NCBI GenBank assembly: GCA_001787535.1
Contig: MFXP01000003.1
Span: 1 to 45,743, forward strand
Direction: 5' to 3'
From: Candidatus Peribacteria bacterium RIFCSPHIGHO2_01_FULL_51_35
GTDB taxonomy: Bacteria > Patescibacteriota > Gracilibacteria > Peribacterales > Peribacteraceae
DNA length: 45,743 bases
In this document: piece by piece, positions 1 to 45,743 of the stretch
Numbering within the stretch: position 1 is the first letter of the stretch
How the letters are laid out: each line of letters opens with the position of its first letter
Notes under the pieces: generated by a model
The model's input: the letters and a program-made list of their open reading frames with translations, nothing else
Told to the model about the DNA's origin: nothing
Databases searched by the model: none
Program-made: the position numbers and the translations under genes

Positions 1-296
1 AAAAAGTGGAGCCCGCTCCGACTCCTTGAACGCATCACATTTCAGAGACTATTTCATCCCCCTTTCGGGGTGCTTTTCACCTTTCCCTCACGGTACTATC
101 CGCTATAGATCTTTGCATCTTTTTAGCCTTGGATGGTGGTCCACCCGGATTCAGGCCGGATTTCACGTGTCCGACCGTACTCAGGAACACTCTACTGCGC
201 TTCTGTATTTCGGCGACGGGGCTCTCACCCTCTATGGCCGCCCGTTCCAGGGACGTTTGCCTATACAAAAGACGTCAGATATCGAGGTCCTACAAC

Positions 297-430
297 CCCC
301 GCCCCTCGCTATGCTCGGGGAAAACTCAAGAAACAAATACCAAGATACAAAAAAGGATCGGCGATCTATGATCCATGTATCTTGTTTCTTGTTTCTTATT
401 TTTTCCGTCCTGAACGCAGTGAGGGACGGG
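297..430 (-). repeat. Palindromic insertion 1 inside 23S rRNA (7-bp unit arms)
   Basis: The variable hairpin between the conserved CAGCCCAAACC and GGTTGTAGGAC blocks is about 20 nt in Bacillus but about 130 nt here. Its core (about 327-411) is an inverted repeat. The left arm is built of degenerate 7-bp units (CAAGAAA, CAAATAC, CAAGATA, CAAAAAA) and the right arm of their complements (ATGTATC, TTGTTTC, TTGTTTC, TTATTTT). It would form a long AT-rich stem outside the conserved core. It resembles the rRNA intervening sequences that RNase III removes in some bacteria; whether it is excised cannot be told from sequence. Confidence 0.85.
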
Positions 431-569
431 TTTGGGCTGTTCCCTGTTCGCTCGCCACTACTAAGGGAATCTCATATGATTTCTTTTCCTCTGTTACGTG
501 AGATGTTTCAGTTCACAGAGTGACCTCCCAACCTCACCACTGATTTCGAAATATTGGGTGCGGAAATTT

Positions 570-655
570 CTTTCAGACATGAAGACATAAGCAATAAGAC
601 ACAAGCTGCAAAAATTTTCTTACAGCTTATCGCTTACGTCTTACATCTTTCCCAA
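570..655 (-). repeat. Palindromic insertion 2 inside 23S rRNA (7-bp unit arms)
   Basis: This is a second inverted repeat in another variable helix of 23S domain I. The left arm (576-609) carries units such as AAGACAT, AAGCAAT and AAGACAC. The right arm (618-651) carries CTTACAG, CTTATCG, CTTACGT and CTTACAT. The arms pair with one unit looped out, and the segment is about 120 nt longer than the equivalent region in Bacillus. It has the same architecture as insertion 1 but unrelated unit sequences, so it is not a simple duplication of it. Confidence 0.8.
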
Positions 656-967
656 AATTATGGAAATCAAAAGTAAGGTTGGGTCTGGGGACATAACTCC
701 CCAGGGGTTTCCCCATTCGGAGATCTCCGGTTAATAGCGCCTGCCTAGCGGCTCACCGAAGCTTATCGTAGCTGGCCACGTCCTTCGTCGGAATGCAAAG
801 TCGAGGCATCCATGTGATGCGATGAGTAACATTTTTCTTTGCCACGTACCACGCTTGCGCGCAGACGTGACGATACTGTTCATGTGCTACAACCTGAATA
901 CTCTTGAAAGAATATTCTGAGTGTTCACACGAATTGAAATTACAATAATCAATATTTTTCTATCGTA

Positions 968-996
968 GTTATGCACTTGAAGAAGATGTGCATAAC
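968..996. repeat. 9-bp inverted repeat upstream of 23S rRNA
   Basis: GTTATGCAC (968-976) and GTGCATAAC (988-996) form a perfect dyad with an 11-nt loop. A second weaker dyad (GAATACTC / GAATATTC, about 897-918) lies between it and the 23S 5' end. They could be operators or leader hairpins of the rRNA transcription unit. No convincing -35/-10 pair for the 23S gene could be assigned between them. Confidence 0.4.
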
Positions 997-1111
997 AGCC
1001 GTTGATGCCAAGGAACCGCGCCCCTTCCCATCGGATCTCTCCGGATAGAAAACCCTTCAACGCGTTCCACTTTCGCGGAACTTGCTCAGGGTTATCCCGC
1101 AACCGCGGGAT

Positions 1112-1141
1112 AAAAAAAGCGGGTGGCTCACGCACACCCGC
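1112..1141 (-). terminator. Rho-independent terminator upstream of 23S
   Basis: Stem GCGGGTG/CACCCGC with a 9-nt loop, followed on the minus strand by seven T residues. A further TCCCGC/GCGGGA hairpin (about 1094-1110) follows at once. Confidence 0.65.
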
Positions 1142-1207
1142 AGAACTCGTGTCGTCCCGCAAAGCGGGAGCTCGAATGCTACGGATGGTCGCGAAAAAAC
1201 ATAGTGC
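1112..1207 (-). ncRNA. Possible small RNA, about 95 nt, with own promoter and terminator
   Basis: On the minus strand a promoter-like pair, TTGACC (1236-1241) and TAAAAT (1214-1219) with a 16-nt spacer, predicts a start near 1207. About 70 nt further lies a strong intrinsic terminator (GCGGGTG stem, 1119-1141, then seven T). The short transcript would also contain a GCGGGA/TCCCGC hairpin (about 1153-1168). No open frame of note lies in it. It does not match 5S, 4.5S/SRP or 6S landmarks that I can recognise. Alternatively it is a terminated leader of the 23S transcription unit. Confidence 0.4.
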
Positions 1208-1213
1208 TGGAAG

Positions 1214-1241
1214 ATTTTAGAGGAGGAAAAAAGAGGGTCAA
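1214..1241 (-). promoter_or_regulatory. Promoter for the putative small RNA
   Basis: TTGACC, 16-nt spacer, TAAAAT on the minus strand, close to the sigma-70 consensus. Confidence 0.4.
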
Positions 1242-1287
1242 GGAGAAAAACCCATGAAATGACTGAAAAAGACGTCCTTCTTGCCAA

Positions 1288-1316
1288 TTGCGAGAAAGTG
1301 CCTCTTACGCTATAAT
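1288..1316 (+). promoter_or_regulatory. Promoter of the unknown gene pair, with a dyad over the -10 box
   Basis: TTGCGA (1288-1293), 17-nt spacer, TATAAT (1311-1316). A perfect 9-bp dyad, TTACGCTAT and ATAGCGTAA separated by 4 nt (1305-1326), covers the -10 box and the predicted start. A repressor binding there would block initiation; alternatively the dyad forms a hairpin at the 5' end of the mRNA. Confidence 0.65.
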
Positions 1317-1343
1317 AATAGCGTAAATACACATATACAAAAC

Positions 1344-1673
1344 ATGCTGAACGACTTCATAAACGGCGTCCGATCCTGTTTGAGCATCCCACAGTACATT
1401 GCGGATCGCTTGATTGCGGCAATGCAAAAGAGGAAGCCGGAAGAACGTGGCGTGATTGTGGATCGTTTGCAGCTCTGGAATGAGAAGTTGGCGCAAACGG
1501 ATGCGCAAGTGGAGAACGATCAACTGCAGCTTTTTTCCATTCTGGACAGAATGGAGCATGCCATGGATCGCGCAGTCCGAGCGGAAACAGAAACATCAGA
1601 ACATGCGAAGGAAACGGAGGACGCTGACAATTTGCTTTCCAATCTTTCACTTTCCCAACCTTCCCATGGGTAG
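1344..1673 (+). CDS. Hypothetical protein, 109 aa, first gene of a two-gene unit
   Basis: I do not recognise this family. The ATG at 1344 lies about 20 nt after the predicted transcription start of the 1288-1316 promoter and has no Shine-Dalgarno sequence. The protein is predicted to be helical throughout, with charged heptad-like stretches in the middle (residues 28-85) and an acidic, Ser/Leu-rich end. It has no signal peptide or membrane segment. Its stop codon (TAG, 1671-1673) overlaps the start of the next gene (ATG at 1666) in another frame, so the two are probably translationally coupled. An in-frame ATG also exists at 1281 but lies upstream of the promoter's -10 box and is unlikely. 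Confidence 0.65.
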   Translation: MLNDFINGVRSCLSIPQYIADRLIAAMQKRKPEERGVIVDRLQLWNEKLAQTDAQVENDQLQLFSILDRMEHAMDRAVRAETETSEHAKETEDADNLLSNLSLSQPSHG

Positions 1674-3840
1674 ATTTGGCATTTTCCCGCTGCGCGGCAG
1701 ATTCCAACCCGGTGATTCGGAACCAAACAACGAACAGCCGGAAGCACCAAAGAACAAGAAGCTTGATGAACAGGCACGCATCGCTGCACGCAAGAAATTG
1801 GATGAGAAGACAGCCCGTCTTTCCGAGAAATACAATACGCTGAAGAAGGATCTGGAGGCGAAAAACGACAAGTCGGGACTCGAAAAACTGCAGACCAAAT
1901 ACAAAGAGTTCTACGACCAATTCATGGCCATCCGCAATAGATACGATACGCACGTGGCCGAGCGCACGGACATCCTGACAAAGCTGGATGGTCTCGTAAC
2001 CGCAATCGAAACCGACTTGGACAAACCCGCTGCCCTGGAATCTGCCCTGCAAAAACTGGAACAGGAAACATCCACCTCTTTTCCTGCAGAGGAAACACTG
2101 CCCATGCCGAATGTGCAAGATTTCAAAAGCCTGAATGAGAACGCCGTGTTGCTCCCGGAACAACTTCCGGCGAATGGCATTTTCAAAATTCGAGGCTTGA
2201 ACGGTATTCTCGCCATTGGAAGGGGCGGCATCTATTCTCTCGTCATTGATCATGGAAGCTGGAGCGGTCAGACCATATACGAACTTGGAAAGGCGAAGAA
2301 TGTCACTACGTTTGGCACCGCGTTAACATTTGCCATGGAAGACGGAAGCATGCGAAAAGTGGAATTCGGTAACGATACGCTGGATGTAAAAATAATTGAG
2401 AAAGGCGATACGTTGGGTGATAAAGCAATAACCAGACAAATTGCTCGAGGCAGAAAACAACATCCTACTGAGGCGCCTAAACAAGCGGAAGCAACTGCAC
2501 CGGAAATCGCAGACAGCCCGAAGAAAGAAAAAGCTTCTCCTGAATCCGTCCGCACAGAGAACGCACCGGATCTTATGACAGCTGCAAGCAAAGTCATGGA
2601 AGCCGGCGGAGATGTGGCGCGAACTGCAACGAATATTGATGACAGGCTCGCGAAAAATGTCATTCTGCAAGCCGGAAACGACGCCATCAATGCAATGGGA
2701 AAATTGGGCGCCAACATTGATGCATATATGAATAAACCCAATGAATTGGCGCGAGAATCGTTCAACAGAAATGTTTTCGATTGCACACAGAAACTGGCGG
2801 CGCTGAGTGAGACCAAAATGCGGAATCTCCCCGAAGGCATCATGCAATTTCGCGATGCGGTGCAAAACGCAGCCATGGAACCTGCAGCAGTTTGGTTGAG
2901 AACAAAAGTGGAAAGCGTCCTGCAACTTGGCAATGATCTGAAGAACGACCTTACGGGAATGCCGGAGAACATGCGATCCAGCTTTTCACAATCTCTGATT
3001 CAAGAACTGGCAAACCTGACATTTAAACTCGCAGGCTTGAAGCAGGCAGGAGACGAGTTGGGATCCGCTCTCGCCAAGACCTCGGAAGGTGCAGGCAATG
3101 TCATTGGCAAGGCCTATGAAGCCACACTGCAACCCACGATTGGCGCAGCAGGAGATGTCGCGAAAACGGGAGTGGAAAGTGTGCAAAACATCGGGGGAAC
3201 AACCGCAGCAACGCTCCAAAGTTCACTCGTAAAGGAATGGCTGAATTTCAAAGCAACGACGGATGCGCAAACATCGCCGGATACATTGGCAAGAGAATCA
3301 AAAGCCAGGCACGACGCCAAGGCATTGGAAATCGCGAGCGGCTTACTGAGAGGAACGAACGTCCTGGATGCGACACCGAACGATGCATTGGATACGACTC
3401 CGCGGGAAGCGTTGAAGAAAGGCGCAGATGTTGCTGAACTGACAAAGGAAATGTTTTTGTCCGGAGTGGAGCCGAGAATTGAGAAATTCGGTCAAGAAGT
3501 GAAGAACACGCTGGAAACGATAGATGCTGCCAAGCAAGGGCTGGAAAATGTTGCTTCCACTACGACGGTGAAGGCAGGAGAGGCGCTGGTCGAAGCCAGA
3601 GGGAAACTCCAAACAAAACTGCAGGTTCTAGACAAAGAAGTGGCAGAATTGAGAGACAAAGCTGCAACATTGCCGAATGCCATCGGCATAACCATTGGAC
3701 AAGGTGCCTCGCAGCTTGCGATCAAACTCGGCATGGCAGGCAATGCCACCCTCAACACTACACCGCGCAGTGCGAGCGACCTCGCAAAACAAACCTGGAT
3801 GAAATTCAATACACCGGGATATTTGACCTTCAATCCTTAA
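1666..3840 (+). CDS. Hypothetical helical repeat-like protein, 724 aa
   Basis: No family recognised. The start is set at ATG 1666, overlapping the stop of the previous gene by 8 nt. The frame stays open upstream to about 1456, but that part is the shadow of the preceding gene. Residues 1-35 are basic/Pro-rich, and residues 38-150 are a Lys/Glu-rich coiled coil. About residues 180-255 form a small beta-rich domain with Gly-rich turns. From about 290 to 690 there are long Ala/Leu-rich amphipathic helices reminiscent of apolipoprotein or phasin-like helices. There is no signal peptide or clear membrane span. A structural, membrane-surface or scaffold role is possible but is inference. A strong terminator follows 19 nt after the stop. 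Confidence 0.75.
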   Translation: MGRFGIFPLRGRFQPGDSEPNNEQPEAPKNKKLDEQARIAARKKLDEKTARLSEKYNTLKKDLEAKNDKSGLEKLQTKYKEFYDQFMAIRNRYDTHVAERTDILTKLDGLVTAIETDLDKPAALESALQKLEQETSTSFPAEETLPMPNVQDFKSLNENAVLLPEQLPANGIFKIRGLNGILAIGRGGIYSLVIDHGSWSGQTIYELGKAKNVTTFGTALTFAMEDGSMRKVEFGNDTLDVKIIEKGDTLGDKAITRQIARGRKQHPTEAPKQAEATAPEIADSPKKEKASPESVRTENAPDLMTAASKVMEAGGDVARTATNIDDRLAKNVILQAGNDAINAMGKLGANIDAYMNKPNELARESFNRNVFDCTQKLAALSETKMRNLPEGIMQFRDAVQNAAMEPAAVWLRTKVESVLQLGNDLKNDLTGMPENMRSSFSQSLIQELANLTFKLAGLKQAGDELGSALAKTSEGAGNVIGKAYEATLQPTIGAAGDVAKTGVESVQNIGGTTAATLQSSLVKEWLNFKATTDAQTSPDTLARESKARHDAKALEIASGLLRGTNVLDATPNDALDTTPREALKKGADVAELTKEMFLSGVEPRIEKFGQEVKNTLETIDAAKQGLENVASTTTVKAGEALVEARGKLQTKLQVLDKEVAELRDKAATLPNAIGITIGQGASQLAIKLGMAGNATLNTTPRSASDLAKQTWMKFNTPGYLTFNP

Positions 3841-3858
3841 TACACTGTGCACTGCGAA

Positions 3859-3890
3859 ACAGAGCCGTCCTTTCGGACAGCTCTGTTTTT
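3859..3890 (+). terminator. Rho-independent terminator of the unknown gene pair
   Basis: ACAGAGC-c-GTCC stem with TTTC loop and GGAC-a-GCTCTGT, followed by five T. It ends 25 nt before the convergent rpoB stop codon. Confidence 0.85.
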
Positions 3891-3914
3891 ATATCGTGAT
3901 GCCGATCGCACGTC

Positions 3915-6900
3915 CTAAGCATCCTGCATCGCTTCTTCACTGGAGGCATCTTTCATTTCATCCTTTGCAGACTCCCCAGAAGCATCCACCTCTGCGCCTT
4001 CTTCAATGGCTGCGGCAACTTCTTCGCCGGTCTCCACGCTCGGCTCCTCGAGTTCTGCGATGGCGGCCACTTCGGCCTGCGCTTCATCCTCCGCCGTCAC
4101 ACGGGAAGCGAGTTCCACTTTTTCAATCTCGCCGGCATCGATCTTCAAGCGTTCCTCGGGTGCGACTTCCTCCTTGAACTTGAGGAGTTCGACCTTGAGA
4201 CCAAGCGCTTGCAATTCTTTCACTAGCACGTTGAAGGATTCCGGAATACTGGGACGACGGATGGCTTCGCCTTTGACGATGGATTCGTACGCTTTGGATC
4301 GACCAATGACATCATCGGACTTGATCGTGAGCATTTCTTGCAGCGTGTACGCGGCGCCATAGGCTTCCAATGCCCACACTTCCATTTCTCCAAAGCGTTG
4401 ACCTCCGTGTTGCGCCTTGCCGCCAAGCGGCTGCTGCGTGACGAGTGAGTAGGGTCCGACGGATCTTGCATGGATCTTGTCCTCCACCAAGTGGAGGAGT
4501 TTCAACATGTACACGTATCCGACGGTTGTCTCGTGTGCGAATTTTTCACCCGTGCGCCCGTCGAAGAGCTGGATCTTGCCCGTCGGCGGCAAGCCTGCAG
4601 CCTTCAAGAGTCCTTCGATCTGTTCCGTGGAAATACCATTGAGCGCAGGCGTCGCCACTTTGATACCGAGTACCTGACAGGCCCAGCCCAAGTGCGTTTC
4701 CAAAATCTGTCCGATGTTCATGCGAGACGTGACGCCGAGCGGGTTCAAGATGATGTCCACGTGGGTGCCGTCCGCGAGGTACGGCATGTCTGCGCGCGGC
4801 ACGATGCGCGCGACCACACCTTTGTTTCCGTGACGGCCTGCCATCTTGTCACCGACTTGGATTTTGCGTGTCTGTGCGACAAAGACTTTTATCTGCTTGA
4901 TGACTCCCGTCGGGAGTTCGTCTCCTTCCGCGCGGTCGAAGATGTGCACATCGACCACTTTGCCGCCCGCTCCACCGGGGAGCCGCAGCGAGCTGTCCTT
5001 CACGTCCTTCGCTTTGTCGCCGAAGATCGCTTGGAGCAATCTCTCTTCCGGCGTCAGCTCCGTCTCCCCTTTTGGCGTGATCTTGCCGACGAGGATGTCT
5101 CCTTCGTGCACGGTTGCGCCGATGCGCACGATGCCGTCTGCTCCGAGGTCTTTGAGTTTTGCTTCACCCACGTTCGGGATATCGCGCGTCACAAGCTCGG
5201 GTCCGAGTTTCGTATCGCGGATATCGGTGATGTATGATTCGATGTGAATGGAGTCGTAGAAACCGTTCTGCACCACGCGGTCGGAGATGATGACGGCATC
5301 CTCGAAGTTGTAGCCTTCCCAGGACATGTACGCGACAAGCAGGTTTTGGCCGAGCGCCAGCTCCCCTTTTTCCACCGAAGAACCGTCGGCCAAACTCTCT
5401 CCCTTCTTCACCGTGTCACCGCGTACGACGCAGGGACGCATATTGAAACACGTTCCTTGGTTCGTGCGCGTAAAGGTGTTGAGACGATAGTTCTGCTTGC
5501 GTCCGGAACGATACACAATGGAGATCTCCTGCGCGTCGGCCATCGTCACCTCTCCGTCTTCTTCGGCAAGCAACGCATGCCCCGATGCGCGCGCGGCGAG
5601 ACCTTCGATACCCGTTCCGACGAACGGCGAGTGCGGACGGACCAGCGGCACGGCTTGGCGTTGCATGTTCGTTCCCATGGATGCGCGGGTGTTGTCATCG
5701 TGCTCCAGGAACGGAATGAGTGATGTGGAGATGGAAAGGATTTGTCGCGGCGACACATCGACGTGCGTCACGTCGCGAACGTGCGCCAGGATTGTTTCCC
5801 CCGCCTTGCGAGACGGTATGCGCGTTGTGAGAAACTCTTGATGGTCGGAGAGTTGCGTCTGCGCTTGCGCGATGACCACATGACGCTCTTGTTCGGCATC
5901 CACATAACTGACTTTATTCGTGATGTACGCGCGGACGGGCACGGCGTTCTTTCCTTCCTTTTTGAGGGCGGCAATCACTTTCTTGGCCGTCTCTTTGGAA
6001 TCGATGACTTCCGCTTCTTTCGCAATAACCTTCCTGCTCTCCTTCACCGTCGCATCCAAGATTCTTCCCATCAGTTTGTCCGGATCCAACGTGACTTCGT
6101 GCCTCACTTCGCGGTACGGCGTTTCCAAAAATCCGTATTCGTTCACACGTGCGAAGCCTGCCAAGTGAACGACGAGCCCGATATTCGGACCTTCCGGTGT
6201 GGCAATCGGGCAGATGCGCCCGTAGTGGCTGGTGTGCACGTCGCGCACGTCGAACGATGCGCGCTCACGACTCAGACCTCCGGGACCCATCGCGGACAAG
6301 CGTCGCTTATGAGCGAGCTCTGCGAGCGGGTTCGTTTGATCCATGAACTGACTGAGCTGGGACGACGCGAAGAATTCGCGCATGGCAGCCGTGATCGGAC
6401 GGCAGTTGATGAGCTGCGTCGGCGTCACCGTTTCCATGTCCATCACCGTCATACGGTCTTTGATGATGCGCTCGGTGCGGACAAGGCCGACGCGGTACTT
6501 GTTCTGGACAAGCTCACCCACGGAGCGCACGCGGCGATTACTGAGGTGATCGATGTCATCGGCCACGCCCTCACCGTTGTTCAAGCGCACCAATTCTTTC
6601 AGGATTTCGATGAAATCCTTCACCTGGAAGACGCGGTGCTGCTCGTCACTGGGCGTATGCACATTGAAGCGGCGATTGAGTTTGTAACGCGCGATGGTGC
6701 CCATGTCGTACTTCTTGAAATCGAAGAAGAGCGAATCGATGAGCTGTTTCGCGTTCTCCGGCGTCGCCAGATCCCCGGGGCGGATCTTGCGGTACACGCT
6801 TTGGTACGCTTCCTCCACCGTGCGGACGGAATCTTTATCCAGCGTCACTTGGATGTAATCTTGCTCCTTCTTCGAAACATCACTGAAGAGATCGATGATT

Positions 6901-7952
6901 TTGGTATCGGTGTCATACCCGAACACGCGGAGCAGCTGCGTGATGGGAATTTTTCTCTTGCGGTCGATCTTGCACGTGATGATGCCGCGACGATCGGTCT
7001 CGACTTCCAACCACACGCCCCGCTTGGGGATGATTTTCGCTGCGTGATACTTGGGATGATCCGGCATTTTGGAAAAGAACACGCCCGGACTGCGCACGAG
7101 CTGGTGCACCACGACGCGCTCAATGCCATCGACAATGAACGTACCCGAGTCCGTCATGAGAGGGATGGAACCCAAGAACACATCTTGTTCTTTGATTTCC
7201 CCCGTCTCGCGGTTGATGAGCTGCACATGGCCTTTCATAGCCGCTTCGTAGCTCAAGTTGCGGCGGCGGCATGTGTCGGGATCGTACTTTGGAGGATCAA
7301 ATGTATGGCCCAGGATGCGCAGTTCCAGTTTCTTGCCGGAGAAGTCCGTGATCGGGCTGATTTCTTCAAGTAATTCTTTCAATCCTTCTGTCAGGAACCA
7401 TTTGTAGCTGAGTAACTGCATTTCAATGAGAGATGGCACGTGCGGATTTCCTTCATCATCGACGAAATAGCAGCGACCATCCTCCACTTTGTGCACTTTC
7501 AAATACGCCGGAAAAGAATGCGAGACGGACGGAATGCGTCCCGCTCCCGGAACAATGTGCGGAATGACTTGCGGCAAGACTTCCTTCTCCACTTGCATTT
7601 GGTACGCACGCTTCGGCGGCATTACGATTTTCTTTGCAGGAGCCTTGAGGATGTCCTGCTGTTGCTGCTTCTTTCCGTCCATCTTCGTCATCACTTTCTT
7701 TTGCAGAGGTGCAAGAATCTTTTTTGGAGCGACCTTCACCGGCGCTTTCACTGCAACTTTCGGAGCGATCTTTGTAATCTTCTTCACATGCACGATTTTT
7801 TTCTTCTTAGCGGGCTTGGCTTTTTTGACCTGCTTTTTTTTCTTCACGACCGCTTTTTTAATTTTCTTCGGCCTGCCCGCCATAGCCTTGGCGGAGGAGG
7901 GTGCTACCTTTTTCTTTTTAACAGGTTTAGAGGGTTTCTTCTTCTTAGCCAT
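3915..7952 (-). CDS. rpoB: DNA-directed RNA polymerase subunit beta, with basic N-tail and acidic C-tail
   Basis: Beta subunit of RNA polymerase, 1345 aa, forming half of the catalytic cleft with beta'. Conserved blocks are plain: the rifampicin-region motif SSQLSQFMDQTNPLAEL then HKRRLSAMGPGG, HYGRICPIATPEGPNIGL, NLLVAYMSWEGYNFEDA, KMAGRHGNKG, and GGKAQHGGQRFGEMEVWALEAYGA near the end. Residues corresponding to E. coli D516, H526 and S531 are present. Unusual: residues 1 to about 118 are a Lys/Ala/Pro-rich, histone H1-like extension before the normal start of homology near residue 150. The last 80 or so residues are strongly acidic. The gene stands alone: rpoC does not follow (a convergent unknown gene does) and rplJ/rplL do not precede. 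It has its own promoter at 8056-8083. There is no Shine-Dalgarno sequence before ATG 7952, so a start inside the Lys-rich tail cannot be excluded. Confidence 0.98.
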   Translation of the reverse strand: MAKKKKPSKPVKKKKVAPSSAKAMAGRPKKIKKAVVKKKKQVKKAKPAKKKKIVHVKKITKIAPKVAVKAPVKVAPKKILAPLQKKVMTKMDGKKQQQQDILKAPAKKIVMPPKRAYQMQVEKEVLPQVIPHIVPGAGRIPSVSHSFPAYLKVHKVEDGRCYFVDDEGNPHVPSLIEMQLLSYKWFLTEGLKELLEEISPITDFSGKKLELRILGHTFDPPKYDPDTCRRRNLSYEAAMKGHVQLINRETGEIKEQDVFLGSIPLMTDSGTFIVDGIERVVVHQLVRSPGVFFSKMPDHPKYHAAKIIPKRGVWLEVETDRRGIITCKIDRKRKIPITQLLRVFGYDTDTKIIDLFSDVSKKEQDYIQVTLDKDSVRTVEEAYQSVYRKIRPGDLATPENAKQLIDSLFFDFKKYDMGTIARYKLNRRFNVHTPSDEQHRVFQVKDFIEILKELVRLNNGEGVADDIDHLSNRRVRSVGELVQNKYRVGLVRTERIIKDRMTVMDMETVTPTQLINCRPITAAMREFFASSQLSQFMDQTNPLAELAHKRRLSAMGPGGLSRERASFDVRDVHTSHYGRICPIATPEGPNIGLVVHLAGFARVNEYGFLETPYREVRHEVTLDPDKLMGRILDATVKESRKVIAKEAEVIDSKETAKKVIAALKKEGKNAVPVRAYITNKVSYVDAEQERHVVIAQAQTQLSDHQEFLTTRIPSRKAGETILAHVRDVTHVDVSPRQILSISTSLIPFLEHDDNTRASMGTNMQRQAVPLVRPHSPFVGTGIEGLAARASGHALLAEEDGEVTMADAQEISIVYRSGRKQNYRLNTFTRTNQGTCFNMRPCVVRGDTVKKGESLADGSSVEKGELALGQNLLVAYMSWEGYNFEDAVIISDRVVQNGFYDSIHIESYITDIRDTKLGPELVTRDIPNVGEAKLKDLGADGIVRIGATVHEGDILVGKITPKGETELTPEERLLQAIFGDKAKDVKDSSLRLPGGAGGKVVDVHIFDRAEGDELPTGVIKQIKVFVAQTRKIQVGDKMAGRHGNKGVVARIVPRADMPYLADGTHVDIILNPLGVTSRMNIGQILETHLGWACQVLGIKVATPALNGISTEQIEGLLKAAGLPPTGKIQLFDGRTGEKFAHETTVGYVYMLKLLHLVEDKIHARSVGPYSLVTQQPLGGKAQHGGQRFGEMEVWALEAYGAAYTLQEMLTIKSDDVIGRSKAYESIVKGEAIRRPSIPESFNVLVKELQALGLKVELLKFKEEVAPEERLKIDAGEIEKVELASRVTAEDEAQAEVAAIAELEEPSVETGEEVAAAIEEGAEVDASGESAKDEMKDASSEEAMQDA

Positions 7953-8055
7953 AAAAAAGAGTGTGGAAAGATGTGCCCCGGCCTCATCAAAAAAATATTG
8001 ATGGGACGGGATGCACAGCTCTCAGAACACAATCGAAAGCCGCTGTGACCGGGAA

Positions 8056-8083
8056 ATTTTAAAGGAAACCGCCTTGAAGTCAA
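8056..8083 (-). promoter_or_regulatory. Promoter of rpoB
   Basis: TTGACT (8078-8083), 16-nt spacer, TAAAAT (8056-8061) on the minus strand. It predicts a leader of about 95 nt. The leader can fold a hairpin around CATCAA/TTGATG (about 7982-8004) flanked by CCCG/CGGG complements. Confidence 0.6.
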
Positions 8084-8132
8084 ATCCAAACGACAGCATG
8101 TCATTTCCGGCGGTCATACAACAAAACTGGTC

Positions 8133-8152
8133 AAAAAAGGCGTTTTATGCCT
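8133..8152 (-). terminator. Terminator of the superoxide dismutase gene
   Basis: Short AGGC/GCCT hairpin with a 7-nt loop then six T on the minus strand. It overlaps the stop codon of the gene, so the last codons are part of the stem. Confidence 0.5.
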
Positions 8153-8747
8153 CTCCGAAGCGCCTTGTGACCTCATTCCAGTTCACCACGTTCCAAAACG
8201 CAGTGATGTAGTCCGGCCGCTTGTTTTGGTACTTGAGGTAGTACGCATGCTCCCAAACATCCAGTCCCAGGATGGGGGTTCTTCCTTCCATCAAAGGGGA
8301 ATCTTGGTTCGCTGTGTTCTCCACTTTCAGCTTCCCATTGTCCACAACCAGCCATGCCCAGCCGGAGCCGAAGCGATTCGTGGCTGCATCATTGAACTGC
8401 TTTTGAAACGTATCGAAGGAGCCGAACCCGCTCTCGATCCCCTTCGCAAGATCACCGGAAGGTTTGCCTCCACCTTCGGGTGAAAGAACTGTCCAGAAGA
8501 GACTGTGATTCGCATGGCCACCGCCATGGTTGCGGACTGCGGTTTGTTTCTCTGCAGGCACGTCTTTGATCTTTGTGAGCAATTCCTGCACAGCCATCTT
8601 TTCCCACTCCGTTCCTGCAATCGCTGCGTTCAATTTATCGATGTATGCTTGATGATGCTTGGTGTGATGGATCTCCATGGTCTTCGCATCGAAATGCGGC
8701 TCCAGGGCATTATAGGCGTACGGCAGAGCAGGAAGTGTATGAGGCAT
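8145..8747 (-). CDS. sodA: Superoxide dismutase, Mn-type
   Basis: Converts superoxide to oxygen and hydrogen peroxide in the cytoplasm. 200 aa from the ATG at 8747, the usual length of the Fe/Mn family. The frame stays open for 32 more codons upstream, but these translate a palindromic repeat and do not look like protein. The four metal ligands are visible: His in MEIHHTKHH, His in [10 protein letters not shown], and Asp and His in [17 protein letters not shown] together with TANQDSPL is the Mn-type signature; Fe-type enzymes usually place the active-site Gln differently. Closest in wording to E. coli SodA. Divergent from the FemAB-type gene across a shared palindromic element. An oxygen-defence enzyme is notable in a lineage generally thought to be fermentative. 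Confidence 0.96.
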
Positions 8748-8755
8748 AGTTTTTT

Positions 8756-8857
8756 GGAGTACTGGAGTACTAGAATACTCGAATATTGGGGCAATATGAA
8801 GCGAATGGTGAATATTTCTAATCCCAATAGTCCAATACTCCATTATTCCAGTATTCT
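8756..8857. repeat. Tandem-unit palindrome (8-bp period) between divergent genes
   Basis: The left arm is built of units GGAGTACT, GGAGTACT, AGAATACT, CGAATATT, and the right arm of CCAATACT, CCATTATT, CCAGTATT, giving an imperfect inverted repeat of about 100 bp. It fills nearly the whole space between sodA and the FemAB gene. Its last unit supplies the TATTCT (8852-8857) that is the best -10 candidate for the rightward gene. Confidence 0.75.
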
Positions 8858-8865
8858 TGTTTCAA

Positions 8866-9834
8866 ATGGATATACGTCTTCTCACATCGGTGGAGGATCT
8901 CACCGCCTACGACCTGCGCGTGAAATCGCATCCGCAGGGTCAGCTGTGGCAGTCACTGGAATGGAAAAAATATCAGGAAGCCTTGGGACGAGACGTACGC
9001 ATCTATCAAGATGATCAATCGTCCGCTCTGGTCGTGATTGATCGTACTGCGTTTGGTCTCTCGACATGGGATGTGCCGCGCGGACCGCTTACGGCAATGG
9101 ACAATGGACAACTGACAATGAACAACGTGCTGGAATATATCGTTTCAGAAGCTCGAAAAGATAAATCGCTCAGCGTCTATTTCTCACCACTGAAACCCAT
9201 TGTCCATTGTCCATTGTCAGTTGTTCATTCCGTAAGGCATGAGCAGCCCCAAGCCACCCGCATCATTGATCTCACCAAATCGGAAGAAGAGATCCTCGCG
9301 CAGATGCATCAAAAAGGACGTTACAATATCAAGGTGGCGGAGAAGCATGGAGTTATGATCGAACAATCGCAAGACATCGATGCGTTCTACGAACTGATGA
9401 AGAAAACTTCCGAACGCGACCGGTTTGGAAAGCATTCAAAGAATCACTACGGAGCCATGCTCAAACATCTTCCAGGGGCATTCTTGATGATCGCTCAGCA
9501 CGACAAAAAGCCCATCGCAGGATTGATGGGAGTCCTGTGGAATGGGCTGGGCGTCTACTACTACGGAGCCTCTTCCCATGCCTACCGCGCCCTGATGGCA
9601 CCGTATGCCCTCCAGTGGGCTGCCATGCGGCACTGCAAGGCATCAGGATACCATTCTTATGACCTTTTCGGCATTGCCCCCCCATCCTCAGATTCCAGTC
9701 ATCCTTGGGTCGGCATCAGCGATTTTAAAGCCAAATTTGGAGGACAAGTAATCGAATATCCACCGGAGCGCGAGATCGTTATTCGTCCCCTTTTAAAGAC
9801 TCTTCTGAGTCTCAAACGAAAGTTATTTCGATAA
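8866..9834 (+). CDS. FemAB/FemX-family peptidyltransferase
   Basis: 322 aa. The FemAB family adds amino acids from aminoacyl-tRNA to the lipid II stem peptide to build peptidoglycan cross-bridges; it is a duplicated GNAT fold. Visible are the N-terminal FemAB pattern (QGQLWQSLEWKKYQEALG), a central KGRYNIKVAEKHG (typical K-x-R-x-N-I-x-x-A stretch), and the C-terminal YHSYDLFGIAPP and ISDFKAKFGG motifs that characterise FemX-like proteins. ATG 8866 is chosen because TATTCT lies 8 nt upstream; a TTG at 8857 is in frame but falls in the -10 box. Residues around 75-125 contain two arms of a 7-bp tandem-unit palindrome translated in frame. The exact substrate is not deducible. Confidence 0.85.
   Translation: MDIRLLTSVEDLTAYDLRVKSHPQGQLWQSLEWKKYQEALGRDVRIYQDDQSSALVVIDRTAFGLSTWDVPRGPLTAMDNGQLTMNNVLEYIVSEARKDKSLSVYFSPLKPIVHCPLSVVHSVRHEQPQATRIIDLTKSEEEILAQMHQKGRYNIKVAEKHGVMIEQSQDIDAFYELMKKTSERDRFGKHSKNHYGAMLKHLPGAFLMIAQHDKKPIAGLMGVLWNGLGVYYYGASSHAYRALMAPYALQWAAMRHCKASGYHSYDLFGIAPPSSDSSHPWVGISDFKAKFGGQVIEYPPEREIVIRPLLKTLLSLKRKLFR
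9095..9229 (+). repeat. 7-bp tandem-unit inverted repeat inside the FemAB gene
   Basis: Arm 1 (9095-9126) is CAATGGA, CAATGGA, CAACTGA, CAATGAA. Arm 2 (9198-9229) is its inverse, with CATTGTC units. The 70 nt between them encode ordinary FemAB-like sequence. Both arms are read through in frame. Confidence 0.8.
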
Positions 9835-9845
9835 AAAATTTACGC

Positions 9846-9900
9846 CCTTCCCCTCTCCCATCGGGAGAGGGGTGCCCCGCAAGAGCGGGGCGGGGTGAGG
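9846..9900. repeat. CCCTCTCCC-type palindromes after the FemAB gene
   Basis: Two adjacent hairpins: CCCCTCTCCC/GGGAGAGGGG and GCCCCGC/GCGGGGC, followed by GGGGTGAGGG. Similar GC-rich hairpins occur between genes in many bacterial genomes. It may end the rightward transcript. Confidence 0.6.
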
Positions 9901-9919
9901 GAAAAATAAACAACATACC

Positions 9920-9945
9920 AAAAACCCCCCGCTTGCGCGGGGGGT
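9920..9945 (-). terminator. Terminator of the S-layer protein gene
   Basis: CCCCCCGC/GCGGGGGG stem with a 4-nt loop, followed on the minus strand by five T. It lies 40 nt beyond the stop codon. Confidence 0.85.
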
Positions 9946-9984
9946 CTTGGTTTTGGTAACGAACCAAATGTCCTGGGCTAAGCC

Positions 9985-12900
9985 TTAGCTCTGGTAGCTG
10001 GTGGACTTAACAACCGTCTCTGGGTACTCAATCCAGTAAAAGTTGGTTGTGGTCGTGTCCTTATCCAACCAATGGATGTGGTTAGATGTGGAATTATCGC
10101 TTCGGAACGTCTTCTGGCTCAGACTTGTAAAGTCTTGCATGGAAACTTGAAGCGTAGAGGCAGCAGAGCTGCTGATCTGGGCATTCACGACATTTCCCTC
10201 AAGAACCAATGTTAGATCGGAGCCTTGATCAACCTCGGTGTTAACTGCATCTGCATCAAGCCCCTTACACTCGACGACGAACGAGCCGGAAGCGCTGCCA
10301 TTCGGTTGACCTGACAGCTTATTCGTGGTGTTCGTGTAGAACGGAGTACAGGTGGCTTTCGTGGAGGAATCGGCTTTGTTGTAGAGCTTGAAGCCGGAAC
10401 CATTCAAGTTCACGTTTGTCGCCGTGACGTTGAAGATGATACCCGAGAGGACTGCGTCGTTAAGACCGTCCTTCGAGTTTGTGTGCGCAGCAGCCGAGAA
10501 CTTGAACTGACCGACCGGAGATATTCCTGTCGGGACGTTCGTTCCGTTGGCATCCGGGTTGGCGTTCGTGATGGAGATGATCTTCGCCAAGACCGTTTCG
10601 TTGCGGTTGCCGACGATAATGCTGTTCACCGTAGCCGTGGCCGTACCTATGAAGACTTCGCCATCACTGGTGGTGTCAGCATCGTTCGCAATCAAGTTGT
10701 TGCTGGATTCATCACCGCGGGCGCGGACTGCGCCGGAACCCGTGGAGTTGTTGGAAGCAGCAGTGTGGTTAATGTAGAGCTGGACAACATCATTGCTGGT
10801 TGCGCCGCCAACGTCAGTCTTCAATCGTGGGCGGACAATAACGTCAATATCGGATCCTTCCGGAACGATGAGCTGACGCGTTTCCATGTTTGCACAGAAG
10901 CTCTTGACAGCAGAGAGTTCCGTTCCGTTGTTCACGAGAGTCACATCATCGCTTCCACAGCCACCGATGGTGGCGAGGGCAAAGAATGTAGACTCACCTT
11001 CCTTGTAGAGTTCAAGACGATCAACCGAACCGGCAATGCCTCCGGAAGAGGTGAACTGCAGATCCGTAACATCGATCGGCTCGTTCTCTGCGTGGAATTG
11101 CAAGCGGAGAATCGCTTCACCCAATGATCCGCCAAGGACTTGGCGAGATTTCGTCGGAGTGGAATCCTTCGTAACGAAGAGATCACCCTGGGAAACCAAG
11201 CTCCAAAGCTGAGAGTTGGCCGTCGTAACCGTGATGTCACAGTTCGTTTCAGCCGTGGCATCCGTATCGGTCTGACATTCCGGACCGTTGTTGGAGTCGA
11301 TACCGGAAAGGCTGGATCCGTCATCGAGTTCTTCCGCTTCGATGTAGGAAGCCTGGACTGTCGAACCCGTATCGAATTGGAGTTGGAGGTGCCGGCTCGT
11401 CAAGGACGAAGCGATGTCGGCATGGACTTCGAAGAGAACAGTCTCTTCTTTCGGAATGACGAATCCGCCGCCTGCGAGTTCAGCAAAGGTCACTCTGCTG
11501 GTCTGCGAAGCAACACCGTCTTCCAAGACCGTGTCGACTTTGCTGTCTCCGTCGCTGTCCACCCAGAGCGCGTAGTTCTGAGCGTTCAAGAGCGATCCGG
11601 AAGCTGCGGCGAAGAGAGACTTGGTGAAGAGAATGTCTTCGGCTTCACCAGCGCGCATTTCGAAGCGGAGGAGGGTCACGTTCTTGGCATTGCGAACCGC
11701 CGTGTCGCTGGTGCCAATGGCCTTCACGGCAACCGTGAGGCTGGCGTTGGCGATGCGGTGGAAGTTGCCTGCGATGTTGCCGCGTGGGCGAACATCGTTG
11801 ACGCGATCACCGGTGCTGACGCCTTCAACGGCCATTTGGTACGCAGTGGATTCCGTAAGGAGTCCGCCGAAGGTGCATCCGACAGTGTTTGTGCCGGTGC
11901 TCAAGTGCGTGGGTTCTCCGCAGATAACGATGCGGAAACGATCGCCGGAGCGCGGCGATGCCGTGGAACCGTTGTCGATAAAGTCACCGCGGAATTCCCA
12001 TGTCTCTTTTCCGTTCACGATGAAGTCATCGAAGCGATACACCTGGAAGGAGCCTGTCGCCGTCAAACCATCGGACTTCTGACCGAAGTCGGATGTGCCG
12101 GTGAGGCGGACGCCGTCGATGGTGCGACCCGTTGTCTTGTTACGGATTTCAACGTCCTCGAGAACTTCGTGAACGTTGTCCGTGGATGTGCCATTGCGGA
12201 GCGTGAGCGCATAACCCGTACTCGTCGTGGCCTGGACGGCAATGAAGAGGTCTTTGATATCCACCCTTTCACCGCCTGTCGTGAAGAGAATGTTCGCGAA
12301 GATCGCGTCGTTGTCATCTCTTGTGTAGCTCTGTTGCGCAGGTCCGCTGATCTCGACGGTGAATTCACCGGCGTCGATCGTCACGGTGTCCGGGAGCGTT
12401 GCCGTCTCGGTGGGCAGAGTGATCTGCGAACCGTAGAGTTGTCCGTTCACGCCGTATCCGTACAGGGAACCGACGGCGAAGATATCGGATGTCTCTTCAA
12501 AATGCATGATGACGCTGTCTCCCGCGCCGCCCATGATGTCGGCAATGACTTCGAGTGTGATTTTGTCACCCTCGAGAACCGTAAAGGGAGGATCGAAAAC
12601 AAGCGTGACGAAATCACCGACCGTCTGGGCAACCGTGTTCGTGAGAACCGTGCCATCTGTGCGGCGGATCGCGATGTTCGTAAAGTCACCGTCAGAAGCC
12701 GAACTGTTCTGTTCGAATGTCATGGAGTAGAACGTCTGGTCTTCGACGGAGTTCGTGGACAATTCAAACTTACCGATCACAACGCCCTTGTTGCCCACTT
12801 CCACCTCATCGGGGGAAACGGTGCGGTAAGCGATGGAAACGGTGCCGCTGGTGATGGCGGCGATGCGGAACGTGTTGCCGCGGAGCGGGAAGTTACCCGT

Positions 12901-14277
12901 CACTTCCTTGGCGTTCGACACGAGGTCGGACGGCAATTCAACGACGAAATTGTGCTCTGCACCGGCAGTCAAGCTCGTGGCAAAGTCGGCGACAAAGTCG
13001 ACCGTAACCGTGTCACAAGCGTTGATGACGAGCGGCGAAGAGAAACGAAGCTCGGAGGTCTGATCCTCGGAGTCGATGGTGCGCTTGCGGGAAACGCGAG
13101 CGCCGTCGATGGCGGCGTAGACGCCACTGATGTCAGCGACTGCACCGAAGCCTTCGTGGAGGATTGTGAGATCTTCGATCGTGACGCTGTCATCGCAGGA
13201 AGCCGTCAAATCGGTCGAGAGAAGGACGACGCCAACGGCACCTTGCGGAACCGTGTCGCCGACCGGGTTGGAAGCGGAAACGGACACCTCCAGAACGCCA
13301 TCACCCTTTACGAGGGTGGTGTAGCCCGGGAATGTGTCGCTGTCACTAAACGTATCTCCGCCTGCCGTCAGCATATCGGAGACGGACAGTGTGTACTCGT
13401 GGCTTGCTTCCATGGCTTGCACGAGTGTCAGTTCCACCGTGTCATCGCCATCGCCGGCGTTTGAAACGACAGCGGAAGCGATTTCGACATCGGAACCGTT
13501 CGTGATGGAGTAGTGATCAACGTCCTCAGCCGCCTCGACATCGAGGGGCGTGCTGAACTCCACTTCCACCGTGGTGGACGAAGTTGCAACGACGTTGGAA
13601 ATCGCAGCGGACGTTGTGTCATCGCCGCCGCAGTCCACACCGTAGGTGAGACCTTGGTCAACGCGATGGAGCATGACGACCATTTCTGCGCGGTTCATGT
13701 TGTCGGCGGGGCGAACGCGTCCCGTCGCATCGTCACCCTGGAGGACGCAGCTGTCCGCGGCCGTCTGAATGACGTCCGTGTACCACTGTCCGCTTGGGTT
13801 ATCGACGAATTGAGGAGCGTCACCCGTCGCCTCGAGCCCGAAGGCGCGGACGATGAGAGCTGCCGCCTCTGCGCGGTTGATGTTAGCGCCCGGGCGAGCG
13901 TAGCAAGGATGCGAGCCGTAGCAGTTATTGTCGCCGCGGACCCAGCCTTCTTTGCCTGCCTCTTCCATGTAACCGTAGTACCAAGCAGACGTCGCGACGT
14001 CATTGAAGCTCGGGACGGCCGGTGCCGAGGAGAGGATGCCTCCGTTCAGCTCGACAACGAGCTTGACGAATTCCGCACGATTGGCGGTCTCGCCACCCCG
14101 GAAGCGGGGTTGACTGGCATCGAGGTAGCCTGCATCCAAAAATGCATCAACGGCTTCCTCGTACCAGACGCCTGCGGGGACGTCGCTGTAGGCGGCAATC
14201 ACCGTGCTCACTTGCGTGAGGGTGACAGCAGCAACAGAGATCCCTGCGAGGACTTTCTTCAAACGAGAGAATTCCAT
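9985..14277 (-). CDS. S-layer protein with three SLH domains
   Basis: A 1430-aa exported surface protein, the largest gene here and probably the main S-layer component. Residues 1-29 form a signal peptide (basic start, hydrophobic core, cleavage near VIAA-YS). Three SLH domains follow, at about 30-78 (YSDVPAGVWYEEAVDAFLDAGYL), 90-148 (FNDVATSAWYYGYMEEA) and 157-211 (FVDNPSGQWYTDVIQTAADS). Each carries the family's W-Y and NRAE motifs. Such domains bind pyruvylated wall polymers in other bacteria. After residue 215 come repeated beta-sandwich-like segments rich in Thr, Ser, Asp and Val, the first resembling a bacterial Ig-like domain. A few Cys pairs occur. There is no membrane anchor or sorting signal at the C-terminus. 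The gene has its own terminator and a long, structured upstream region. Confidence 0.93.
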   Translation of the reverse strand: MEFSRLKKVLAGISVAAVTLTQVSTVIAAYSDVPAGVWYEEAVDAFLDAGYLDASQPRFRGGETANRAEFVKLVVELNGGILSSAPAVPSFNDVATSAWYYGYMEEAGKEGWVRGDNNCYGSHPCYARPGANINRAEAAALIVRAFGLEATGDAPQFVDNPSGQWYTDVIQTAADSCVLQGDDATGRVRPADNMNRAEMVVMLHRVDQGLTYGVDCGGDDTTSAAISNVVATSSTTVEVEFSTPLDVEAAEDVDHYSITNGSDVEIASAVVSNAGDGDDTVELTLVQAMEASHEYTLSVSDMLTAGGDTFSDSDTFPGYTTLVKGDGVLEVSVSASNPVGDTVPQGAVGVVLLSTDLTASCDDSVTIEDLTILHEGFGAVADISGVYAAIDGARVSRKRTIDSEDQTSELRFSSPLVINACDTVTVDFVADFATSLTAGAEHNFVVELPSDLVSNAKEVTGNFPLRGNTFRIAAITSGTVSIAYRTVSPDEVEVGNKGVVIGKFELSTNSVEDQTFYSMTFEQNSSASDGDFTNIAIRRTDGTVLTNTVAQTVGDFVTLVFDPPFTVLEGDKITLEVIADIMGGAGDSVIMHFEETSDIFAVGSLYGYGVNGQLYGSQITLPTETATLPDTVTIDAGEFTVEISGPAQQSYTRDDNDAIFANILFTTGGERVDIKDLFIAVQATTSTGYALTLRNGTSTDNVHEVLEDVEIRNKTTGRTIDGVRLTGTSDFGQKSDGLTATGSFQVYRFDDFIVNGKETWEFRGDFIDNGSTASPRSGDRFRIVICGEPTHLSTGTNTVGCTFGGLLTESTAYQMAVEGVSTGDRVNDVRPRGNIAGNFHRIANASLTVAVKAIGTSDTAVRNAKNVTLLRFEMRAGEAEDILFTKSLFAAASGSLLNAQNYALWVDSDGDSKVDTVLEDGVASQTSRVTFAELAGGGFVIPKEETVLFEVHADIASSLTSRHLQLQFDTGSTVQASYIEAEELDDGSSLSGIDSNNGPECQTDTDATAETNCDITVTTANSQLWSLVSQGDLFVTKDSTPTKSRQVLGGSLGEAILRLQFHAENEPIDVTDLQFTSSGGIAGSVDRLELYKEGESTFFALATIGGCGSDDVTLVNNGTELSAVKSFCANMETRQLIVPEGSDIDVIVRPRLKTDVGGATSNDVVQLYINHTAASNNSTGSGAVRARGDESSNNLIANDADTTSDGEVFIGTATATVNSIIVGNRNETVLAKIISITNANPDANGTNVPTGISPVGQFKFSAAAHTNSKDGLNDAVLSGIIFNVTATNVNLNGSGFKLYNKADSSTKATCTPFYTNTTNKLSGQPNGSASGSFVVECKGLDADAVNTEVDQGSDLTLVLEGNVVNAQISSSAASTLQVSMQDFTSLSQKTFRSDNSTSNHIHWLDKDTTTTNFYWIEYPETVVKSTSYQS

Positions 14278-14530
14278 AAAGGTAAGAAGAAATGAGAAAA
14301 TAAAAACAAAGGAGAGTGAAACGATCTCAAGAGATCGCTTTTGATTCTAGTTGGGGGATTACGACGAAAGCTCCGGGGAATCCGTCTCTCGTGCGAGATG
14401 AGTGTGCGCGATGGCAACACTCTTCTCCTTAAATCTAAAGAGGTGACATCGAGAGGGGATACCTTATATATAGCGCGTGGCAGAGACTGCCCGGCGAGTG
14501 GAGTTTTTCCCGTAATCAATCTGTAAACAC
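14278..14530. other. Leader/promoter region of the S-layer gene
   Basis: About 250 bp without a gene. On the minus strand, TATATATAAG (about 14463-14472) is the best -10 candidate, with no good -35. It would give a leader of about 185 nt. A perfect CGATCTC/GAGATCG dyad (about 14320-14337) lies in that leader near the start codon. Long structured leaders are common for abundant S-layer mRNAs, but this is inference. Confidence 0.35.
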
Positions 14531-14790
14531 GAAACAGCTCCTTCATCCCGCGCATGCGGGACGAATGAGGTGGGTTGTGAATCTTGTCCCGTAATGCGGG
14601 GGCAAGTTGCCGAAATGTGAAGGAGCATGGACGTTCGGTGAGACCCCACCCGGTCTTAGATTTTCAGGCGGATCTGGGAGATCCTACCGAAGGCGCAAAG
14701 CGAGACGCAAGCGCCAAAGAAGGGTGTGTCGCCTTATGGAACGTGAAAGAAGCCACTCTGTTACGGTCTCCGGAGACACCTGCTCCGCCT
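14531..14790. other. GC-rich multi-hairpin region, possible structured RNA
   Basis: No convincing reading frame on either strand, but nested complementary segments are dense. GCTCCTTCA (about 14535) pairs with TGAAGGAGC (about 14620), enclosing two CCCGC-type hairpins. Next, TTCGGT and ACCGAA (about 14635-14693) close a three-way junction holding GAGACC/GGTCTT and GGATCT/AGATCC hairpins. Then come GGCGC/GCGCC, and GGTGT/ACACC around a GTCTCCGGAGAC dyad. It does not match RNase P RNA, tmRNA or SRP RNA motifs. The transcribed strand is unknown; on the minus strand it would lie upstream of the S-layer gene. Confidence 0.4.
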
Positions 14791-15022
14791 ACGGTGCGCT
14801 GAAATGGCGAAATCTCCTGGTTTATCGCATACAAATTGAGTTCAATGGCTGAATTTTGCCTCAAATGGCGGCAAAAAAATGATATTGCGAAAAAAGTCAT
14901 TTATTTTGGTAATTATGTTCATACGTGGAGGAAACCTGACATTGCGTGCAGTAAAATTCACGGGAACGGTAAAAAATGAGCTTTTTTGGCTTCATACAGG
15001 CAAAAACTCAGATAAATACGGA

Positions 15023-16489
15023 TTAGAGCCTCCTGACCGTCTGTTCCCCTCCTTCGTCACGCACTTCATATCCCAATGCTTTGATCTGATCACGCAAACG
15101 ATCGGATGCGGCAAAATTTTTCGCAGCGCGCGCATTCTTTCTCTCCGCAAGAAGTGATTGCACGTCATTTGGGATCGATTGCTCTTCCGCCTCAAAACAG
15201 CCGAATGTTTTTCGCACGACGGATTGGAACACCTGAATTCCCGCTTTCTCTTGCGACGAAAGTGATGCACTGCGCGACCACGTCATGCAATCGAACACGA
15301 CGGCGAGCGCCGCAGGCGTATTCAAATCACTCTCCATCGCATCTCTAAATTTCTTCTCCCAGTCCCCTACCGTACTTACCGTACTTACCTTACTTTCCTT
15401 ACCTACCTTACCAACCGCGTTATCTATATCTCCACCCTCTTCCATCCACTCCAGAATTTTCCGCCGCGCCTTGTGCGCATCATCCAAACCTTTCTTCGTG
15501 AACTTGAGTTGCGTGCGGTAGTGCACCGAGAGAAGGTAATACCGAAGATCGAGCGGCGAGTACCCCATGGAAACAATATCGGGGACAGTTAACACATTGC
15601 CAAGACTCTTTGACATCTTGGTTTCACCTAAATCGATCCTCCTCTTATGAAGCCACAGTTTCACGAACGGTTTTTGCCCCGAGCATTCGCTCTGCGCGAT
15701 CTCGCATTCATGGTGCGGAAAAATATTGTCCTCACCGCCGGTGTGCAGGTCGATCTTCTCGCCCAAAAATTTTCTGCTCATGGCACTACACTCTATGTGC
15801 CAACCGGGGAATCCCGAGGTTGCATCTTCTCCTTCACTCTTGGAAATTTTTCCCGTCGCAAAATTCCAACGTAACAAGTGATGCGCGTTCGCTCCCACGC
15901 ATTTTTTCCACAATGCAAAATCCGCAGGATGTTTTTTTTCTTCTTTGATTTCCACGCGCGCACCAGCATTTAAATTTTCGACGGTATTGCCGGAAAGGGC
16001 TCCATACTGCGGAAAACTCGTTACAGAGAAATACACTCCATCCGACGTTTCGTACGCATTCCCCTTCTCCAATAATTCTCGAATGATGACGAGCATTTCC
16101 GGAACATTTTCCGTCGCGCGCGGACGGTGCGCAGGCTCCAGCATGTTGAGAGCCTTCTCATCTTCCAAATACATCGCTTCATATTTTTTTGCGATCGCGA
16201 GAGGATCTGTCTTTTCCTCACGCGCCTGTTTCTCCACTTTATCTTCTCCATCATCTTGGTCCTTTAAGAGGTGTCCGACATCGGTGATATTTTTCACATG
16301 CTTCACGTGGTATCCGCTCACCTCCAAAAAACGCCGCAGAAGATCCGCCATTAAGAAGGAAGAGTAATTTCCGATGTGCGGACGTCCGTAAACCGTGGGA
16401 CCGCACGTATACATGGTCACGAGTTTAGGATCGTGCGGTGCAAACACTTCTTCTTTCTTGGAGTAGGTGTTGTAGAGCTTGAGAGCCAT
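15023..16489 (-). CDS. cysS: Cysteinyl-tRNA synthetase
   Basis: Class I synthetase that charges tRNA-Cys, 488 aa. The ATG at 16489 (MALKLYNTYSKKEEV) matches the usual N-terminus; an upstream in-frame ATG is inside the preceding terminator. Features seen: zinc-ligand Cys plus HIGN-type signature (MYTCGPTVYGRPHIGN), zinc residues in GWHIECSAMS and GGEDNIFPHHECEIAQSE, and the KMSKS loop (GETKMSKSLGNVLT). The C-terminal helical tRNA-binding domain is short and ends with a typical RDQIKALGYEVRDEG. Between catalytic and C-terminal domains the residues KVGKVGKESKVSTVSTVG are encoded by a 9-bp tandem array. The start has no Shine-Dalgarno sequence and lies only 16 nt after the csrA terminator. Confidence 0.97.
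   Translation of the reverse strand: MALKLYNTYSKKEEVFAPHDPKLVTMYTCGPTVYGRPHIGNYSSFLMADLLRRFLEVSGYHVKHVKNITDVGHLLKDQDDGEDKVEKQAREEKTDPLAIAKKYEAMYLEDEKALNMLEPAHRPRATENVPEMLVIIRELLEKGNAYETSDGVYFSVTSFPQYGALSGNTVENLNAGARVEIKEEKKHPADFALWKKCVGANAHHLLRWNFATGKISKSEGEDATSGFPGWHIECSAMSRKFLGEKIDLHTGGEDNIFPHHECEIAQSECSGQKPFVKLWLHKRRIDLGETKMSKSLGNVLTVPDIVSMGYSPLDLRYYLLSVHYRTQLKFTKKGLDDAHKARRKILEWMEEGGDIDNAVGKVGKESKVSTVSTVGDWEKKFRDAMESDLNTPAALAVVFDCMTWSRSASLSSQEKAGIQVFQSVVRKTFGCFEAEEQSIPNDVQSLLAERKNARAAKNFAASDRLRDQIKALGYEVRDEGGEQTVRRL
15366..15417 (-). repeat. 9-bp degenerate tandem array inside cysS
   Basis: Six units of period 9 on the plus strand (CCTACCGTA, CTTACCGTA, CTTACCTTA, CTTTCCTTA, CCTACCTTA, then CCAACC). 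Translated in frame as a three-residue repeat (K/S-V-G/S/T). It resembles a single arm of the tandem-unit palindromes found elsewhere in the window. Confidence 0.75.
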
Positions 16490-16505
16490 TGAAGGAAGGC
16501 TACAC

Positions 16506-16543
16506 AAAAAAACCCGACGGCGCACCTAATGCGCGCCGCCGGG
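16506..16543 (-). terminator. csrA terminator, directly before cysS
   Basis: Eleven-bp stem CCCGACGGCGC/GCGCCGCCGGG (one mismatch) with seven T on the minus strand, ending 16 nt before the cysS ATG. No separate cysS promoter fits in that gap, so cysS expression probably depends on readthrough or attenuation here. Confidence 0.85.
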
Positions 16544-16561
16544 GATGAATGCCTAATCCGT

Positions 16562-16777
16562 CTAGCGGACAGGCATTCTGTTGGCGCGGCGAGACGATCG
16601 ATCATTGGTAGCCGCATCACCTTCACGACGAGGAACGAGTTCCGACCGCACGATGCGGACGTCGCTCGGTGCCTCGATACCGATGGTGACTCGGTTTCCA
16701 ATCACCCGACTGACAACCAACGTAATGTTGTCGCCAATCTGAATCCTCTCACCGACTCTACGAGATAAAACCAACAT
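16562..16777 (-). CDS. csrA: Carbon storage regulator CsrA
   Basis: RNA-binding translational regulator that acts as a dimer on GGA motifs near ribosome sites. 71 aa from ATG 16777 (MLVLSRRVGERIQIGDNI), the canonical N-terminus. Core beta-strand residues and the VRIVRSELV-like helix segment are present: L4, R6, the GERIQIGDNITL turn, and IGIEAPSDVRIVR. The C-terminal 15 residues are Arg/Asn-rich and less conserved. This is the only gene of the window with a clear Shine-Dalgarno site (AGGAG, 8 nt before ATG). That site is buried in a hairpin, which fits autoregulation as known for CsrA. Own promoter at 16929-16956; terminated before cysS. Confidence 0.95.
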   Translation of the reverse strand: MLVLSRRVGERIQIGDNITLVVSRVIGNRVTIGIEAPSDVRIVRSELVPRREGDAATNDRSSRRANRMPVR

Positions 16778-16784
16778 TGCACCA

Positions 16785-16803
16785 ACTCCTTTTCGTAAGG
16801 AGC
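16785..16803 (-). promoter_or_regulatory. Hairpin hiding the csrA ribosome site
   Basis: On the minus strand CTCCTT pairs with AAGGAG over a 4-nt loop; the 3' arm is the csrA Shine-Dalgarno sequence and contains a GGA. A CsrA dimer binding here would repress its own translation. A second long imperfect hairpin (16859-16906; GAGC, GGGTA, CAA and their complements) lies upstream in the leader. Confidence 0.6.
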
Positions 16804-16928
16804 CACCAGTTGCCGCATGAAGCAAATGAAATCATATTCGCTTGAACTTCATGGGGTAGAGCTGGGTATCAAACGCTGATAAAACTCACCGCTTGGTACC
16901 CGGCTCATTGATTTAAAAGAACCTAAAT

Positions 16929-16956
16929 ATATTATACTAATTCACTATTTTGTCAA
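16929..16956 (-). promoter_or_regulatory. Promoter of csrA
   Basis: Perfect -35 TTGACA (16951-16956), 16-nt spacer, TAATAT (16929-16934); an overlapping TATAAT sits 14 nt from the -35. It predicts a leader of about 145 nt. Confidence 0.8.
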
Positions 16957-17065
16957 ATACCTGTGCAGACCCTTATTTTCCTTTGAAAGGCAAAACGGTG
17001 CAAGGGTTAAAAGGACTTTCCTCCGGGATCACACGACAGGAGCAGATAGCCGATGGATACGATGC

Positions 17066-17965
17066 TTAGTGTGAAGCCCGGTAGATACTCTCAATCGCCG
17101 CATCGAGCGCGGCAGTGAATTCTTCGTCGCTCTGGTCAGCGCGGAGATTCTCGACGAGTGCGCGGGAAAAGCTCGCAGTCATGCCGCGATTTTGCGACAG
17201 CATTTCGTTTGCCTTCGCACAACTGTAACCGCCCGAGAGGGCGACGACCCGGAGCACACGGGGGTGCTTGATGAGCGGCTCGTAGTAGTTTGCCGTGTCC
17301 GGCAGTGTCAGTTTCAGCATGACTTGCACGTCGCTCGGCAATGCATCTAGGTGCTTTATTATGACTTCGCGCAGCAGAAATTCACATGCAGGTTTCTCCG
17401 GAGATTTGATGTTTACTTCGGGTTCCAGGATCGGCATGAGACCCGCCGCCGTGATCGTAGCACCGATGGTGAACTGCTGATCGACGATCGCTGCGATGCC
17501 CTGTGCGTTTGCGCTACCAATGACTGAACGCATTTTGGTTCCGAAGATGCCATGCTTGTTGGCGCTTTGGAGGCGCTCCGTAAGCCCGGTCATCGGTTTC
17601 ATGAGCTGTACACCGTCCTTCTCTTCTTCCAGCCCTTCGTCGATCTTCAGAAATGGGACGATGGTTTTTGTGTCTGCGAGGTACTTCGCCGCCGGTATTC
17701 CTTCGATGGTGCTATTCATCGTTTTCTCAAAGAGAATTGCACCGGAGATGCGCTGATCAAACGACGGATTCACGATCATCCGCGTGCGCATCGCATGCAT
17801 CAGTGCGAACATCTTCTCCTTGTCCCCGCCCCAGGCGTTCTCCGGGATGCCATACGCAGCAAGAGCTTTTGGCGTAGAGCCGCCGCTCTGGTCGAGTGCG
17901 GCGATAAACCCTTTTCCTGCGATGCGTTTGGCGGCGATTTTTCTATCCATGATCGGGGGGGACAT
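17066..17965 (-). CDS. fda: Class I fructose-bisphosphate aldolase
   Basis: Cleaves fructose 1,6-bisphosphate to two triose phosphates in glycolysis, or the reverse, by a Schiff-base lysine. 299 aa from ATG 17965. Matches the short bacterial class I type (as in Staphylococcus Fda) in GKGFIAALDQSGGSTPKAL, MRTRMIVNPSF, ILEPEVNIKSPEK (E-P-E-V region), VMLKLTLPD (active-site Lys region) and ALSGGYSCAKANEML. A metal-dependent class II enzyme would show HxxH-type motifs, which are absent. The start is supported by TTGCAC-17-TACTGT ending 8 nt before the ATG, so the mRNA would be leaderless. A second ATG at 17950 is possible. Divergent from the YgjP-like gene. Confidence 0.94.
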   Translation of the reverse strand: MSPPIMDRKIAAKRIAGKGFIAALDQSGGSTPKALAAYGIPENAWGGDKEKMFALMHAMRTRMIVNPSFDQRISGAILFEKTMNSTIEGIPAAKYLADTKTIVPFLKIDEGLEEEKDGVQLMKPMTGLTERLQSANKHGIFGTKMRSVIGSANAQGIAAIVDQQFTIGATITAAGLMPILEPEVNIKSPEKPACEFLLREVIIKHLDALPSDVQVMLKLTLPDTANYYEPLIKHPRVLRVVALSGGYSCAKANEMLSQNRGMTASFSRALVENLRADQSDEEFTAALDAAIESIYRASH

Positions 17966-17973
17966 CGGCACGC

Positions 17974-18002
17974 ACAGTACCGTTTTTGCATAAGCGGTGC
18001 AA
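17974..18002 (-). promoter_or_regulatory. Promoter of the aldolase gene (leaderless type)
   Basis: TTGCAC (17997-18002), 17-nt spacer, TACTGT (17974-17979), then 8 nt to the ATG at 17965. Confidence 0.6.
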
Positions 18003-18126
18003 ACAACACAATGCACACCTATTCGGAGATATCGATATGAATTATCATGTGTATCTTTGCAAAGAAATTGCTGTCGCATAATCGACATTTGAATTTATAG
18101 GATGGAGAACGTGTACAATTTTTTCG

Positions 18127-18831
18127 ATGCATTCATTTTCCATTCCCCATCGCATCGAGCGAACGAAGAACAAAAGTTCCCGCGCGACATTCAAGGATGG
18201 AACCATCGTCATTCGCCTGGCACGGAGGCTTCTCCCCTGGGAGGAACAGAAACACATCGATGTCCTGCTCGGAAGGATGATGAAGGCCGCGCTCCGCGAT
18301 GCAGAACGCCCGAGGATTGATCCGTTTTTGCCGCTGTTGGAGAACCGGTCAAAAAACATTGAAATTGCCCTCTGGACAGGTGAAACTCTCCGTTTCGATC
18401 TCAGAGCTGGAAAAAGGTTCCAAGCGCGTTCTGGGGCATCCGGATGGGAAATTACGTACCCTGAGCGCATAGTCCGTGCCTCGCTGCATCGCTTTCTATG
18501 GAAGACCCTCAGTTTTGCTCAGAAAGATTCAATCGATGCACTGGTGCGGGAGATCAATGAGCGAACACTGCGCGTCCCTATCCGAAACGTTTCTCTGCGC
18601 CCGATGCGATCGCGCTGGGGCAGTTGTTCACGCAACGGAAATATCGCACTTGCAACGGCTCTGCTCTTCACGACAAAGGAACTGATGGAGTATGTGATCA
18701 TTCATGAGCTCACACATATGAAATACATGAATCATTCGAAAGCGTTTTGGAGCATGGTCGCTCTGCATTGTCCCGGTTACAAAGAATATCTGAAAGCGTT
18801 ACGAAAATTACGTTTACCGAGCATCACATAA
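18127..18831 (+). CDS. YgjP/DUF45-type zinc metallopeptidase
   Basis: 234 aa. Belongs to the YgjP-like (M48-related, SprT-like fold) family. The signature RSRWGSCSRNGNIALATALL is followed by YVIIHELTHMKYMNHSKAFW: HELTH supplies two zinc His and the catalytic Glu, and NHS the third ligand. The N-terminal 130 residues hold the beta-rich family domain. Cytoplasmic; no signal peptide. Cellular substrates of the family are poorly known. TGTACAAT (-10 at 18114-18119) is 7 nt before the ATG, giving a leaderless mRNA. The 3' end lies 7 bp from the convergent small gene. Confidence 0.88.
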   Translation: MHSFSIPHRIERTKNKSSRATFKDGTIVIRLARRLLPWEEQKHIDVLLGRMMKAALRDAERPRIDPFLPLLENRSKNIEIALWTGETLRFDLRAGKRFQARSGASGWEITYPERIVRASLHRFLWKTLSFAQKDSIDALVREINERTLRVPIRNVSLRPMRSRWGSCSRNGNIALATALLFTTKELMEYVIIHELTHMKYMNHSKAFWSMVALHCPGYKEYLKALRKLRLPSIT

Positions 18832-18838
18832 TATCTCT

Positions 18839-19144
18839 CTACCTTTGCTTCTTTTTCAATCTTTTTTTTATAAGGCTTGCAAGAGCAGCATAATGCTGAG
18901 GATACTTTTCCCAAGAGGCTTCACCGTTCTGCAACATGATAACGAGCGTTCCCAAAGGTGCCTCTCCGTGCGCAGCTATTGCTGTCTCATAATCTCCCCC
19001 TGATTTCTTCTGTAAGTTATTAAAGAAGATGCGAAACTGAAAAAGGATCCCCATGGCATCCATAGTGTCTTGCTCTGAAGGAGGAACCAAAGGATTCCCT
19101 TCGATTTCTTCTGCCCAAAAGTCAGAGACCTCCTCAGGTTTCAT
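18839..19144 (-). CDS. Hypothetical small protein, 101 aa, downstream of yidC
   Basis: Not recognised. Starts 6 nt after the yidC stop codon on the same strand, so it is probably the last gene of an rnpA-yidC unit. Acidic N-terminal half (EEVSDFWAEEIEGNPLVPP), central hydrophobic helix with MGILFQFRIFFNNL, and a basic end (IKKRLKKKQR). No signal or clear transmembrane segment. Position suggests a link to membrane protein insertion, but nothing in the sequence shows it. Confidence 0.7.
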   Translation of the reverse strand: MKPEEVSDFWAEEIEGNPLVPPSEQDTMDAMGILFQFRIFFNNLQKKSGGDYETAIAAHGEAPLGTLVIMLQNGEASWEKYPQHYAALASLIKKRLKKKQR

Positions 19145-19150
19145 AAGGAA

Positions 19151-20392
19151 TCAGGTAGTTTTTCTATTCACCACCAACTGCTGCCCAATCCCGAAGAGCG
19201 TGGAGACTCCCCAGTAGAGTGACACTGCGGCGGGGAACTGGAATGCGAACACGCCGATCATGATGGGGAGGCCATAGAGCATAATGTTCTGCTGCATCTT
19301 TTGCGGGGACATGGGCTCTTTTTTCTTGTCGCCGACGTCCACCACTTTCTCCTTCGCTTTCTTGCGGTCGTTCAACGTGAAGGTGAGTTTCATTTGCAGG
19401 AATTGGAGAATGACAAGCGCAGCGGGCATCACATAGATGTCCGGTTTCAGGAGATCCAGCCACAAAAATTGCGTGCCGAATGTCCACGAAAGATGGCTGT
19501 AGAAACCGTAGATCAAGTGCTGCGAGAGTGCGAGGACGGAACCGTCGCGAATGACGTAGAAGAGCCCGATGAGCACCGGAAATTGCACGAGCATCGGCAA
19601 GCATGATTGAAAGGGATTCACCTTGTGTTCCTTCCAAAGTTTCATGGTTTCCTCTTGCATTTTTTTCGGGTCATCGCCGTATCTTTTCTTGAGCTCATCC
19701 AATTTCGGCTGCAACTTCTGCATTTCCTTTTGCCCTTGCAACGCGTGCTGTGTCGGGAAAAAGAGGATCAATTTCACGACGATGGTAAGGATAATGATGG
19801 CGATGCCAAGGCTGTGATCGGGGAGGAGTGATGCAATGAAGATCAAGAAATTTAAAAACGGCTTCGTGATGAATGTGCGGAAAATTTGCGTGAAGACGCC
19901 CGCTTCGTGGATGGAAAATTTTGCGACCACGTCGGGCTGATCGGCTGATTTCTCCGTAAGAGGAAGCCGAACGGCATAATTACCGAATGCGCCAAAAAGC
20001 GAGTACTTCCACGGAGCCAGATCGATCTGCATGCTCTCGCCTGTGGGAACGATGGTGAGCGGCGCACAGGGGAGTGCCGTCTCTTCCGTCTTCAATGGTT
20101 CTTTCGTCATATCCGGTTCACCGGTTGCGGCAAAGTACACATCCACCGGCGGCATGGGACATCTGTTTGCGAGCGTGAGATCTTTGGTCGTGCCGTTCTT
20201 GAGTGTGAGGAGGGGATGATGTCCCCCCTTCACCGTGGCATCCACGGCATGGATGGAAAGAACGGGCAGAGCAGGCTCGCCACCGAAACGCTCCGGGAAA
20301 AATGTTTTCAGCGCGAATTGGCTGAGCAGATAAATGGCTGCAAAGATCAACGCAAATTCGAGGAGTTGCCGTGGTTTCTTGGCGGATGCCAT
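19151..20392 (-). CDS. yidC: Membrane protein insertase YidC
   Basis: YidC/Oxa1/Alb3 insertase, 413 aa, inserting and folding inner-membrane proteins alone or with SecYEG. The N-terminal transmembrane anchor (about 12-30) is followed by a beta-rich periplasm-side domain (about 40-165), shorter than the proteobacterial P1 domain. The Oxa1 core starts near 180: FITKPFLNFLIFIASLL, GIAIIILTIVVKLILFFP (basic Lys in the first core helix), a cytoplasmic coiled-coil hairpin (GQKEMQKLQPKLDELKKRYG), NPFQSCLPMLVQFPVLIGLFYV, and a final helix pair SLYWGVSTLFGIGQQ. The start overlaps the end of rnpA by 46 nt, so the two genes are translationally linked. Confidence 0.96.
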   Translation of the reverse strand: MASAKKPRQLLEFALIFAAIYLLSQFALKTFFPERFGGEPALPVLSIHAVDATVKGGHHPLLTLKNGTTKDLTLANRCPMPPVDVYFAATGEPDMTKEPLKTEETALPCAPLTIVPTGESMQIDLAPWKYSLFGAFGNYAVRLPLTEKSADQPDVVAKFSIHEAGVFTQIFRTFITKPFLNFLIFIASLLPDHSLGIAIIILTIVVKLILFFPTQHALQGQKEMQKLQPKLDELKKRYGDDPKKMQEETMKLWKEHKVNPFQSCLPMLVQFPVLIGLFYVIRDGSVLALSQHLIYGFYSHLSWTFGTQFLWLDLLKPDIYVMPAALVILQFLQMKLTFTLNDRKKAKEKVVDVGDKKKEPMSPQKMQQNIMLYGLPIMIGVFAFQFPAAVSLYWGVSTLFGIGQQLVVNRKTT

Positions 20393-20751
20393 GACGTAAG
20401 AACGGAAAGGAACTTCCGGATATCTTCTTCGATCTCCGGAAATGCGCAGGTCAGACTAGAGGAACGAGGCAGAATCAACAACTGGGACGCGGGTATTTCT
20501 GGAATGCTTTTCACCGCGACGCGAAGCGCCTCCCTGCACCGCCTGCGCATACGATTGCGTTTGACGGAAGACGGTTCCGTCTTCGCGGAAATGAGCGTGC
20601 CGGCGTAGACCCCCGGTTTCGCGGGATCGATGGAAGGGTGTCTGGGCGCTCCGGCAATCCAGCGCACGGACAAATGCTTGCCCTTCCACATACTGCCCTT
20701 GCGGAGAACGTGGTCGTTTATTTTGCGACCGCGGAGACGGGAGAGTTTCAT
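20347..20751 (-). CDS. rnpA: Ribonuclease P protein component
   Basis: Protein subunit that helps RNase P RNA mature tRNA 5' ends. 134 aa from ATG 20751 (MKLSRLRGRKINDHVLRKG). The RNR signature is present as VKRNRMRRRCREALR around residues 65-80, and the basic first strand matches the family. An ATG three codons upstream lies too close to the -10 box. Promoter TTGGTC-17-TATTCT (20761-20789) puts the transcription start about 2 nt from the ATG. The usual upstream rpmH (L34) gene is missing; a divergent gatC lies there instead. The last 46 nt overlap yidC. Confidence 0.93.
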   Translation of the reverse strand: MKLSRLRGRKINDHVLRKGSMWKGKHLSVRWIAGAPRHPSIDPAKPGVYAGTLISAKTEPSSVKRNRMRRRCREALRVAVKSIPEIPASQLLILPRSSSLTCAFPEIEEDIRKFLSVLTSWHPPRNHGNSSNLR

Positions 20752-20760
20752 GAGATGCAA

Positions 20761-20789
20761 AGAATACAGAAGGATGCCAATGAGACCAA
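20761..20789 (-). promoter_or_regulatory. Promoter of rnpA, -35 box inside a repeat arm
   Basis: TTGGTC (20784-20789), 17-nt spacer, TATTCT (20761-20766), then 9 nt to ATG. The -35 hexamer is one 9-bp unit of the palindromic element at 20777-20850. Confidence 0.65.
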
Positions 20790-20850
20790 TGAGACCAAGG
20801 AAATCGAAGAGATTCCCAAATCCTTGGTCTCATTGGTTTCCTTGGTTTCC
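20777..20850. repeat. Tandem-unit palindrome (9-bp period) between rnpA and gatC
   Basis: The left arm has AATGAGACC, AATGAGACC, AAGGAAATC units; the right arm (20821-20850) has CCTTGGTCT, CATTGGTTT, CCTTGGTTT. Closely related units recur at 27023-27087. It forms the whole divergent promoter region. Confidence 0.85.
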
Positions 20851-20877
20851 GGCGTCTCCTCCTAGTATGCTCTCCGC

Positions 20878-21174
20878 ATGGCTCAGCTCACCAAAGACCA
20901 AGTCCGGCACATCGCAAAGCTTGCGCGACTGCGTCTGACAGACGACGAGGTGGAGAAATTTTCTAAGGAGCTCACGTCCATCCTCGGTTACATAGAAATG
21001 CTGACAGAAGTCGACACGAGCAACGTGCAACCGACGACCAACGTGACGGGACTTACTGACTGTTTCCGCGAAGACGTGATAGCAAAAGACACTCCCACGA
21101 CCGACGAATTGCTCGCGACCAGTCCTCTCCCCATCATCGAACAACAAATCCAGACGCCCTCCGCGCACGGGTGA
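20878..21174 (+). CDS. gatC: Asp-tRNA(Asn)/Glu-tRNA(Gln) amidotransferase subunit C
   Basis: Small GatCAB subunit that wraps GatA and GatB together; 98 aa, usual length. N-terminal LTKDQVRHIAKLARLRLTDDE and SKELTSILGYIEMLTEVDTSNVQPTT are diagnostic, followed by the family's RED segment (FREDV). TAGTAT (20863-20868) lies 9 nt before the ATG; the rightward -35 would again fall in the palindromic element. GatA follows after 28 nt. GatB is not in this window, so the complex is split between loci. Confidence 0.96.
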   Translation: MAQLTKDQVRHIAKLARLRLTDDEVEKFSKELTSILGYIEMLTEVDTSNVQPTTNVTGLTDCFREDVIAKDTPTTDELLATSPLPIIEQQIQTPSAHG

Positions 21175-21202
21175 TCGTCCTACTGTGGTAATTCATGAAC
21201 AC

Positions 21203-22660
21203 ATGCCTTCTCTCCCCCACACCATCAGCAACGCCGCCATGCTGCTGCGCAGCAAGAAAATTTCTTCCGTGGAGCTCACGAAAGCATGCATCGATCGTAT
21301 CGAAAAAATCGATGCAACCCTGAATGCCGTGGTGCATAGGAATTTCCAGGGAGCCCTGGCACAAGCCAAAAAAGTTGATGCTTTGGGTACGTTCGAATCC
21401 CCTCTTTCAGGGATCCCCTACCTCGCCAAAGACGTGTACTGCGAGAAGGGAGTGACGACCACGGCTTGCTCCAATGTGCTCCGAAACAAAGACTACATCC
21501 CGCCCTTCGATTCGACGACCACCAAGCGATTGAAAGCTGCCAGTGCCATCAGTTTGGGAAAGACGAACACCGATGAATTTACGATGGGCGCATCCACGGA
21601 AACTTCCTGCTTTGGCGTTACCAAAAACCCGTGGGATTTGAGCCGCGTTGCCGGAGGTTCATCCGGCGGCTCTGCCGCCGCCGTTGCCGCCGATGAATGT
21701 TTCTTTGCACTTGCCACGGATACGGGAGGATCCATCCGCCAGCCTGCAGGCTTTTGTAACTGTGCAGGAATGCGAGTGACCTATGGCCGCACCAGCCGCT
21801 ACGGCGTCATGAGCATGGCGAGCTCGCTGGATACCATCGGATGCATCACGAAAACAGTGGAGGATACTGCCATCGTCCTCTCTGCCATTGCGGGTGCAGA
21901 TCCGCTGGATGGCACGACGGCGGATGTTCCCGTACCCGATTACCGCAAGGCGCTCACGGGCAATGTGAAAGGATTAAAGATCGGGTTGCCGAAGGAATAT
22001 TTTATCGATGGCATGAACGCGGAAGTGGAAAGTGCCGTGCGCGATGCAGTGAAAGTGCTCAAAGATCTTGGTGCGACCGTGAAAGAGATCTCTCTCAAAC
22101 ATACGAAGTATGCAACGCCGACGTACTACGTGCTCTGCCCCAGCGAAGTCAGCAGCAACATGGCACGCTACGATGGCGTGCGGTACGGGCATACTGTGAA
22201 AGAACCAAAAGATTTGCTTGATTACTACGAACGTGTCCGAAGCGAAGGCTTTGGCCCGGAAGTGAAACGCCGCATCATGATTGGCACGTACGCGCTGTCC
22301 GCCGGCTACTACGATGCGTATTACCGACAAGCACAGAAAGTGCGCACGCTCATTTGTAAGGATTTTGAGGATGCATTCGAAGACGTGGATGTGATTCTTT
22401 CTCCGATATCGCCGACCCCTGCATTTAAGATTGGCGCGCACGCCGATGATCCTGTGGCCATGTATCTGGAAGATGTGTTCTTAGATGGCCAAGTAATGGC
22501 GGGCATTCCGTGCATGTCGGTGCAATGCGGATTCTCCAAAGAAAATTTGCCCATCGGACTCCAAATTATGGGTCCACAGTGGGGCGAGGAAATCGTCCTC
22601 CGCACCGGCGATGCGTACCAAAAAGCGACGGATTGGCATATGCGAAAGCCCAGGATCTAA
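21203..22660 (+). CDS. gatA: Asp-tRNA(Asn)/Glu-tRNA(Gln) amidotransferase subunit A
   Basis: Amidase subunit that releases ammonia from Gln for transamidation of mischarged Asp-tRNA(Asn) or Glu-tRNA(Gln). 485 aa. The Ser-cisSer-Lys triad is visible: Lys in IPYLAKDVYCEKG, the cis-Ser in VAGGSSGGSAAAVAA, and the nucleophile Ser in ATDTGGSIRQPAGFCN. ATG 21203 is preferred; GTG 21185 is in frame but adds six unlike residues. No Shine-Dalgarno sequence. Directly downstream lies tRNA-Asp on the opposite strand. Confidence 0.97.
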   Translation: MPSLPHTISNAAMLLRSKKISSVELTKACIDRIEKIDATLNAVVHRNFQGALAQAKKVDALGTFESPLSGIPYLAKDVYCEKGVTTTACSNVLRNKDYIPPFDSTTTKRLKAASAISLGKTNTDEFTMGASTETSCFGVTKNPWDLSRVAGGSSGGSAAAVAADECFFALATDTGGSIRQPAGFCNCAGMRVTYGRTSRYGVMSMASSLDTIGCITKTVEDTAIVLSAIAGADPLDGTTADVPVPDYRKALTGNVKGLKIGLPKEYFIDGMNAEVESAVRDAVKVLKDLGATVKEISLKHTKYATPTYYVLCPSEVSSNMARYDGVRYGHTVKEPKDLLDYYERVRSEGFGPEVKRRIMIGTYALSAGYYDAYYRQAQKVRTLICKDFEDAFEDVDVILSPISPTPAFKIGAHADDPVAMYLEDVFLDGQVMAGIPCMSVQCGFSKENLPIGLQIMGPQWGEEIVLRTGDAYQKATDWHMRKPRI

Positions 22661-22726
22661 ACTTGGAATGGCTGGCCACGGACTTCGAGAAGTATATGGC
22701 GGAGCCACGTCATTCGAGAATGACAG

Positions 22727-22803
22727 TGGCGGAGCTGACGGGACTCGAACCCGCGACCTCTTCCGTGACAGGGAAGCGCTCTAACCAGCTGAGCTACAGC
22801 TCC
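22727..22803 (-). tRNA. tRNA-Asp (GTC), CCA encoded
   Basis: Cloverleaf on the minus strand: acceptor GGAGCTG/CAGCTCC, D-stem GCTC/GAGC, anticodon stem CTTCC/GGAAG with loop CTGTCAC (anticodon GTC), T-arm GCGGG-TTCGAGT-CCCGT, discriminator G, then a genomically encoded CCA. All stems pair. Confidence 0.97.
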
Positions 22804-22924
22804 AGGGTGGAGGAGAAACCGATTACAATCGCGCCGCGAGTTCTTTTCCGGTTCGCAAGCGGGTCATACAAATGCCGCTCAATTTTACCAAAAAGCGTGG
22901 CTGTAAACAATCTATGATGAAGCC

Positions 22925-23035
22925 TTACACCAAACTCGCCGCAATAACGTTCGCAAGCACTGCACACACGCCCGCCACCATCACCCAAACAAGAGCTGCG
23001 ACCGTGAGTTCTATGTTGATTTTGGTGCGGTGCAT
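22925..23035 (-). CDS. 36-residue single-span membrane peptide
   Basis: A short frame reading MHRTKINIEL, then a hydrophobic stretch of about 24 residues (TVAALVWVMVAGVCAVLANV), ending in IAASLV and a TAA stop. A perfect TATAAT (23045-23050) lies 9 nt before the ATG, the same spacing as for the certain genes of this window. A basic N-terminus with one membrane helix suggests a small inner-membrane protein with its N-terminus in the cytoplasm. No family recognised. It sits between the RTX-like gene and tRNA-Asp on the same strand; the -10 box could instead serve the tRNA. Confidence 0.5.
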   Translation of the reverse strand: MHRTKINIELTVAALVWVMVAGVCAVLANVIAASLV

Positions 23036-23088
23036 ATCCTTTATATTATAACATGAAATTCATTTTTTAACAAGATCCCGGATTCATC

Positions 23089-23122
23089 AAAAAACCGCCC
23101 CGGCAGGTATGCGCGGAGCGGT
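23089..23122 (-). terminator. Terminator of the RTX-like gene
   Basis: ACCGC/GCGGT stem extended by CC/GG pairs, followed by six T on the minus strand, 16 nt past the stop codon. Confidence 0.75.
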
Positions 23123-23137
23123 CTTTCTTATTGCTGA

Positions 23138-24856
23138 TTAATCCACCCAGTTGAAATCATGCGTGAAGACATGATCGACCGGATTCGCGTCTACAGGATC
23201 ACTGAAGAGTATCGATTTCAAATCGATGGCAGTGCGCAAATTGTTTGCGCCGCGTACAACACGAACGTCGTAACTTCCCACTAGCAACGGTGATTGAGGC
23301 ACCAAAACCCACTGCGATCCGGTTTGCTGAATTGCGAGCGGAATGGCGTTTTGTCCGTTGGTTAGGATCAGATTTCCCACAGCGCCGCTCAAGTCACCTT
23401 CAACCGTGATTGCTTTGATAAACGCATTCGTCCCCGTGGCGGTGAAGCGAATGAGAGTGCGCTCACCCGCAACGCCGTTTGAATGCACATCTGTACTGAA
23501 CTGAGCCGGTCCATTTGTCGCATCGAGAACGTCCACTACTTGTGGCTGCTGGCTTTGCGCAAGAACCGTGAGCAAATCTCCGCCGTGAATGACGTCATCC
23601 CCCGCACCTCCTTTGATACGGTCGTTGCCTTTTCCTCCCATAAGCACATCGTCACCGCTGTTGGCGTCGATGGTGTCATCTCCCTCGCCACCGAAAATCT
23701 GGTCTGCATTGCGGCTGCCAATGATGTCCAAGACAAGCGTCTTCACTTGGCGCCCATCCAACGTGAAGCCTGCCGACTTGCGGCCGTCCAAGCGCACACC
23801 GGAGACCAAGTTCGTATCGAACTTCGCGACCACTTGTCCGTTCACAAAGATGCACACGACATCGGTTTCCGTGATGCGGATATGCGGGCGCCCTTTGAAC
23901 TTTTCGATGTTAATGAACCCATCAGGCTTCAGCTCCAACTGGATGCCGGAGTGGTCTTTCACCAAGCGGCCCGGAGGCGTGAGGAAATCGTTTCCCGTGA
24001 GCACAGGCGCAGGATCCGGATTCTCCAGCATCATGCGGTCTCGCGGCAGAGAGTCCGTGACAATGTCTTCGTTGGGATTAATAACATTCAGGTCATCATC
24101 ACCATTGCCGATGCCGGAGGTTAATATGTCTGATCCAGGACCGCCGATGAGCGTGTCATCGCCATTGCCCCCCTTCAGGCGGTCATTGCCTGTTCCGCCA
24201 TGCGCAAAGTCATTGCCTGCGCCGCCATCGAAGCTGTCATCCCCTTCGCCGCCAAAGAATTGATCTGCATTCCGGCTGCCAATGACATCCAGCACGAGCG
24301 TCTTCACTTGCCGCCCATCGAATGTAAAGCCTGCAGATTTGCGGCCGTCGACGCGGATGCCCGATACCAAATTGGTGTCGAATTTCGCAACAACTTGGTC
24401 GTTGACGAAAATGCACACCACATCCGTTTCTGTAACGCGGATGTTTGCGCGCCCTTTGAATTTTTCGATGTTGATGAATCCATCGGGCTTCAATTCCAAC
24501 TGGATGCCGGAGTGGTCTTTCACCAAGCGGCCCGGAGGCGTAAGGAAATCGTTTCCGGTGAGCACAGGAGCTGCGTCCGGCGTTGCCTTCATTACGCGGT
24601 CTTGCCCGTTCGGGTCTGTGACAATGTCCTGCGCAGGTTCGATAATATTTAAATCATCATTGCGGTCGATTCCGGACGTGATGATGTTGGAACCATGGTC
24701 GACATTGGCTGCCATCATGCCGCGTTGCTCCAAGCGTTCACCCCCACTCAAAATCGCACGCAACTTTTTTGGGGCGCTTGAAGAAATTTTTCGGGAACGC
24801 GATGCCTCCTGGGGAGTTGGCATGGGTGTATTAAACTTGTACTTTTCTGCTGGCAT
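23138..24856 (-). CDS. RTX-like calcium-binding protein with duplicated module
   Basis: 572 aa. Glycine/aspartate nonapeptides of the hemolysin-type (GGxGxDxLx) class occur twice, at about 199-250 (FGGEGDDSFDGGAGNDFAHG) and 372-420 (FGGEGDDTIDANSGDDVLMG). Each group is preceded by an almost identical module of about 115 residues (VLTGNDFLTPPGRLVKDHSG ... GFINIEKFKG ... VVCIFVN). The duplication is also clear in the DNA (about 23640-24000 against 24200-24560). There is no classical signal peptide. The N-terminus has a basic stretch followed by RLEQRGMMAA at residues 41-50, which resembles the LEPR-type box at the N-termini of many planctomycete surface proteins. The C-terminal 150 residues form a beta-rich domain without repeats. 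Probably surface or secreted; the ligand is unknown. Confidence 0.85.
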   Translation of the reverse strand: MPAEKYKFNTPMPTPQEASRSRKISSSAPKKLRAILSGGERLEQRGMMAANVDHGSNIITSGIDRNDDLNIIEPAQDIVTDPNGQDRVMKATPDAAPVLTGNDFLTPPGRLVKDHSGIQLELKPDGFINIEKFKGRANIRVTETDVVCIFVNDQVVAKFDTNLVSGIRVDGRKSAGFTFDGRQVKTLVLDVIGSRNADQFFGGEGDDSFDGGAGNDFAHGGTGNDRLKGGNGDDTLIGGPGSDILTSGIGNGDDDLNVINPNEDIVTDSLPRDRMMLENPDPAPVLTGNDFLTPPGRLVKDHSGIQLELKPDGFINIEKFKGRPHIRITETDVVCIFVNGQVVAKFDTNLVSGVRLDGRKSAGFTLDGRQVKTLVLDIIGSRNADQIFGGEGDDTIDANSGDDVLMGGKGNDRIKGGAGDDVIHGGDLLTVLAQSQQPQVVDVLDATNGPAQFSTDVHSNGVAGERTLIRFTATGTNAFIKAITVEGDLSGAVGNLILTNGQNAIPLAIQQTGSQWVLVPQSPLLVGSYDVRVVRGANNLRTAIDLKSILFSDPVDANPVDHVFTHDFNWVD

Positions 24857-24954
24857 AAAAAGTAAGGAAAAAGCGAGTAGTAGCGGAGTACTTTACATAA
24901 TGCACCTTTCATAGTCAAGTATGCCATACGGAAGCGCTTTTCCCATTCAGGCTG

Positions 24955-26001
24955 CTATTGCAGGTACAACATCGGATTCTTCTTCACGCCGTTTAAGAGC
25001 ACTTCAAAGTGCACGTGGATGCCTGTTTGGCCGTAGACGCGCCCCGTATTGCCCATCCAGGCTATCACTTGACCGCGCCCCACCACATCGCCCACCTTCA
25101 CGTAGAGCTCTTTATTGTGCGCATAGAGCGTGATGAGCCCGTTGCCATGGTCTATCTCCACCACCGTGCCGTAGCCGCCGTTCCAGCCCCCTTGGTCGGC
25201 TCGTACGACGGTGCCTGCTTCGGCAGCGAAGATGGGGCCTCCGCCCTTGGTTTGAACATCCACGCCGTAATGGCCCGCGTGGTAGTACTGCGTGTACGTA
25301 CAGTTGTTGCACGGGAGTTGGAGGACACCCAGCGTCGCGGCGGCGGCGGCCACCGCCGGGGGTGCCTGCGTGGAGGTCGGCTTGATGGTTGTTTTGAGTG
25401 TCACATCAGCATCCGGAATGTTGTCACCGAACTGCAGAGGTTTGTCCACGGATGCGATGGCGGGCGGCGTGCCCACGATGGGTGTGCCGCCGGGGATGAT
25501 GAGCTGCTGATTTGCGACGATGAAGCCGCCTTCGATGTCATTTTGGCGCGCGATTTCCTCCGCGGAGATATCGTAGAGCTGCGCGATGCGCGAGAGCGTC
25601 TGGCCGCGCTTGACCGTGTGCAGCACGCCGTCCACGGGCAAGATGACGAGCTCCATGCCGGGACGGATGGGGCTGCCCGCCTGCAAATTGTTCACGGAGC
25701 GTATGGTCTGCACGCCGATGCCGTAGCGTTGCGACAGGCGCTCCAAACTGTCACCTTCCTGCACCGTGTGGACAATGCTCTCGGAGTACGCCAGACGCAC
25801 GCCCTGCTGTCCGAGCGGCGATGATTTCATCAGGAATCCTTCTTCGACAAACAGAAATTGATCGGTGGGCACCACTTCATCTTCGAATGAGAGTGCGGCG
25901 TTCGGCACGTACGGCGGCAGGAGCGAGCCGCCAAAGAAGACTGCCAGGCAGAGCAGGCGCACACGCAGGGACAGCCGATGCTCGAAGGGGTTCAAACGCA
26001 C
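24955..26001 (-). CDS. LysM-M23 peptidoglycan endopeptidase
   Basis: 348 aa envelope hydrolase. N-terminal signal/anchor helix (about 10-30); two LysM domains at about 76-122 (HTVQEGDSLERLSQRYGIGV) and 128-172 (HTVKRGQTLSRIAQLYDISA); Pro/Ala-rich linker; then an M23 domain. M23 zinc and catalytic residues are present in HYGVDVQT (HxxxD), TLYAHN and GIHVHFEVLLNG (HxH). An active enzyme is therefore expected, unlike EnvC-type degenerate homologues. Start is GTG at 26001, 6 nt after the stop codon of the D,D-carboxypeptidase, forming an operon. Confidence 0.93.
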   Translation of the reverse strand: MRLNPFEHRLSLRVRLLCLAVFFGGSLLPPYVPNAALSFEDEVVPTDQFLFVEEGFLMKSSPLGQQGVRLAYSESIVHTVQEGDSLERLSQRYGIGVQTIRSVNNLQAGSPIRPGMELVILPVDGVLHTVKRGQTLSRIAQLYDISAEEIARQNDIEGGFIVANQQLIIPGGTPIVGTPPAIASVDKPLQFGDNIPDADVTLKTTIKPTSTQAPPAVAAAAATLGVLQLPCNNCTYTQYYHAGHYGVDVQTKGGGPIFAAEAGTVVRADQGGWNGGYGTVVEIDHGNGLITLYAHNKELYVKVGDVVGRGQVIAWMGNTGRVYGQTGIHVHFEVLLNGVKKNPMLYLQ

Positions 26002-26007
26002 GGAAGA

Positions 26008-26886
26008 TTACAGAACGGAATGCTCGGAAAGAGCGTCCAAAATGTTGGTGAGATCTTTGTAGCGTTGCAGTGAGCCAAGCAACACCACCAGATACGTTCG
26101 ATCTCCTTCGTGCACCACGGACATCAGGCACTGGCCTGCACCGTCGGTGGTGCCTGTCTTTCCCGCGACGACGCGCGGGTCCGCATGGAGCAGCGCGTGC
26201 GTGTGAGAGAGGCCGATGGCCTCGCCCGTGCGGCTGCGGATGATCTTCGTGGATGTTCCAAGACGATCCGCAATGACGGGGAAGCGAAAGGCGTAGCGCG
26301 CCAACCACGAGACATCCTTGGGCGTCGACCATTGATCGGTGTCATCGAGTCCGACCGGGTTCGCAAAGGACGTGTTTTTGAGTCCCAGTTCGGCCGCACG
26401 CCTGTTCATGGCAATGACGAATTCTTTTGCACTGCCGCTGTGGAAGACCGCGAGCGTCTCGGCGGCATCGTTCGCGGACGAGATGAGGAGCGCCGAGAGC
26501 AAATCACCCACGGTGAACTCTTGCCCCGGTTTCAGCGACACGGTGTTGCCGTTCATCTCCTCGACGGAGGGCGGAATCGTCACCCAAGCGGTGAGATCCG
26601 GATGCTGTTCAATGATGAGCACGGCCGTCATGAGTTTCGTTAAACTCGCGAGCGGTCGCCGCTGGGTTGCGGAGCGTTCATAGAGCACTTGCCCGCTGTC
26701 AAAATCCGTCACAATGATGCCCGACGCGGAGAATCGTTTGTCGATTTTCATTTCCCCCACGGAACGCGCAAGGAGCGGAGAAGGAGCGGCGATGGAAAGA
26801 CCGCTGAGCGTGGGAAGATCCGGCACGGAGAGACCAAGCACCGGAAGCATCCCCATCAGCAAGACCGACAGGACGGAAGGAATCAT
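26008..26886 (-). CDS. D-alanyl-D-alanine carboxypeptidase (PBP5-like)
   Basis: Serine-type low-molecular-mass penicillin-binding protein (peptidase family S11) that trims peptidoglycan stem peptides outside the membrane. 292 aa. A hydrophobic N-terminal signal is followed by SxxK in LASLTKLMTAV, SxN in LISSANDAAETL, and KTG in VVAGKTGTTDGAG, in the right order and spacing. The C-terminal PBP5 stalk domain is absent. TACACT (26894-26899) lies 7 nt before ATG 26886, indicating leaderless mRNA. Followed by the LysM-M23 gene; upstream on the same strand is the FtsQ-like gene. Confidence 0.93.
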   Translation of the reverse strand: MIPSVLSVLLMGMLPVLGLSVPDLPTLSGLSIAAPSPLLARSVGEMKIDKRFSASGIIVTDFDSGQVLYERSATQRRPLASLTKLMTAVLIIEQHPDLTAWVTIPPSVEEMNGNTVSLKPGQEFTVGDLLSALLISSANDAAETLAVFHSGSAKEFVIAMNRRAAELGLKNTSFANPVGLDDTDQWSTPKDVSWLARYAFRFPVIADRLGTSTKIIRSRTGEAIGLSHTHALLHADPRVVAGKTGTTDGAGQCLMSVVHEGDRTYLVVLLGSLQRYKDLTNILDALSEHSVL

Positions 26887-27022
26887 TGCAAGCAGTGTAG
26901 AGATGAACCCCGGCTTGGGAAGGGTGCGACATGATTTTACGGTGAAAAAGAAAGGGATTGGTCAAGGGGCTATGAAAAGGATACTTGACGCAATGGCCAT
27001 GATACTTTTCGTAGCAAGAAGA

Positions 27023-27087
27023 CGAGACCAAGGAAACCAAGGAGACCAAAGAATTATTCCTTGGTTTCCTTGGTCTCCTTGGTTTCA
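27023..27087. repeat. Tandem-unit palindrome (9-bp period) after ftsQ
   Basis: The left arm is GAGACCAAG, GAAACCAAG, GAGACCAAA; the right arm (27057-27087) is CCTTGGTTT, CCTTGGTCT, CCTTGGTTT. The arms are nearly perfectly complementary with a short loop. It begins 4 nt after the ftsQ stop codon and shares its units with the element at 20777-20850. Confidence 0.9.
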
Positions 27088-27091
27088 TTTT

Positions 27092-28033
27092 TTACCGATA
27101 GACGACTCTATCCGACAACCGGAGATCGATGTACCGCTCCACCTCTTCCTTCGGAATGGTTTCCAAAAAAAGTTTGAAGCGTGCCAAATGTTCGGCAAGC
27201 GGACTGCGGAGATCGAACCACAGATCGAACTCATCCGTGTGGAAGTGGAACTCGCGCGCACGCAGGAAGACAACGCGCCCCGTGACGGCCAATGCAAACT
27301 GATCGCGCAGCGCTTCTTCCGCCGCATACAGCACTTCCAACAGTTCCGGTTCCAACAGGATGGCTCCAGGCGTCGGGCGCACTCCCCAGTCCACGATGCT
27401 GATGACGGGAAGATCCGAGGCCGTCGCGGCAGAAGGATGCGTGACATAGCGGCCGTTCACCGTAAGGTAGTCCTCTGTCGAAATCACAACCGCACCCGAT
27501 GCGTTCGTCGCCTCTCCTGCGAGCGACGGCTCCTCCGCTTCCGGCATCTCGATCGTGAGCTTCGCAATGATCTGTTCCAAGCGCATGGTGACAACCAGAC
27601 GAGAAGGATAGTCTTTATCCACATCGATGTCCGTGGTATCGGCGGCGGATGCACGCACGAGTTCCCGCACTTCCTGCGCAGTGAGGAAGAGGAGATGCCT
27701 GCCGAAGAGCGGCGCCAGCGCGCGTTGGACTTTCTCCGCGTCAATGCGGAGATCCGATCGCACCACGCGAATCTCGCGCACCTGCACAATCGGGAAAAAG
27801 AGGAAAAGCGCGAGTCCCAGGAGCACAAATCCGATGCCGAGCAGAATGAGCCACCGCTGGAACATCTTCCGCCAGTCGGAAAAAATCTTTTCCGTACGAC
27901 GCACAAAACGCCGCACGCGTTCGTGACGTTTTTTTGCATGGCGCTGATGGCGGCGCTCGGCGAAGGCGCGCGTTTGTCTTGTGACGGGACGATTGAAACG
28001 ACGCGGCAAGCGGACACTCCGTTTAAGGGGCAT
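27092..28033 (-). CDS. ftsQ: FtsQ/DivIB-like cell division protein
   Basis: 313 aa. Very basic cytoplasmic N-terminus (about 1-58, Arg/His-rich), one transmembrane helix (about 60-82, WLILLGIGFVLLGLALFLFF), then a POTRA-like domain beginning VQVREIRVVRSDLRIDAEKV and including LVVTMRLEQIIAKL. A DivIB-type beta domain follows. Order and length fit FtsQ, which links early and late division proteins at the septum. Assignment is by architecture; sequence conservation in this family is low. TACAAT (28041-28046) lies 7 nt before ATG 28033. Usual ftsA/ftsZ or mur neighbours are absent. Confidence 0.75.
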   Translation of the reverse strand: MPLKRSVRLPRRFNRPVTRQTRAFAERRHQRHAKKRHERVRRFVRRTEKIFSDWRKMFQRWLILLGIGFVLLGLALFLFFPIVQVREIRVVRSDLRIDAEKVQRALAPLFGRHLLFLTAQEVRELVRASAADTTDIDVDKDYPSRLVVTMRLEQIIAKLTIEMPEAEEPSLAGEATNASGAVVISTEDYLTVNGRYVTHPSAATASDLPVISIVDWGVRPTPGAILLEPELLEVLYAAEEALRDQFALAVTGRVVFLRAREFHFHTDEFDLWFDLRSPLAEHLARFKLFLETIPKEEVERYIDLRLSDRVVYR

Positions 28034-28066
28034 GGCGGATATTGTACGTGTGCGCGGTTCGATTTC

Positions 28067-28104
28067 GTAGGGGCATCCCGCGCCTGCGGGACCGTGCCCC
28101 CTAC
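28067..28104. repeat. GTAG...CTAC dyad containing a TCCCGC hairpin
   Basis: GTAGGGGCA and TGCCCCCTAC arms enclose a TCCCGC/GCGGGA inner hairpin. Part of the GTAG/CTAC dyad family. Confidence 0.75.
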
Positions 28105-28124
28105 AAATACATGATTTTCATGAC

Positions 28125-28152
28125 GTAGGGGCGACGCATGCGTCGCCCCTAC
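28125..28152. repeat. Perfect 28-bp GTAG...CTAC dyad
   Basis: GTAGGGGCGACGCA followed directly by its exact complement. With the preceding element it fills the region between ftsQ and the glycosyltransferase. Confidence 0.9.
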
Positions 28153-28202
28153 ACGAAACCGCACACCCACAGCCATCAAACAAATCGGGTACGATACCCG
28201 TC

Positions 28203-29294
28203 ATGAACATTGCCATTGTTGCCGACTGGCTTACCGTTTTCGGCGGCGCGGAGCGCGTCGTGGCCGAGTTGCATGCGGTCTTTCCGCAGGCACCGATCTT
28301 TACGACTGTCGCACATCACAAGAACATCGGACAGCTGAAGGATGCCGACCTGCGCACGAGTTCACTTCAAAAATGGTATCGATTATTCCCTGTGCACCAG
28401 CTGTTCATCAGCATGATGCCGCGCGCGGTCGAGCGATTTGATCTGACGGGTATGGAGGTAATTGTGAGCTCCTCTCACGCTGTTGCAAAAGGAATCATCC
28501 CACCATCAGACGCCGTGCATATTTGCTACTGCCACACTCCCATGCGCTACGCGTGGGAAATGGAAAAGGAATATTTGGATGATTTCCGTGTCCCGCAGTT
28601 CTTGCGCAAGTCCATCAAGAAACGTTTGAGTGATCTCCGACGGTGGGATATGACGACTGCAAGGCGCGTGGACGTCTTCCTGGCGAACTCCAAAGAAACG
28701 CAGGAACGCATCCGCAAAATTTATGGCCGCGAGAGCACGGTGTTGCCCCCGCCCGTGCATCAACGCTTTTTTGATATTCCATTGAACGCAGAGCGATCAT
28801 CATTTCTTGCAGTCGGCAGATTGGTTCCCTATAAACGCTTTGATCTGTTGATCGCACTCGCAAACAAGCTGCATTTGCCATTAACGATCGTGGGCACCGG
28901 CCATGAAGAGCGTCGGCTGAAGGCTATGGCAGGCGCTACGATTACCTTCCGAGGCCGCGTGGAGGATGCAGAACTTCCCGAGTTGTATCGCTCCTCCAAT
29001 GCTGTCTTCTTCGCACCCCATGAGGATGCCGGCATCGTGCCCATGGAAGCGCAAGCCTGCGGCACGCCCGTGATTGCGTACGGCAAAGGCGGAGCACTGG
29101 ACACCATCATTGATGGTGAAACGGGAGTGTTTTTTGAAGAACAAACGGTGGAGAGTTTGGAAAAAACATTCCGGCGATTTTCCACAATCACATTCGATGA
29201 GGACAAGATTCGGGAACACGCAAAGAAGTTTTCTGCAGGTCAATTTCGAAAACAGTGGAAAGAAATTCTTGAAAAGGCATTGGCAAAAAATTAA
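28203..29294 (+). CDS. Family 4 glycosyltransferase
   Basis: 363 aa, GT-B fold. N-terminal GGAERVVAELHAVFP is the acceptor-side motif of GT4 enzymes. The donor half has VGRLVPYKRFDLLI, LTIVGTGHEERRL and the E-x7-E element in HEDAGIVPMEAQACGTPVIA, followed by GGALDTI and GETG. Uses a nucleotide-sugar donor; probably builds envelope polysaccharide or glycolipid, but the sugar is not deducible. TACGAT (28190-28195) lies 7 nt before the ATG. No glycan gene cluster surrounds it. Confidence 0.93.
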   Translation: MNIAIVADWLTVFGGAERVVAELHAVFPQAPIFTTVAHHKNIGQLKDADLRTSSLQKWYRLFPVHQLFISMMPRAVERFDLTGMEVIVSSSHAVAKGIIPPSDAVHICYCHTPMRYAWEMEKEYLDDFRVPQFLRKSIKKRLSDLRRWDMTTARRVDVFLANSKETQERIRKIYGRESTVLPPPVHQRFFDIPLNAERSSFLAVGRLVPYKRFDLLIALANKLHLPLTIVGTGHEERRLKAMAGATITFRGRVEDAELPELYRSSNAVFFAPHEDAGIVPMEAQACGTPVIAYGKGGALDTIIDGETGVFFEEQTVESLEKTFRRFSTITFDEDKIREHAKKFSAGQFRKQWKEILEKALAKN

Positions 29295-29316
29295 GTAGTG
29301 AGTGAAATGGCGTCCT

Positions 29317-29403
29317 CTCTCCCTGTAGGGAGAGAGACAGAGAGAGGGTTATGCGAGAGTTTTTTATAACCCTCTCCCCGTCCCTCCCCCTTGAGGGGGA
29401 GGG
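29317..29403. repeat. CTCTCCC hairpins after the glycosyltransferase
   Basis: Two hairpins: CTCTCTCCC/GGGAGAGAG (29317-29338) and CCCTCCCCC/GGGGGAGGG (about 29382-29403). Between them GAGAGGGTTAT pairs with ATAACCCTCTC, giving nested structure. Same class as the element at 9846-9900; may terminate the upstream transcript. Confidence 0.7.
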
Positions 29404-29461
29404 AACGTCATACAGACTCTTCCTGAGGTTTATGGAAATACGGGTGTAAAATCCATTCATA

Positions 29462-30226
29462 ATGCACCGCGACCCCCATTCCCACAAAGGCGAAAACGGC
29501 AAGGTGATGGTGATTGGAGGATCCAAACACCAGCATGGCGCTCCCCTCTTTTCTGCACTGGCTGCGGAAGCGAGTGGCGCGGATTTGATCTACGTAGCCG
29601 TACCCGCACGGCATGAAGGAGTTGCGAAAAATACTTCGCTCAATTTCCAAGTGCATTCGTTTGCCGGCGATGCGCTCGTGGAATCTGATCTTAAATCGCT
29701 CCTGGAACTCCTCGCGACCATGGATGCCGCCGTCATCGGACCGGGGCTCGGACGCTCGCCCAAGGAACAGGGCGTGATCCAAGAACTCATACAAGCCTGT
29801 CCCTGCGCCATGGTGCTGGATGCATCTGCATTGCAGCCGTGGACGCTGGATGCCATCGAAGAAAAAACAGCAGTGCTGACGCCGCATTTAGGCGAATTGG
29901 AACGAATGGGAATTGCACAGGATGAGATCGACCAGCGGTCGATCTCTACGCCATGCACCATCCTGTGCAAAGGCCCCATCGATCGCATATCTGGAGCCGA
30001 TGGCCGCACGGAAGAAATAACAGGAGGGAATGCCGGGCTCACCGTCGGCGGCACGGGTGATGCGCTTGCCGGACTTACAGCAGGATTGATGGCACAGCAT
30101 ATGGATGCATTCGATGCCTGTGTCCTTGCAAGCAGAACGATCAAACGCGCGGGAGAACAATTGAAGAGCCATTACACGACGCGGGATGTGATTGGGGCAA
30201 TTCCAGAGATCATAAAAAAGATGTAG
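29462..30226 (+). CDS. nnrD: ADP/ATP-dependent NAD(P)H-hydrate dehydratase
   Basis: Repairs damaged (hydrated) NADH and NADPH. 254 aa, the C-terminal half of the two-domain E. coli YjeF; the epimerase half (NnrE) is not here. Ribokinase-like signatures are GENGKVMVIGGSKHQHGAP near the N-terminus, AAVIGPGLGRS, VLTPHLGELERM and the nucleotide loop GNAGLTVGGTGDALAGL. Residues DEIDQRSIST are encoded by a GAGATCGACC palindrome (29924-29949), probably a surface-loop insertion. The stop codon TAG forms the first bases of another copy of the same palindrome (30223-30253). TAAAAT (29447-29452) lies 9 nt before the ATG. Confidence 0.92.
   Translation: MHRDPHSHKGENGKVMVIGGSKHQHGAPLFSALAAEASGADLIYVAVPARHEGVAKNTSLNFQVHSFAGDALVESDLKSLLELLATMDAAVIGPGLGRSPKEQGVIQELIQACPCAMVLDASALQPWTLDAIEEKTAVLTPHLGELERMGIAQDEIDQRSISTPCTILCKGPIDRISGADGRTEEITGGNAGLTVGGTGDALAGLTAGLMAQHMDAFDACVLASRTIKRAGEQLKSHYTTRDVIGAIPEIIKKM
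29924..29949. repeat. GAGATCGACC dyad inside nnrD
   Basis: GAGATCGACC-agc-GGTCGATCTC followed by TAC, read in frame gag-atc-gac within nnrD. Confidence 0.9.
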
Positions 30227-30253
30227 AGATCGACCGCTGGTCGATCTCTGTAC
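30223..30253. repeat. GAGATCGACC dyad at the nnrD stop codon
   Basis: GTAGAGATCGACC-gct-GGTCGATCTCTGTAC; its TAG is the nnrD stop codon. Confidence 0.9.
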
Positions 30254-30271
30254 ATTACAATTACATTAAAC

Positions 30272-30952
30272 ATGCTCGACCATCCCTTCACCATCTTCGC
30301 ACCTTACGCGGACCGCCTCCGCATCGTTTTTTTCGACAAATCCGATCCCTCGATGAGTGATCATGACCGTGCAAAGCTACTTGGATGTGATCGCGCTGCA
30401 GCGCTGCACCAGATGCATGGCGCACGGGTTGTTCGCATCTCGGAAGAGAGTGATCGTACGGAACAAGCAGATGGCCTGATGACGGATCAAAAAAAATTGG
30501 TGCTGCAGATCCGCGCAGCGGATTGTCAGAATTTTATTGTCTACGCGACAGAAAAAAATATCGTCGGACTGCTGCATGTTGGGTGGAAAGGAATTCTTGC
30601 ACAGGCAATCCCCTCTTTCTTCGCCACGCTCAAAAAAGAATTTGATGTGGATGCACAAGAAACACTCGTCGGCGCGGGACCATCGCTGTGTAAAAACTGT
30701 GCCGAGTTCAGCGATCCCCTCCTGGAACTTCCTGGCATTCCGAAGGATTGCATCGATGATCATCTCGTTGATCTTCCTGAGATCGCACTGCGGCAATTCT
30801 TAGATGTCGGGGTTCTAAAAAAATCTTTTGAGTGCATGCCCGGCTGCACCAAGCACGAGCCGGAGAAATTTTGGACGTACCGAGGCGGGGATCGGGAAGC
30901 CGTACAACAGGGCCACACGAATGTCTTGGCAGCGGTGCTTTTGCGAGAGTAG
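30272..30952 (+). CDS. pgeF: PgeF/YfiH-family (laccase domain) protein
   Basis: 226 aa. Family members clear wrongly made peptidoglycan precursors (PgeF) or act as purine-nucleoside enzymes (FAMIN/YlmD). The conserved order is seen: ALHQMHGARVV (first zinc His), ADGLMT, IRAADCQNFIVYA (zinc Cys), LLHVGWKGI (zinc His), and GPSLCKNCAEF. The C-terminal EKFWTYRGG replaces the usual F-D-L segment. It follows nnrD after 45 bp that hold a palindrome. TACAAT (30256-30261) is 10 nt before ATG 30272. The substrate is uncertain. Confidence 0.88.
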   Translation: MLDHPFTIFAPYADRLRIVFFDKSDPSMSDHDRAKLLGCDRAAALHQMHGARVVRISEESDRTEQADGLMTDQKKLVLQIRAADCQNFIVYATEKNIVGLLHVGWKGILAQAIPSFFATLKKEFDVDAQETLVGAGPSLCKNCAEFSDPLLELPGIPKDCIDDHLVDLPEIALRQFLDVGVLKKSFECMPGCTKHEPEKFWTYRGGDREAVQQGHTNVLAAVLLRE

Positions 30953-31015
30953 ATTAAATGGCATGGCAAAGCAGCCGAACCTCGAAGAGAAAAACTGGCA
31001 TTCGCACAGGCGATC

Positions 31016-31333
31016 GTGGATCAATCCCTGGATGAACTGAATATATTGATAAGCAGCGCATTGGAAGAAAACCGTAATAACATGGAAGCAGCACTGACGA
31101 AAGGCCGCCGAATCGCAGAGATTCAACCTCTAGACTATGACAGTTTATTTTTTATCTATGCTTTCACACGCAGTAACAGGGCTGCATTGGAGGCTATGAT
31201 CGCAAAATCTTTACAAAGGATCCCGGAAGAATATCGCGACGCTGTACCAGAAAATTATTTAGACCGCGAAATGCCTAAACCGCCACCGCCCGTATTACAC
31301 CATCACTGTGGTGGAGTCAGTATTTTGCAATAG
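31016..31333 (+). CDS. Hypothetical protein, about 105 aa
   Basis: Not recognised. Starts at GTG 31016 by default; the frame stays open upstream to the stop of pgeF (30952), so an earlier non-ATG start is possible. Predicted helical, with acidic and basic residues alternating. The last 20 residues are unusual: a Pro run, three His and a Cys (PPPPVLHHHCGG). No signal or membrane segment. Same strand as pgeF and 60 bp after it. Confidence 0.5.
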   Translation: MDQSLDELNILISSALEENRNNMEAALTKGRRIAEIQPLDYDSLFFIYAFTRSNRAALEAMIAKSLQRIPEEYRDAVPENYLDREMPKPPPPVLHHHCGGVSILQ

Positions 31334-31393
31334 TAAGGGCAAAAATCTCGGTATAATTCACTCAACGTTCAGAACATTTTCCCCAATGCTTTT

Positions 31394-31420
31394 TTGACAA
31401 AAAAGGCATCCGAATATTCA
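31394..31420 (+). promoter_or_regulatory. Promoter of the putative RNA gene
   Basis: Perfect TTGACA (31394-31399), 15-nt spacer, TATTCA (31415-31420). A second -10-like TATAAT without a -35 lies upstream at 31352-31357 and would start a longer transcript. Confidence 0.5.
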
Positions 31421-31427
31421 CATCCAC

Positions 31428-31698
31428 CTCTTTGTTCGATAGTCTGTGCAGAGTCTCGACGGCGCGTTAGGACAGTTACGTTTCTTCTCTAACTACTTGT
31501 TACGGGAGACTTAATCACTCCACACCGTGGTGCGGGGTTGCGGTCACCCACCTGGGCATCCAGGGACAAGCGTTCCTGCTCCGACGGCCGTTTTGATACA
31601 TGGCGAAAGAAAACCTTCCAGGTTTTCTCTCACCGGCTCTCTTTCCGGCAAAGTTGCCGCTCCAGTCCCGCATTCGCGGGACTTCGCGGCTTTTTTTT
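31428..31698 (+). ncRNA. Putative structured RNA of about 270-335 nt, family unknown
   Basis: A stretch of 400 bp without a credible gene lies between promoter-like signals (31352-31420) and an excellent terminator (31656-31698). Internal complementarity is high: GTCTC/GAGAC enclosing TTAG/CTAA segments (about 31452-31512), CACCGTGGTG, CCTGG/CCAGG, GAAAACCT/AGGTTTTC (about 31607-31627), and GCCGG repeats. Size would suit RNase P RNA or tmRNA, but neither the RNase P core motifs (GAGGAAAGTC, ACAGA) nor a tmRNA tRNA-like 3' end is present. It may be a leader of the dGTPase gene, but that gene has its own -10 box after the terminator. Confidence 0.5.
31656..31698 (+). terminator. Terminator of the putative RNA gene
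   Basis: GCCGC/GCGGC outer stem, inner GTCCCGC/GCGGGAC hairpin, then eight T. The inner hairpin is a TCCCGC-type dyad seen in other intergenic regions. Confidence 0.85.
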
Positions 31699-31737
31699 AA
31701 GCCAAGCCCACCTCATATCAGCTGCTACACTCTCAAT

Positions 31738-32874
31738 GTGTCTGCGCTAACAAATCGCATTGTGGCCGCAAATAAATTTCTTGCCCCCTACGCAGTCCCC
31801 CATCAGGGATTGCTGGGAAGAGTGAAAGCAGAACCGGAAGATGAAACGCGATCTCCGTTTCAACGTGATCGCGACAGGATCATTCACACGCAAGCATTCC
31901 GGAGGCTCCAGGGAAAGACGCAAGTGTTCGTCATTGGAGAAGGTGATCACTACCGAACGCGCCTTACGCACACCTTGGAAGTCGCGCAGATCAGCCGCGA
32001 TATTGCAAGGACTCTGAGACTGAACGAAGACCTGGCGGAGTGCATAGCCCTTGCACATGATCTGGGACATCCGCCCTTTGGACATGCCGGTGAACAGGCA
32101 TTGGACAAATGGATGCATGATCACGGCTCTTCGTTTGAACACAACCGCCAGTCTCTGCGGAATGTGACAACGCTGGAAGAGCATTCTTCGCTTATTGCAG
32201 GGCTGAATCTCAATAATGAAATCCTAGAAGGAATGCAGAAACACAGGACTCCACATGATCAAAGTACAGCCTCTGATCATGCTCATGATGACCACCGTGA
32301 TCATGCTCAGCACAGATCACTCTCGCTGGAGGCGCAGGTAGTGAATCTTGCCGATGAGATCGCGTACACAGGCCACGATGTGGACGACGGACTCCGCGCA
32401 AAACTGTTCACGAACAAAGACTTGGATGGGAATGTGTTGTCGGCATCGGCATTGCAACGATGCAGTGAACGCGGAACCTCCGTGCGCGGCGGCATCATTC
32501 ATTTACTGGTGATGGATTTGTACGCAGCAACGCAAAAATCCATCGAAAAAAATACTATAAAAAGTTTGGACGACGTGTATCGCGCATCGGAACTGATCGT
32601 CTGTTTTTCTTCGACCATGCAAAAAGAGTTGGACGCTCTCCGCGCATTTTTGTGGCAGCGGATGTATTTGGCACCCGCCGTGCAGAGTGCGAATGACGAG
32701 GGCAAAAAAATCGTCCTGGATCTGTGCGAACATCTCCTGAAACACCCGATAGAAAAAGTTTTGGCACTCCAAAAATCACACGGCGGAGAACTTGTGGAAG
32801 CGATCAAAGATTACGTCTCCGGGATGACAGATCAATTCGCTGCATCATCTCTCTTAAACATGGGCGGCAAGTAG
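31738..32874 (+). CDS. dgt: dGTPase-like HD-domain triphosphohydrolase
   Basis: 378 aa. HD-superfamily enzymes of this type hydrolyse dNTPs to nucleosides and triphosphate. Seen: SPFQRDRDRIIHTQAFRRLQ, TRLTHTLEVAQISRDIAR (first metal His), AHDLGHPPFGHAGEQAL (HD pair), EHNRQSLRNVTTLE, and LEAQVVNLADEIAYTGHDVDDGL (last metal Asp). The start is a GTG at 31738, with TACACT (31726-31731) 6 nt before it; the frame stays open upstream, but that part is the RNA gene. Residues about 174-195 (His/Asp-rich, with SDHAHDDHRDHAQH) are encoded by GATCATG-type repeats and look inserted. The 3' end overlaps the convergent M23 gene by 43 bp. Confidence 0.93.
   Translation: MSALTNRIVAANKFLAPYAVPHQGLLGRVKAEPEDETRSPFQRDRDRIIHTQAFRRLQGKTQVFVIGEGDHYRTRLTHTLEVAQISRDIARTLRLNEDLAECIALAHDLGHPPFGHAGEQALDKWMHDHGSSFEHNRQSLRNVTTLEEHSSLIAGLNLNNEILEGMQKHRTPHDQSTASDHAHDDHRDHAQHRSLSLEAQVVNLADEIAYTGHDVDDGLRAKLFTNKDLDGNVLSASALQRCSERGTSVRGGIIHLLVMDLYAATQKSIEKNTIKSLDDVYRASELIVCFSSTMQKELDALRAFLWQRMYLAPAVQSANDEGKKIVLDLCEHLLKHPIEKVLALQKSHGGELVEAIKDYVSGMTDQFAASSLLNMGGK
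32256..32320. repeat. GATCATG-repeat patch inside dgt
   Basis: Four GATC sites in 60 bp, with ATGATCA, TGATCATGCTCATGAT and GTGATCATGCTC. Translated in frame as a His/Asp-rich insertion. Confidence 0.7.
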
Positions 32875-33791
32875 CCTTCGGAATCGACTGCTCTGCCTTT
32901 CAAATACAATTCAAAGTGCAAGTGCGGCCCGGTGGAGAAGCCTGCGCCCGGGCTGCCCGGACGACCACCGGAGAGCGCAATGTCATCACCGCGTTTTACC
33001 CTGTCCCCTTCTTCCACGAGGAACGTTGTCACGTGACCGTAGAGCGTGACGAAGCCGCCGTCGTGTTCGATAGTGATGGAGTTGAATCCAAGTCCGTTGT
33101 CCGTGACTTCTTTCACGATACCGTCTGCCGCTGCGCGCACCGTGGTGCCCTGCAACGCGCGGATATCTGTGCCTTCGTGGACGAAGCCAAAGCGCTCTTC
33201 GTAGGCAGCATCATGGAATGGCGCAGAAATGCCCCTGGACGAGTCGACCGGCCAACCGAGGCGAATGTCCTCCTTGGAGGCTGCAAGTCCCCTACCGATC
33301 GATTGTGCACGACCCTGGGCCTCCCGAATTTGGTTCAGGGATGCCAGCATGAATTGCTCGGCGATGTGTTCATCTTGCAAGAGTCCACTGAGTGTCCGTG
33401 TGGCCTCGCGGAATTCTTCTTCCAGATCGGAATCGATCTCGCTGCCGAGTGAGCGGCGTTCCTCTTCCAACTGTTTCAGCTGATACCGCAAAATTTCTTC
33501 CTTGTGGTTCAGCAATGCCTGTTCGATTCTCCCCCTGCGCAAATCCTCCTCCGCCCGCTTCAGCTTCACCGCACTGTCCGTGTCATCGCCGCCTTGAGGG
33601 TCAATGAGATCAGCTGCATACGCATGATCATGATCTTGATCAGGCTCGGTTGATTGCCCTTGCATCTGCACGACATCCGCCTGGACTTTCGGCTGACTAT
33701 GGAAATACGTGATGTCGGTAATCACCCACGCAATGCCTGCAATAAGCAGCAATGTAAGACCGGGGCGAGGGAGTTCTATTTGGATGTGCAT
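32832..33791 (-). CDS. Membrane-anchored M23 peptidase with coiled coil
   Basis: 319 aa. N-terminal transmembrane anchor (about 10-32), Asp/His-rich linker, coiled coil (about 70-150, LKQLEEERRSLGSEIDSD), then a C-terminal M23 domain. Zinc and catalytic residues are present: FVHEGTDIRAL (HxxxD), TLYGHV and GPHLHFELYLKG (HxH). Anchor plus coiled coil plus M23 resembles division-associated LytM factors, but here the active site is intact. Perfect TATAAT (33800-33805) lies 8 nt before ATG 33791, so the mRNA should be leaderless. The linker (QDHDHAYAAD) is encoded by another GATCATG-type patch (33608-33641). Convergently overlaps dgt by 43 bp. Confidence 0.92.
   Translation of the reverse strand: MHIQIELPRPGLTLLLIAGIAWVITDITYFHSQPKVQADVVQMQGQSTEPDQDHDHAYAADLIDPQGGDDTDSAVKLKRAEEDLRRGRIEQALLNHKEEILRYQLKQLEEERRSLGSEIDSDLEEEFREATRTLSGLLQDEHIAEQFMLASLNQIREAQGRAQSIGRGLAASKEDIRLGWPVDSSRGISAPFHDAAYEERFGFVHEGTDIRALQGTTVRAAADGIVKEVTDNGLGFNSITIEHDGGFVTLYGHVTTFLVEEGDRVKRGDDIALSGGRPGSPGAGFSTGPHLHFELYLKGRAVDSEGYLPPMFKRDDAAN
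33608..33641. repeat. GATC-rich patch inside the M23 gene
   Basis: Four GATC sites in 34 bp (33608, 33626, 33632, 33638), including CATGATCATGATC; in frame within the linker after the membrane anchor. Confidence 0.65.
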
Positions 33792-33799
33792 TTCCCATC

Positions 33800-33805
33800 A
33801 TTATA
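33800..33805 (-). promoter_or_regulatory. -10 box of the M23 gene
   Basis: TATAAT on the minus strand, 8 nt from the ATG; the -35 (TGGTTC, 17-nt spacing) is weak. Confidence 0.6.
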
Positions 33806-33892
33806 GCAAAAAAACACTGATTGAACCATGGTGCGCTGCAATTCAATCTGAGGATAACGTCAAGGACTCGCAGAGGTTTATACTGCGTTCCG

Positions 33893-35539
33893 ATGCACAT
33901 CAAAAGATCCGATTGGCTGATCTTCCTGGCACTCATGGTGCTGCCTTTTTTGGTCTTCGGTAGATCACTGTTCCATGACTTCGCACCCATCGACGATTGG
34001 TTCTTGATCGTCGAAAACCTGAGCGTCCACGGCATCACATTTGCAAACCTGAAGGCGATCTTCACGACATATGATCCGGAGCTCTACATCCCCTTCACGC
34101 TCCTGACCTTTCAGATCAATTACGTGATGGCGGAGCTGCAGCCGTTCGTCTATCACCTGACAAACATTCTGCTGCATGGTGCCAATGGGGTGCTTGTTTA
34201 CTTTATTTTCAGGAGATCGACCCTCGGTCGATCTCTACCTTTTGTTTGTGCGCTGATTTTTCTGCTACATCCGATTCAAACGGAAACCGTCGTGTGGATT
34301 GCAGGACGCAAAGACCTCTTGTCCACTTTCTTTTACCTGTTGTCATTTCTCTTCTACGTGCGTTATCGCAATGGTATTCGAACATCGTATGCACTCAGCG
34401 TCATCTTTTTTGTCTGCGCACTTCTCTCCAAGGCTATGGCGATGACGTTGCCCGCCGTGTTGATCCTCTACGATCTCTTGATTGCGCGACGTCGCATCGA
34501 TCGCACCTTCATCGCAGACAAAATTCCATACGTTCTGCTTTCGATTCTCTTCATTGTCATCGCACTGGGTGGCAAAGAACGTGTCATCGGTTCCAGCTCT
34601 GCGCTCGATACAATTTTGATGGCCGGAAAGAGTTCCGTATTCTACATCCAACAAATATTCTTGCCGTGGAATTTCAGCGTCTACTATCCGCAAGTGACGG
34701 ATATTTCGCTGCTGAAAGCGGAATTTTTCATTCCCCTGCTCCTGGTTCTTGCTGCAATCGCACTCGCGATTTTCTTCCACAGAAAACATCCCATGATCTC
34801 CTTCGGAATCTTGTTTTACTTCATCACCCTATCTCCGACGTTCCTGAATTTCCACAAAGGCCAGGTGATATTCTTTGCAGTTGACCGCTACGCATACCTT
34901 CCATTCATCGGGATCCTTTTGATCATCATCGCAGTAATCAATCCCCTGTTCCACCGCATCCGATTCCCGCAAAAATTTGTACTGATCATGAGCATGCTCA
35001 TGATACTGCTCTTGAGCATCCTCTCGATCAGGCAGACAGAAATCTGGGAAACCGGCGAGCGACTTTTTTCGCATGCACTAGGGCTCTATCCACGGTCGCT
35101 GAATGCACGGATTGACCTGGCACGGATCCACCGTGAAAGAGGGGAATATCAGAAAGCGTTTGATCTTCTGAAAGAAGGCCTCGCACTGGGAGATCACTCC
35201 GCACTGCGTCTGAATGCAGGCGTCATCTACGCACGAACAGGGGACGTGCAATCTGCGACAGAACAATTTGAAAAAGCCAAAGTGATGGATCCATTGAATC
35301 CCGAACCACATTTTTATTTGGGCTCGCTGTGGGAGCAGACAAATAATCCCACACTTGCACGTGAGGCATATACAAAAGCTGTTGAGCTGGATCCTTCCTA
35401 CGTCATCGCACGCATTCGCTTGGCTCAATTATTGATTGCGGATGGAGAAATCGATGAAGCAAAAACACAGCTCCAGGAAGCCATTCGCTGGAACCCAAAT
35501 TCCGTGGAAGCACGCGAGGCTTTGAACAAGATCCTTTGA
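33893..35539 (+). CDS. TMTC-like multi-span membrane protein with TPR domain
   Basis: 548 aa. Roughly eleven transmembrane helices (1 to about 385) precede four or more tetratricopeptide repeats (about 395-548). The motif HPIQTETVVWIAGRKDLLST after the third helix and the DDW near residue 38 are typical of the TMTC/GT-C (Dpy19/PMT-like) family, which transfers sugars from polyprenyl-phosphate donors to exported proteins. O-glycosylation of surface proteins is a reasonable guess. TATACT (33879-33884) lies 8 nt before ATG 33893. Residues RRSTLGRSLP around 108-117 are encoded by a GAGATCGACC palindrome inserted in the frame. It stops 3 bp before tRNA-Trp. Confidence 0.88.
   Translation: MHIKRSDWLIFLALMVLPFLVFGRSLFHDFAPIDDWFLIVENLSVHGITFANLKAIFTTYDPELYIPFTLLTFQINYVMAELQPFVYHLTNILLHGANGVLVYFIFRRSTLGRSLPFVCALIFLLHPIQTETVVWIAGRKDLLSTFFYLLSFLFYVRYRNGIRTSYALSVIFFVCALLSKAMAMTLPAVLILYDLLIARRRIDRTFIADKIPYVLLSILFIVIALGGKERVIGSSSALDTILMAGKSSVFYIQQIFLPWNFSVYYPQVTDISLLKAEFFIPLLLVLAAIALAIFFHRKHPMISFGILFYFITLSPTFLNFHKGQVIFFAVDRYAYLPFIGILLIIIAVINPLFHRIRFPQKFVLIMSMLMILLLSILSIRQTEIWETGERLFSHALGLYPRSLNARIDLARIHRERGEYQKAFDLLKEGLALGDHSALRLNAGVIYARTGDVQSATEQFEKAKVMDPLNPEPHFYLGSLWEQTNNPTLAREAYTKAVELDPSYVIARIRLAQLLIADGEIDEAKTQLQEAIRWNPNSVEAREALNKIL
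34213..34238. repeat. GAGATCGACC dyad inside the TMTC-like gene
   Basis: GAGATCGACC-ctc-GGTCGATCTC then TAC; read in frame aga-tcg-acc, a different frame from the copy in nnrD. Confidence 0.9.
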
Positions 35540-35542
35540 GAA

Positions 35543-35618
35543 TGGCAGGCGCGGTAGGGATCGAACCTACGACCTCAGGTTTTGGAGACCTGCGCTCTAC
35601 CAACTGAGCTACGCGCCT
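35543..35618 (-). tRNA. tRNA-Trp (CCA), CCA encoded
   Basis: Acceptor AGGCGCG/CGCGCCT, D-stem GCTC/GAGC, anticodon stem CAGGT/ACCTG with loop CTCCAAA (anticodon CCA), T-arm GTAGG-TTCGATC-CCTAC, discriminator G, encoded CCA. The CCA anticodon reads UGG only, consistent with UGA being a stop. Confidence 0.97.
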
Positions 35619-35675
35619 ATATACATATATTTTAGCTTGTTCTTAGGAACAGAGGAACGTGATATGGAATGCCTC

Positions 35676-36167
35676 TTATTTCTTCCACAAGCTCCACCAG
35701 CCCTTCTTCTCAGTTGCAGCTGTTTCCGTCTGTGCGGGGAGCAGTAAACGCTCTTGAAGAATCTTCATGAGGACATTCGTCTCGCGCTGACGCTCGGAGA
35801 GCTGCTCCAAGGATGTATTCAATGCTTTGATTTGTTCATCTTTTACTTTGAGCTGCTCCAGGAGTCCGCTGTTCATGCGCTCGATGAGTTTGTCGAACTC
35901 CGGATGCGCTGCTTCCTGTTTTTTCGCTTGTGCTTGCGCAATGTCTGCTCCGAATTTTTTGACGAGAAGTTCTGTGCTGATGGTGTACGCAAACGGTCGC
36001 TTCTGCTTTTTTAATTTCTCCGCCTCCTGGGGCAGGGGACGGATCTCCTTCCGCTCTTTGGCTGCAGCATTCTCCACCACCGTGCGCACAAAGCGACGAA
36101 TAGTGATCTCTGCTTTGCTATATCGCTCGGCAGCTTCCTTGATGGAGATGAATTCTGCTGTGTTCAT
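35676..36167 (-). CDS. HTH/coiled-coil protein next to a GATC-rich repeat field
   Basis: 163 aa from ATG 36167 (MNTAEFISIKEAAERYSKAE). The frame stays open 35 codons upstream, but those codons translate the repeat field. Residues 5-35 (ISIKEAAERYSKAEITIRRF) look like a helix-turn-helix of the kind found in MerR-like or plasmid DNA-binding proteins. A basic linker, an Ala/Gln-rich segment, then a C-terminal coiled coil (about 100-140, LKVDEQIKALNTSLEQLSE pattern) follow, ending in WWSLWKK. The same overall order, HTH then coiled coil, occurs in phage and plasmid segregation or regulatory proteins. It lies directly beside the repeat cluster 36181-36540, which would be its natural binding site. 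The function is inference only. Confidence 0.7.
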   Translation of the reverse strand: MNTAEFISIKEAAERYSKAEITIRRFVRTVVENAAAKERKEIRPLPQEAEKLKKQKRPFAYTISTELLVKKFGADIAQAQAKKQEAAHPEFDKLIERMNSGLLEQLKVKDEQIKALNTSLEQLSERQRETNVLMKILQERLLLPAQTETAATEKKGWWSLWKK

Positions 36168-36180
36168 GGGAAGAGGTGGT

Positions 36181-36540
36181 AGGGGAGTGATCATCATCTG
36201 ATCATGTGCATGATAATGATCATGCACAGTGCAGCAAGTGACAGAAACAATATTCACTTGATGGATGACCATGATCTTTGACTAATCATGATCATGATCG
36301 AGCATGATCATGCTGTCAGAGCTCTTACAGAAGAAAATTCTGTAAGTGATTTCGAAAGAGCCCTAGTTGCAAACAAAATGTGAAGTTGGCTATTCATGAA
36401 ACATTTTTTGAAAGAAAAATGATCAGTGATCATGAACATAGACATGCACTGTGCATGAGGATGATCATCCCGGAAGAATGATCGAAACCTGATCATGCGT
36501 AGTCATGAGGATGATCAAGGGTGATCATGGCATGATCAAA
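36181..36540. repeat. GATCATG repeat cluster (candidate binding array)
   Basis: About 360 bp upstream of the HTH/coiled-coil gene holding 15 GATC tetramers (a 16th at 36564), most inside TGATCATG or ATGATCA contexts: 36189, 36200, 36218, 36273, 36290, 36296, 36306, 36421, 36428, 36463, 36480, 36491, 36513, 36523, 36534. About 1.5 would be expected by chance. Also present are the ATGCAC/GTGCAT dyads (about 36222 and 36444) and a CTTACAGAA/TTCTGTAAG hairpin (36325-36347) in the middle. No gene occupies this stretch. Confidence 0.85.
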
Positions 36541-36573
36541 GCACAATGTACGGAAGAAATATTGATCGTCGTC

Positions 36574-36602
36574 GTAGAGACGCGCGATTCGCGCGTCTCC
36601 AC
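36574..36602. repeat. GTAGAGACGCGCG dyad
   Basis: GTAGAGACGCGCG-att-CGCGCGTCTC, then CAC; near-identical to 41856-41884. Confidence 0.9.
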
Positions 36603-36630
36603 AAACGATTATTACGTTTCACAAATAATC

Positions 36631-36648
36631 GCGCCCATGGAAGGGCGC
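36631..36648 (-). terminator. Weak terminator hairpin after topA
   Basis: GCGCCC/GGGCGC stem with a 6-nt loop, 22 nt beyond the topA stop; the following T-tract is poor. Confidence 0.45.
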
Positions 36649-36669
36649 TCTCATTAATTTAATCATCGC

Positions 36670-39039
36670 TTACCCCCGCCTCTTCCACTTACTGGGACCA
36701 CGCGCACGTTTTTTTGCGAGCAAGTCCGCAGCTTCGTCCAAGGTGATTGTTTCCACGGCAAATTTTTTGGTGAGAGATGCATTGGTTTTGCCATCCGTGA
36801 CATACGGACCATAGCGACCGGCCTTCACATGAATAGTGGCTTTGGTTGCAGGATCTTCACCCAGAGTACGCAATGGTTCTGCTGCTTTTTTCTTGTCTGC
36901 AGCGGACGTGGTGATCATTAAAATGGCTTCCTCCAAATTGATTGTTCCGGGATCCTTGTCTTTGAGTGCAACAGACGATGTGCCGCACTTAAGATACGGA
37001 CCAAAGCGTCCAAGTGCTGCGATAACCGGTTCTCCGTTATGAAGACCCAAGTCGCGCGGAAATTGCAGCAATGAAAGAGCTTGTTCCAACGTCACATCAT
37101 CTATGGAGATGTGCTTTGGGATCGATGCGCTCTTTAATTTCACCTTCGCCTTCTTCTTTTTCTTGCCCTTTTCCTCGGGCGATGGGGGATCCAAACGTCC
37201 AAGCTGAACGTACGGACCGAAGCGACCAATGCGTGCGAGAATTTCCAGATCCGTGACAGGATCCCTGCCCAGCACACGCTCTTTCATCACGTCTTTCTTT
37301 TGGATTTCCTTGGTTTTGCTGTCCACAAGCGTCTTGAAAGGCTTGTAGAACGCACGGAGGAATTGCTCACCCGTGTGCGTTCCTTCGGCAATATCGTCCA
37401 GCTGTTGCTCCATTTTGGCCGTGAACGTCAGGTCGACGACATCTTTAAAATGTTCAGCCAATAGATCCGTCACCATGAAGGCAACATCTTCCGGTGCCAA
37501 CTGCTTTCCTTCTTTACGGATATATCCACGCTGTTGGATGGTTGAGATTGTCGGTGCGTATGTGGATGGACGACCGATGCCTTCTTCCTCCAGCTTCTTC
37601 ACAAGACTTGCTTCTGTGTAGCGTGGTGGCGGTTTGGTGAAGTGCTGCGTCGGAATCAGTTCATCCAATTCCAATGACTGGCCTTCTGCGAGCGACGGCA
37701 GGAATTTTTCACCGGATTGTTCGTGTTCTTCGCCTTCGCCTTTCTTTTCTTCACCTTCATCGCGGCCTTCTTCGTACACACGGAGGAATCCATCGAAGAG
37801 AACAGTCTGCCCCGTGGCACGGAACGTGTATTTACCTGCCTCGATATCTGCCCCCACACGCTTGAGTTCGGCGGCAGCCATCTGCGTAGCCATGGTGCGG
37901 TTCCAAATGAGCGTGTAGAGCTTGAGTTGCTGGTGATCCAAGACAGTGGCAAGAGATGCAGGTGTGCGATCCAGCTCTGTGGGACGAATGGCTTCGTGCG
38001 CTTCCTGTGCTCCTTTGGATTTCGTCTTATATTTGCGCGGCTCCGCCAGCACATACTCGCGGCCGTACTGCTCCGTGATGACGCGCTTGGCATCTTCCAA
38101 TGCTTTGTCGCTGAGATTTACGCTGTCCGTACGCATGTAGGTGATAAGACCCATGTGTCCCTCTCCTTTCCCAAGACTGACACCTTCGTACAGCTGCTGC
38201 GCGACTGCCATGGTTTGTCGCACAGAGAAGCCAAGTTTGCGGGCACCTTCCTGCTGCAATGTCGATGTCGTAAATGGGGGTGGGGGAGTCTTCTTTAATT
38301 CTTTTTCTTCGATGGATTTCACTGTGTACGACGCCTCTTTTAAATCCGCCAGGACTTGTTTTGATTCGCTTTCGGAGGATGGCACGAATTTCTCGCCATC
38401 TTTTTTGCTGAGCGACGCAGTGAATTCTTCTTTTTTCTCGGTCTCCAGTTGCGCATCGACCGTCCAATACTCTTCCGACTTGAAGGCACGAATTTCGCGC
38501 TCGCGATCCACAATGATTTTCACCGCGACGGACTGCACGCGTCCTGCAGAAAGTCCTCGGTACACTTTTTTCCAGAGGAACGGAGAGAGCGTGTAACCGA
38601 CGAGACGATCCAGAACTCTGCGCGCCTGCTGCGCATCCACCAGTTTCATATTGAGGGTGCGCGGCGTTTCGATGGCGTGATGAATGGCACTCTCAGTGAT
38701 TTCGTGAAAGACGATGCGTTTTACTTTCTCCGGATCTTTCACCTTCAAAACTTGCGTCAGGTGCCAGCCAATGGCTTCCCCTTCACGATCTTCATCAGTC
38801 GCGATCCAGAGGTCATCCACTTCTTTCAATCTTGATTTAAGCATTTTCACCACCGCAGCTTTGCCCTCGGGCACTTCGTACTCCGGTGTGAAATCTCCCT
38901 CAACATCCACTGCCAGCGTGCTGGACGGGAGATCGCGGACATGGCCCATACTGGCTTCCACAATATAATCTTTCCCCAAAAACCGTTTGATGGTTTTGGC
39001 TTTTGCCGGACTTTCGACAATGACTAAATGCGACGACAT
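36670..39039 (-). CDS. topA: DNA topoisomerase I
   Basis: Type IA topoisomerase relaxing negative supercoils; 789 aa. Toprim domain: LVIVESPAKAKTIKRFLG at the N-terminus and WIATDEDREGEAIGWHL (acidic metal residues DxDxE). Active-site Tyr in LITYMRTDSVNLS, and EEGIGRPSTYAPTISTIQQRGY in domain IV. An acidic low-complexity insertion (about 430-455, EEGRDEGEEKKGEGEEHE) and a Lys-rich one (about 640-655) interrupt the core. The C-terminus carries three repeats of the R-F/Y-GPYV type (IGRFGPYVQLG, LGRFGPYLKCG, AGRYGPYVTDG) instead of Cys4 zinc ribbons. No Shine-Dalgarno sequence. Confidence 0.97.
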   Translation of the reverse strand: MSSHLVIVESPAKAKTIKRFLGKDYIVEASMGHVRDLPSSTLAVDVEGDFTPEYEVPEGKAAVVKMLKSRLKEVDDLWIATDEDREGEAIGWHLTQVLKVKDPEKVKRIVFHEITESAIHHAIETPRTLNMKLVDAQQARRVLDRLVGYTLSPFLWKKVYRGLSAGRVQSVAVKIIVDREREIRAFKSEEYWTVDAQLETEKKEEFTASLSKKDGEKFVPSSESESKQVLADLKEASYTVKSIEEKELKKTPPPPFTTSTLQQEGARKLGFSVRQTMAVAQQLYEGVSLGKGEGHMGLITYMRTDSVNLSDKALEDAKRVITEQYGREYVLAEPRKYKTKSKGAQEAHEAIRPTELDRTPASLATVLDHQQLKLYTLIWNRTMATQMAAAELKRVGADIEAGKYTFRATGQTVLFDGFLRVYEEGRDEGEEKKGEGEEHEQSGEKFLPSLAEGQSLELDELIPTQHFTKPPPRYTEASLVKKLEEEGIGRPSTYAPTISTIQQRGYIRKEGKQLAPEDVAFMVTDLLAEHFKDVVDLTFTAKMEQQLDDIAEGTHTGEQFLRAFYKPFKTLVDSKTKEIQKKDVMKERVLGRDPVTDLEILARIGRFGPYVQLGRLDPPSPEEKGKKKKKAKVKLKSASIPKHISIDDVTLEQALSLLQFPRDLGLHNGEPVIAALGRFGPYLKCGTSSVALKDKDPGTINLEEAILMITTSAADKKKAAEPLRTLGEDPATKATIHVKAGRYGPYVTDGKTNASLTKKFAVETITLDEAADLLAKKRARGPSKWKRRG

Positions 39040-39127
39040 GAAAAAATTAATGGAGATACAGTGAGTGCCAGCCTAGGGATAAAAATAAGAAGATGCAAAG
39101 TAGCAGGCATCGTTTCTGTCATTACTC

Positions 39128-39154
39128 GTAGCTGCGACGCCGCGTCGCAGCTAC
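39128..39154. repeat. GTAGCTGCGACGC dyad
   Basis: GTAGCTGCGACGC-c-GCGTCGCAGCTAC, a perfect 13-bp dyad of the GTAG/CTAC family between topA and the HU gene. Confidence 0.9.
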
Positions 39155-39392
39155 GGGATACAGAGAGTCTCCTGGATTGACAAGTAGACTATACGATATC
39201 GCTTTCACTGATTTTCCGCTTCGGGCAGCGAAGAATCGAGCATCTTTGGTGCTCACTCTTTTGCCCTAGCAGAAGCCATTTTTCGCTTCCTGCTGCCATT
39301 GGAAGAATCAAAGATTCCATTTTATGGCTTGCATCAGCCTTTTTTTGGTAGAAGACTTTGAGGTGATCCTATTTCCTTCCCCACTTCCTCTT
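39155..39392 (+). other. Upstream region of the HU gene
   Basis: About 240 bp with no gene. TTGACA occurs at 39178-39183 but no -10 lies at normal spacing (TATACG follows after only 7 nt). Several small hairpins are present: CTTC/GAAG, GAGC/GCTC, AGCAG/CTGCT, GGAATC/GATTCC. The promoter of the HU gene could not be fixed. Confidence 0.3.
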
Positions 39393-39668
39393 ATGTCCAA
39401 GCAGGATCTTATTGCCGCCATTGCGGACGCCTCCGGTATCACCAAGCGCGCAGCAGGTGACGCTCTCCAGGCTCTTATCAACATGGTCATCAAGAACCTT
39501 AAGAAAGGAACACCCGTGACCATTACCGGTTTTGGAACATTTAAAATCAGCCACCGCGCAGCGCGCATGGGCGTGAACCCACGGAACCCGATTCAAAAGA
39601 TCTCCATCCCCGCGATGAAGGTCCCGTCGTTCAAGGCAGGAAAGACATTGAAGGACGCTGTCCGATAA
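39393..39668 (+). CDS. hup: HU-family DNA-binding protein
   Basis: 91 aa, the normal length. MSKQDLIAAIADASGITKRAAGDAL is the helical dimer half. TITGFGTFKISHRAARMGVNPRN is the beta arm start, with the conserved GFGTF and the NP tip that intercalates DNA. IPAMKVPSFKAGKTLKDAV is the closing strand and helix. It bends and compacts DNA and may serve as the main nucleoid protein here. It has no clear Shine-Dalgarno sequence and ends in a strong terminator. Confidence 0.96.
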   Translation: MSKQDLIAAIADASGITKRAAGDALQALINMVIKNLKKGTPVTITGFGTFKISHRAARMGVNPRNPIQKISIPAMKVPSFKAGKTLKDAVR

Positions 39669-39693
39669 TTCTTTGAATCGTACTTAAGAAAAA

Positions 39694-39714
39694 GCCTCCG
39701 TAAGGAGGTTTTTT
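39694..39714 (+). terminator. Terminator of the HU gene
   Basis: GCCTCC/GGAGG stem with GTAA loop followed by six T. Confidence 0.85.
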
Positions 39715-39718
39715 CGTG

Positions 39719-39800
39719 GATGCAAAGGAAACAAAGGAAGCAGAGGAAACAAAGGAATTTTCTTCTGAATCTTTTGTTTCCTCTGTTTCCTTTGCGTCTT
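39719..39800. repeat. Tandem-unit palindrome (9-bp period) before khpB
   Basis: The left arm is GCAAAGGAA, ACAAAGGAA, GCAGAGGAA, ACAAAGGAA; the right arm (39768-39800) is CTTTTGTTT, CCTCTGTTT, CCTTTGCGT. It lies between the HU terminator and the khpB -10 box. Confidence 0.9.
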
Positions 39801-39836
39801 CCCCGTATTTATAACTTCCGCTATCCTGCCTCGGCT

Positions 39837-40376
39837 ATGAACGAAGCATTGCTCAAAGATATTCTTACGGGCCTTCTTACATTCCTGAATCTCCCTGCGG
39901 ATGGACTCACTGTGAAAACGGAAGAGGACGGACTGACGCGCGTGGATATTCTTTCGTCCAACCCCAGCCGCATTATTGGCTGGCATGGGGAAACATTGAA
40001 TGCCTTGCAGCATTTGGCCAAGTCGATGCTCCGCGCAAAAGAGAAACTGGAGCGCACGCCGTTCGTCGTGCTCGACGTCGATGGCTACCGCAAGATGCAG
40101 GAAGAGAAAGTCTGCAAGATCGCCGAACAGAAAGCGGACTTTGTGCGCCGCACGGGCAACCGTGTTGCACTGCAGCCCATGAGTCCGTACTTCCGCCGCA
40201 TCGTGCACTTGTATGTGGCAAACAACCCGCAGCTCCAAGATTTGATGACAGAGAGCGTGGGGGAAGGAGACTACCGCCAGATAGTCATGCGCATGAAAGA
40301 AGAGAAAGGAGAAAGGAGTGAAGAACTTTCACCGGTTATCTCGCAGGATGATGGACTGGAAAATTTGGATGTGTAA
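39837..40376 (+). CDS. khpB: KhpB/Jag RNA-binding protein (KH-R3H)
   Basis: 179 aa. KH domain in residues about 30-75 with the GxxG loop in RIIGWHGETLNALQHL, followed by the R3H domain (about 95-150), including Arg and His of the motif in LQPMSPYFRRIVHLYV. The N-terminal Jag-N domain seen in Firmicutes is short or missing. KhpB binds RNA and affects cell elongation and division in Gram-positives. Here it is unlinked from yidC, with which it is often clustered. TATCCT (39822-39827) lies 9 nt before the ATG. The last 25 residues are acidic and variable. Confidence 0.92.
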   Translation: MNEALLKDILTGLLTFLNLPADGLTVKTEEDGLTRVDILSSNPSRIIGWHGETLNALQHLAKSMLRAKEKLERTPFVVLDVDGYRKMQEEKVCKIAEQKADFVRRTGNRVALQPMSPYFRRIVHLYVANNPQLQDLMTESVGEGDYRQIVMRMKEEKGERSEELSPVISQDDGLENLDV

Positions 40377-40420
40377 CGACAATGTTCAATTTCTAATTTT
40401 CATTGATCATTGATTCAATA

Positions 40421-40648
40421 CTAGAATTCAAACATCGAATCGACCAATCTCCTTTCGAACGCTTCGATCAACTTTTCTTCCAGTGGTTGGTTTGCACGTG
40501 TGCGATCTTCAACCACTTCAAAGAGATCGCGCACGGTTTCTTCTCTGATTGCTCCTGAACGAAAAAAGCTCCGGAAGGCATTCGGATTTGGCACCCTATA
40601 AAGTTCCAGAATCCTCTCAGCGCGATCTATGGTCATTTTGCCTGGCAT
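40421..40648 (-). CDS. Hypothetical protein, 75 aa, downstream of dnaJ
   Basis: Not recognised. Helical, charged, with no signal or membrane segment; begins MPGKMTIDRAERILELYRV and ends RRLVDSMFEF. ATG 40648 or 40636 could be the start. Same strand as dnaJ but separated by 88 bp that contain a hairpin, so probably a separate or weakly coupled gene. Confidence 0.55.
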   Translation of the reverse strand: MPGKMTIDRAERILELYRVPNPNAFRSFFRSGAIREETVRDLFEVVEDRTRANQPLEEKLIEAFERRLVDSMFEF

Positions 40649-40705
40649 GGGAAAAGCCTAATGACAGAAAGAAGAACAGGCAAATCGATTGTTATTCTAT
40701 TAATC

Positions 40706-40723
40706 GCGGGCAAGAATGCCCGC
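40706..40723 (-). terminator. Hairpin after dnaJ
   Basis: GCGGGC/GCCCGC stem with a 6-nt loop, 13 nt past the dnaJ stop codon. The T-tract is weak, so termination may be partial. Confidence 0.5.
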
Positions 40724-40735
40724 TCTTATTTTGCC

Positions 40736-41806
40736 TTATTTTTCTAATTTCTTCCATTCTTCGAGCAATTTTCTTTCTGCGCGAGACAGCTTCTTCGGAA
40801 TCTCTATCTCCACTGTGACGTAGTGATCCCCCATACGGCTGCTATTTAAGAGGGGCAGGCCTTTGCCCTTCAAACGGAACACCTGCGCCGGTTGTGTGCC
40901 TTCTGGAATACGAAGCGTCACGGAGCCTTGGAGTGTCTCTACGTCGATCTCCGTGCCAAGGATGGCATCCAGAGCGCTGATGGTTGTTATTGTCCGAACA
41001 TCCGTGCCATCGCGCACGAAGCGAGGATCTTCTTTTACGCGCACGTGCACGTACAAGTCTCCTGCGGATTTCCCTTGGCGGCCGGCATCACCCTCGCCAC
41101 GGAGCCGCAGTGACTGTCCGTCTTCTATGCCCGCAGGAATATCGATACGAAGATCTTCTTGAATCGGCCTGCGTCCTTCGCCTTTGCATTCTTTACAGGG
41201 CTTCTCCGGAACTTTCCCGGATCCTTTGCATTGGGGACAGACAAAGCGTTGGCGGATCATCCCAAAGAACGATTGTGTTTGGCGTTCCACTTGGCCCGTA
41301 CCGCCGCACTCCGTGCAGCGCGTGAGCGCGGAACCTTTTTCTGCGCCGGAGCCGCCGCAGGTTTCGCAGGATCGATTCCTCTCGATGCGCACGGTTTTTG
41401 CCGCACCTTTCAAAACTTCATGGAGATCGATGGCGATCTCCATCTCGCGGTCTGCCCCGCGCTCTTCTCGCTGCGCTCCACCGCGGGCACCGCCGAAGAA
41501 ACTTTCGAAGATGTCCGAGAAATTTCCGCCCTCGGTGAAGCCGGAGAAATCAAATCCTCCAGCACCGCCTCCAAAGCCGCCCTGGCCGTTGCCCGTGGTT
41601 CCGAACTGATCGTACTGTTGTTTCTTTTTTGCATTGCCCAAAATTTCATACGCCTCGTTCACTTCCTTGAATTTTTGCTCGGCAGCTTTGTCCCCTTTGT
41701 GTTTATCCGGATGCAATTCTTTGCTCATTTTTCGGTACGCCTGCTTGATGTCGTCCACCGAGGCGTTTTTTTGGATGCCTAAGACATCGTAATAGTTCTT
41801 TGCCAT
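40736..41806 (-). CDS. dnaJ: Chaperone protein DnaJ
   Basis: Hsp40 co-chaperone that delivers substrates to DnaK and stimulates its ATPase; 356 aa. J-domain at 1-70 with HPD in KELHPDKHKGD, then a Gly/Phe-rich linker (GGFGGGAGGFDFSGF). Four zinc-binding CxxCxGxG repeats: CETCGGSG, CTECGGTG, CPQCKGSG, CKECKGEG. Two C-terminal substrate-binding domains follow. It is complete type I DnaJ. TATTCT (41813-41818) is 6 nt from the ATG, so leaderless. dnaK and grpE are not neighbours. Confidence 0.98.
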   Translation of the reverse strand: MAKNYYDVLGIQKNASVDDIKQAYRKMSKELHPDKHKGDKAAEQKFKEVNEAYEILGNAKKKQQYDQFGTTGNGQGGFGGGAGGFDFSGFTEGGNFSDIFESFFGGARGGAQREERGADREMEIAIDLHEVLKGAAKTVRIERNRSCETCGGSGAEKGSALTRCTECGGTGQVERQTQSFFGMIRQRFVCPQCKGSGKVPEKPCKECKGEGRRPIQEDLRIDIPAGIEDGQSLRLRGEGDAGRQGKSAGDLYVHVRVKEDPRFVRDGTDVRTITTISALDAILGTEIDVETLQGSVTLRIPEGTQPAQVFRLKGKGLPLLNSSRMGDHYVTVEIEIPKKLSRAERKLLEEWKKLEK

Positions 41807-41855
41807 ACGGAGAGAATAGCAAAGAACTTGATTCTAAGTTTATTATGATTTTTTT

Positions 41856-41884
41856 GTAGAGACGCGCGATTCGCGCGTCTCTAC
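41856..41884. repeat. GTAGAGACGCGCG dyad upstream of dnaJ
   Basis: GTAGAGACGCGCG-att-CGCGCGTCTCTAC, a perfect 13-bp dyad; second copy of 36574-36602. Confidence 0.92.
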
Positions 41885-41967
41885 GGAGCACGGATGGATT
41901 TGCACTTTCACAGCCCCTTTTTGGCTTGGTGGAGATGCAAGGAAGCCTTTTAGATAAGCCAAAAATA

Positions 41968-41976
41968 TGCTATAAT
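41968..41976 (+). promoter_or_regulatory. Extended -10 promoter of the TSP3 protein gene
   Basis: TGC-TATAAT with the ATG only 6 nt downstream (41983). The -35 is weak, as expected for an extended -10. Confidence 0.65.
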
Positions 41977-41982
41977 GGTCGG

Positions 41983-43029
41983 ATGGTTTTCACTCAAAAA
42001 AACATCAGAAGCACGCTCTTGATTCTGGGTGTTTTCGCACTCCTGGGAGCGCTGTGGTTTGCGAGAACACATGGCTTGTCGTCCCTTCTGCAGGGACGCG
42101 TGCTGACGACGGAAACAAAACTGGAAATCCCCTGGCGCACGTTCGATCCGCCCGAACTCTTGAGCGGCGCAACCATCCCTTCGGATACGCATGTCATCAT
42201 TCACATTCCCTTGGAAATAAAACGCATCGCTCGCAAGGTGCTCTTTGGGGACCAAGGAAATCGCATCCGATACTGGGGATATTGTTTCCCGGAAGACTAC
42301 GATCCACGCAATATCGCACACAGAGCTCCCGGGTTCCCCGGAACCATGTTCCTGTCGGAAGCGGAGCGCAATGAACGTGAAGCGCAACGCCAGCGTTTGT
42401 TTCCGCAGTTCACCATTCACAATCCTCCGACTAGTAAAGAATTGACAATGCAGCAAAAAAAAATCAAAGGACAGATCCGTCATCAGCAGGAAATTTTCTA
42501 CGGAGGAACCACCTGTTACGTGATGACGGAACAGCCGCTGCCTGTTGGATCGGATGATGACAATGATCGGCTGAATGCGTCGGAAGAGTCGGCGAACCGA
42601 ACGGATCCGCAGAACCACGACACCGATGGCGACGGCATTGCCGACGGTGTGGAGGTGCATTCATTCAAAACCGACCCCCTCCGCAGAGATACGGATACGG
42701 ACGGCCTTATCGACGGAATCGAAGATAGAAACAGAAACGGCAAAATAGACCAAGGGGAGACGAGTCCGTTCGAAAAAGATTCGGATCATGACGGACTCTG
42801 TGATGGTTACTGTCGCATCATCATTGGAGGTCGCCTGTGCAGTGAATTCTCCACGACGAAAAACTGCGTCCCCGGCGTGCAGGTGAAATGGCGCGGGGAG
42901 GACAAGAACCTCAACGGAAAAGTGGATACCGGCGAATCGAATCCGCTGAAAACCGATTCGGACGGCGATGGAATCCTGGACGAGCAAGAACACTATAACT
43001 GTCTCCTGGAGAAGAAAACTGATTGTTAA
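41983..43029 (+). CDS. Membrane-anchored protein with thrombospondin-type-3 calcium repeats
   Basis: 348 aa. Residues 10-27 form a signal anchor (STLLILGVFALLGALWFA). The middle part (about 45-195) is of unknown fold with three Cys. The C-terminal half has Asp-rich calcium loops of the TSP3 type: DTDGDGIADGVE, DTDTDGLIDGIE, a DxNxNG variant (DRNRNGKID), DSDHDGLCDGYC, DKNLNGKVD, DSDGDGILDEQE. Such repeats are common in exported proteins of Patescibacteria. Several Cys near the end may form disulfides. Start by the extended -10 box; an upstream in-frame ATG at 41926 precedes that promoter. The next gene starts 28 bp later. Confidence 0.85.
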   Translation: MVFTQKNIRSTLLILGVFALLGALWFARTHGLSSLLQGRVLTTETKLEIPWRTFDPPELLSGATIPSDTHVIIHIPLEIKRIARKVLFGDQGNRIRYWGYCFPEDYDPRNIAHRAPGFPGTMFLSEAERNEREAQRQRLFPQFTIHNPPTSKELTMQQKKIKGQIRHQQEIFYGGTTCYVMTEQPLPVGSDDDNDRLNASEESANRTDPQNHDTDGDGIADGVEVHSFKTDPLRRDTDTDGLIDGIEDRNRNGKIDQGETSPFEKDSDHDGLCDGYCRIIIGGRLCSEFSTTKNCVPGVQVKWRGEDKNLNGKVDTGESNPLKTDSDGDGILDEQEHYNCLLEKKTDC

Positions 43030-43045
43030 AAAGTGTCATTTCCTC

Positions 43046-43051
43046 TATACT
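43046..43051 (+). promoter_or_regulatory. -10 box of the LAPTG-tail protein gene
   Basis: TATACT, 6 nt before the second of two adjacent ATG codons (43058). Confidence 0.5.
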
Positions 43052-43057
43052 CGTATG

Positions 43058-43600
43058 ATGAACAAATATCACACAACGCTCACGGTACTCGGCATGCTGG
43101 CCGCTCTCGCGCCGCATGCGCATGCGTATGTCACGCCTGAGCAAGTTTTGCGGCAGAATGAGTACGAGGATTTTATTCCTTCGTATGAAGACAGTTACGA
43201 CACGTACGAGGAAGATCACGAAGCGGCCACTGAGCCTTCTGGCATCCGCTATTCGAAGGGCACTCCGATCTATCGCGTACAGCAATCGAAGGGCCCGCAC
43301 ATGACGCTGAAAAAATATGCCCCTGTCGCAGAAGAGGAGGAACCATTGATCGACGAGAGTGTCGGCTTGGACACTGAGGAAGAGGAAAGCACGAACATCA
43401 CACTGCAGTTGGATGCGAAGACACTCAGACTGTTGGAACGTCTTACGAGTCCGAAATCCGCCAATGTCTTGAGTCCGACGGCACACAGCGGTGCGCCGCT
43501 TGCTCCCACAGGCCCCGCGACCGTCATTGCCATGGGAGTGATGGGAGTGGCGATCTATGCCACGATGCGAAGGGCGAGACGTATGGGGGCGAGGGGGTAG
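43058..43600 (+). CDS. Exported acidic protein with LAPTG-type sorting tail
   Basis: 180 aa. Signal peptide (about 1-24, TVLGMLAALAPHAHA-Y). A mature part rich in Glu, Asp and Tyr follows (about 25-75, EYEDFIPSYEDSYDTYEEDH), and the C-terminus reads PLAPTGPATVIAMGVMGVAI then YATMRRARRMGARG. The triad of LAxTG pentapeptide, hydrophobic helix and basic tail is the arrangement of sortase substrates (LAxTG is known for class E sortases). No sortase gene lies in the window. The stop codon TAG falls inside a palindromic element. An ATG at 43055 is equally possible as start. Confidence 0.75.
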   Translation: MNKYHTTLTVLGMLAALAPHAHAYVTPEQVLRQNEYEDFIPSYEDSYDTYEEDHEAATEPSGIRYSKGTPIYRVQQSKGPHMTLKKYAPVAEEEEPLIDESVGLDTEEEESTNITLQLDAKTLRLLERLTSPKSANVLSPTAHSGAPLAPTGPATVIAMGVMGVAIYATMRRARRMGARG

Positions 43601-43710
43601 GGAGTAGGAGATAGGAAGTAGAAAGTTCTCATCTGCAAATTTGCCGGTATTTTACTTTCTCGCAAAGAATTCATAGCAACTACCCCCTACTCCCTACCCC
43701 CTATTTCCTG
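43593..43710. repeat. Tandem-unit palindrome (7-bp period) at the recJ 5' end
   Basis: The left arm (43593-43625) is GGGGGTA, GGGAGTA, GGAGATA, GGAAGTA; the right arm (about 43680-43708) is CTACCCC, CTACTCC, CTACCCC, CTATTTC. It supplies the stop codon of the upstream gene and lies immediately before, or in, the start of recJ. Confidence 0.85.
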
Positions 43711-45354
43711 GTATCGTATTCCTCTACGCCTTTTCAACGTTCCCTCACCGGCAAGCGGTGGCATCTGCAGACGGAGCACGGCACGGATCTCCGTACATTC
43801 ATCGGAGAACGACAAAAAAAGATTGAAGGGCAGAATCGCGTCTCGCCATCGGCCGCGCTGTTTCCGGATCTTCCAAAGGCAATCGAGCGCATCGAACGAG
43901 CAGTGAGGGGTAGTGAGACCATCGCCATTTTCGGGGATTATGATTGCGACGGCGTCACCGCCGTCGCCATTCTGCAGCGTGCGTTCGCACGGCGCGGCGT
44001 GACACCGCACATCCTGTTGCCGCACCGCGAGCGGGATGGCTACGGGTTGGCTCCGAAACATATTCAGATCCTCCCGGAAAAGAAGGTGACGCTCCTCATC
44101 ACCGTTGATACGGGCGTCACGGCACAACTCCCGATTCATATGGCTCGCGACGCGGGCATCGACGTGGTCGTGCTGGACCACCACACGCTGCCGAGAACTC
44201 TTCCTCCGGCAACGGCGATCCTGCACCCTGCTCTCGCACCCGATTTCCCCCTGCCGCACCCGTGCGCCGCGGGCGTCGCACTTTTGTTTATAGAAGCGTG
44301 GGAAAAGAATGCAGAGTGGCCGGAACGTGAGACGGATGTTGCGCTTGCGGCCATCGGTACGGTTGCCGATCTGGTACCCCTCCGGGGATGGAATCGCTCG
44401 CTGGTGCAAGCGGGTCTTCGTGCGCTGGAGAACATCAAGACAGGACCGCTGAAACTTCTTGCGGACACGGCGCGCTCGGGCGAGGAACCGCTCACGAGCA
44501 GAGCCATCGCTTTTCGCATTGCACCACGGCTCAATGCCGCCGGACGCATGGCCGATCCGCAGATAGCGCTCAACGCTCTTTTGGGGGATGAAGCGGCGCT
44601 GCACTCACTCCATGCATTGAACAGCGAGCGTCAGGAACTCACAAAAACACTGATGGAGCATGCGCTGGAGACTGTTGCTGCCAAAGTCTCCACGCCATTC
44701 ATTTTTCTTGCATCCCACGACTACCCCGCGGGAATCGTTGGGCTGATTGCAGGAAGACTCACCGAAATGTTCGGCAAACCCAGTCTCGTCGGAACCATCA
44801 TCGAAGGAAGTTGCCGTGCGTCGCTCCGAAGCATTCCTTCGTATAATGTCATGGAGGGACTCAACGCGTGCAGCAAGTACCTGAGCAACTACGGCGGCCA
44901 CGCGCAAGCAGCAGGATGCACATTTGCCGTGACGGACATTCCGGTCGTCGAAAAAATTCTGTGCGATCATCTGGCCGAAAAAGTGTCATCGGAATTCCTG
45001 GTGCCGACACTTATGATTGATGCCGAATTGGCACCCGAACACTTTACAGTGGAAGATTTCGCGCAGCTCACGTCACTGGAACCGTACGGCCAGGGAAATG
45101 CAGAGCCGCGTTTTCTGCTTCCCAACGCCAAAATAGAGCGCACGCGTCGCGTGGGTGCCGACGGCGCACACCTGCAGGCATTCATCGGAAATCTTCCGGT
45201 CATCGGCTTTCACTTGGGATCGCTTGCGGATCAATGCACGCAATCTCTGGATGTCGCCTGCAGATTGATGATCGACACGTGGCAAGGCCGCACGCAGCCA
45301 AAAATTGTGATGGAAGACGTGCGTGTTCCGGTGAGTGTGACGGCTTCGATCTAA
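43708..45354 (+). CDS. recJ: Single-stranded-DNA exonuclease RecJ, start codon non-canonical
   Basis: 5'-3' ssDNA exonuclease of recombination and repair, DHH superfamily; about 548 aa. Motifs: IAIFGDYDCDGVTA (motif I), ITVDTGVTA, VVVLDHHTLP (DHH), a DHHA1 domain with NYGGHAQAAGCTF, and a C-terminal OB-fold-like domain (LEPYGQGNAEPRF). The first ATG/GTG/TTG in frame is GTG 43903, but homology clearly starts earlier: RWHLQTEHGTDLRTFIGERQ and LFPDLPKAIERIERAVRG upstream of it match the RecJ N-terminus. The frame is open back to 43615 with no ATG, GTG or TTG. Plausible starts are CTG 43708 or ACG 43726 (the latter 8 nt after TATCGT). The coordinate given is therefore approximate. Confidence 0.9.
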   Translation: MVSYSSTPFQRSLTGKRWHLQTEHGTDLRTFIGERQKKIEGQNRVSPSAALFPDLPKAIERIERAVRGSETIAIFGDYDCDGVTAVAILQRAFARRGVTPHILLPHRERDGYGLAPKHIQILPEKKVTLLITVDTGVTAQLPIHMARDAGIDVVVLDHHTLPRTLPPATAILHPALAPDFPLPHPCAAGVALLFIEAWEKNAEWPERETDVALAAIGTVADLVPLRGWNRSLVQAGLRALENIKTGPLKLLADTARSGEEPLTSRAIAFRIAPRLNAAGRMADPQIALNALLGDEAALHSLHALNSERQELTKTLMEHALETVAAKVSTPFIFLASHDYPAGIVGLIAGRLTEMFGKPSLVGTIIEGSCRASLRSIPSYNVMEGLNACSKYLSNYGGHAQAAGCTFAVTDIPVVEKILCDHLAEKVSSEFLVPTLMIDAELAPEHFTVEDFAQLTSLEPYGQGNAEPRFLLPNAKIERTRRVGADGAHLQAFIGNLPVIGFHLGSLADQCTQSLDVACRLMIDTWQGRTQPKIVMEDVRVPVSVTASI

Positions 45355-45360
45355 ATCGTT

Positions 45361-45388
45361 TTGACAAAATAAAACAGAAGGGTAGCTT
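45361..45388 (+). promoter_or_regulatory. Promoter of the last small gene
   Basis: TTGACA (45361-45366), 16-nt spacer, TAGCTT (45383-45388), then 10 nt to the ATG. Confidence 0.5.
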
Positions 45389-45398
45389 TTGGGGAAAT

Positions 45399-45701
45399 AT
45401 GAACGACACGCAGACATCTGAACCCGGGCTCATCAACTTGGAGGAGCACAGGCGTTGTTTGGAAGCACACGAAATCTATATGCAATTCAAACCGGATGAT
45501 GTGCGCCGGAAAGTTTTTGCATGTTTTGAGGACGAGATCTGGAAAAAACTCCCAAGCAAAGATCAGGAAAGATGCATTCCCTATTGGCAGAGAAACAAAA
45601 AAGATCAGCCGAATCAAACGACCTCGACGAACATCACGGCTGTACATTCAGACGGCCGACATATTCCATTGGGAATGATTGATTACCTGGAAGCAGTCTG
45701 A
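45399..45701 (+). CDS. Hypothetical protein, 100 aa
   Basis: Not recognised. ATG 45399 follows a TTGACA promoter by 10 nt. Mostly helical with an acidic start, a middle containing three Cys (RRCLEAHEIY, FACFEDEIW, ERCIPYW), and a Thr/Asn-rich end. Soluble; no signal or membrane segment. The remaining 42 bp to the window edge hold only an AAGGAG and an AAGAAT/ATTCTT dyad. Confidence 0.6.
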   Translation: MNDTQTSEPGLINLEEHRRCLEAHEIYMQFKPDDVRRKVFACFEDEIWKKLPSKDQERCIPYWQRNKKDQPNQTTSTNITAVHSDGRHIPLGMIDYLEAV

Positions 45702-45743
45702 TTATTGGGAAGAATAATTCTTGTAAAAGGAGCGGCCATACCT

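What the first reader, a model, noticed from the sequence alone, without database searches (positions are those of the whole stretch)
327..43710. A family of palindromes whose arms are degenerate tandem units of 7, 8 or 9 bp
At least eight elements share one architecture: 30-40 bp arms made of 3-5 imperfect copies of a short unit, followed by the inverted copy. Period 7: 327-411 and 576-651 (both in 23S), 9095-9229, 43593-43710. Period 8: 8756-8857. Period 9: 20777-20850, 27023-27087, 39719-39800, plus a single arm at 15366-15417. The unit sequences differ between elements, so what is conserved is the structure rather than the sequence, apart from the related pair at 20777 and 27023. Single-arm heptamer arrays resemble the STRR repeats known in cyanobacteria. 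The inverted arrangement, the presence in rRNA and in coding frames, and the variable period are unusual. They could arise by template switching, or be products of an unknown amplifying activity.
Basis: partly seen in the sequence, partly recalled or inferred. Interest (0 to 1): 0.85.

Follow-up and report, generated by a model that had tools for sequence, protein, structure and literature searches.

The report
Paired inverted seven-base repeat arrays
Short stretches of imperfectly repeated 7-, 8- or 9-letter DNA words, nearly always facing each other as an inverted pair, are scattered through this bacterium's genome, and in one gene the words differ from species to species on both sides together, by an unknown process.

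Summary
In 635.8 kb of this genome 38 palindromes have both arms periodic (7-9 bp); shuffles give 0 in 1.9 Mb. Starting from tandem arrays alone, 33 of 38 non-coding arrays have an inverted partner within 130 nt, none only a direct one. 'Unit sequences differ' is incomplete: words recur genome-wide, and one class forms the same palindrome in several phyla. Simple inverted duplication is not supported: in this lineage arms share words, not word order. The best test is FemAB (window 8857-9834): among 46 orthologues, two loops flanking a 21-codon segment carry arrays whose words differ between genomes but match between loops (19 genomes with both; 0 of 10,000 permutations); 18 have none. Three of these words are commonest in the genomes that carry them. 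The architecture is known from Xanthomonas GGGNATC repeats and the Nostoc trnL P6b stem; breadth, period and pairing rules, and word turnover in coding sequence look new. Mechanism unresolved; I favour in-place fold-back/slippage copying of about one word at a time (0.4).

The parts
319..411 (.). Period-7 (AAGAAAC class) palindrome inside the 23S rRNA gene, at a helix tip
   Evidence: 134 nt between anchors where 23 of 31 aligned 23S rows have 14-26 nt
576..651 (.). Weaker period-7 palindrome (AAGACAT/AAGCAAT) inside the 23S rRNA gene
   Evidence: 188 nt between anchors where 25 of 31 rows have 43-60 nt
1..836 (-). 5' part of the 23S rRNA gene (Rfam RF02541 positions 1-587), cut by the contig end
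8755..8856 (.). Period-8 convergent pair (GGAGTACT class) filling the spacer between a superoxide dismutase gene (-) and the FemAB gene (+)
8857..9834 (+). FemAB-family gene that carries two convergent period-7 arrays in frame
9095..9126 (+). 5' array of the FemAB pair (ACAATGG words)
9197..9229 (-). 3' array of the FemAB pair (CCATTGT words)
15366..15417 (.). Single period-9 array (GGTAAGTAC class on the - strand) in the CysS gene, codons 358-375, between the catalytic and DALR domains
20770..20858 (.). Period-9 palindrome (CCAATGAGA/CCAAGGAAA) upstream of gatC
27023..27089 (.). Period-9 palindrome (CCAAGGAAA) immediately downstream of the stop codon of the gene 27092-28033 (-)
39718..39800 (.). 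Period-9 palindrome (CAAAGGAAA) at the 5' end of the R3H-domain (Jag/KhpB-like) gene
43592..43703 (.). Period-7 palindrome (GTAGGGA/TAGGGGG) at the 3' end of the gene 43055-43600

Best explanation
These are convergent pairs of short tandem arrays that evolve in place. Shown: non-coding arrays of 7-, 8- or 9-bp words occur mostly as inverted pairs; the 5' arm is usually purine-rich; arms share vocabulary but, in this lineage, not word order; words are genome-specific and shared by many loci; at FemAB the words of both arms differ between genomes while the 21 codons between them stay recognisably homologous. Inferred: during replication or repair the nascent strand folds back and re-primes on the opposite arm (or slips on its own arm), copying about one word (7-9 nt) at a time. 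That makes both arms share words without sharing order, keeps the pair inverted and fixes the period. Products survive where a hairpin is harmless: spacers just after stop codons, rRNA helix tips, protein loops or domain linkers. Not explained by this step alone: why one genome uses the same few words at many loci; some spread between loci (ectopic template switching or recombination between palindromes, or an unknown enzyme) must be added.
For: Pairing: 33 of 38 non-coding own arrays inverted, 0 direct-only; over nine genomes 112 of 138 non-coding arrays inverted, 1 direct-only. Vocabulary shared within a genome at FemAB: word distance 1.16 within vs 3.04 between genomes, n=19, 0 of 10,000 permutations; arm complementarity 11.8 vs 6.0 +- 0.4, n=38. 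Order not mirrored. One-sided states: 7 of 46 FemAB loci have an array called in one loop only and no complementarity (one of them, G008, is partly complementary below the cut). Period 7 in coding loops although 6 or 9 would keep frame more easily. Within-arm slippage is visible in several of 12 Pseudomonas loci: one arm uniform, the other degenerate. Different sites with intact flanks.
Against: Genome-wide dialects are not predicted by purely local copying. At FemAB the middle segment is on average less conserved than the rest (0.48 vs 0.55 amino-acid identity; correlation 0.26) and drops to 0.38 between two same-genus species with different words, so replacement of the whole block by recombination is not excluded. 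Three FemAB loci have arrays in both loops below the complementarity cut; in two of them (G046, G205) the words are unlike. The purine-rich 5' arm does not follow from fold-back copying. Elements in other phyla show some mirrored order.
Confidence: 0.4

Rival explanations
1. Mobile hairpin (REPIN- or MITE-like): whole palindromes are copied to new sites by a transposase acting in trans, then decay.
For: Dispersed multi-copy classes with genome dialects; in Pseudomonas the same spacers hold this element in one species and other hairpins in others; the genome has eight Y1_Tnp matches.
Against: At FemAB arrays flank a homologous coding segment, so no whole palindrome was inserted there. Word order differs between arms. 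Palindromes do not flank the Y1_Tnp genes; within 1.5 kb of eight matches only one locus (L100, a partial match) has any: a period-8 element about 0.8 kb and a period-7-like one about 1.4 kb away.
Confidence: 0.17
2. Selection for an RNA hairpin (intercistronic or 3'-end stem, rRNA helix extension): arrays grow by slippage and only pairs able to fold are kept.
For: Median distance to the neighbouring stop codon 7 bp (31 gene ends; other inverted repeats of the genome 36.5 bp, 74 ends); helix tips of 23S; pairing in any register needs no mirrored order; the Nostoc trnL P6b stem behaves so (PMC4476775, passages).
Against: 18 of 46 FemAB orthologues have no such arrays, so no hairpin is needed there; coding sequence of a conserved gene is an unlikely place for an essential stem; own elements are not enriched between convergent genes (3 of 33).
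Confidence: 0.22
3. Terminal addition: an enzyme adds a genome-specific word to both 3' ends at a break, and the ends are then joined, as at eukaryotic head-to-head telomere fusions (comparison recalled).
For: Predicts convergent pairs with one word in a fixed orientation, independent arm lengths, unmirrored order, one-sided cases, dialects and fixed periods, all seen. Purine-rich 5' arms in 34 of 34 own period-7 and -9 partnered arrays.
Against: The homologous segment of over 60 nt between FemAB arms does not fit a single break. RVT_1 reverse transcriptases were not found in seven array-bearing genomes searched (G016, G021, G040, G189, G061, G062, G063), so a telomerase-like enzyme is not general. 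Many words per genome would need many templates. Orientation is not fixed for every class (a Thioalkalivibrio period-9 class).
Confidence: 0.13
4. Chance, assembly artefact or ordinary slippage without structure.
For: Heptanucleotides are the most abundant class of longer simple repeats in most bacterial genomes and slippage has been proposed (PMC4679880 and PMC4692102, passages, both citing Mrazek 2007, which I did not see).
Against: 0 periodic palindromes in 1.9 Mb of shuffles, 0 arrays in 100 kb of E. coli; present in the named strain Thioalkalivibrio denitrificans ALJD; slippage alone gives single or direct arrays, not inverted pairs.
Confidence: 0.02

Closest known systems
GGGNATC / GGGGA(C/T)T heptamer repeats of Xanthomonas and Nostoc (Rehm et al. 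2015, PMC4692102; passages and Discussion read)
   Same: Degenerate heptamer arrays, mostly non-coding and close to ORFs; 70 (Xcc) and 75 (Xac) cases of two arrays close together in convergent orientation, one on each strand; unit with constant and variable positions.
   Different: One G-rich word type per organism, treated as quadruplex formers; here many words, periods 7, 8 and 9, many phyla, also rRNA and coding loops, and different words in both arms between related genomes.
Nostoc trnL intron P6b stem-loop (PMC3488679 and PMC4476775; passages read)
   Same: Stem arms made of degenerate heptanucleotide repeats; two very different word classes (TDNGATT, NNTGAGT) at one locus with repeated shifts between them; origin stated as unknown.
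   Different: A single RNA site inside an intron; the present elements are dispersed and the word tracks a genome-wide pool.
STRR repeats of cyanobacteria (name recalled; heptanucleotides of Calothrix are mentioned in PMC4692102)
   Same: Tandem degenerate heptamers.
   Different: Recalled as single-direction arrays; here 33 of 38 non-coding own arrays have an inverted partner.
TAACTGA direct repeats of Beggiatoaceae (PMC4679880; passages read)
   Same: Intergenic heptamers shared by distant phyla, mechanism unknown.
   Different: Direct repeats (169 sets against one indirect repeat), mostly upstream of start codons.
REP/REPIN elements with RAYT (Y1) transposases (recalled)
   Same: Short intergenic palindromes in multi-copy families; hairpins that look like them occupy the same spacers in Pseudomonas.
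   Different: No link to Y1_Tnp genes here; arms are tandem words that turn over in place.
rRNA intervening sequences / helix-tip insertions (recalled)
   Same: Two of the palindromes extend 23S helix tips, as insertions present in some relatives and absent in others.
   Different: The same architecture occurs outside rRNA genome-wide.

Membership tests
Convergent heptamer repeats as in Xanthomonas | Two heptamer arrays in convergent orientation close together, mostly non-coding | tested here: met
   GGGNATC itself was not searched as a word
Convergent heptamer repeats as in Xanthomonas | Four G-tracts / quadruplex potential | tested here: not met
   By inspection of sequences printed: most words (ACAAGNN, AATGACC, GTTATATT, ACAATGG) lack G-tracts of three; a few (GTAGGGA, GGGGGTG) have them
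STRR | Tandem degenerate heptamers in one direction (recalled) | tested here: not met
   Inverted pairs are the rule; periods 8 and 9 also occur
REP/REPIN | Palindromes flanking a cognate Y1 (RAYT) gene | tested here: not met
   none flanks the 8 Y1_Tnp matches; the nearest lies about 0.8 kb from a partial match
REP/REPIN | Whole-element mobility to new sites | tested here: inconclusive
   Presence/absence at intact flanks, but arms turn over in place at FemAB
MITE / transposon | Terminal inverted repeats with target-site duplication | not tested
   No relatives close enough were at hand to define junctions
rRNA intervening sequence | Insertion at an rRNA helix tip, absent in relatives | tested here: met
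   for 319-411 and 576-651 only; processing not testable
Telomerase-like RT product | Reverse transcriptase in array-bearing genomes | tested here: not met
   RVT_1 in 5 of 14 genomes (this one included); not found in 7 array-bearing ones
Retained RNA stem (as Nostoc P6b) | Arms complementary within a genome while words differ between genomes | tested here: met
   FemAB

The most novel reading that the evidence does not exclude
Many unrelated bacteria have an undescribed activity, not a known reverse transcriptase, that writes short genome-specific words of 7, 8 or 9 nt in a preferred orientation at paired DNA sites and keeps rewriting them, so that dozens of loci per genome, including loops of conserved proteins and helix tips of ribosomal RNA, change dialect together as lineages diverge.
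Probability: 0.12. Interest if true: 0.95.

Novelty: new variant of a known kind. Interest (0 to 1): 0.72.

Why it matters
Heptamer over-representation in bacteria has been noted for years without a settled mechanism (PMC4692102, in 2015, says no detailed literature on heptameric repeats was available). These data give rules a mechanism must meet: periods 7-9, inverted pairing, mostly purine-rich 5' arms, shared words without shared order, genome dialects, and words that differ in both arms around a homologous coding segment. The FemAB locus is a natural experiment across 46 genomes in which mutation models can be tested; a cultured array-rich strain such as Thioalkalivibrio denitrificans makes laboratory tests possible.

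Tried and rejected
Rejected: arms as exact inverted duplicates in this lineage (weak mirroring in the cross-phylum set, 149 vs 135.0 +- 3.6 of at most 306; a first version of this test with a fixed register showed no signal, 81 vs 78.9 +- 3.9). Rejected: REP/RAYT membership. Rejected as general: reverse-transcriptase templating (a diverged enzyme or a missing contig could hide one). Considered without test: integron attC sites, DNA-uptake sequences. A text search for six repeat strings found 0 papers. The paired comparison of 3' against 5' gene distance was not significant (p=0.08 own; 0.30 other genomes), so I claim only closeness to stop codons. Enrichment between convergent genes: not seen.

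Limits: gene calls come from a simple script, not a curated annotation. The own sample is 53% of the genome, and some stretches were picked because earlier hits lay there, so densities may be inflated; the pairing and period counts do not depend on this as directly. One search searched periods 6-10, periods 4-15, also found 1 array at 14 and 5 at 15 in the own non-coding set. Low-complexity arrays were dropped before counting (E. coli part) and their number was not kept. One search counts include coding arrays and put period 14 with 7. In one search elements in loci too short or without a long ORF were left out (74 elements in 73 loci used, 24 of them coding or at a locus end). FemAB: 46 loci were used; the weaker paralogue-like rows and the genomes with only such rows were not. 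In one search the mirror test used 12 informative FemAB loci; the word test used the 19 with arrays called in both loops. In one search only 10 of 30 loci had a matching left flank. Hit numbers count overlapping registers of one array, and include the FemAB locus; their reversed-pattern controls gave 0-1 per genome and strand. One search's printout was cut.
Full report
What was checked. The window is contig C3 of a 1.196-Mb genome in 18 contigs, 99% complete. Named contigs with the same kind of element include Peregrinibacteria and Peribacteria, which suggests, but does not prove, that the window is from that group. Each listed place was read and tested: inverted repeats, tandem repeats, folds, rRNA. 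All nine hold what was described; 576-651 is the weakest and 15366-15417 is a single arm.

More than chance. The window has 9 ungapped inverted repeats of score 14 or more within 200 bp; ten local dinucleotide shuffles have 0. In 635,751 bp of the genome there are 113, and in 38 both arms share a period (6-10 searched; 7, 8 or 9 found); shuffles give 2 and 0 in 1,907 kb. The same call on relatives: G012 5 periodic of 11, G013 3 of 6, G018 1 of 6, G004 1 of 2, G025 (another family) 0 of 1; none in their shuffles. Because that selects for inverted repeats, I also began from tandem arrays only; 55 arrays, at periods 6 (2, coding), 7 (25), 8 (8) and 9 (20), none at 10; of the 38 that are intergenic or at gene edges, 33 have an inverted partner within 130 nt and none a direct partner only; of 17 coding arrays 6 have one. 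One shuffle of the sample has no arrays. With periods 4-15 allowed, 138 non-coding arrays in nine genomes: 112 with an inverted partner, 1 with a direct partner only. By genome: own 38 of 44, Bacteroidetes SZAS-41 17 of 18, Thioalkalivibrio 32 of 41, G021 16 of 19, G013 5 of 8, G012 3 of 5, G004 0 of 2, one Pseudomonas (240 kb) 1 of 1, G025 no arrays in 60 kb. 118 of the 138 have period 7, 8 or 9. E. coli K-12, 100 kb: no arrays.

Words and orientation. Units recur: ACAAGNN, AATGACC, AAGTGCC, GACAATG, TAGGRAN at period 7; GTTATATT and GTTTGCTT at 8; CCGAAGAAT, AAGGAAACC, GGTAGGTAC at 9. The 5' arm of partnered arrays is purine-rich in 19 of 19 own period-7 and 15 of 15 own period-9 arrays, 26 of 28 Thioalkalivibrio period-7 and 9 of 9 G021 period-9 arrays, but in only 6 of 11 SZAS-41 period-7 arrays, 5 of 8 G021 period-8 arrays and neither single period-7 array of G004 and G013; own period-8 5' arms are keto-rich in 7 of 7 and purine-rich in 2 of 7. 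A Thioalkalivibrio period-9 class occurs in both orientations.

Distribution. A pattern for the ACAAGNN palindrome with the two variable bases left free hit 75 stretches in a collection of 84,980 species: Gammaproteobacteria including the named strains of Thioalkalivibrio denitrificans, Pseudomonas grimontii and P. rubra, Bacteroidetes, Acidobacteria, Omnitrophota, Clostridia and several CPR groups. In those loci the reverse arm order occurs 0 times against 76 elements read. Whole-genome counts on 12 of the source genomes found it in 10, with the reversed-pattern control at 0 in all 12. A class-free scan of 571.5 kb of these loci, the selected elements left out, found 36 further periodic palindromes (27 of period 7, 6 of 8, 2 of 9, 1 of 11) with many other words, and 0 in one shuffle.

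Where they sit. By a simple gene finder (82% coding), 22 of 38 periodic palindromes are intergenic, 12 at gene edges, 4 coding. Median distance to the neighbouring stop codon is 7 bp (31 gene ends), against 36.5 bp for other inverted repeats of the genome (74 ends), and 9 bp for the ACAAG class elsewhere (56 ends). They are not enriched between convergent genes (3 of 33). In 23S rRNA, at reference positions 272-290 (coordinates of L066), 23 of 31 rows have 14-26 nt and this genome 134; at 129-189, 25 of 31 rows have 43-60 nt and this genome 188 (G002 and probably G036 badly anchored at the first site). Relatives' 23S inserts often hold such palindromes with other words, related words at several sites of one gene in G021.

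Presence and absence. Around the P. grimontii element, 10 of 30 fetched Pseudomonas loci have a matching left flank: the palindrome is in one, two have 33-34 bp, seven have 45-150 bp of other sequence, several with other hairpins of the REP type (label recalled). At two loci of another Pseudomonas, relatives have other hairpins or other sequence by eye; at one, one of four relatives has a related palindrome. In several of 12 Pseudomonas copies one arm is a long uniform array and the other short and degenerate, so arms expand separately.

Are arms copies of each other? In 75 ACAAG-class elements the variable bases match between arms only slightly more than with units permuted (149 vs 135.0 +- 3.6, maximum 306; aligned from the outer ends 110 vs 89.7 +- 5.8). 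By alignment, word order is not mirrored in the own genome (period 7: 296 vs 303 +- 7.6; period 8: 97 vs 102.3 +- 2.8; period 9: 270 vs 288.4 +- 7.3), in G021 (period 8: 115 vs 122.4; period 9: 204 vs 214.7) or in FemAB (209 vs 210.1 +- 5.9, 12 loci); it is in Thioalkalivibrio period 7 (406 vs 387.7 +- 6.0) and SZAS-41 period 7 (187 vs 153.7 +- 6.8), and not clearly in SZAS-41 period 8 (100 vs 91.6 +- 5.2).

FemAB as a natural experiment. The palindrome at 9095-9229 lies in a FemAB-family gene. Matches are in 56 of 57 family genomes; 46 loci were compared. Two loops flank a 21-residue segment. By the thresholds used, 16 loci have arrays called in both loops that are complementary, 2 more have one called array and a complementary partner, 3 have arrays in both loops below the complementarity cut (in two of these, G046 and G205, the words are unlike), 6 have an array called only in the 3' loop, 1 only in the 5' loop, 18 have no period-7 array. 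All called arrays have period 7 except one at 9 (G013). Words differ between genomes: ACAATGG here, GGAAAGT in G003, GGATTAC in G040, AATTGAG in G201 and AGTGAAA in G209 (these last three are one genus). Complementarity of the two loops within a genome is 11.8 against 6.0 +- 0.4 across genomes (38 loci; maximum of 5,000 permutations 8.0). Word distance is 1.16 within and 3.04 between genomes (19 loci; 0 of 10,000 permutations). Against a simple reading: the middle segment is somewhat less conserved than the rest (0.48 vs 0.55 identity, correlation 0.26) and quite diverged (0.38) between G040 and G209, so replacement of the whole block by recombination remains possible.

Dialects. Two and a half copies of three FemAB words were sought with up to 2 mismatches in the same 12 genomes; hits count overlapping registers. 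GGATTAC: 25 hits in G040, 8 in its congener G201, 0-1 in the other ten. GGACAAT: 21 in this genome, 27 in G016 (the two of the 12 whose FemAB carries it), 6 in G003, 0-1 in the other nine. GGAAAGT: 46 in G003 (9 exact), 0-17 in the others (94 in all, 3 exact, about a third being the GGAAAAT variant), so this word is less specific. Reversed-pattern controls gave 0-1 per genome and strand. So the words at FemAB come from, or feed, a genome-wide pool.

Enzymes looked for. Eight Y1_Tnp matches are in this genome but the palindromes do not flank them. RVT_1 was found in 5 of 14 genomes, this one included, and not in seven array-bearing ones.

What is known. Rehm et al. 2015 (PMC4692102; passages and Discussion) describe convergent pairs of GGGNATC arrays in Xanthomonas, close to ORFs, without assigned function. 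The Nostoc trnL P6b stem is built of heptanucleotide words of two classes with repeated shifts, origin unknown (PMC3488679 and PMC4476775; passages). TAACTGA repeats of Beggiatoaceae are direct (PMC4679880; passages). In the Peribacteria genome paper (PMC4736985) the word stem 'palindrom' does not occur (passages). Nine searches for a general description showed none in their listings of the held library, which lacks most subscription journals.

Judgement. The architecture is known in two places; the breadth, the rules and the word turnover in both arms of a coding gene are, as far as these searches show, not described. The step I commit to, fold-back and slippage copying of about one word at a time, explains pairing, period and shared words without shared order, but not dialects or the purine tendency; confidence 0.4.

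Noticed in passing
L075-L095 (23S loci of the family): 23S genes of this family carry large inserts, for example roughly 500-990 nt at reference position 1961/1962 in several, and others at helix tips; the longest match spans about 5.5 kb (G045).
   Followed up: partly
window 29307-29411; L004 17901-18064: A different, GC-rich inverted repeat (ATGACGTTCCCTCCCCC...ATAACCCTCTC) at two places of the genome, not of the tandem-arm type.
   Followed up: no
L009 7516, L011 6015, L012 5346, L013 7015; variant L008 18595: A recurring exact palindrome TCCACTTTCTTGTG/CACAAGAAAGTGGA (one variant) spread over the own genome.
   Followed up: no
window 28125-28152, 41856-41884; L003, L008, L009, L011, L016: Short GTAG-headed hairpins (GTAGGGGCGACGCA, GTAGAGACGCGCGA) that look like REP sequences (recalled); other short exact hairpins, not the tandem-armed ones, lie beside some Y1_Tnp matches (L099, L102, L103).
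   Followed up: partly
L033 17290-17403 and L089 1511-1628: The same outer GC hairpin shell (CGCCTCGCTTYGCGAGGCG...CGCACCGCGAAGCGGGGCG) at one 23S site in G012 and G021 with different inner heptamer words.
   Followed up: partly
NZ_AP027888.1 313-461 (hit H1): A 2,750-bp record filed as an E. coli plasmid carries an annotated 23S rRNA gene 80% identical over about 147 bases to this window; possibly contamination.
   Followed up: no
L179-L187, L189 and L222-L250 (Pseudomonas spacers): The same intergenic spacers hold different hairpin families in different Pseudomonas species, as if certain gene ends attract or require a hairpin.
   Followed up: partly

What the first reader, a model, noticed from the sequence alone, without database searches (positions are those of the whole stretch)
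31352..31698. Uncharacterised RNA gene between pgeF and dgt
About 270-335 nt with promoter signals (TTGACA-15-TATTCA), rich pairing and a textbook terminator, and no reading frame. The size of RNase P RNA or tmRNA, but lacking the landmarks of both. It could be a divergent version of a known RNA or a new family.
Basis: partly seen in the sequence, partly recalled or inferred. Interest (0 to 1): 0.6.

Follow-up and report, generated by a model that had tools for sequence, protein, structure and literature searches.

The report
Divergent 6S RNA plus repeated terminator
The stretch between pgeF and dgt in this Peribacteraceae (Patescibacteria) genome holds a very divergent copy of 6S RNA, a known regulator that imitates a promoter and traps RNA polymerase, followed by a copy of an apparently undescribed repeated transcript-end element whose first hairpin looks built to form a triple helix.

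Summary
The region holds two things.

(1) 31452-31598 is a divergent 6S RNA. The window copy alone scores below Rfam's cut-off (25.1 against 46.4 bits). Its orthologues match 6S full length at the same place and strand, one passes the cut-off (54.4 bits), and 16 of 242 class members do. It is single-copy in 69 of 74 Peribacteraceae genomes, usually between pgeF and dgt. A 46-sequence alignment shows strong compensatory change over closing stem, apical stem and 3'-bubble hairpin. A model built from these RNAs picks annotated E. coli ssrS as best hit. Covariation also supports, moderately, two mutually exclusive helices (P2 and a 'collapse helix'), as in Bacillus subtilis 6S-1.

It has no Rfam family. 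Its C/U-rich tail covaries with the purine arm of hairpin A in parallel register, as a pyrimidine triple helix would require.

The gene is a new member of a known kind; the repeat is the novel part. No expression or binding data exist here.

The parts
31417..31445 (+). 6S promoter: TTCACA (31417-31422), 17 nt, TAGTCT (31440-31445)
   Evidence: A TAnnnT -10 aligns at this position in most relatives, 6-7 nt upstream of the conserved GTCTC start; the -35 is read from the window sequence only
31452..31598 (+). 6S RNA gene (ssrS-like), mature ~147 nt; 5' end ~31452/31453, 3' end at least 31597
   Evidence: RF00013 full-length match 31449-31602; orthologues to 54.4 bits; 46-sequence covariation
31453..31475 (+). 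closing stem P1, 5' strand (partner 31576-31597)
   Evidence: 12 of 18 pairs with two-sided changes, 91% of cells paired
31478..31490 (+). ACGUUUCUUCUCU: 5' strand of helix P2 (CGUUU 31479-31483 with AAGCG 31568-31572) plus start of the 5' central bubble; predicted pRNA template (pRNA about 5'-AGAGAAGAAACGU)
   Evidence: near-invariant block; P2 moderate support; template role inferred from the 6S mechanism in PMC8876501
31496..31500 (+). CUUGU, 5' strand of the candidate central-bubble collapse helix; partner ACAAG 31566-31570 overlaps the 3' strand of P2
   Evidence: own pairing better than permuted, 0 of 5000 permutations; closest-pair test 12:5, p 0.07
31504..31549 (+). apical stem-loop (GGGAGACUU...CCGUGG...GCGGUCACCC), capped by a conserved CCGUGG apex
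   Evidence: 9 of 9 pairs of the distal helix with two-sided changes
31551..31564 (+). 3'-central-bubble hairpin CCUGG-GCAU-CCAGG
   Evidence: 96.5% of cells paired; predicted in the window fold
31601..31699 (+). copy of a dispersed two-hairpin 3'-end element with terminator
   Evidence: models R2 and R3; no Rfam match
31602..31634 (+). hairpin A of the element: arms 31602-31616 and 31620-31634
   Evidence: 11 of 14 pairs with two-sided changes across 54 copies
31637..31644 (+). candidate third strand CUCUCUUU, parallel to the purine arm 31605-31612; 7 of 8 U.A-U or C.G-C triplets in this copy
31656..31698 (+). hairpin B (31656-31671 / 31676-31690) and U-run 31691-31698: intrinsic terminator

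Best explanation
31452-31598 is the single 6S RNA gene of this Peribacteraceae genome. The RNA folds into a rod: closing stem, open central bubble, apical stem. By the known 6S mechanism it would imitate a melted promoter, occupy the sigma70-type RNA polymerase holoenzyme when nutrients are short, and be released when the polymerase copies the bubble's 5' strand (predicted template ACGUUUCUUCUCU) into a short pRNA. Because the 3' strand of helix P2 can pair either with CGUUU (closed, binding form) or with CUUGU in the distal bubble (collapse helix), release probably follows the B. subtilis/Aquifex route. Shown here: homology, single copy, conserved gene order, conserved -10, covarying structure. 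Moderately supported: the two competing helices. Inferred: polymerase binding, pRNA synthesis, growth-phase role. The primary transcript probably ends in the downstream element at 31601-31699, a dispersed 3'-end element that terminates transcription; the mature 3' end is then made by processing (inferred).
For: Only full-length RF00013 match in the genome is here (E 0.002; against all of Rfam E 0.0035). Full-length 6S match at the same place and strand in 18 of 20 relatives' loci, up to 41.8 bits. 16 of 242 class genomes exceed the cut-off, including G033 of the same family (54.4 bits), which matches the window RNA by blastn at E 5.5e-17. Covariation: 24 of 44 pairs with two-sided changes, score 0.359 against 0.186 shuffled and at most 0.123 slid. 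Model R1 finds it once in 69 of 74 family genomes and in 109 of 287 phylum genomes, and ranks annotated E. coli ssrS best in its locus (18.2 bits, same strand, full length). pgeF upstream 37 of 45, dgt downstream 35 of 45, both 32 of 45. Conserved -10.
Against: The window copy itself is 21 bits under the Rfam cut-off. It is shorter (about 147 nt) than typical 6S (180-200 nt). R1 includes distant sequences that RF00013 itself selected, so the reciprocal E. coli hit is not fully independent, and it is modest. No transcript, polymerase binding or pRNA was observed. Support for P2 and the collapse helix is moderate.
Confidence: 0.95

Rival explanations
1. It is a structured RNA that shares the 6S architecture by descent but now has a different partner, as Ms1 of Actinobacteria does with core polymerase.
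For: Strong sequence divergence, short length, and the precedent of Ms1 (PMC9130861).
Against: The central-bubble anatomy, the pyrimidine-rich near-invariant template block and the 3'-bubble hairpin are kept; relatives in the same class pass the 6S cut-off. Ms1 is reported as ~300 nt with extra end hairpins.
Confidence: 0.04
2. It is a new RNA family (or RNase P / tmRNA) as first suggested.
For: The window copy is under every Rfam gathering score.
Against: RNase P and tmRNA genes are elsewhere; the orthologues are 6S.
Confidence: 0.01
3. For the 3' element: the parallel covariation of tail and arm is a by-product of subfamily descent or of strand exchange (the tail pairing antiparallel with the 5' arm), so there is no triple helix and the element is a plain double-hairpin terminator or REP-like repeat.
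For: The second-best register is antiparallel (z 6.0; 14:1), and in distant copies low complexity makes both readings fit.
Against: Among 24 registers the one-to-one parallel register is clearly best (z 11.3; closest-pair test 20:2, p 6e-5); the better antiparallel registers share a position with it; the tail mirrors the 3' arm, which ordinary duplication does not produce.
Confidence: 0.45

Closest known systems
6S / SsrS RNA, Rfam RF00013 (E. coli ssrS)
   Same: Full-length homologous match, rod with closing stem, central bubble, apical stem, CACCCACCU and ACGGC blocks
   Different: Shorter (~147 nt), below the curated score, gene neighbours pgeF and dgt instead of zapA and fau
Bacillus subtilis 6S-1 RNA / Aquifex aeolicus 6S RNA (collapse-helix type, PMC8876501)
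   Same: Short 3'-bubble hairpin in the free RNA, P2 next to the bubble, and a competing collapse helix using the 3' strand of P2
   Different: Sequence unrelated outside the core blocks; here the collapse helix rests on natural covariation, not on probing
BoxC / PIT intrastrand triplex elements (PMC4666352), for the 3' element
   Same: Dispersed multi-copy element able to fold one strand into a hairpin plus Hoogsteen strand
   Different: Class III pyrimidine motif (purine, pyrimidine, Hoogsteen order) instead of class II purine motif; joined to a terminator hairpin; sits right after stop codons, tRNAs and 6S; PIT elements were reported without terminator activity

Membership tests
6S RNA (RF00013) | Homology to the 6S covariance model over its whole length, on the right strand, with curated-cut-off support in the orthologous group | tested here: met
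   18 of 20 relatives full length; orthologue G033 54.4 bits over cut-off and linked to the window by blastn E 5.5e-17. The window copy alone, 25.1 bits, is under the 46.4 cut-off
6S RNA (RF00013) | Rod: closing stem, central bubble, apical stem, supported by compensatory change | tested here: met
6S RNA (RF00013) | One highly conserved gene per genome across the clade | tested here: met
   69 of 74 family genomes, one match each; 56 of 57 good-quality genomes
6S RNA (RF00013) | Length about 180-200 nt | tested here: inconclusive
   Conserved RNA ~147-154 nt; class members also 150-160 nt; G002, G013 and G035 have matches of 207-212 nt
6S RNA (RF00013) | Binds sigma70-type holoenzyme and templates pRNA | not testable with these tools
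   Needs biochemistry; only the candidate template block is visible
6S RNA, B. subtilis type | P2 and central-bubble collapse helix sharing one strand | tested here: inconclusive
   Permutation 0 of 5000 for the collapse helix; closest-pair tests 12:5 (p 0.07) and 12:3 (p 0.018), controls null
RNase P RNA (RF00010) | Match to the model at this locus | tested here: not met
   No hit here; gene at C15:82873-83223, 97.4 bits
tmRNA (RF00023) | Match to the model / tRNA-like domain at this locus | tested here: not met
   ARAGORN none here; tmRNA at C16:74178-74590, 98.6 bits over cut-off
Class III intrastrand triplex element (3' element) | Order purine, pyrimidine, Hoogsteen pyrimidine, with parallel T.A-T and C.G-C triplets | tested here: met
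   As sequence pattern: G-C with third C 290 of 322, A-T with third T 200 of 255, positions 4-11 in 86 distinct copies
Class III intrastrand triplex element (3' element) | Triple helix actually forms | not testable with these tools
   Needs melting, NMR or probing
Intrinsic terminator (3' element) | G+C-rich hairpin followed by U-run, at ends of transcription units | tested here: met
   45 of 112 copies right after a same-strand stop codon (random 15%), 16 after tRNAs, 3 after 6S, 19 after a T-run
REP / MITE mobile repeat (3' element) | Mobilised by a transposase, with terminal or target-site marks | not tested
   No transposase was searched for

The most novel reading that the evidence does not exclude
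31601-31699 is a copy of an undescribed, dispersed bacterial 3'-end element of Peribacteraceae (weaker relatives in other Patescibacteria) in which a hairpin and its 3' tail form a pyrimidine-motif RNA triple helix just upstream of an intrinsic terminator. It caps mRNAs, tRNA precursors and 6S RNA, possibly aiding termination or blocking 3' exonucleases, as the ENE/MALAT1 triple helices do in eukaryotes (that comparison is from general knowledge). Natural copies show compensatory changes of whole base triples.
Probability: 0.45. Interest if true: 0.75.

Novelty: new member of a known kind. Interest (0 to 1): 0.5.

Why it matters
It fills a gap: no paper in the searched library describes 6S RNA in Patescibacteria/CPR, yet the model built here finds it in 109 of 287 genomes sampled across the phylum. 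It suggests that these reduced, probably host-dependent cells keep a growth-phase brake on RNA polymerase, and it gives natural covariation data on the helices that govern 6S release. The neighbouring element, if its triple helix is real, would be a bacterial transcript-end structure whose base triples can be seen co-evolving across dozens of copies, which makes RNA triplexes testable by simple mutants.

Tried and rejected
RNase P, tmRNA and new-family readings were rejected. Spot 42 and Pyrobac-1 hits have E above 7 and are chance. The TTGACA-15-TATTCA promoter was rejected as not conserved. A first synteny count used a dgt query out of frame; it was repeated in frame and those numbers are used. 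The distant copies of the 3' element were tested for parallel against antiparallel complementarity and do not discriminate, because their tracts are of low complexity. Barrick et al. 2005 was not held. Papers on RNA triple helices and terminators gave no bacterial precedent of this layout.

Full report
WHERE. The window is a contig of a 1.2-Mb, 18-contig genome. The family called f1 is therefore taken to be Peribacteraceae, phylum Patescibacteria. The flanking genes are confirmed by Pfam: a Cu-oxidase_4/PgeF protein at 30272-30952 and an HD-domain dGTPase-like protein starting about 31738.

THE OBSERVATION. The region folds far better than shuffles (z -4.6), carries no conserved frame and ends in a real terminator hairpin. 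blastn against 144 relatives split it in two: window 31452-31596, about once per genome, and window 31603-31700, many copies per genome. These are different things and are treated separately.

THE RNA GENE IS 6S RNA. cmscan gives RF00013 6S, full length, at 31449-31602, 25.1 bits, E 0.0035 against all Rfam in 511 bases; it is the only 6S match in the genome. That is below the curated score, so the weight rests on orthologues. In 18 of 20 relatives' loci the same model matches full length at the same RNA and strand, up to 41.8 bits. Class-wide, 65 of 242 genomes match and 16 pass the cut-off, best 66.4 bits; one that passes, G033 (54.4 bits), is of the same family and is homologous to the window RNA by blastn. 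An alignment of 26 class members shows the shared blocks CUCUG, CGU..AG, CUCU, GGGA, CCGUGG, GCGG.CACCCACCU, ACGGC. A model built from it (R1) finds the RNA once in 69 of 74 family genomes, 56 of 57 good ones, and in 109 of 287 genomes drawn from the phylum. It picks the annotated E. coli ssrS as the best hit in its locus, right strand and full length. RNase P and tmRNA are elsewhere in the genome.

ANATOMY. On 46 sequences (A1) 93.7% of cells pair, 24 of 44 pairs have two-sided changes, and the covariation score is 0.359 (shuffled 0.186; slid structures at most 0.123). The parts are: closing stem 31453-31475/31576-31597; helix P2 CGUUU 31479-31483 / AAGCG 31568-31572; 5' central bubble 31484-31503; apical stem 31504-31549; 3'-bubble hairpin 31551-31564. 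A TAnnnT -10 sits 6-7 nt upstream of the closing stem in most relatives; in the window it is TAGTCT 31440-31445 with TTCACA 17 nt upstream, so the RNA starts at about 31452. In some relatives (L014, L050, several class members) a T-run follows the closing stem directly, so that stem doubles as the terminator. In the window it does not, and transcription presumably runs on to 31698.

MECHANISM. In B. subtilis and Aquifex 6S RNA, pRNA synthesis opens P2 and the freed 3' strand pairs with the distal 5' bubble, the collapse helix, while a short hairpin already stands in the 3' bubble (PMC8876501). The same three elements are here. CUUGU 31496-31500 can pair with ACAAG 31566-31570, which overlaps the 3' strand of P2. 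Own pairing energies beat every one of 5000 permutations among distinct sequences. A stricter test that swaps strands between closest relatives gives 12:5 (p 0.07) for the collapse helix and 12:3 (p 0.018) for P2, with null controls. I call this moderate support. The near-invariant ACGUUUCUUCUCU (31478-31490) lies where the pRNA template lies in known 6S RNAs; the pRNA is predicted, not shown.

GENE ORDER. In 45 relatives' loci pgeF lies upstream on the same strand in 37 and dgt downstream in 35, both in 32, although many loci are cut by contig ends.

THE 3' ELEMENT. 31601-31699 belongs to a dispersed family of about 99 nt: 14 matches in this genome, present in 52 of 74 family genomes, and up to 55 scored in one (the scoring limit). 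A second model (R3) shows it is centred on this family, with weaker matches in other families. Rfam has no match. Layout: hairpin A (15 bp, apex ACC-UAC-GGU), a C/U-rich tail, hairpin B (CGCUCCAG...CUUCGCG) and a U-run. Across 54 copies 20 of 26 pairs have two-sided changes, score 0.434 against 0.147 shuffled. Of 112 copies, 45 begin right after a same-strand stop codon, mostly within 5 nt (random 15%), 16 begin 3-8 nt after a tRNA, 3 after 6S and 19 after a T-run. It is thus an end-of-transcript element.

TRIPLE-HELIX SIGNAL. The tail covaries with the purine 5' arm of hairpin A in parallel, one-to-one register: complement match 0.698 against 0.583 shuffled, z 11.3, the best of 24 registers tried. 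The closest-pair swap test gives 20:2, p 6e-5. G-C pairs face C in 290 of 322 cases and A-T pairs face T in 200 of 255 (A in 44). The window copy has 7 of 8 canonical triplets. Parallel T.A-T and C.G-C triplets define the pyrimidine motif; the order purine-pyrimidine-Hoogsteen is class III of Holder et al. 2015 (PMC4666352), who cite work that this type forms in RNA too. Caveats: copies are related, the second-best register is antiparallel (14:1), about a fifth of A-T pairs face A or another base, and distant copies do not discriminate. I put the triplex at about 0.45.

VERDICT. The RNA gene is a divergent 6S RNA, a new member of a known family, and on its own of modest interest. The repeated 3' element next to it is the unexpected part and raises the score.

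Noticed in passing
31601-31699 and G000 C4, C5, C6, C11, C12, C15, C18: Dispersed two-hairpin 3'-end element with a candidate class III (pyrimidine-motif) intrastrand triplex; about 14 copies in this genome, no Rfam family.
   Followed up: yes
L152 and L154 (G000:C4:256074-256172 and C6:59172-59293): Two copies of the element end 2-5 nt before the start codons of genes that look like valS and metG (identified by eye from the N-termini), same strand; upstream of the metG copy lies what looks like a partial duplicate of the metG start.
   Followed up: no
L042, L052 and G035:C19:39462-39673: 6S RNAs of G002, G013 and G035 are about 207-212 nt, apparently through an insertion in the apical half.
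   Followed up: no
31724-31740: dgt seems to have its own -10 (GCTACACT) a few bases before its likely GTG start at 31738, so a leaderless mRNA; L004 and L014 look similar.
   Followed up: no
31016-31333: 105-aa ORF between pgeF and the 6S promoter without a Pfam match; not a recognisable gene.
   Followed up: partly
L073, L077, L078, L080, L082: The 6S core motif GGGAGRCY...TGCGGYCACCCACCTGG also occurs in Colwellbacteria, Magasanikbacteria, Buchananbacteria and Uhrbacteria contigs; model R1 confirms them, while Rfam's cut-off misses all of them.
   Followed up: partly
1-836: 5' part of a 23S rRNA gene on the minus strand runs off the contig end.
   Followed up: no
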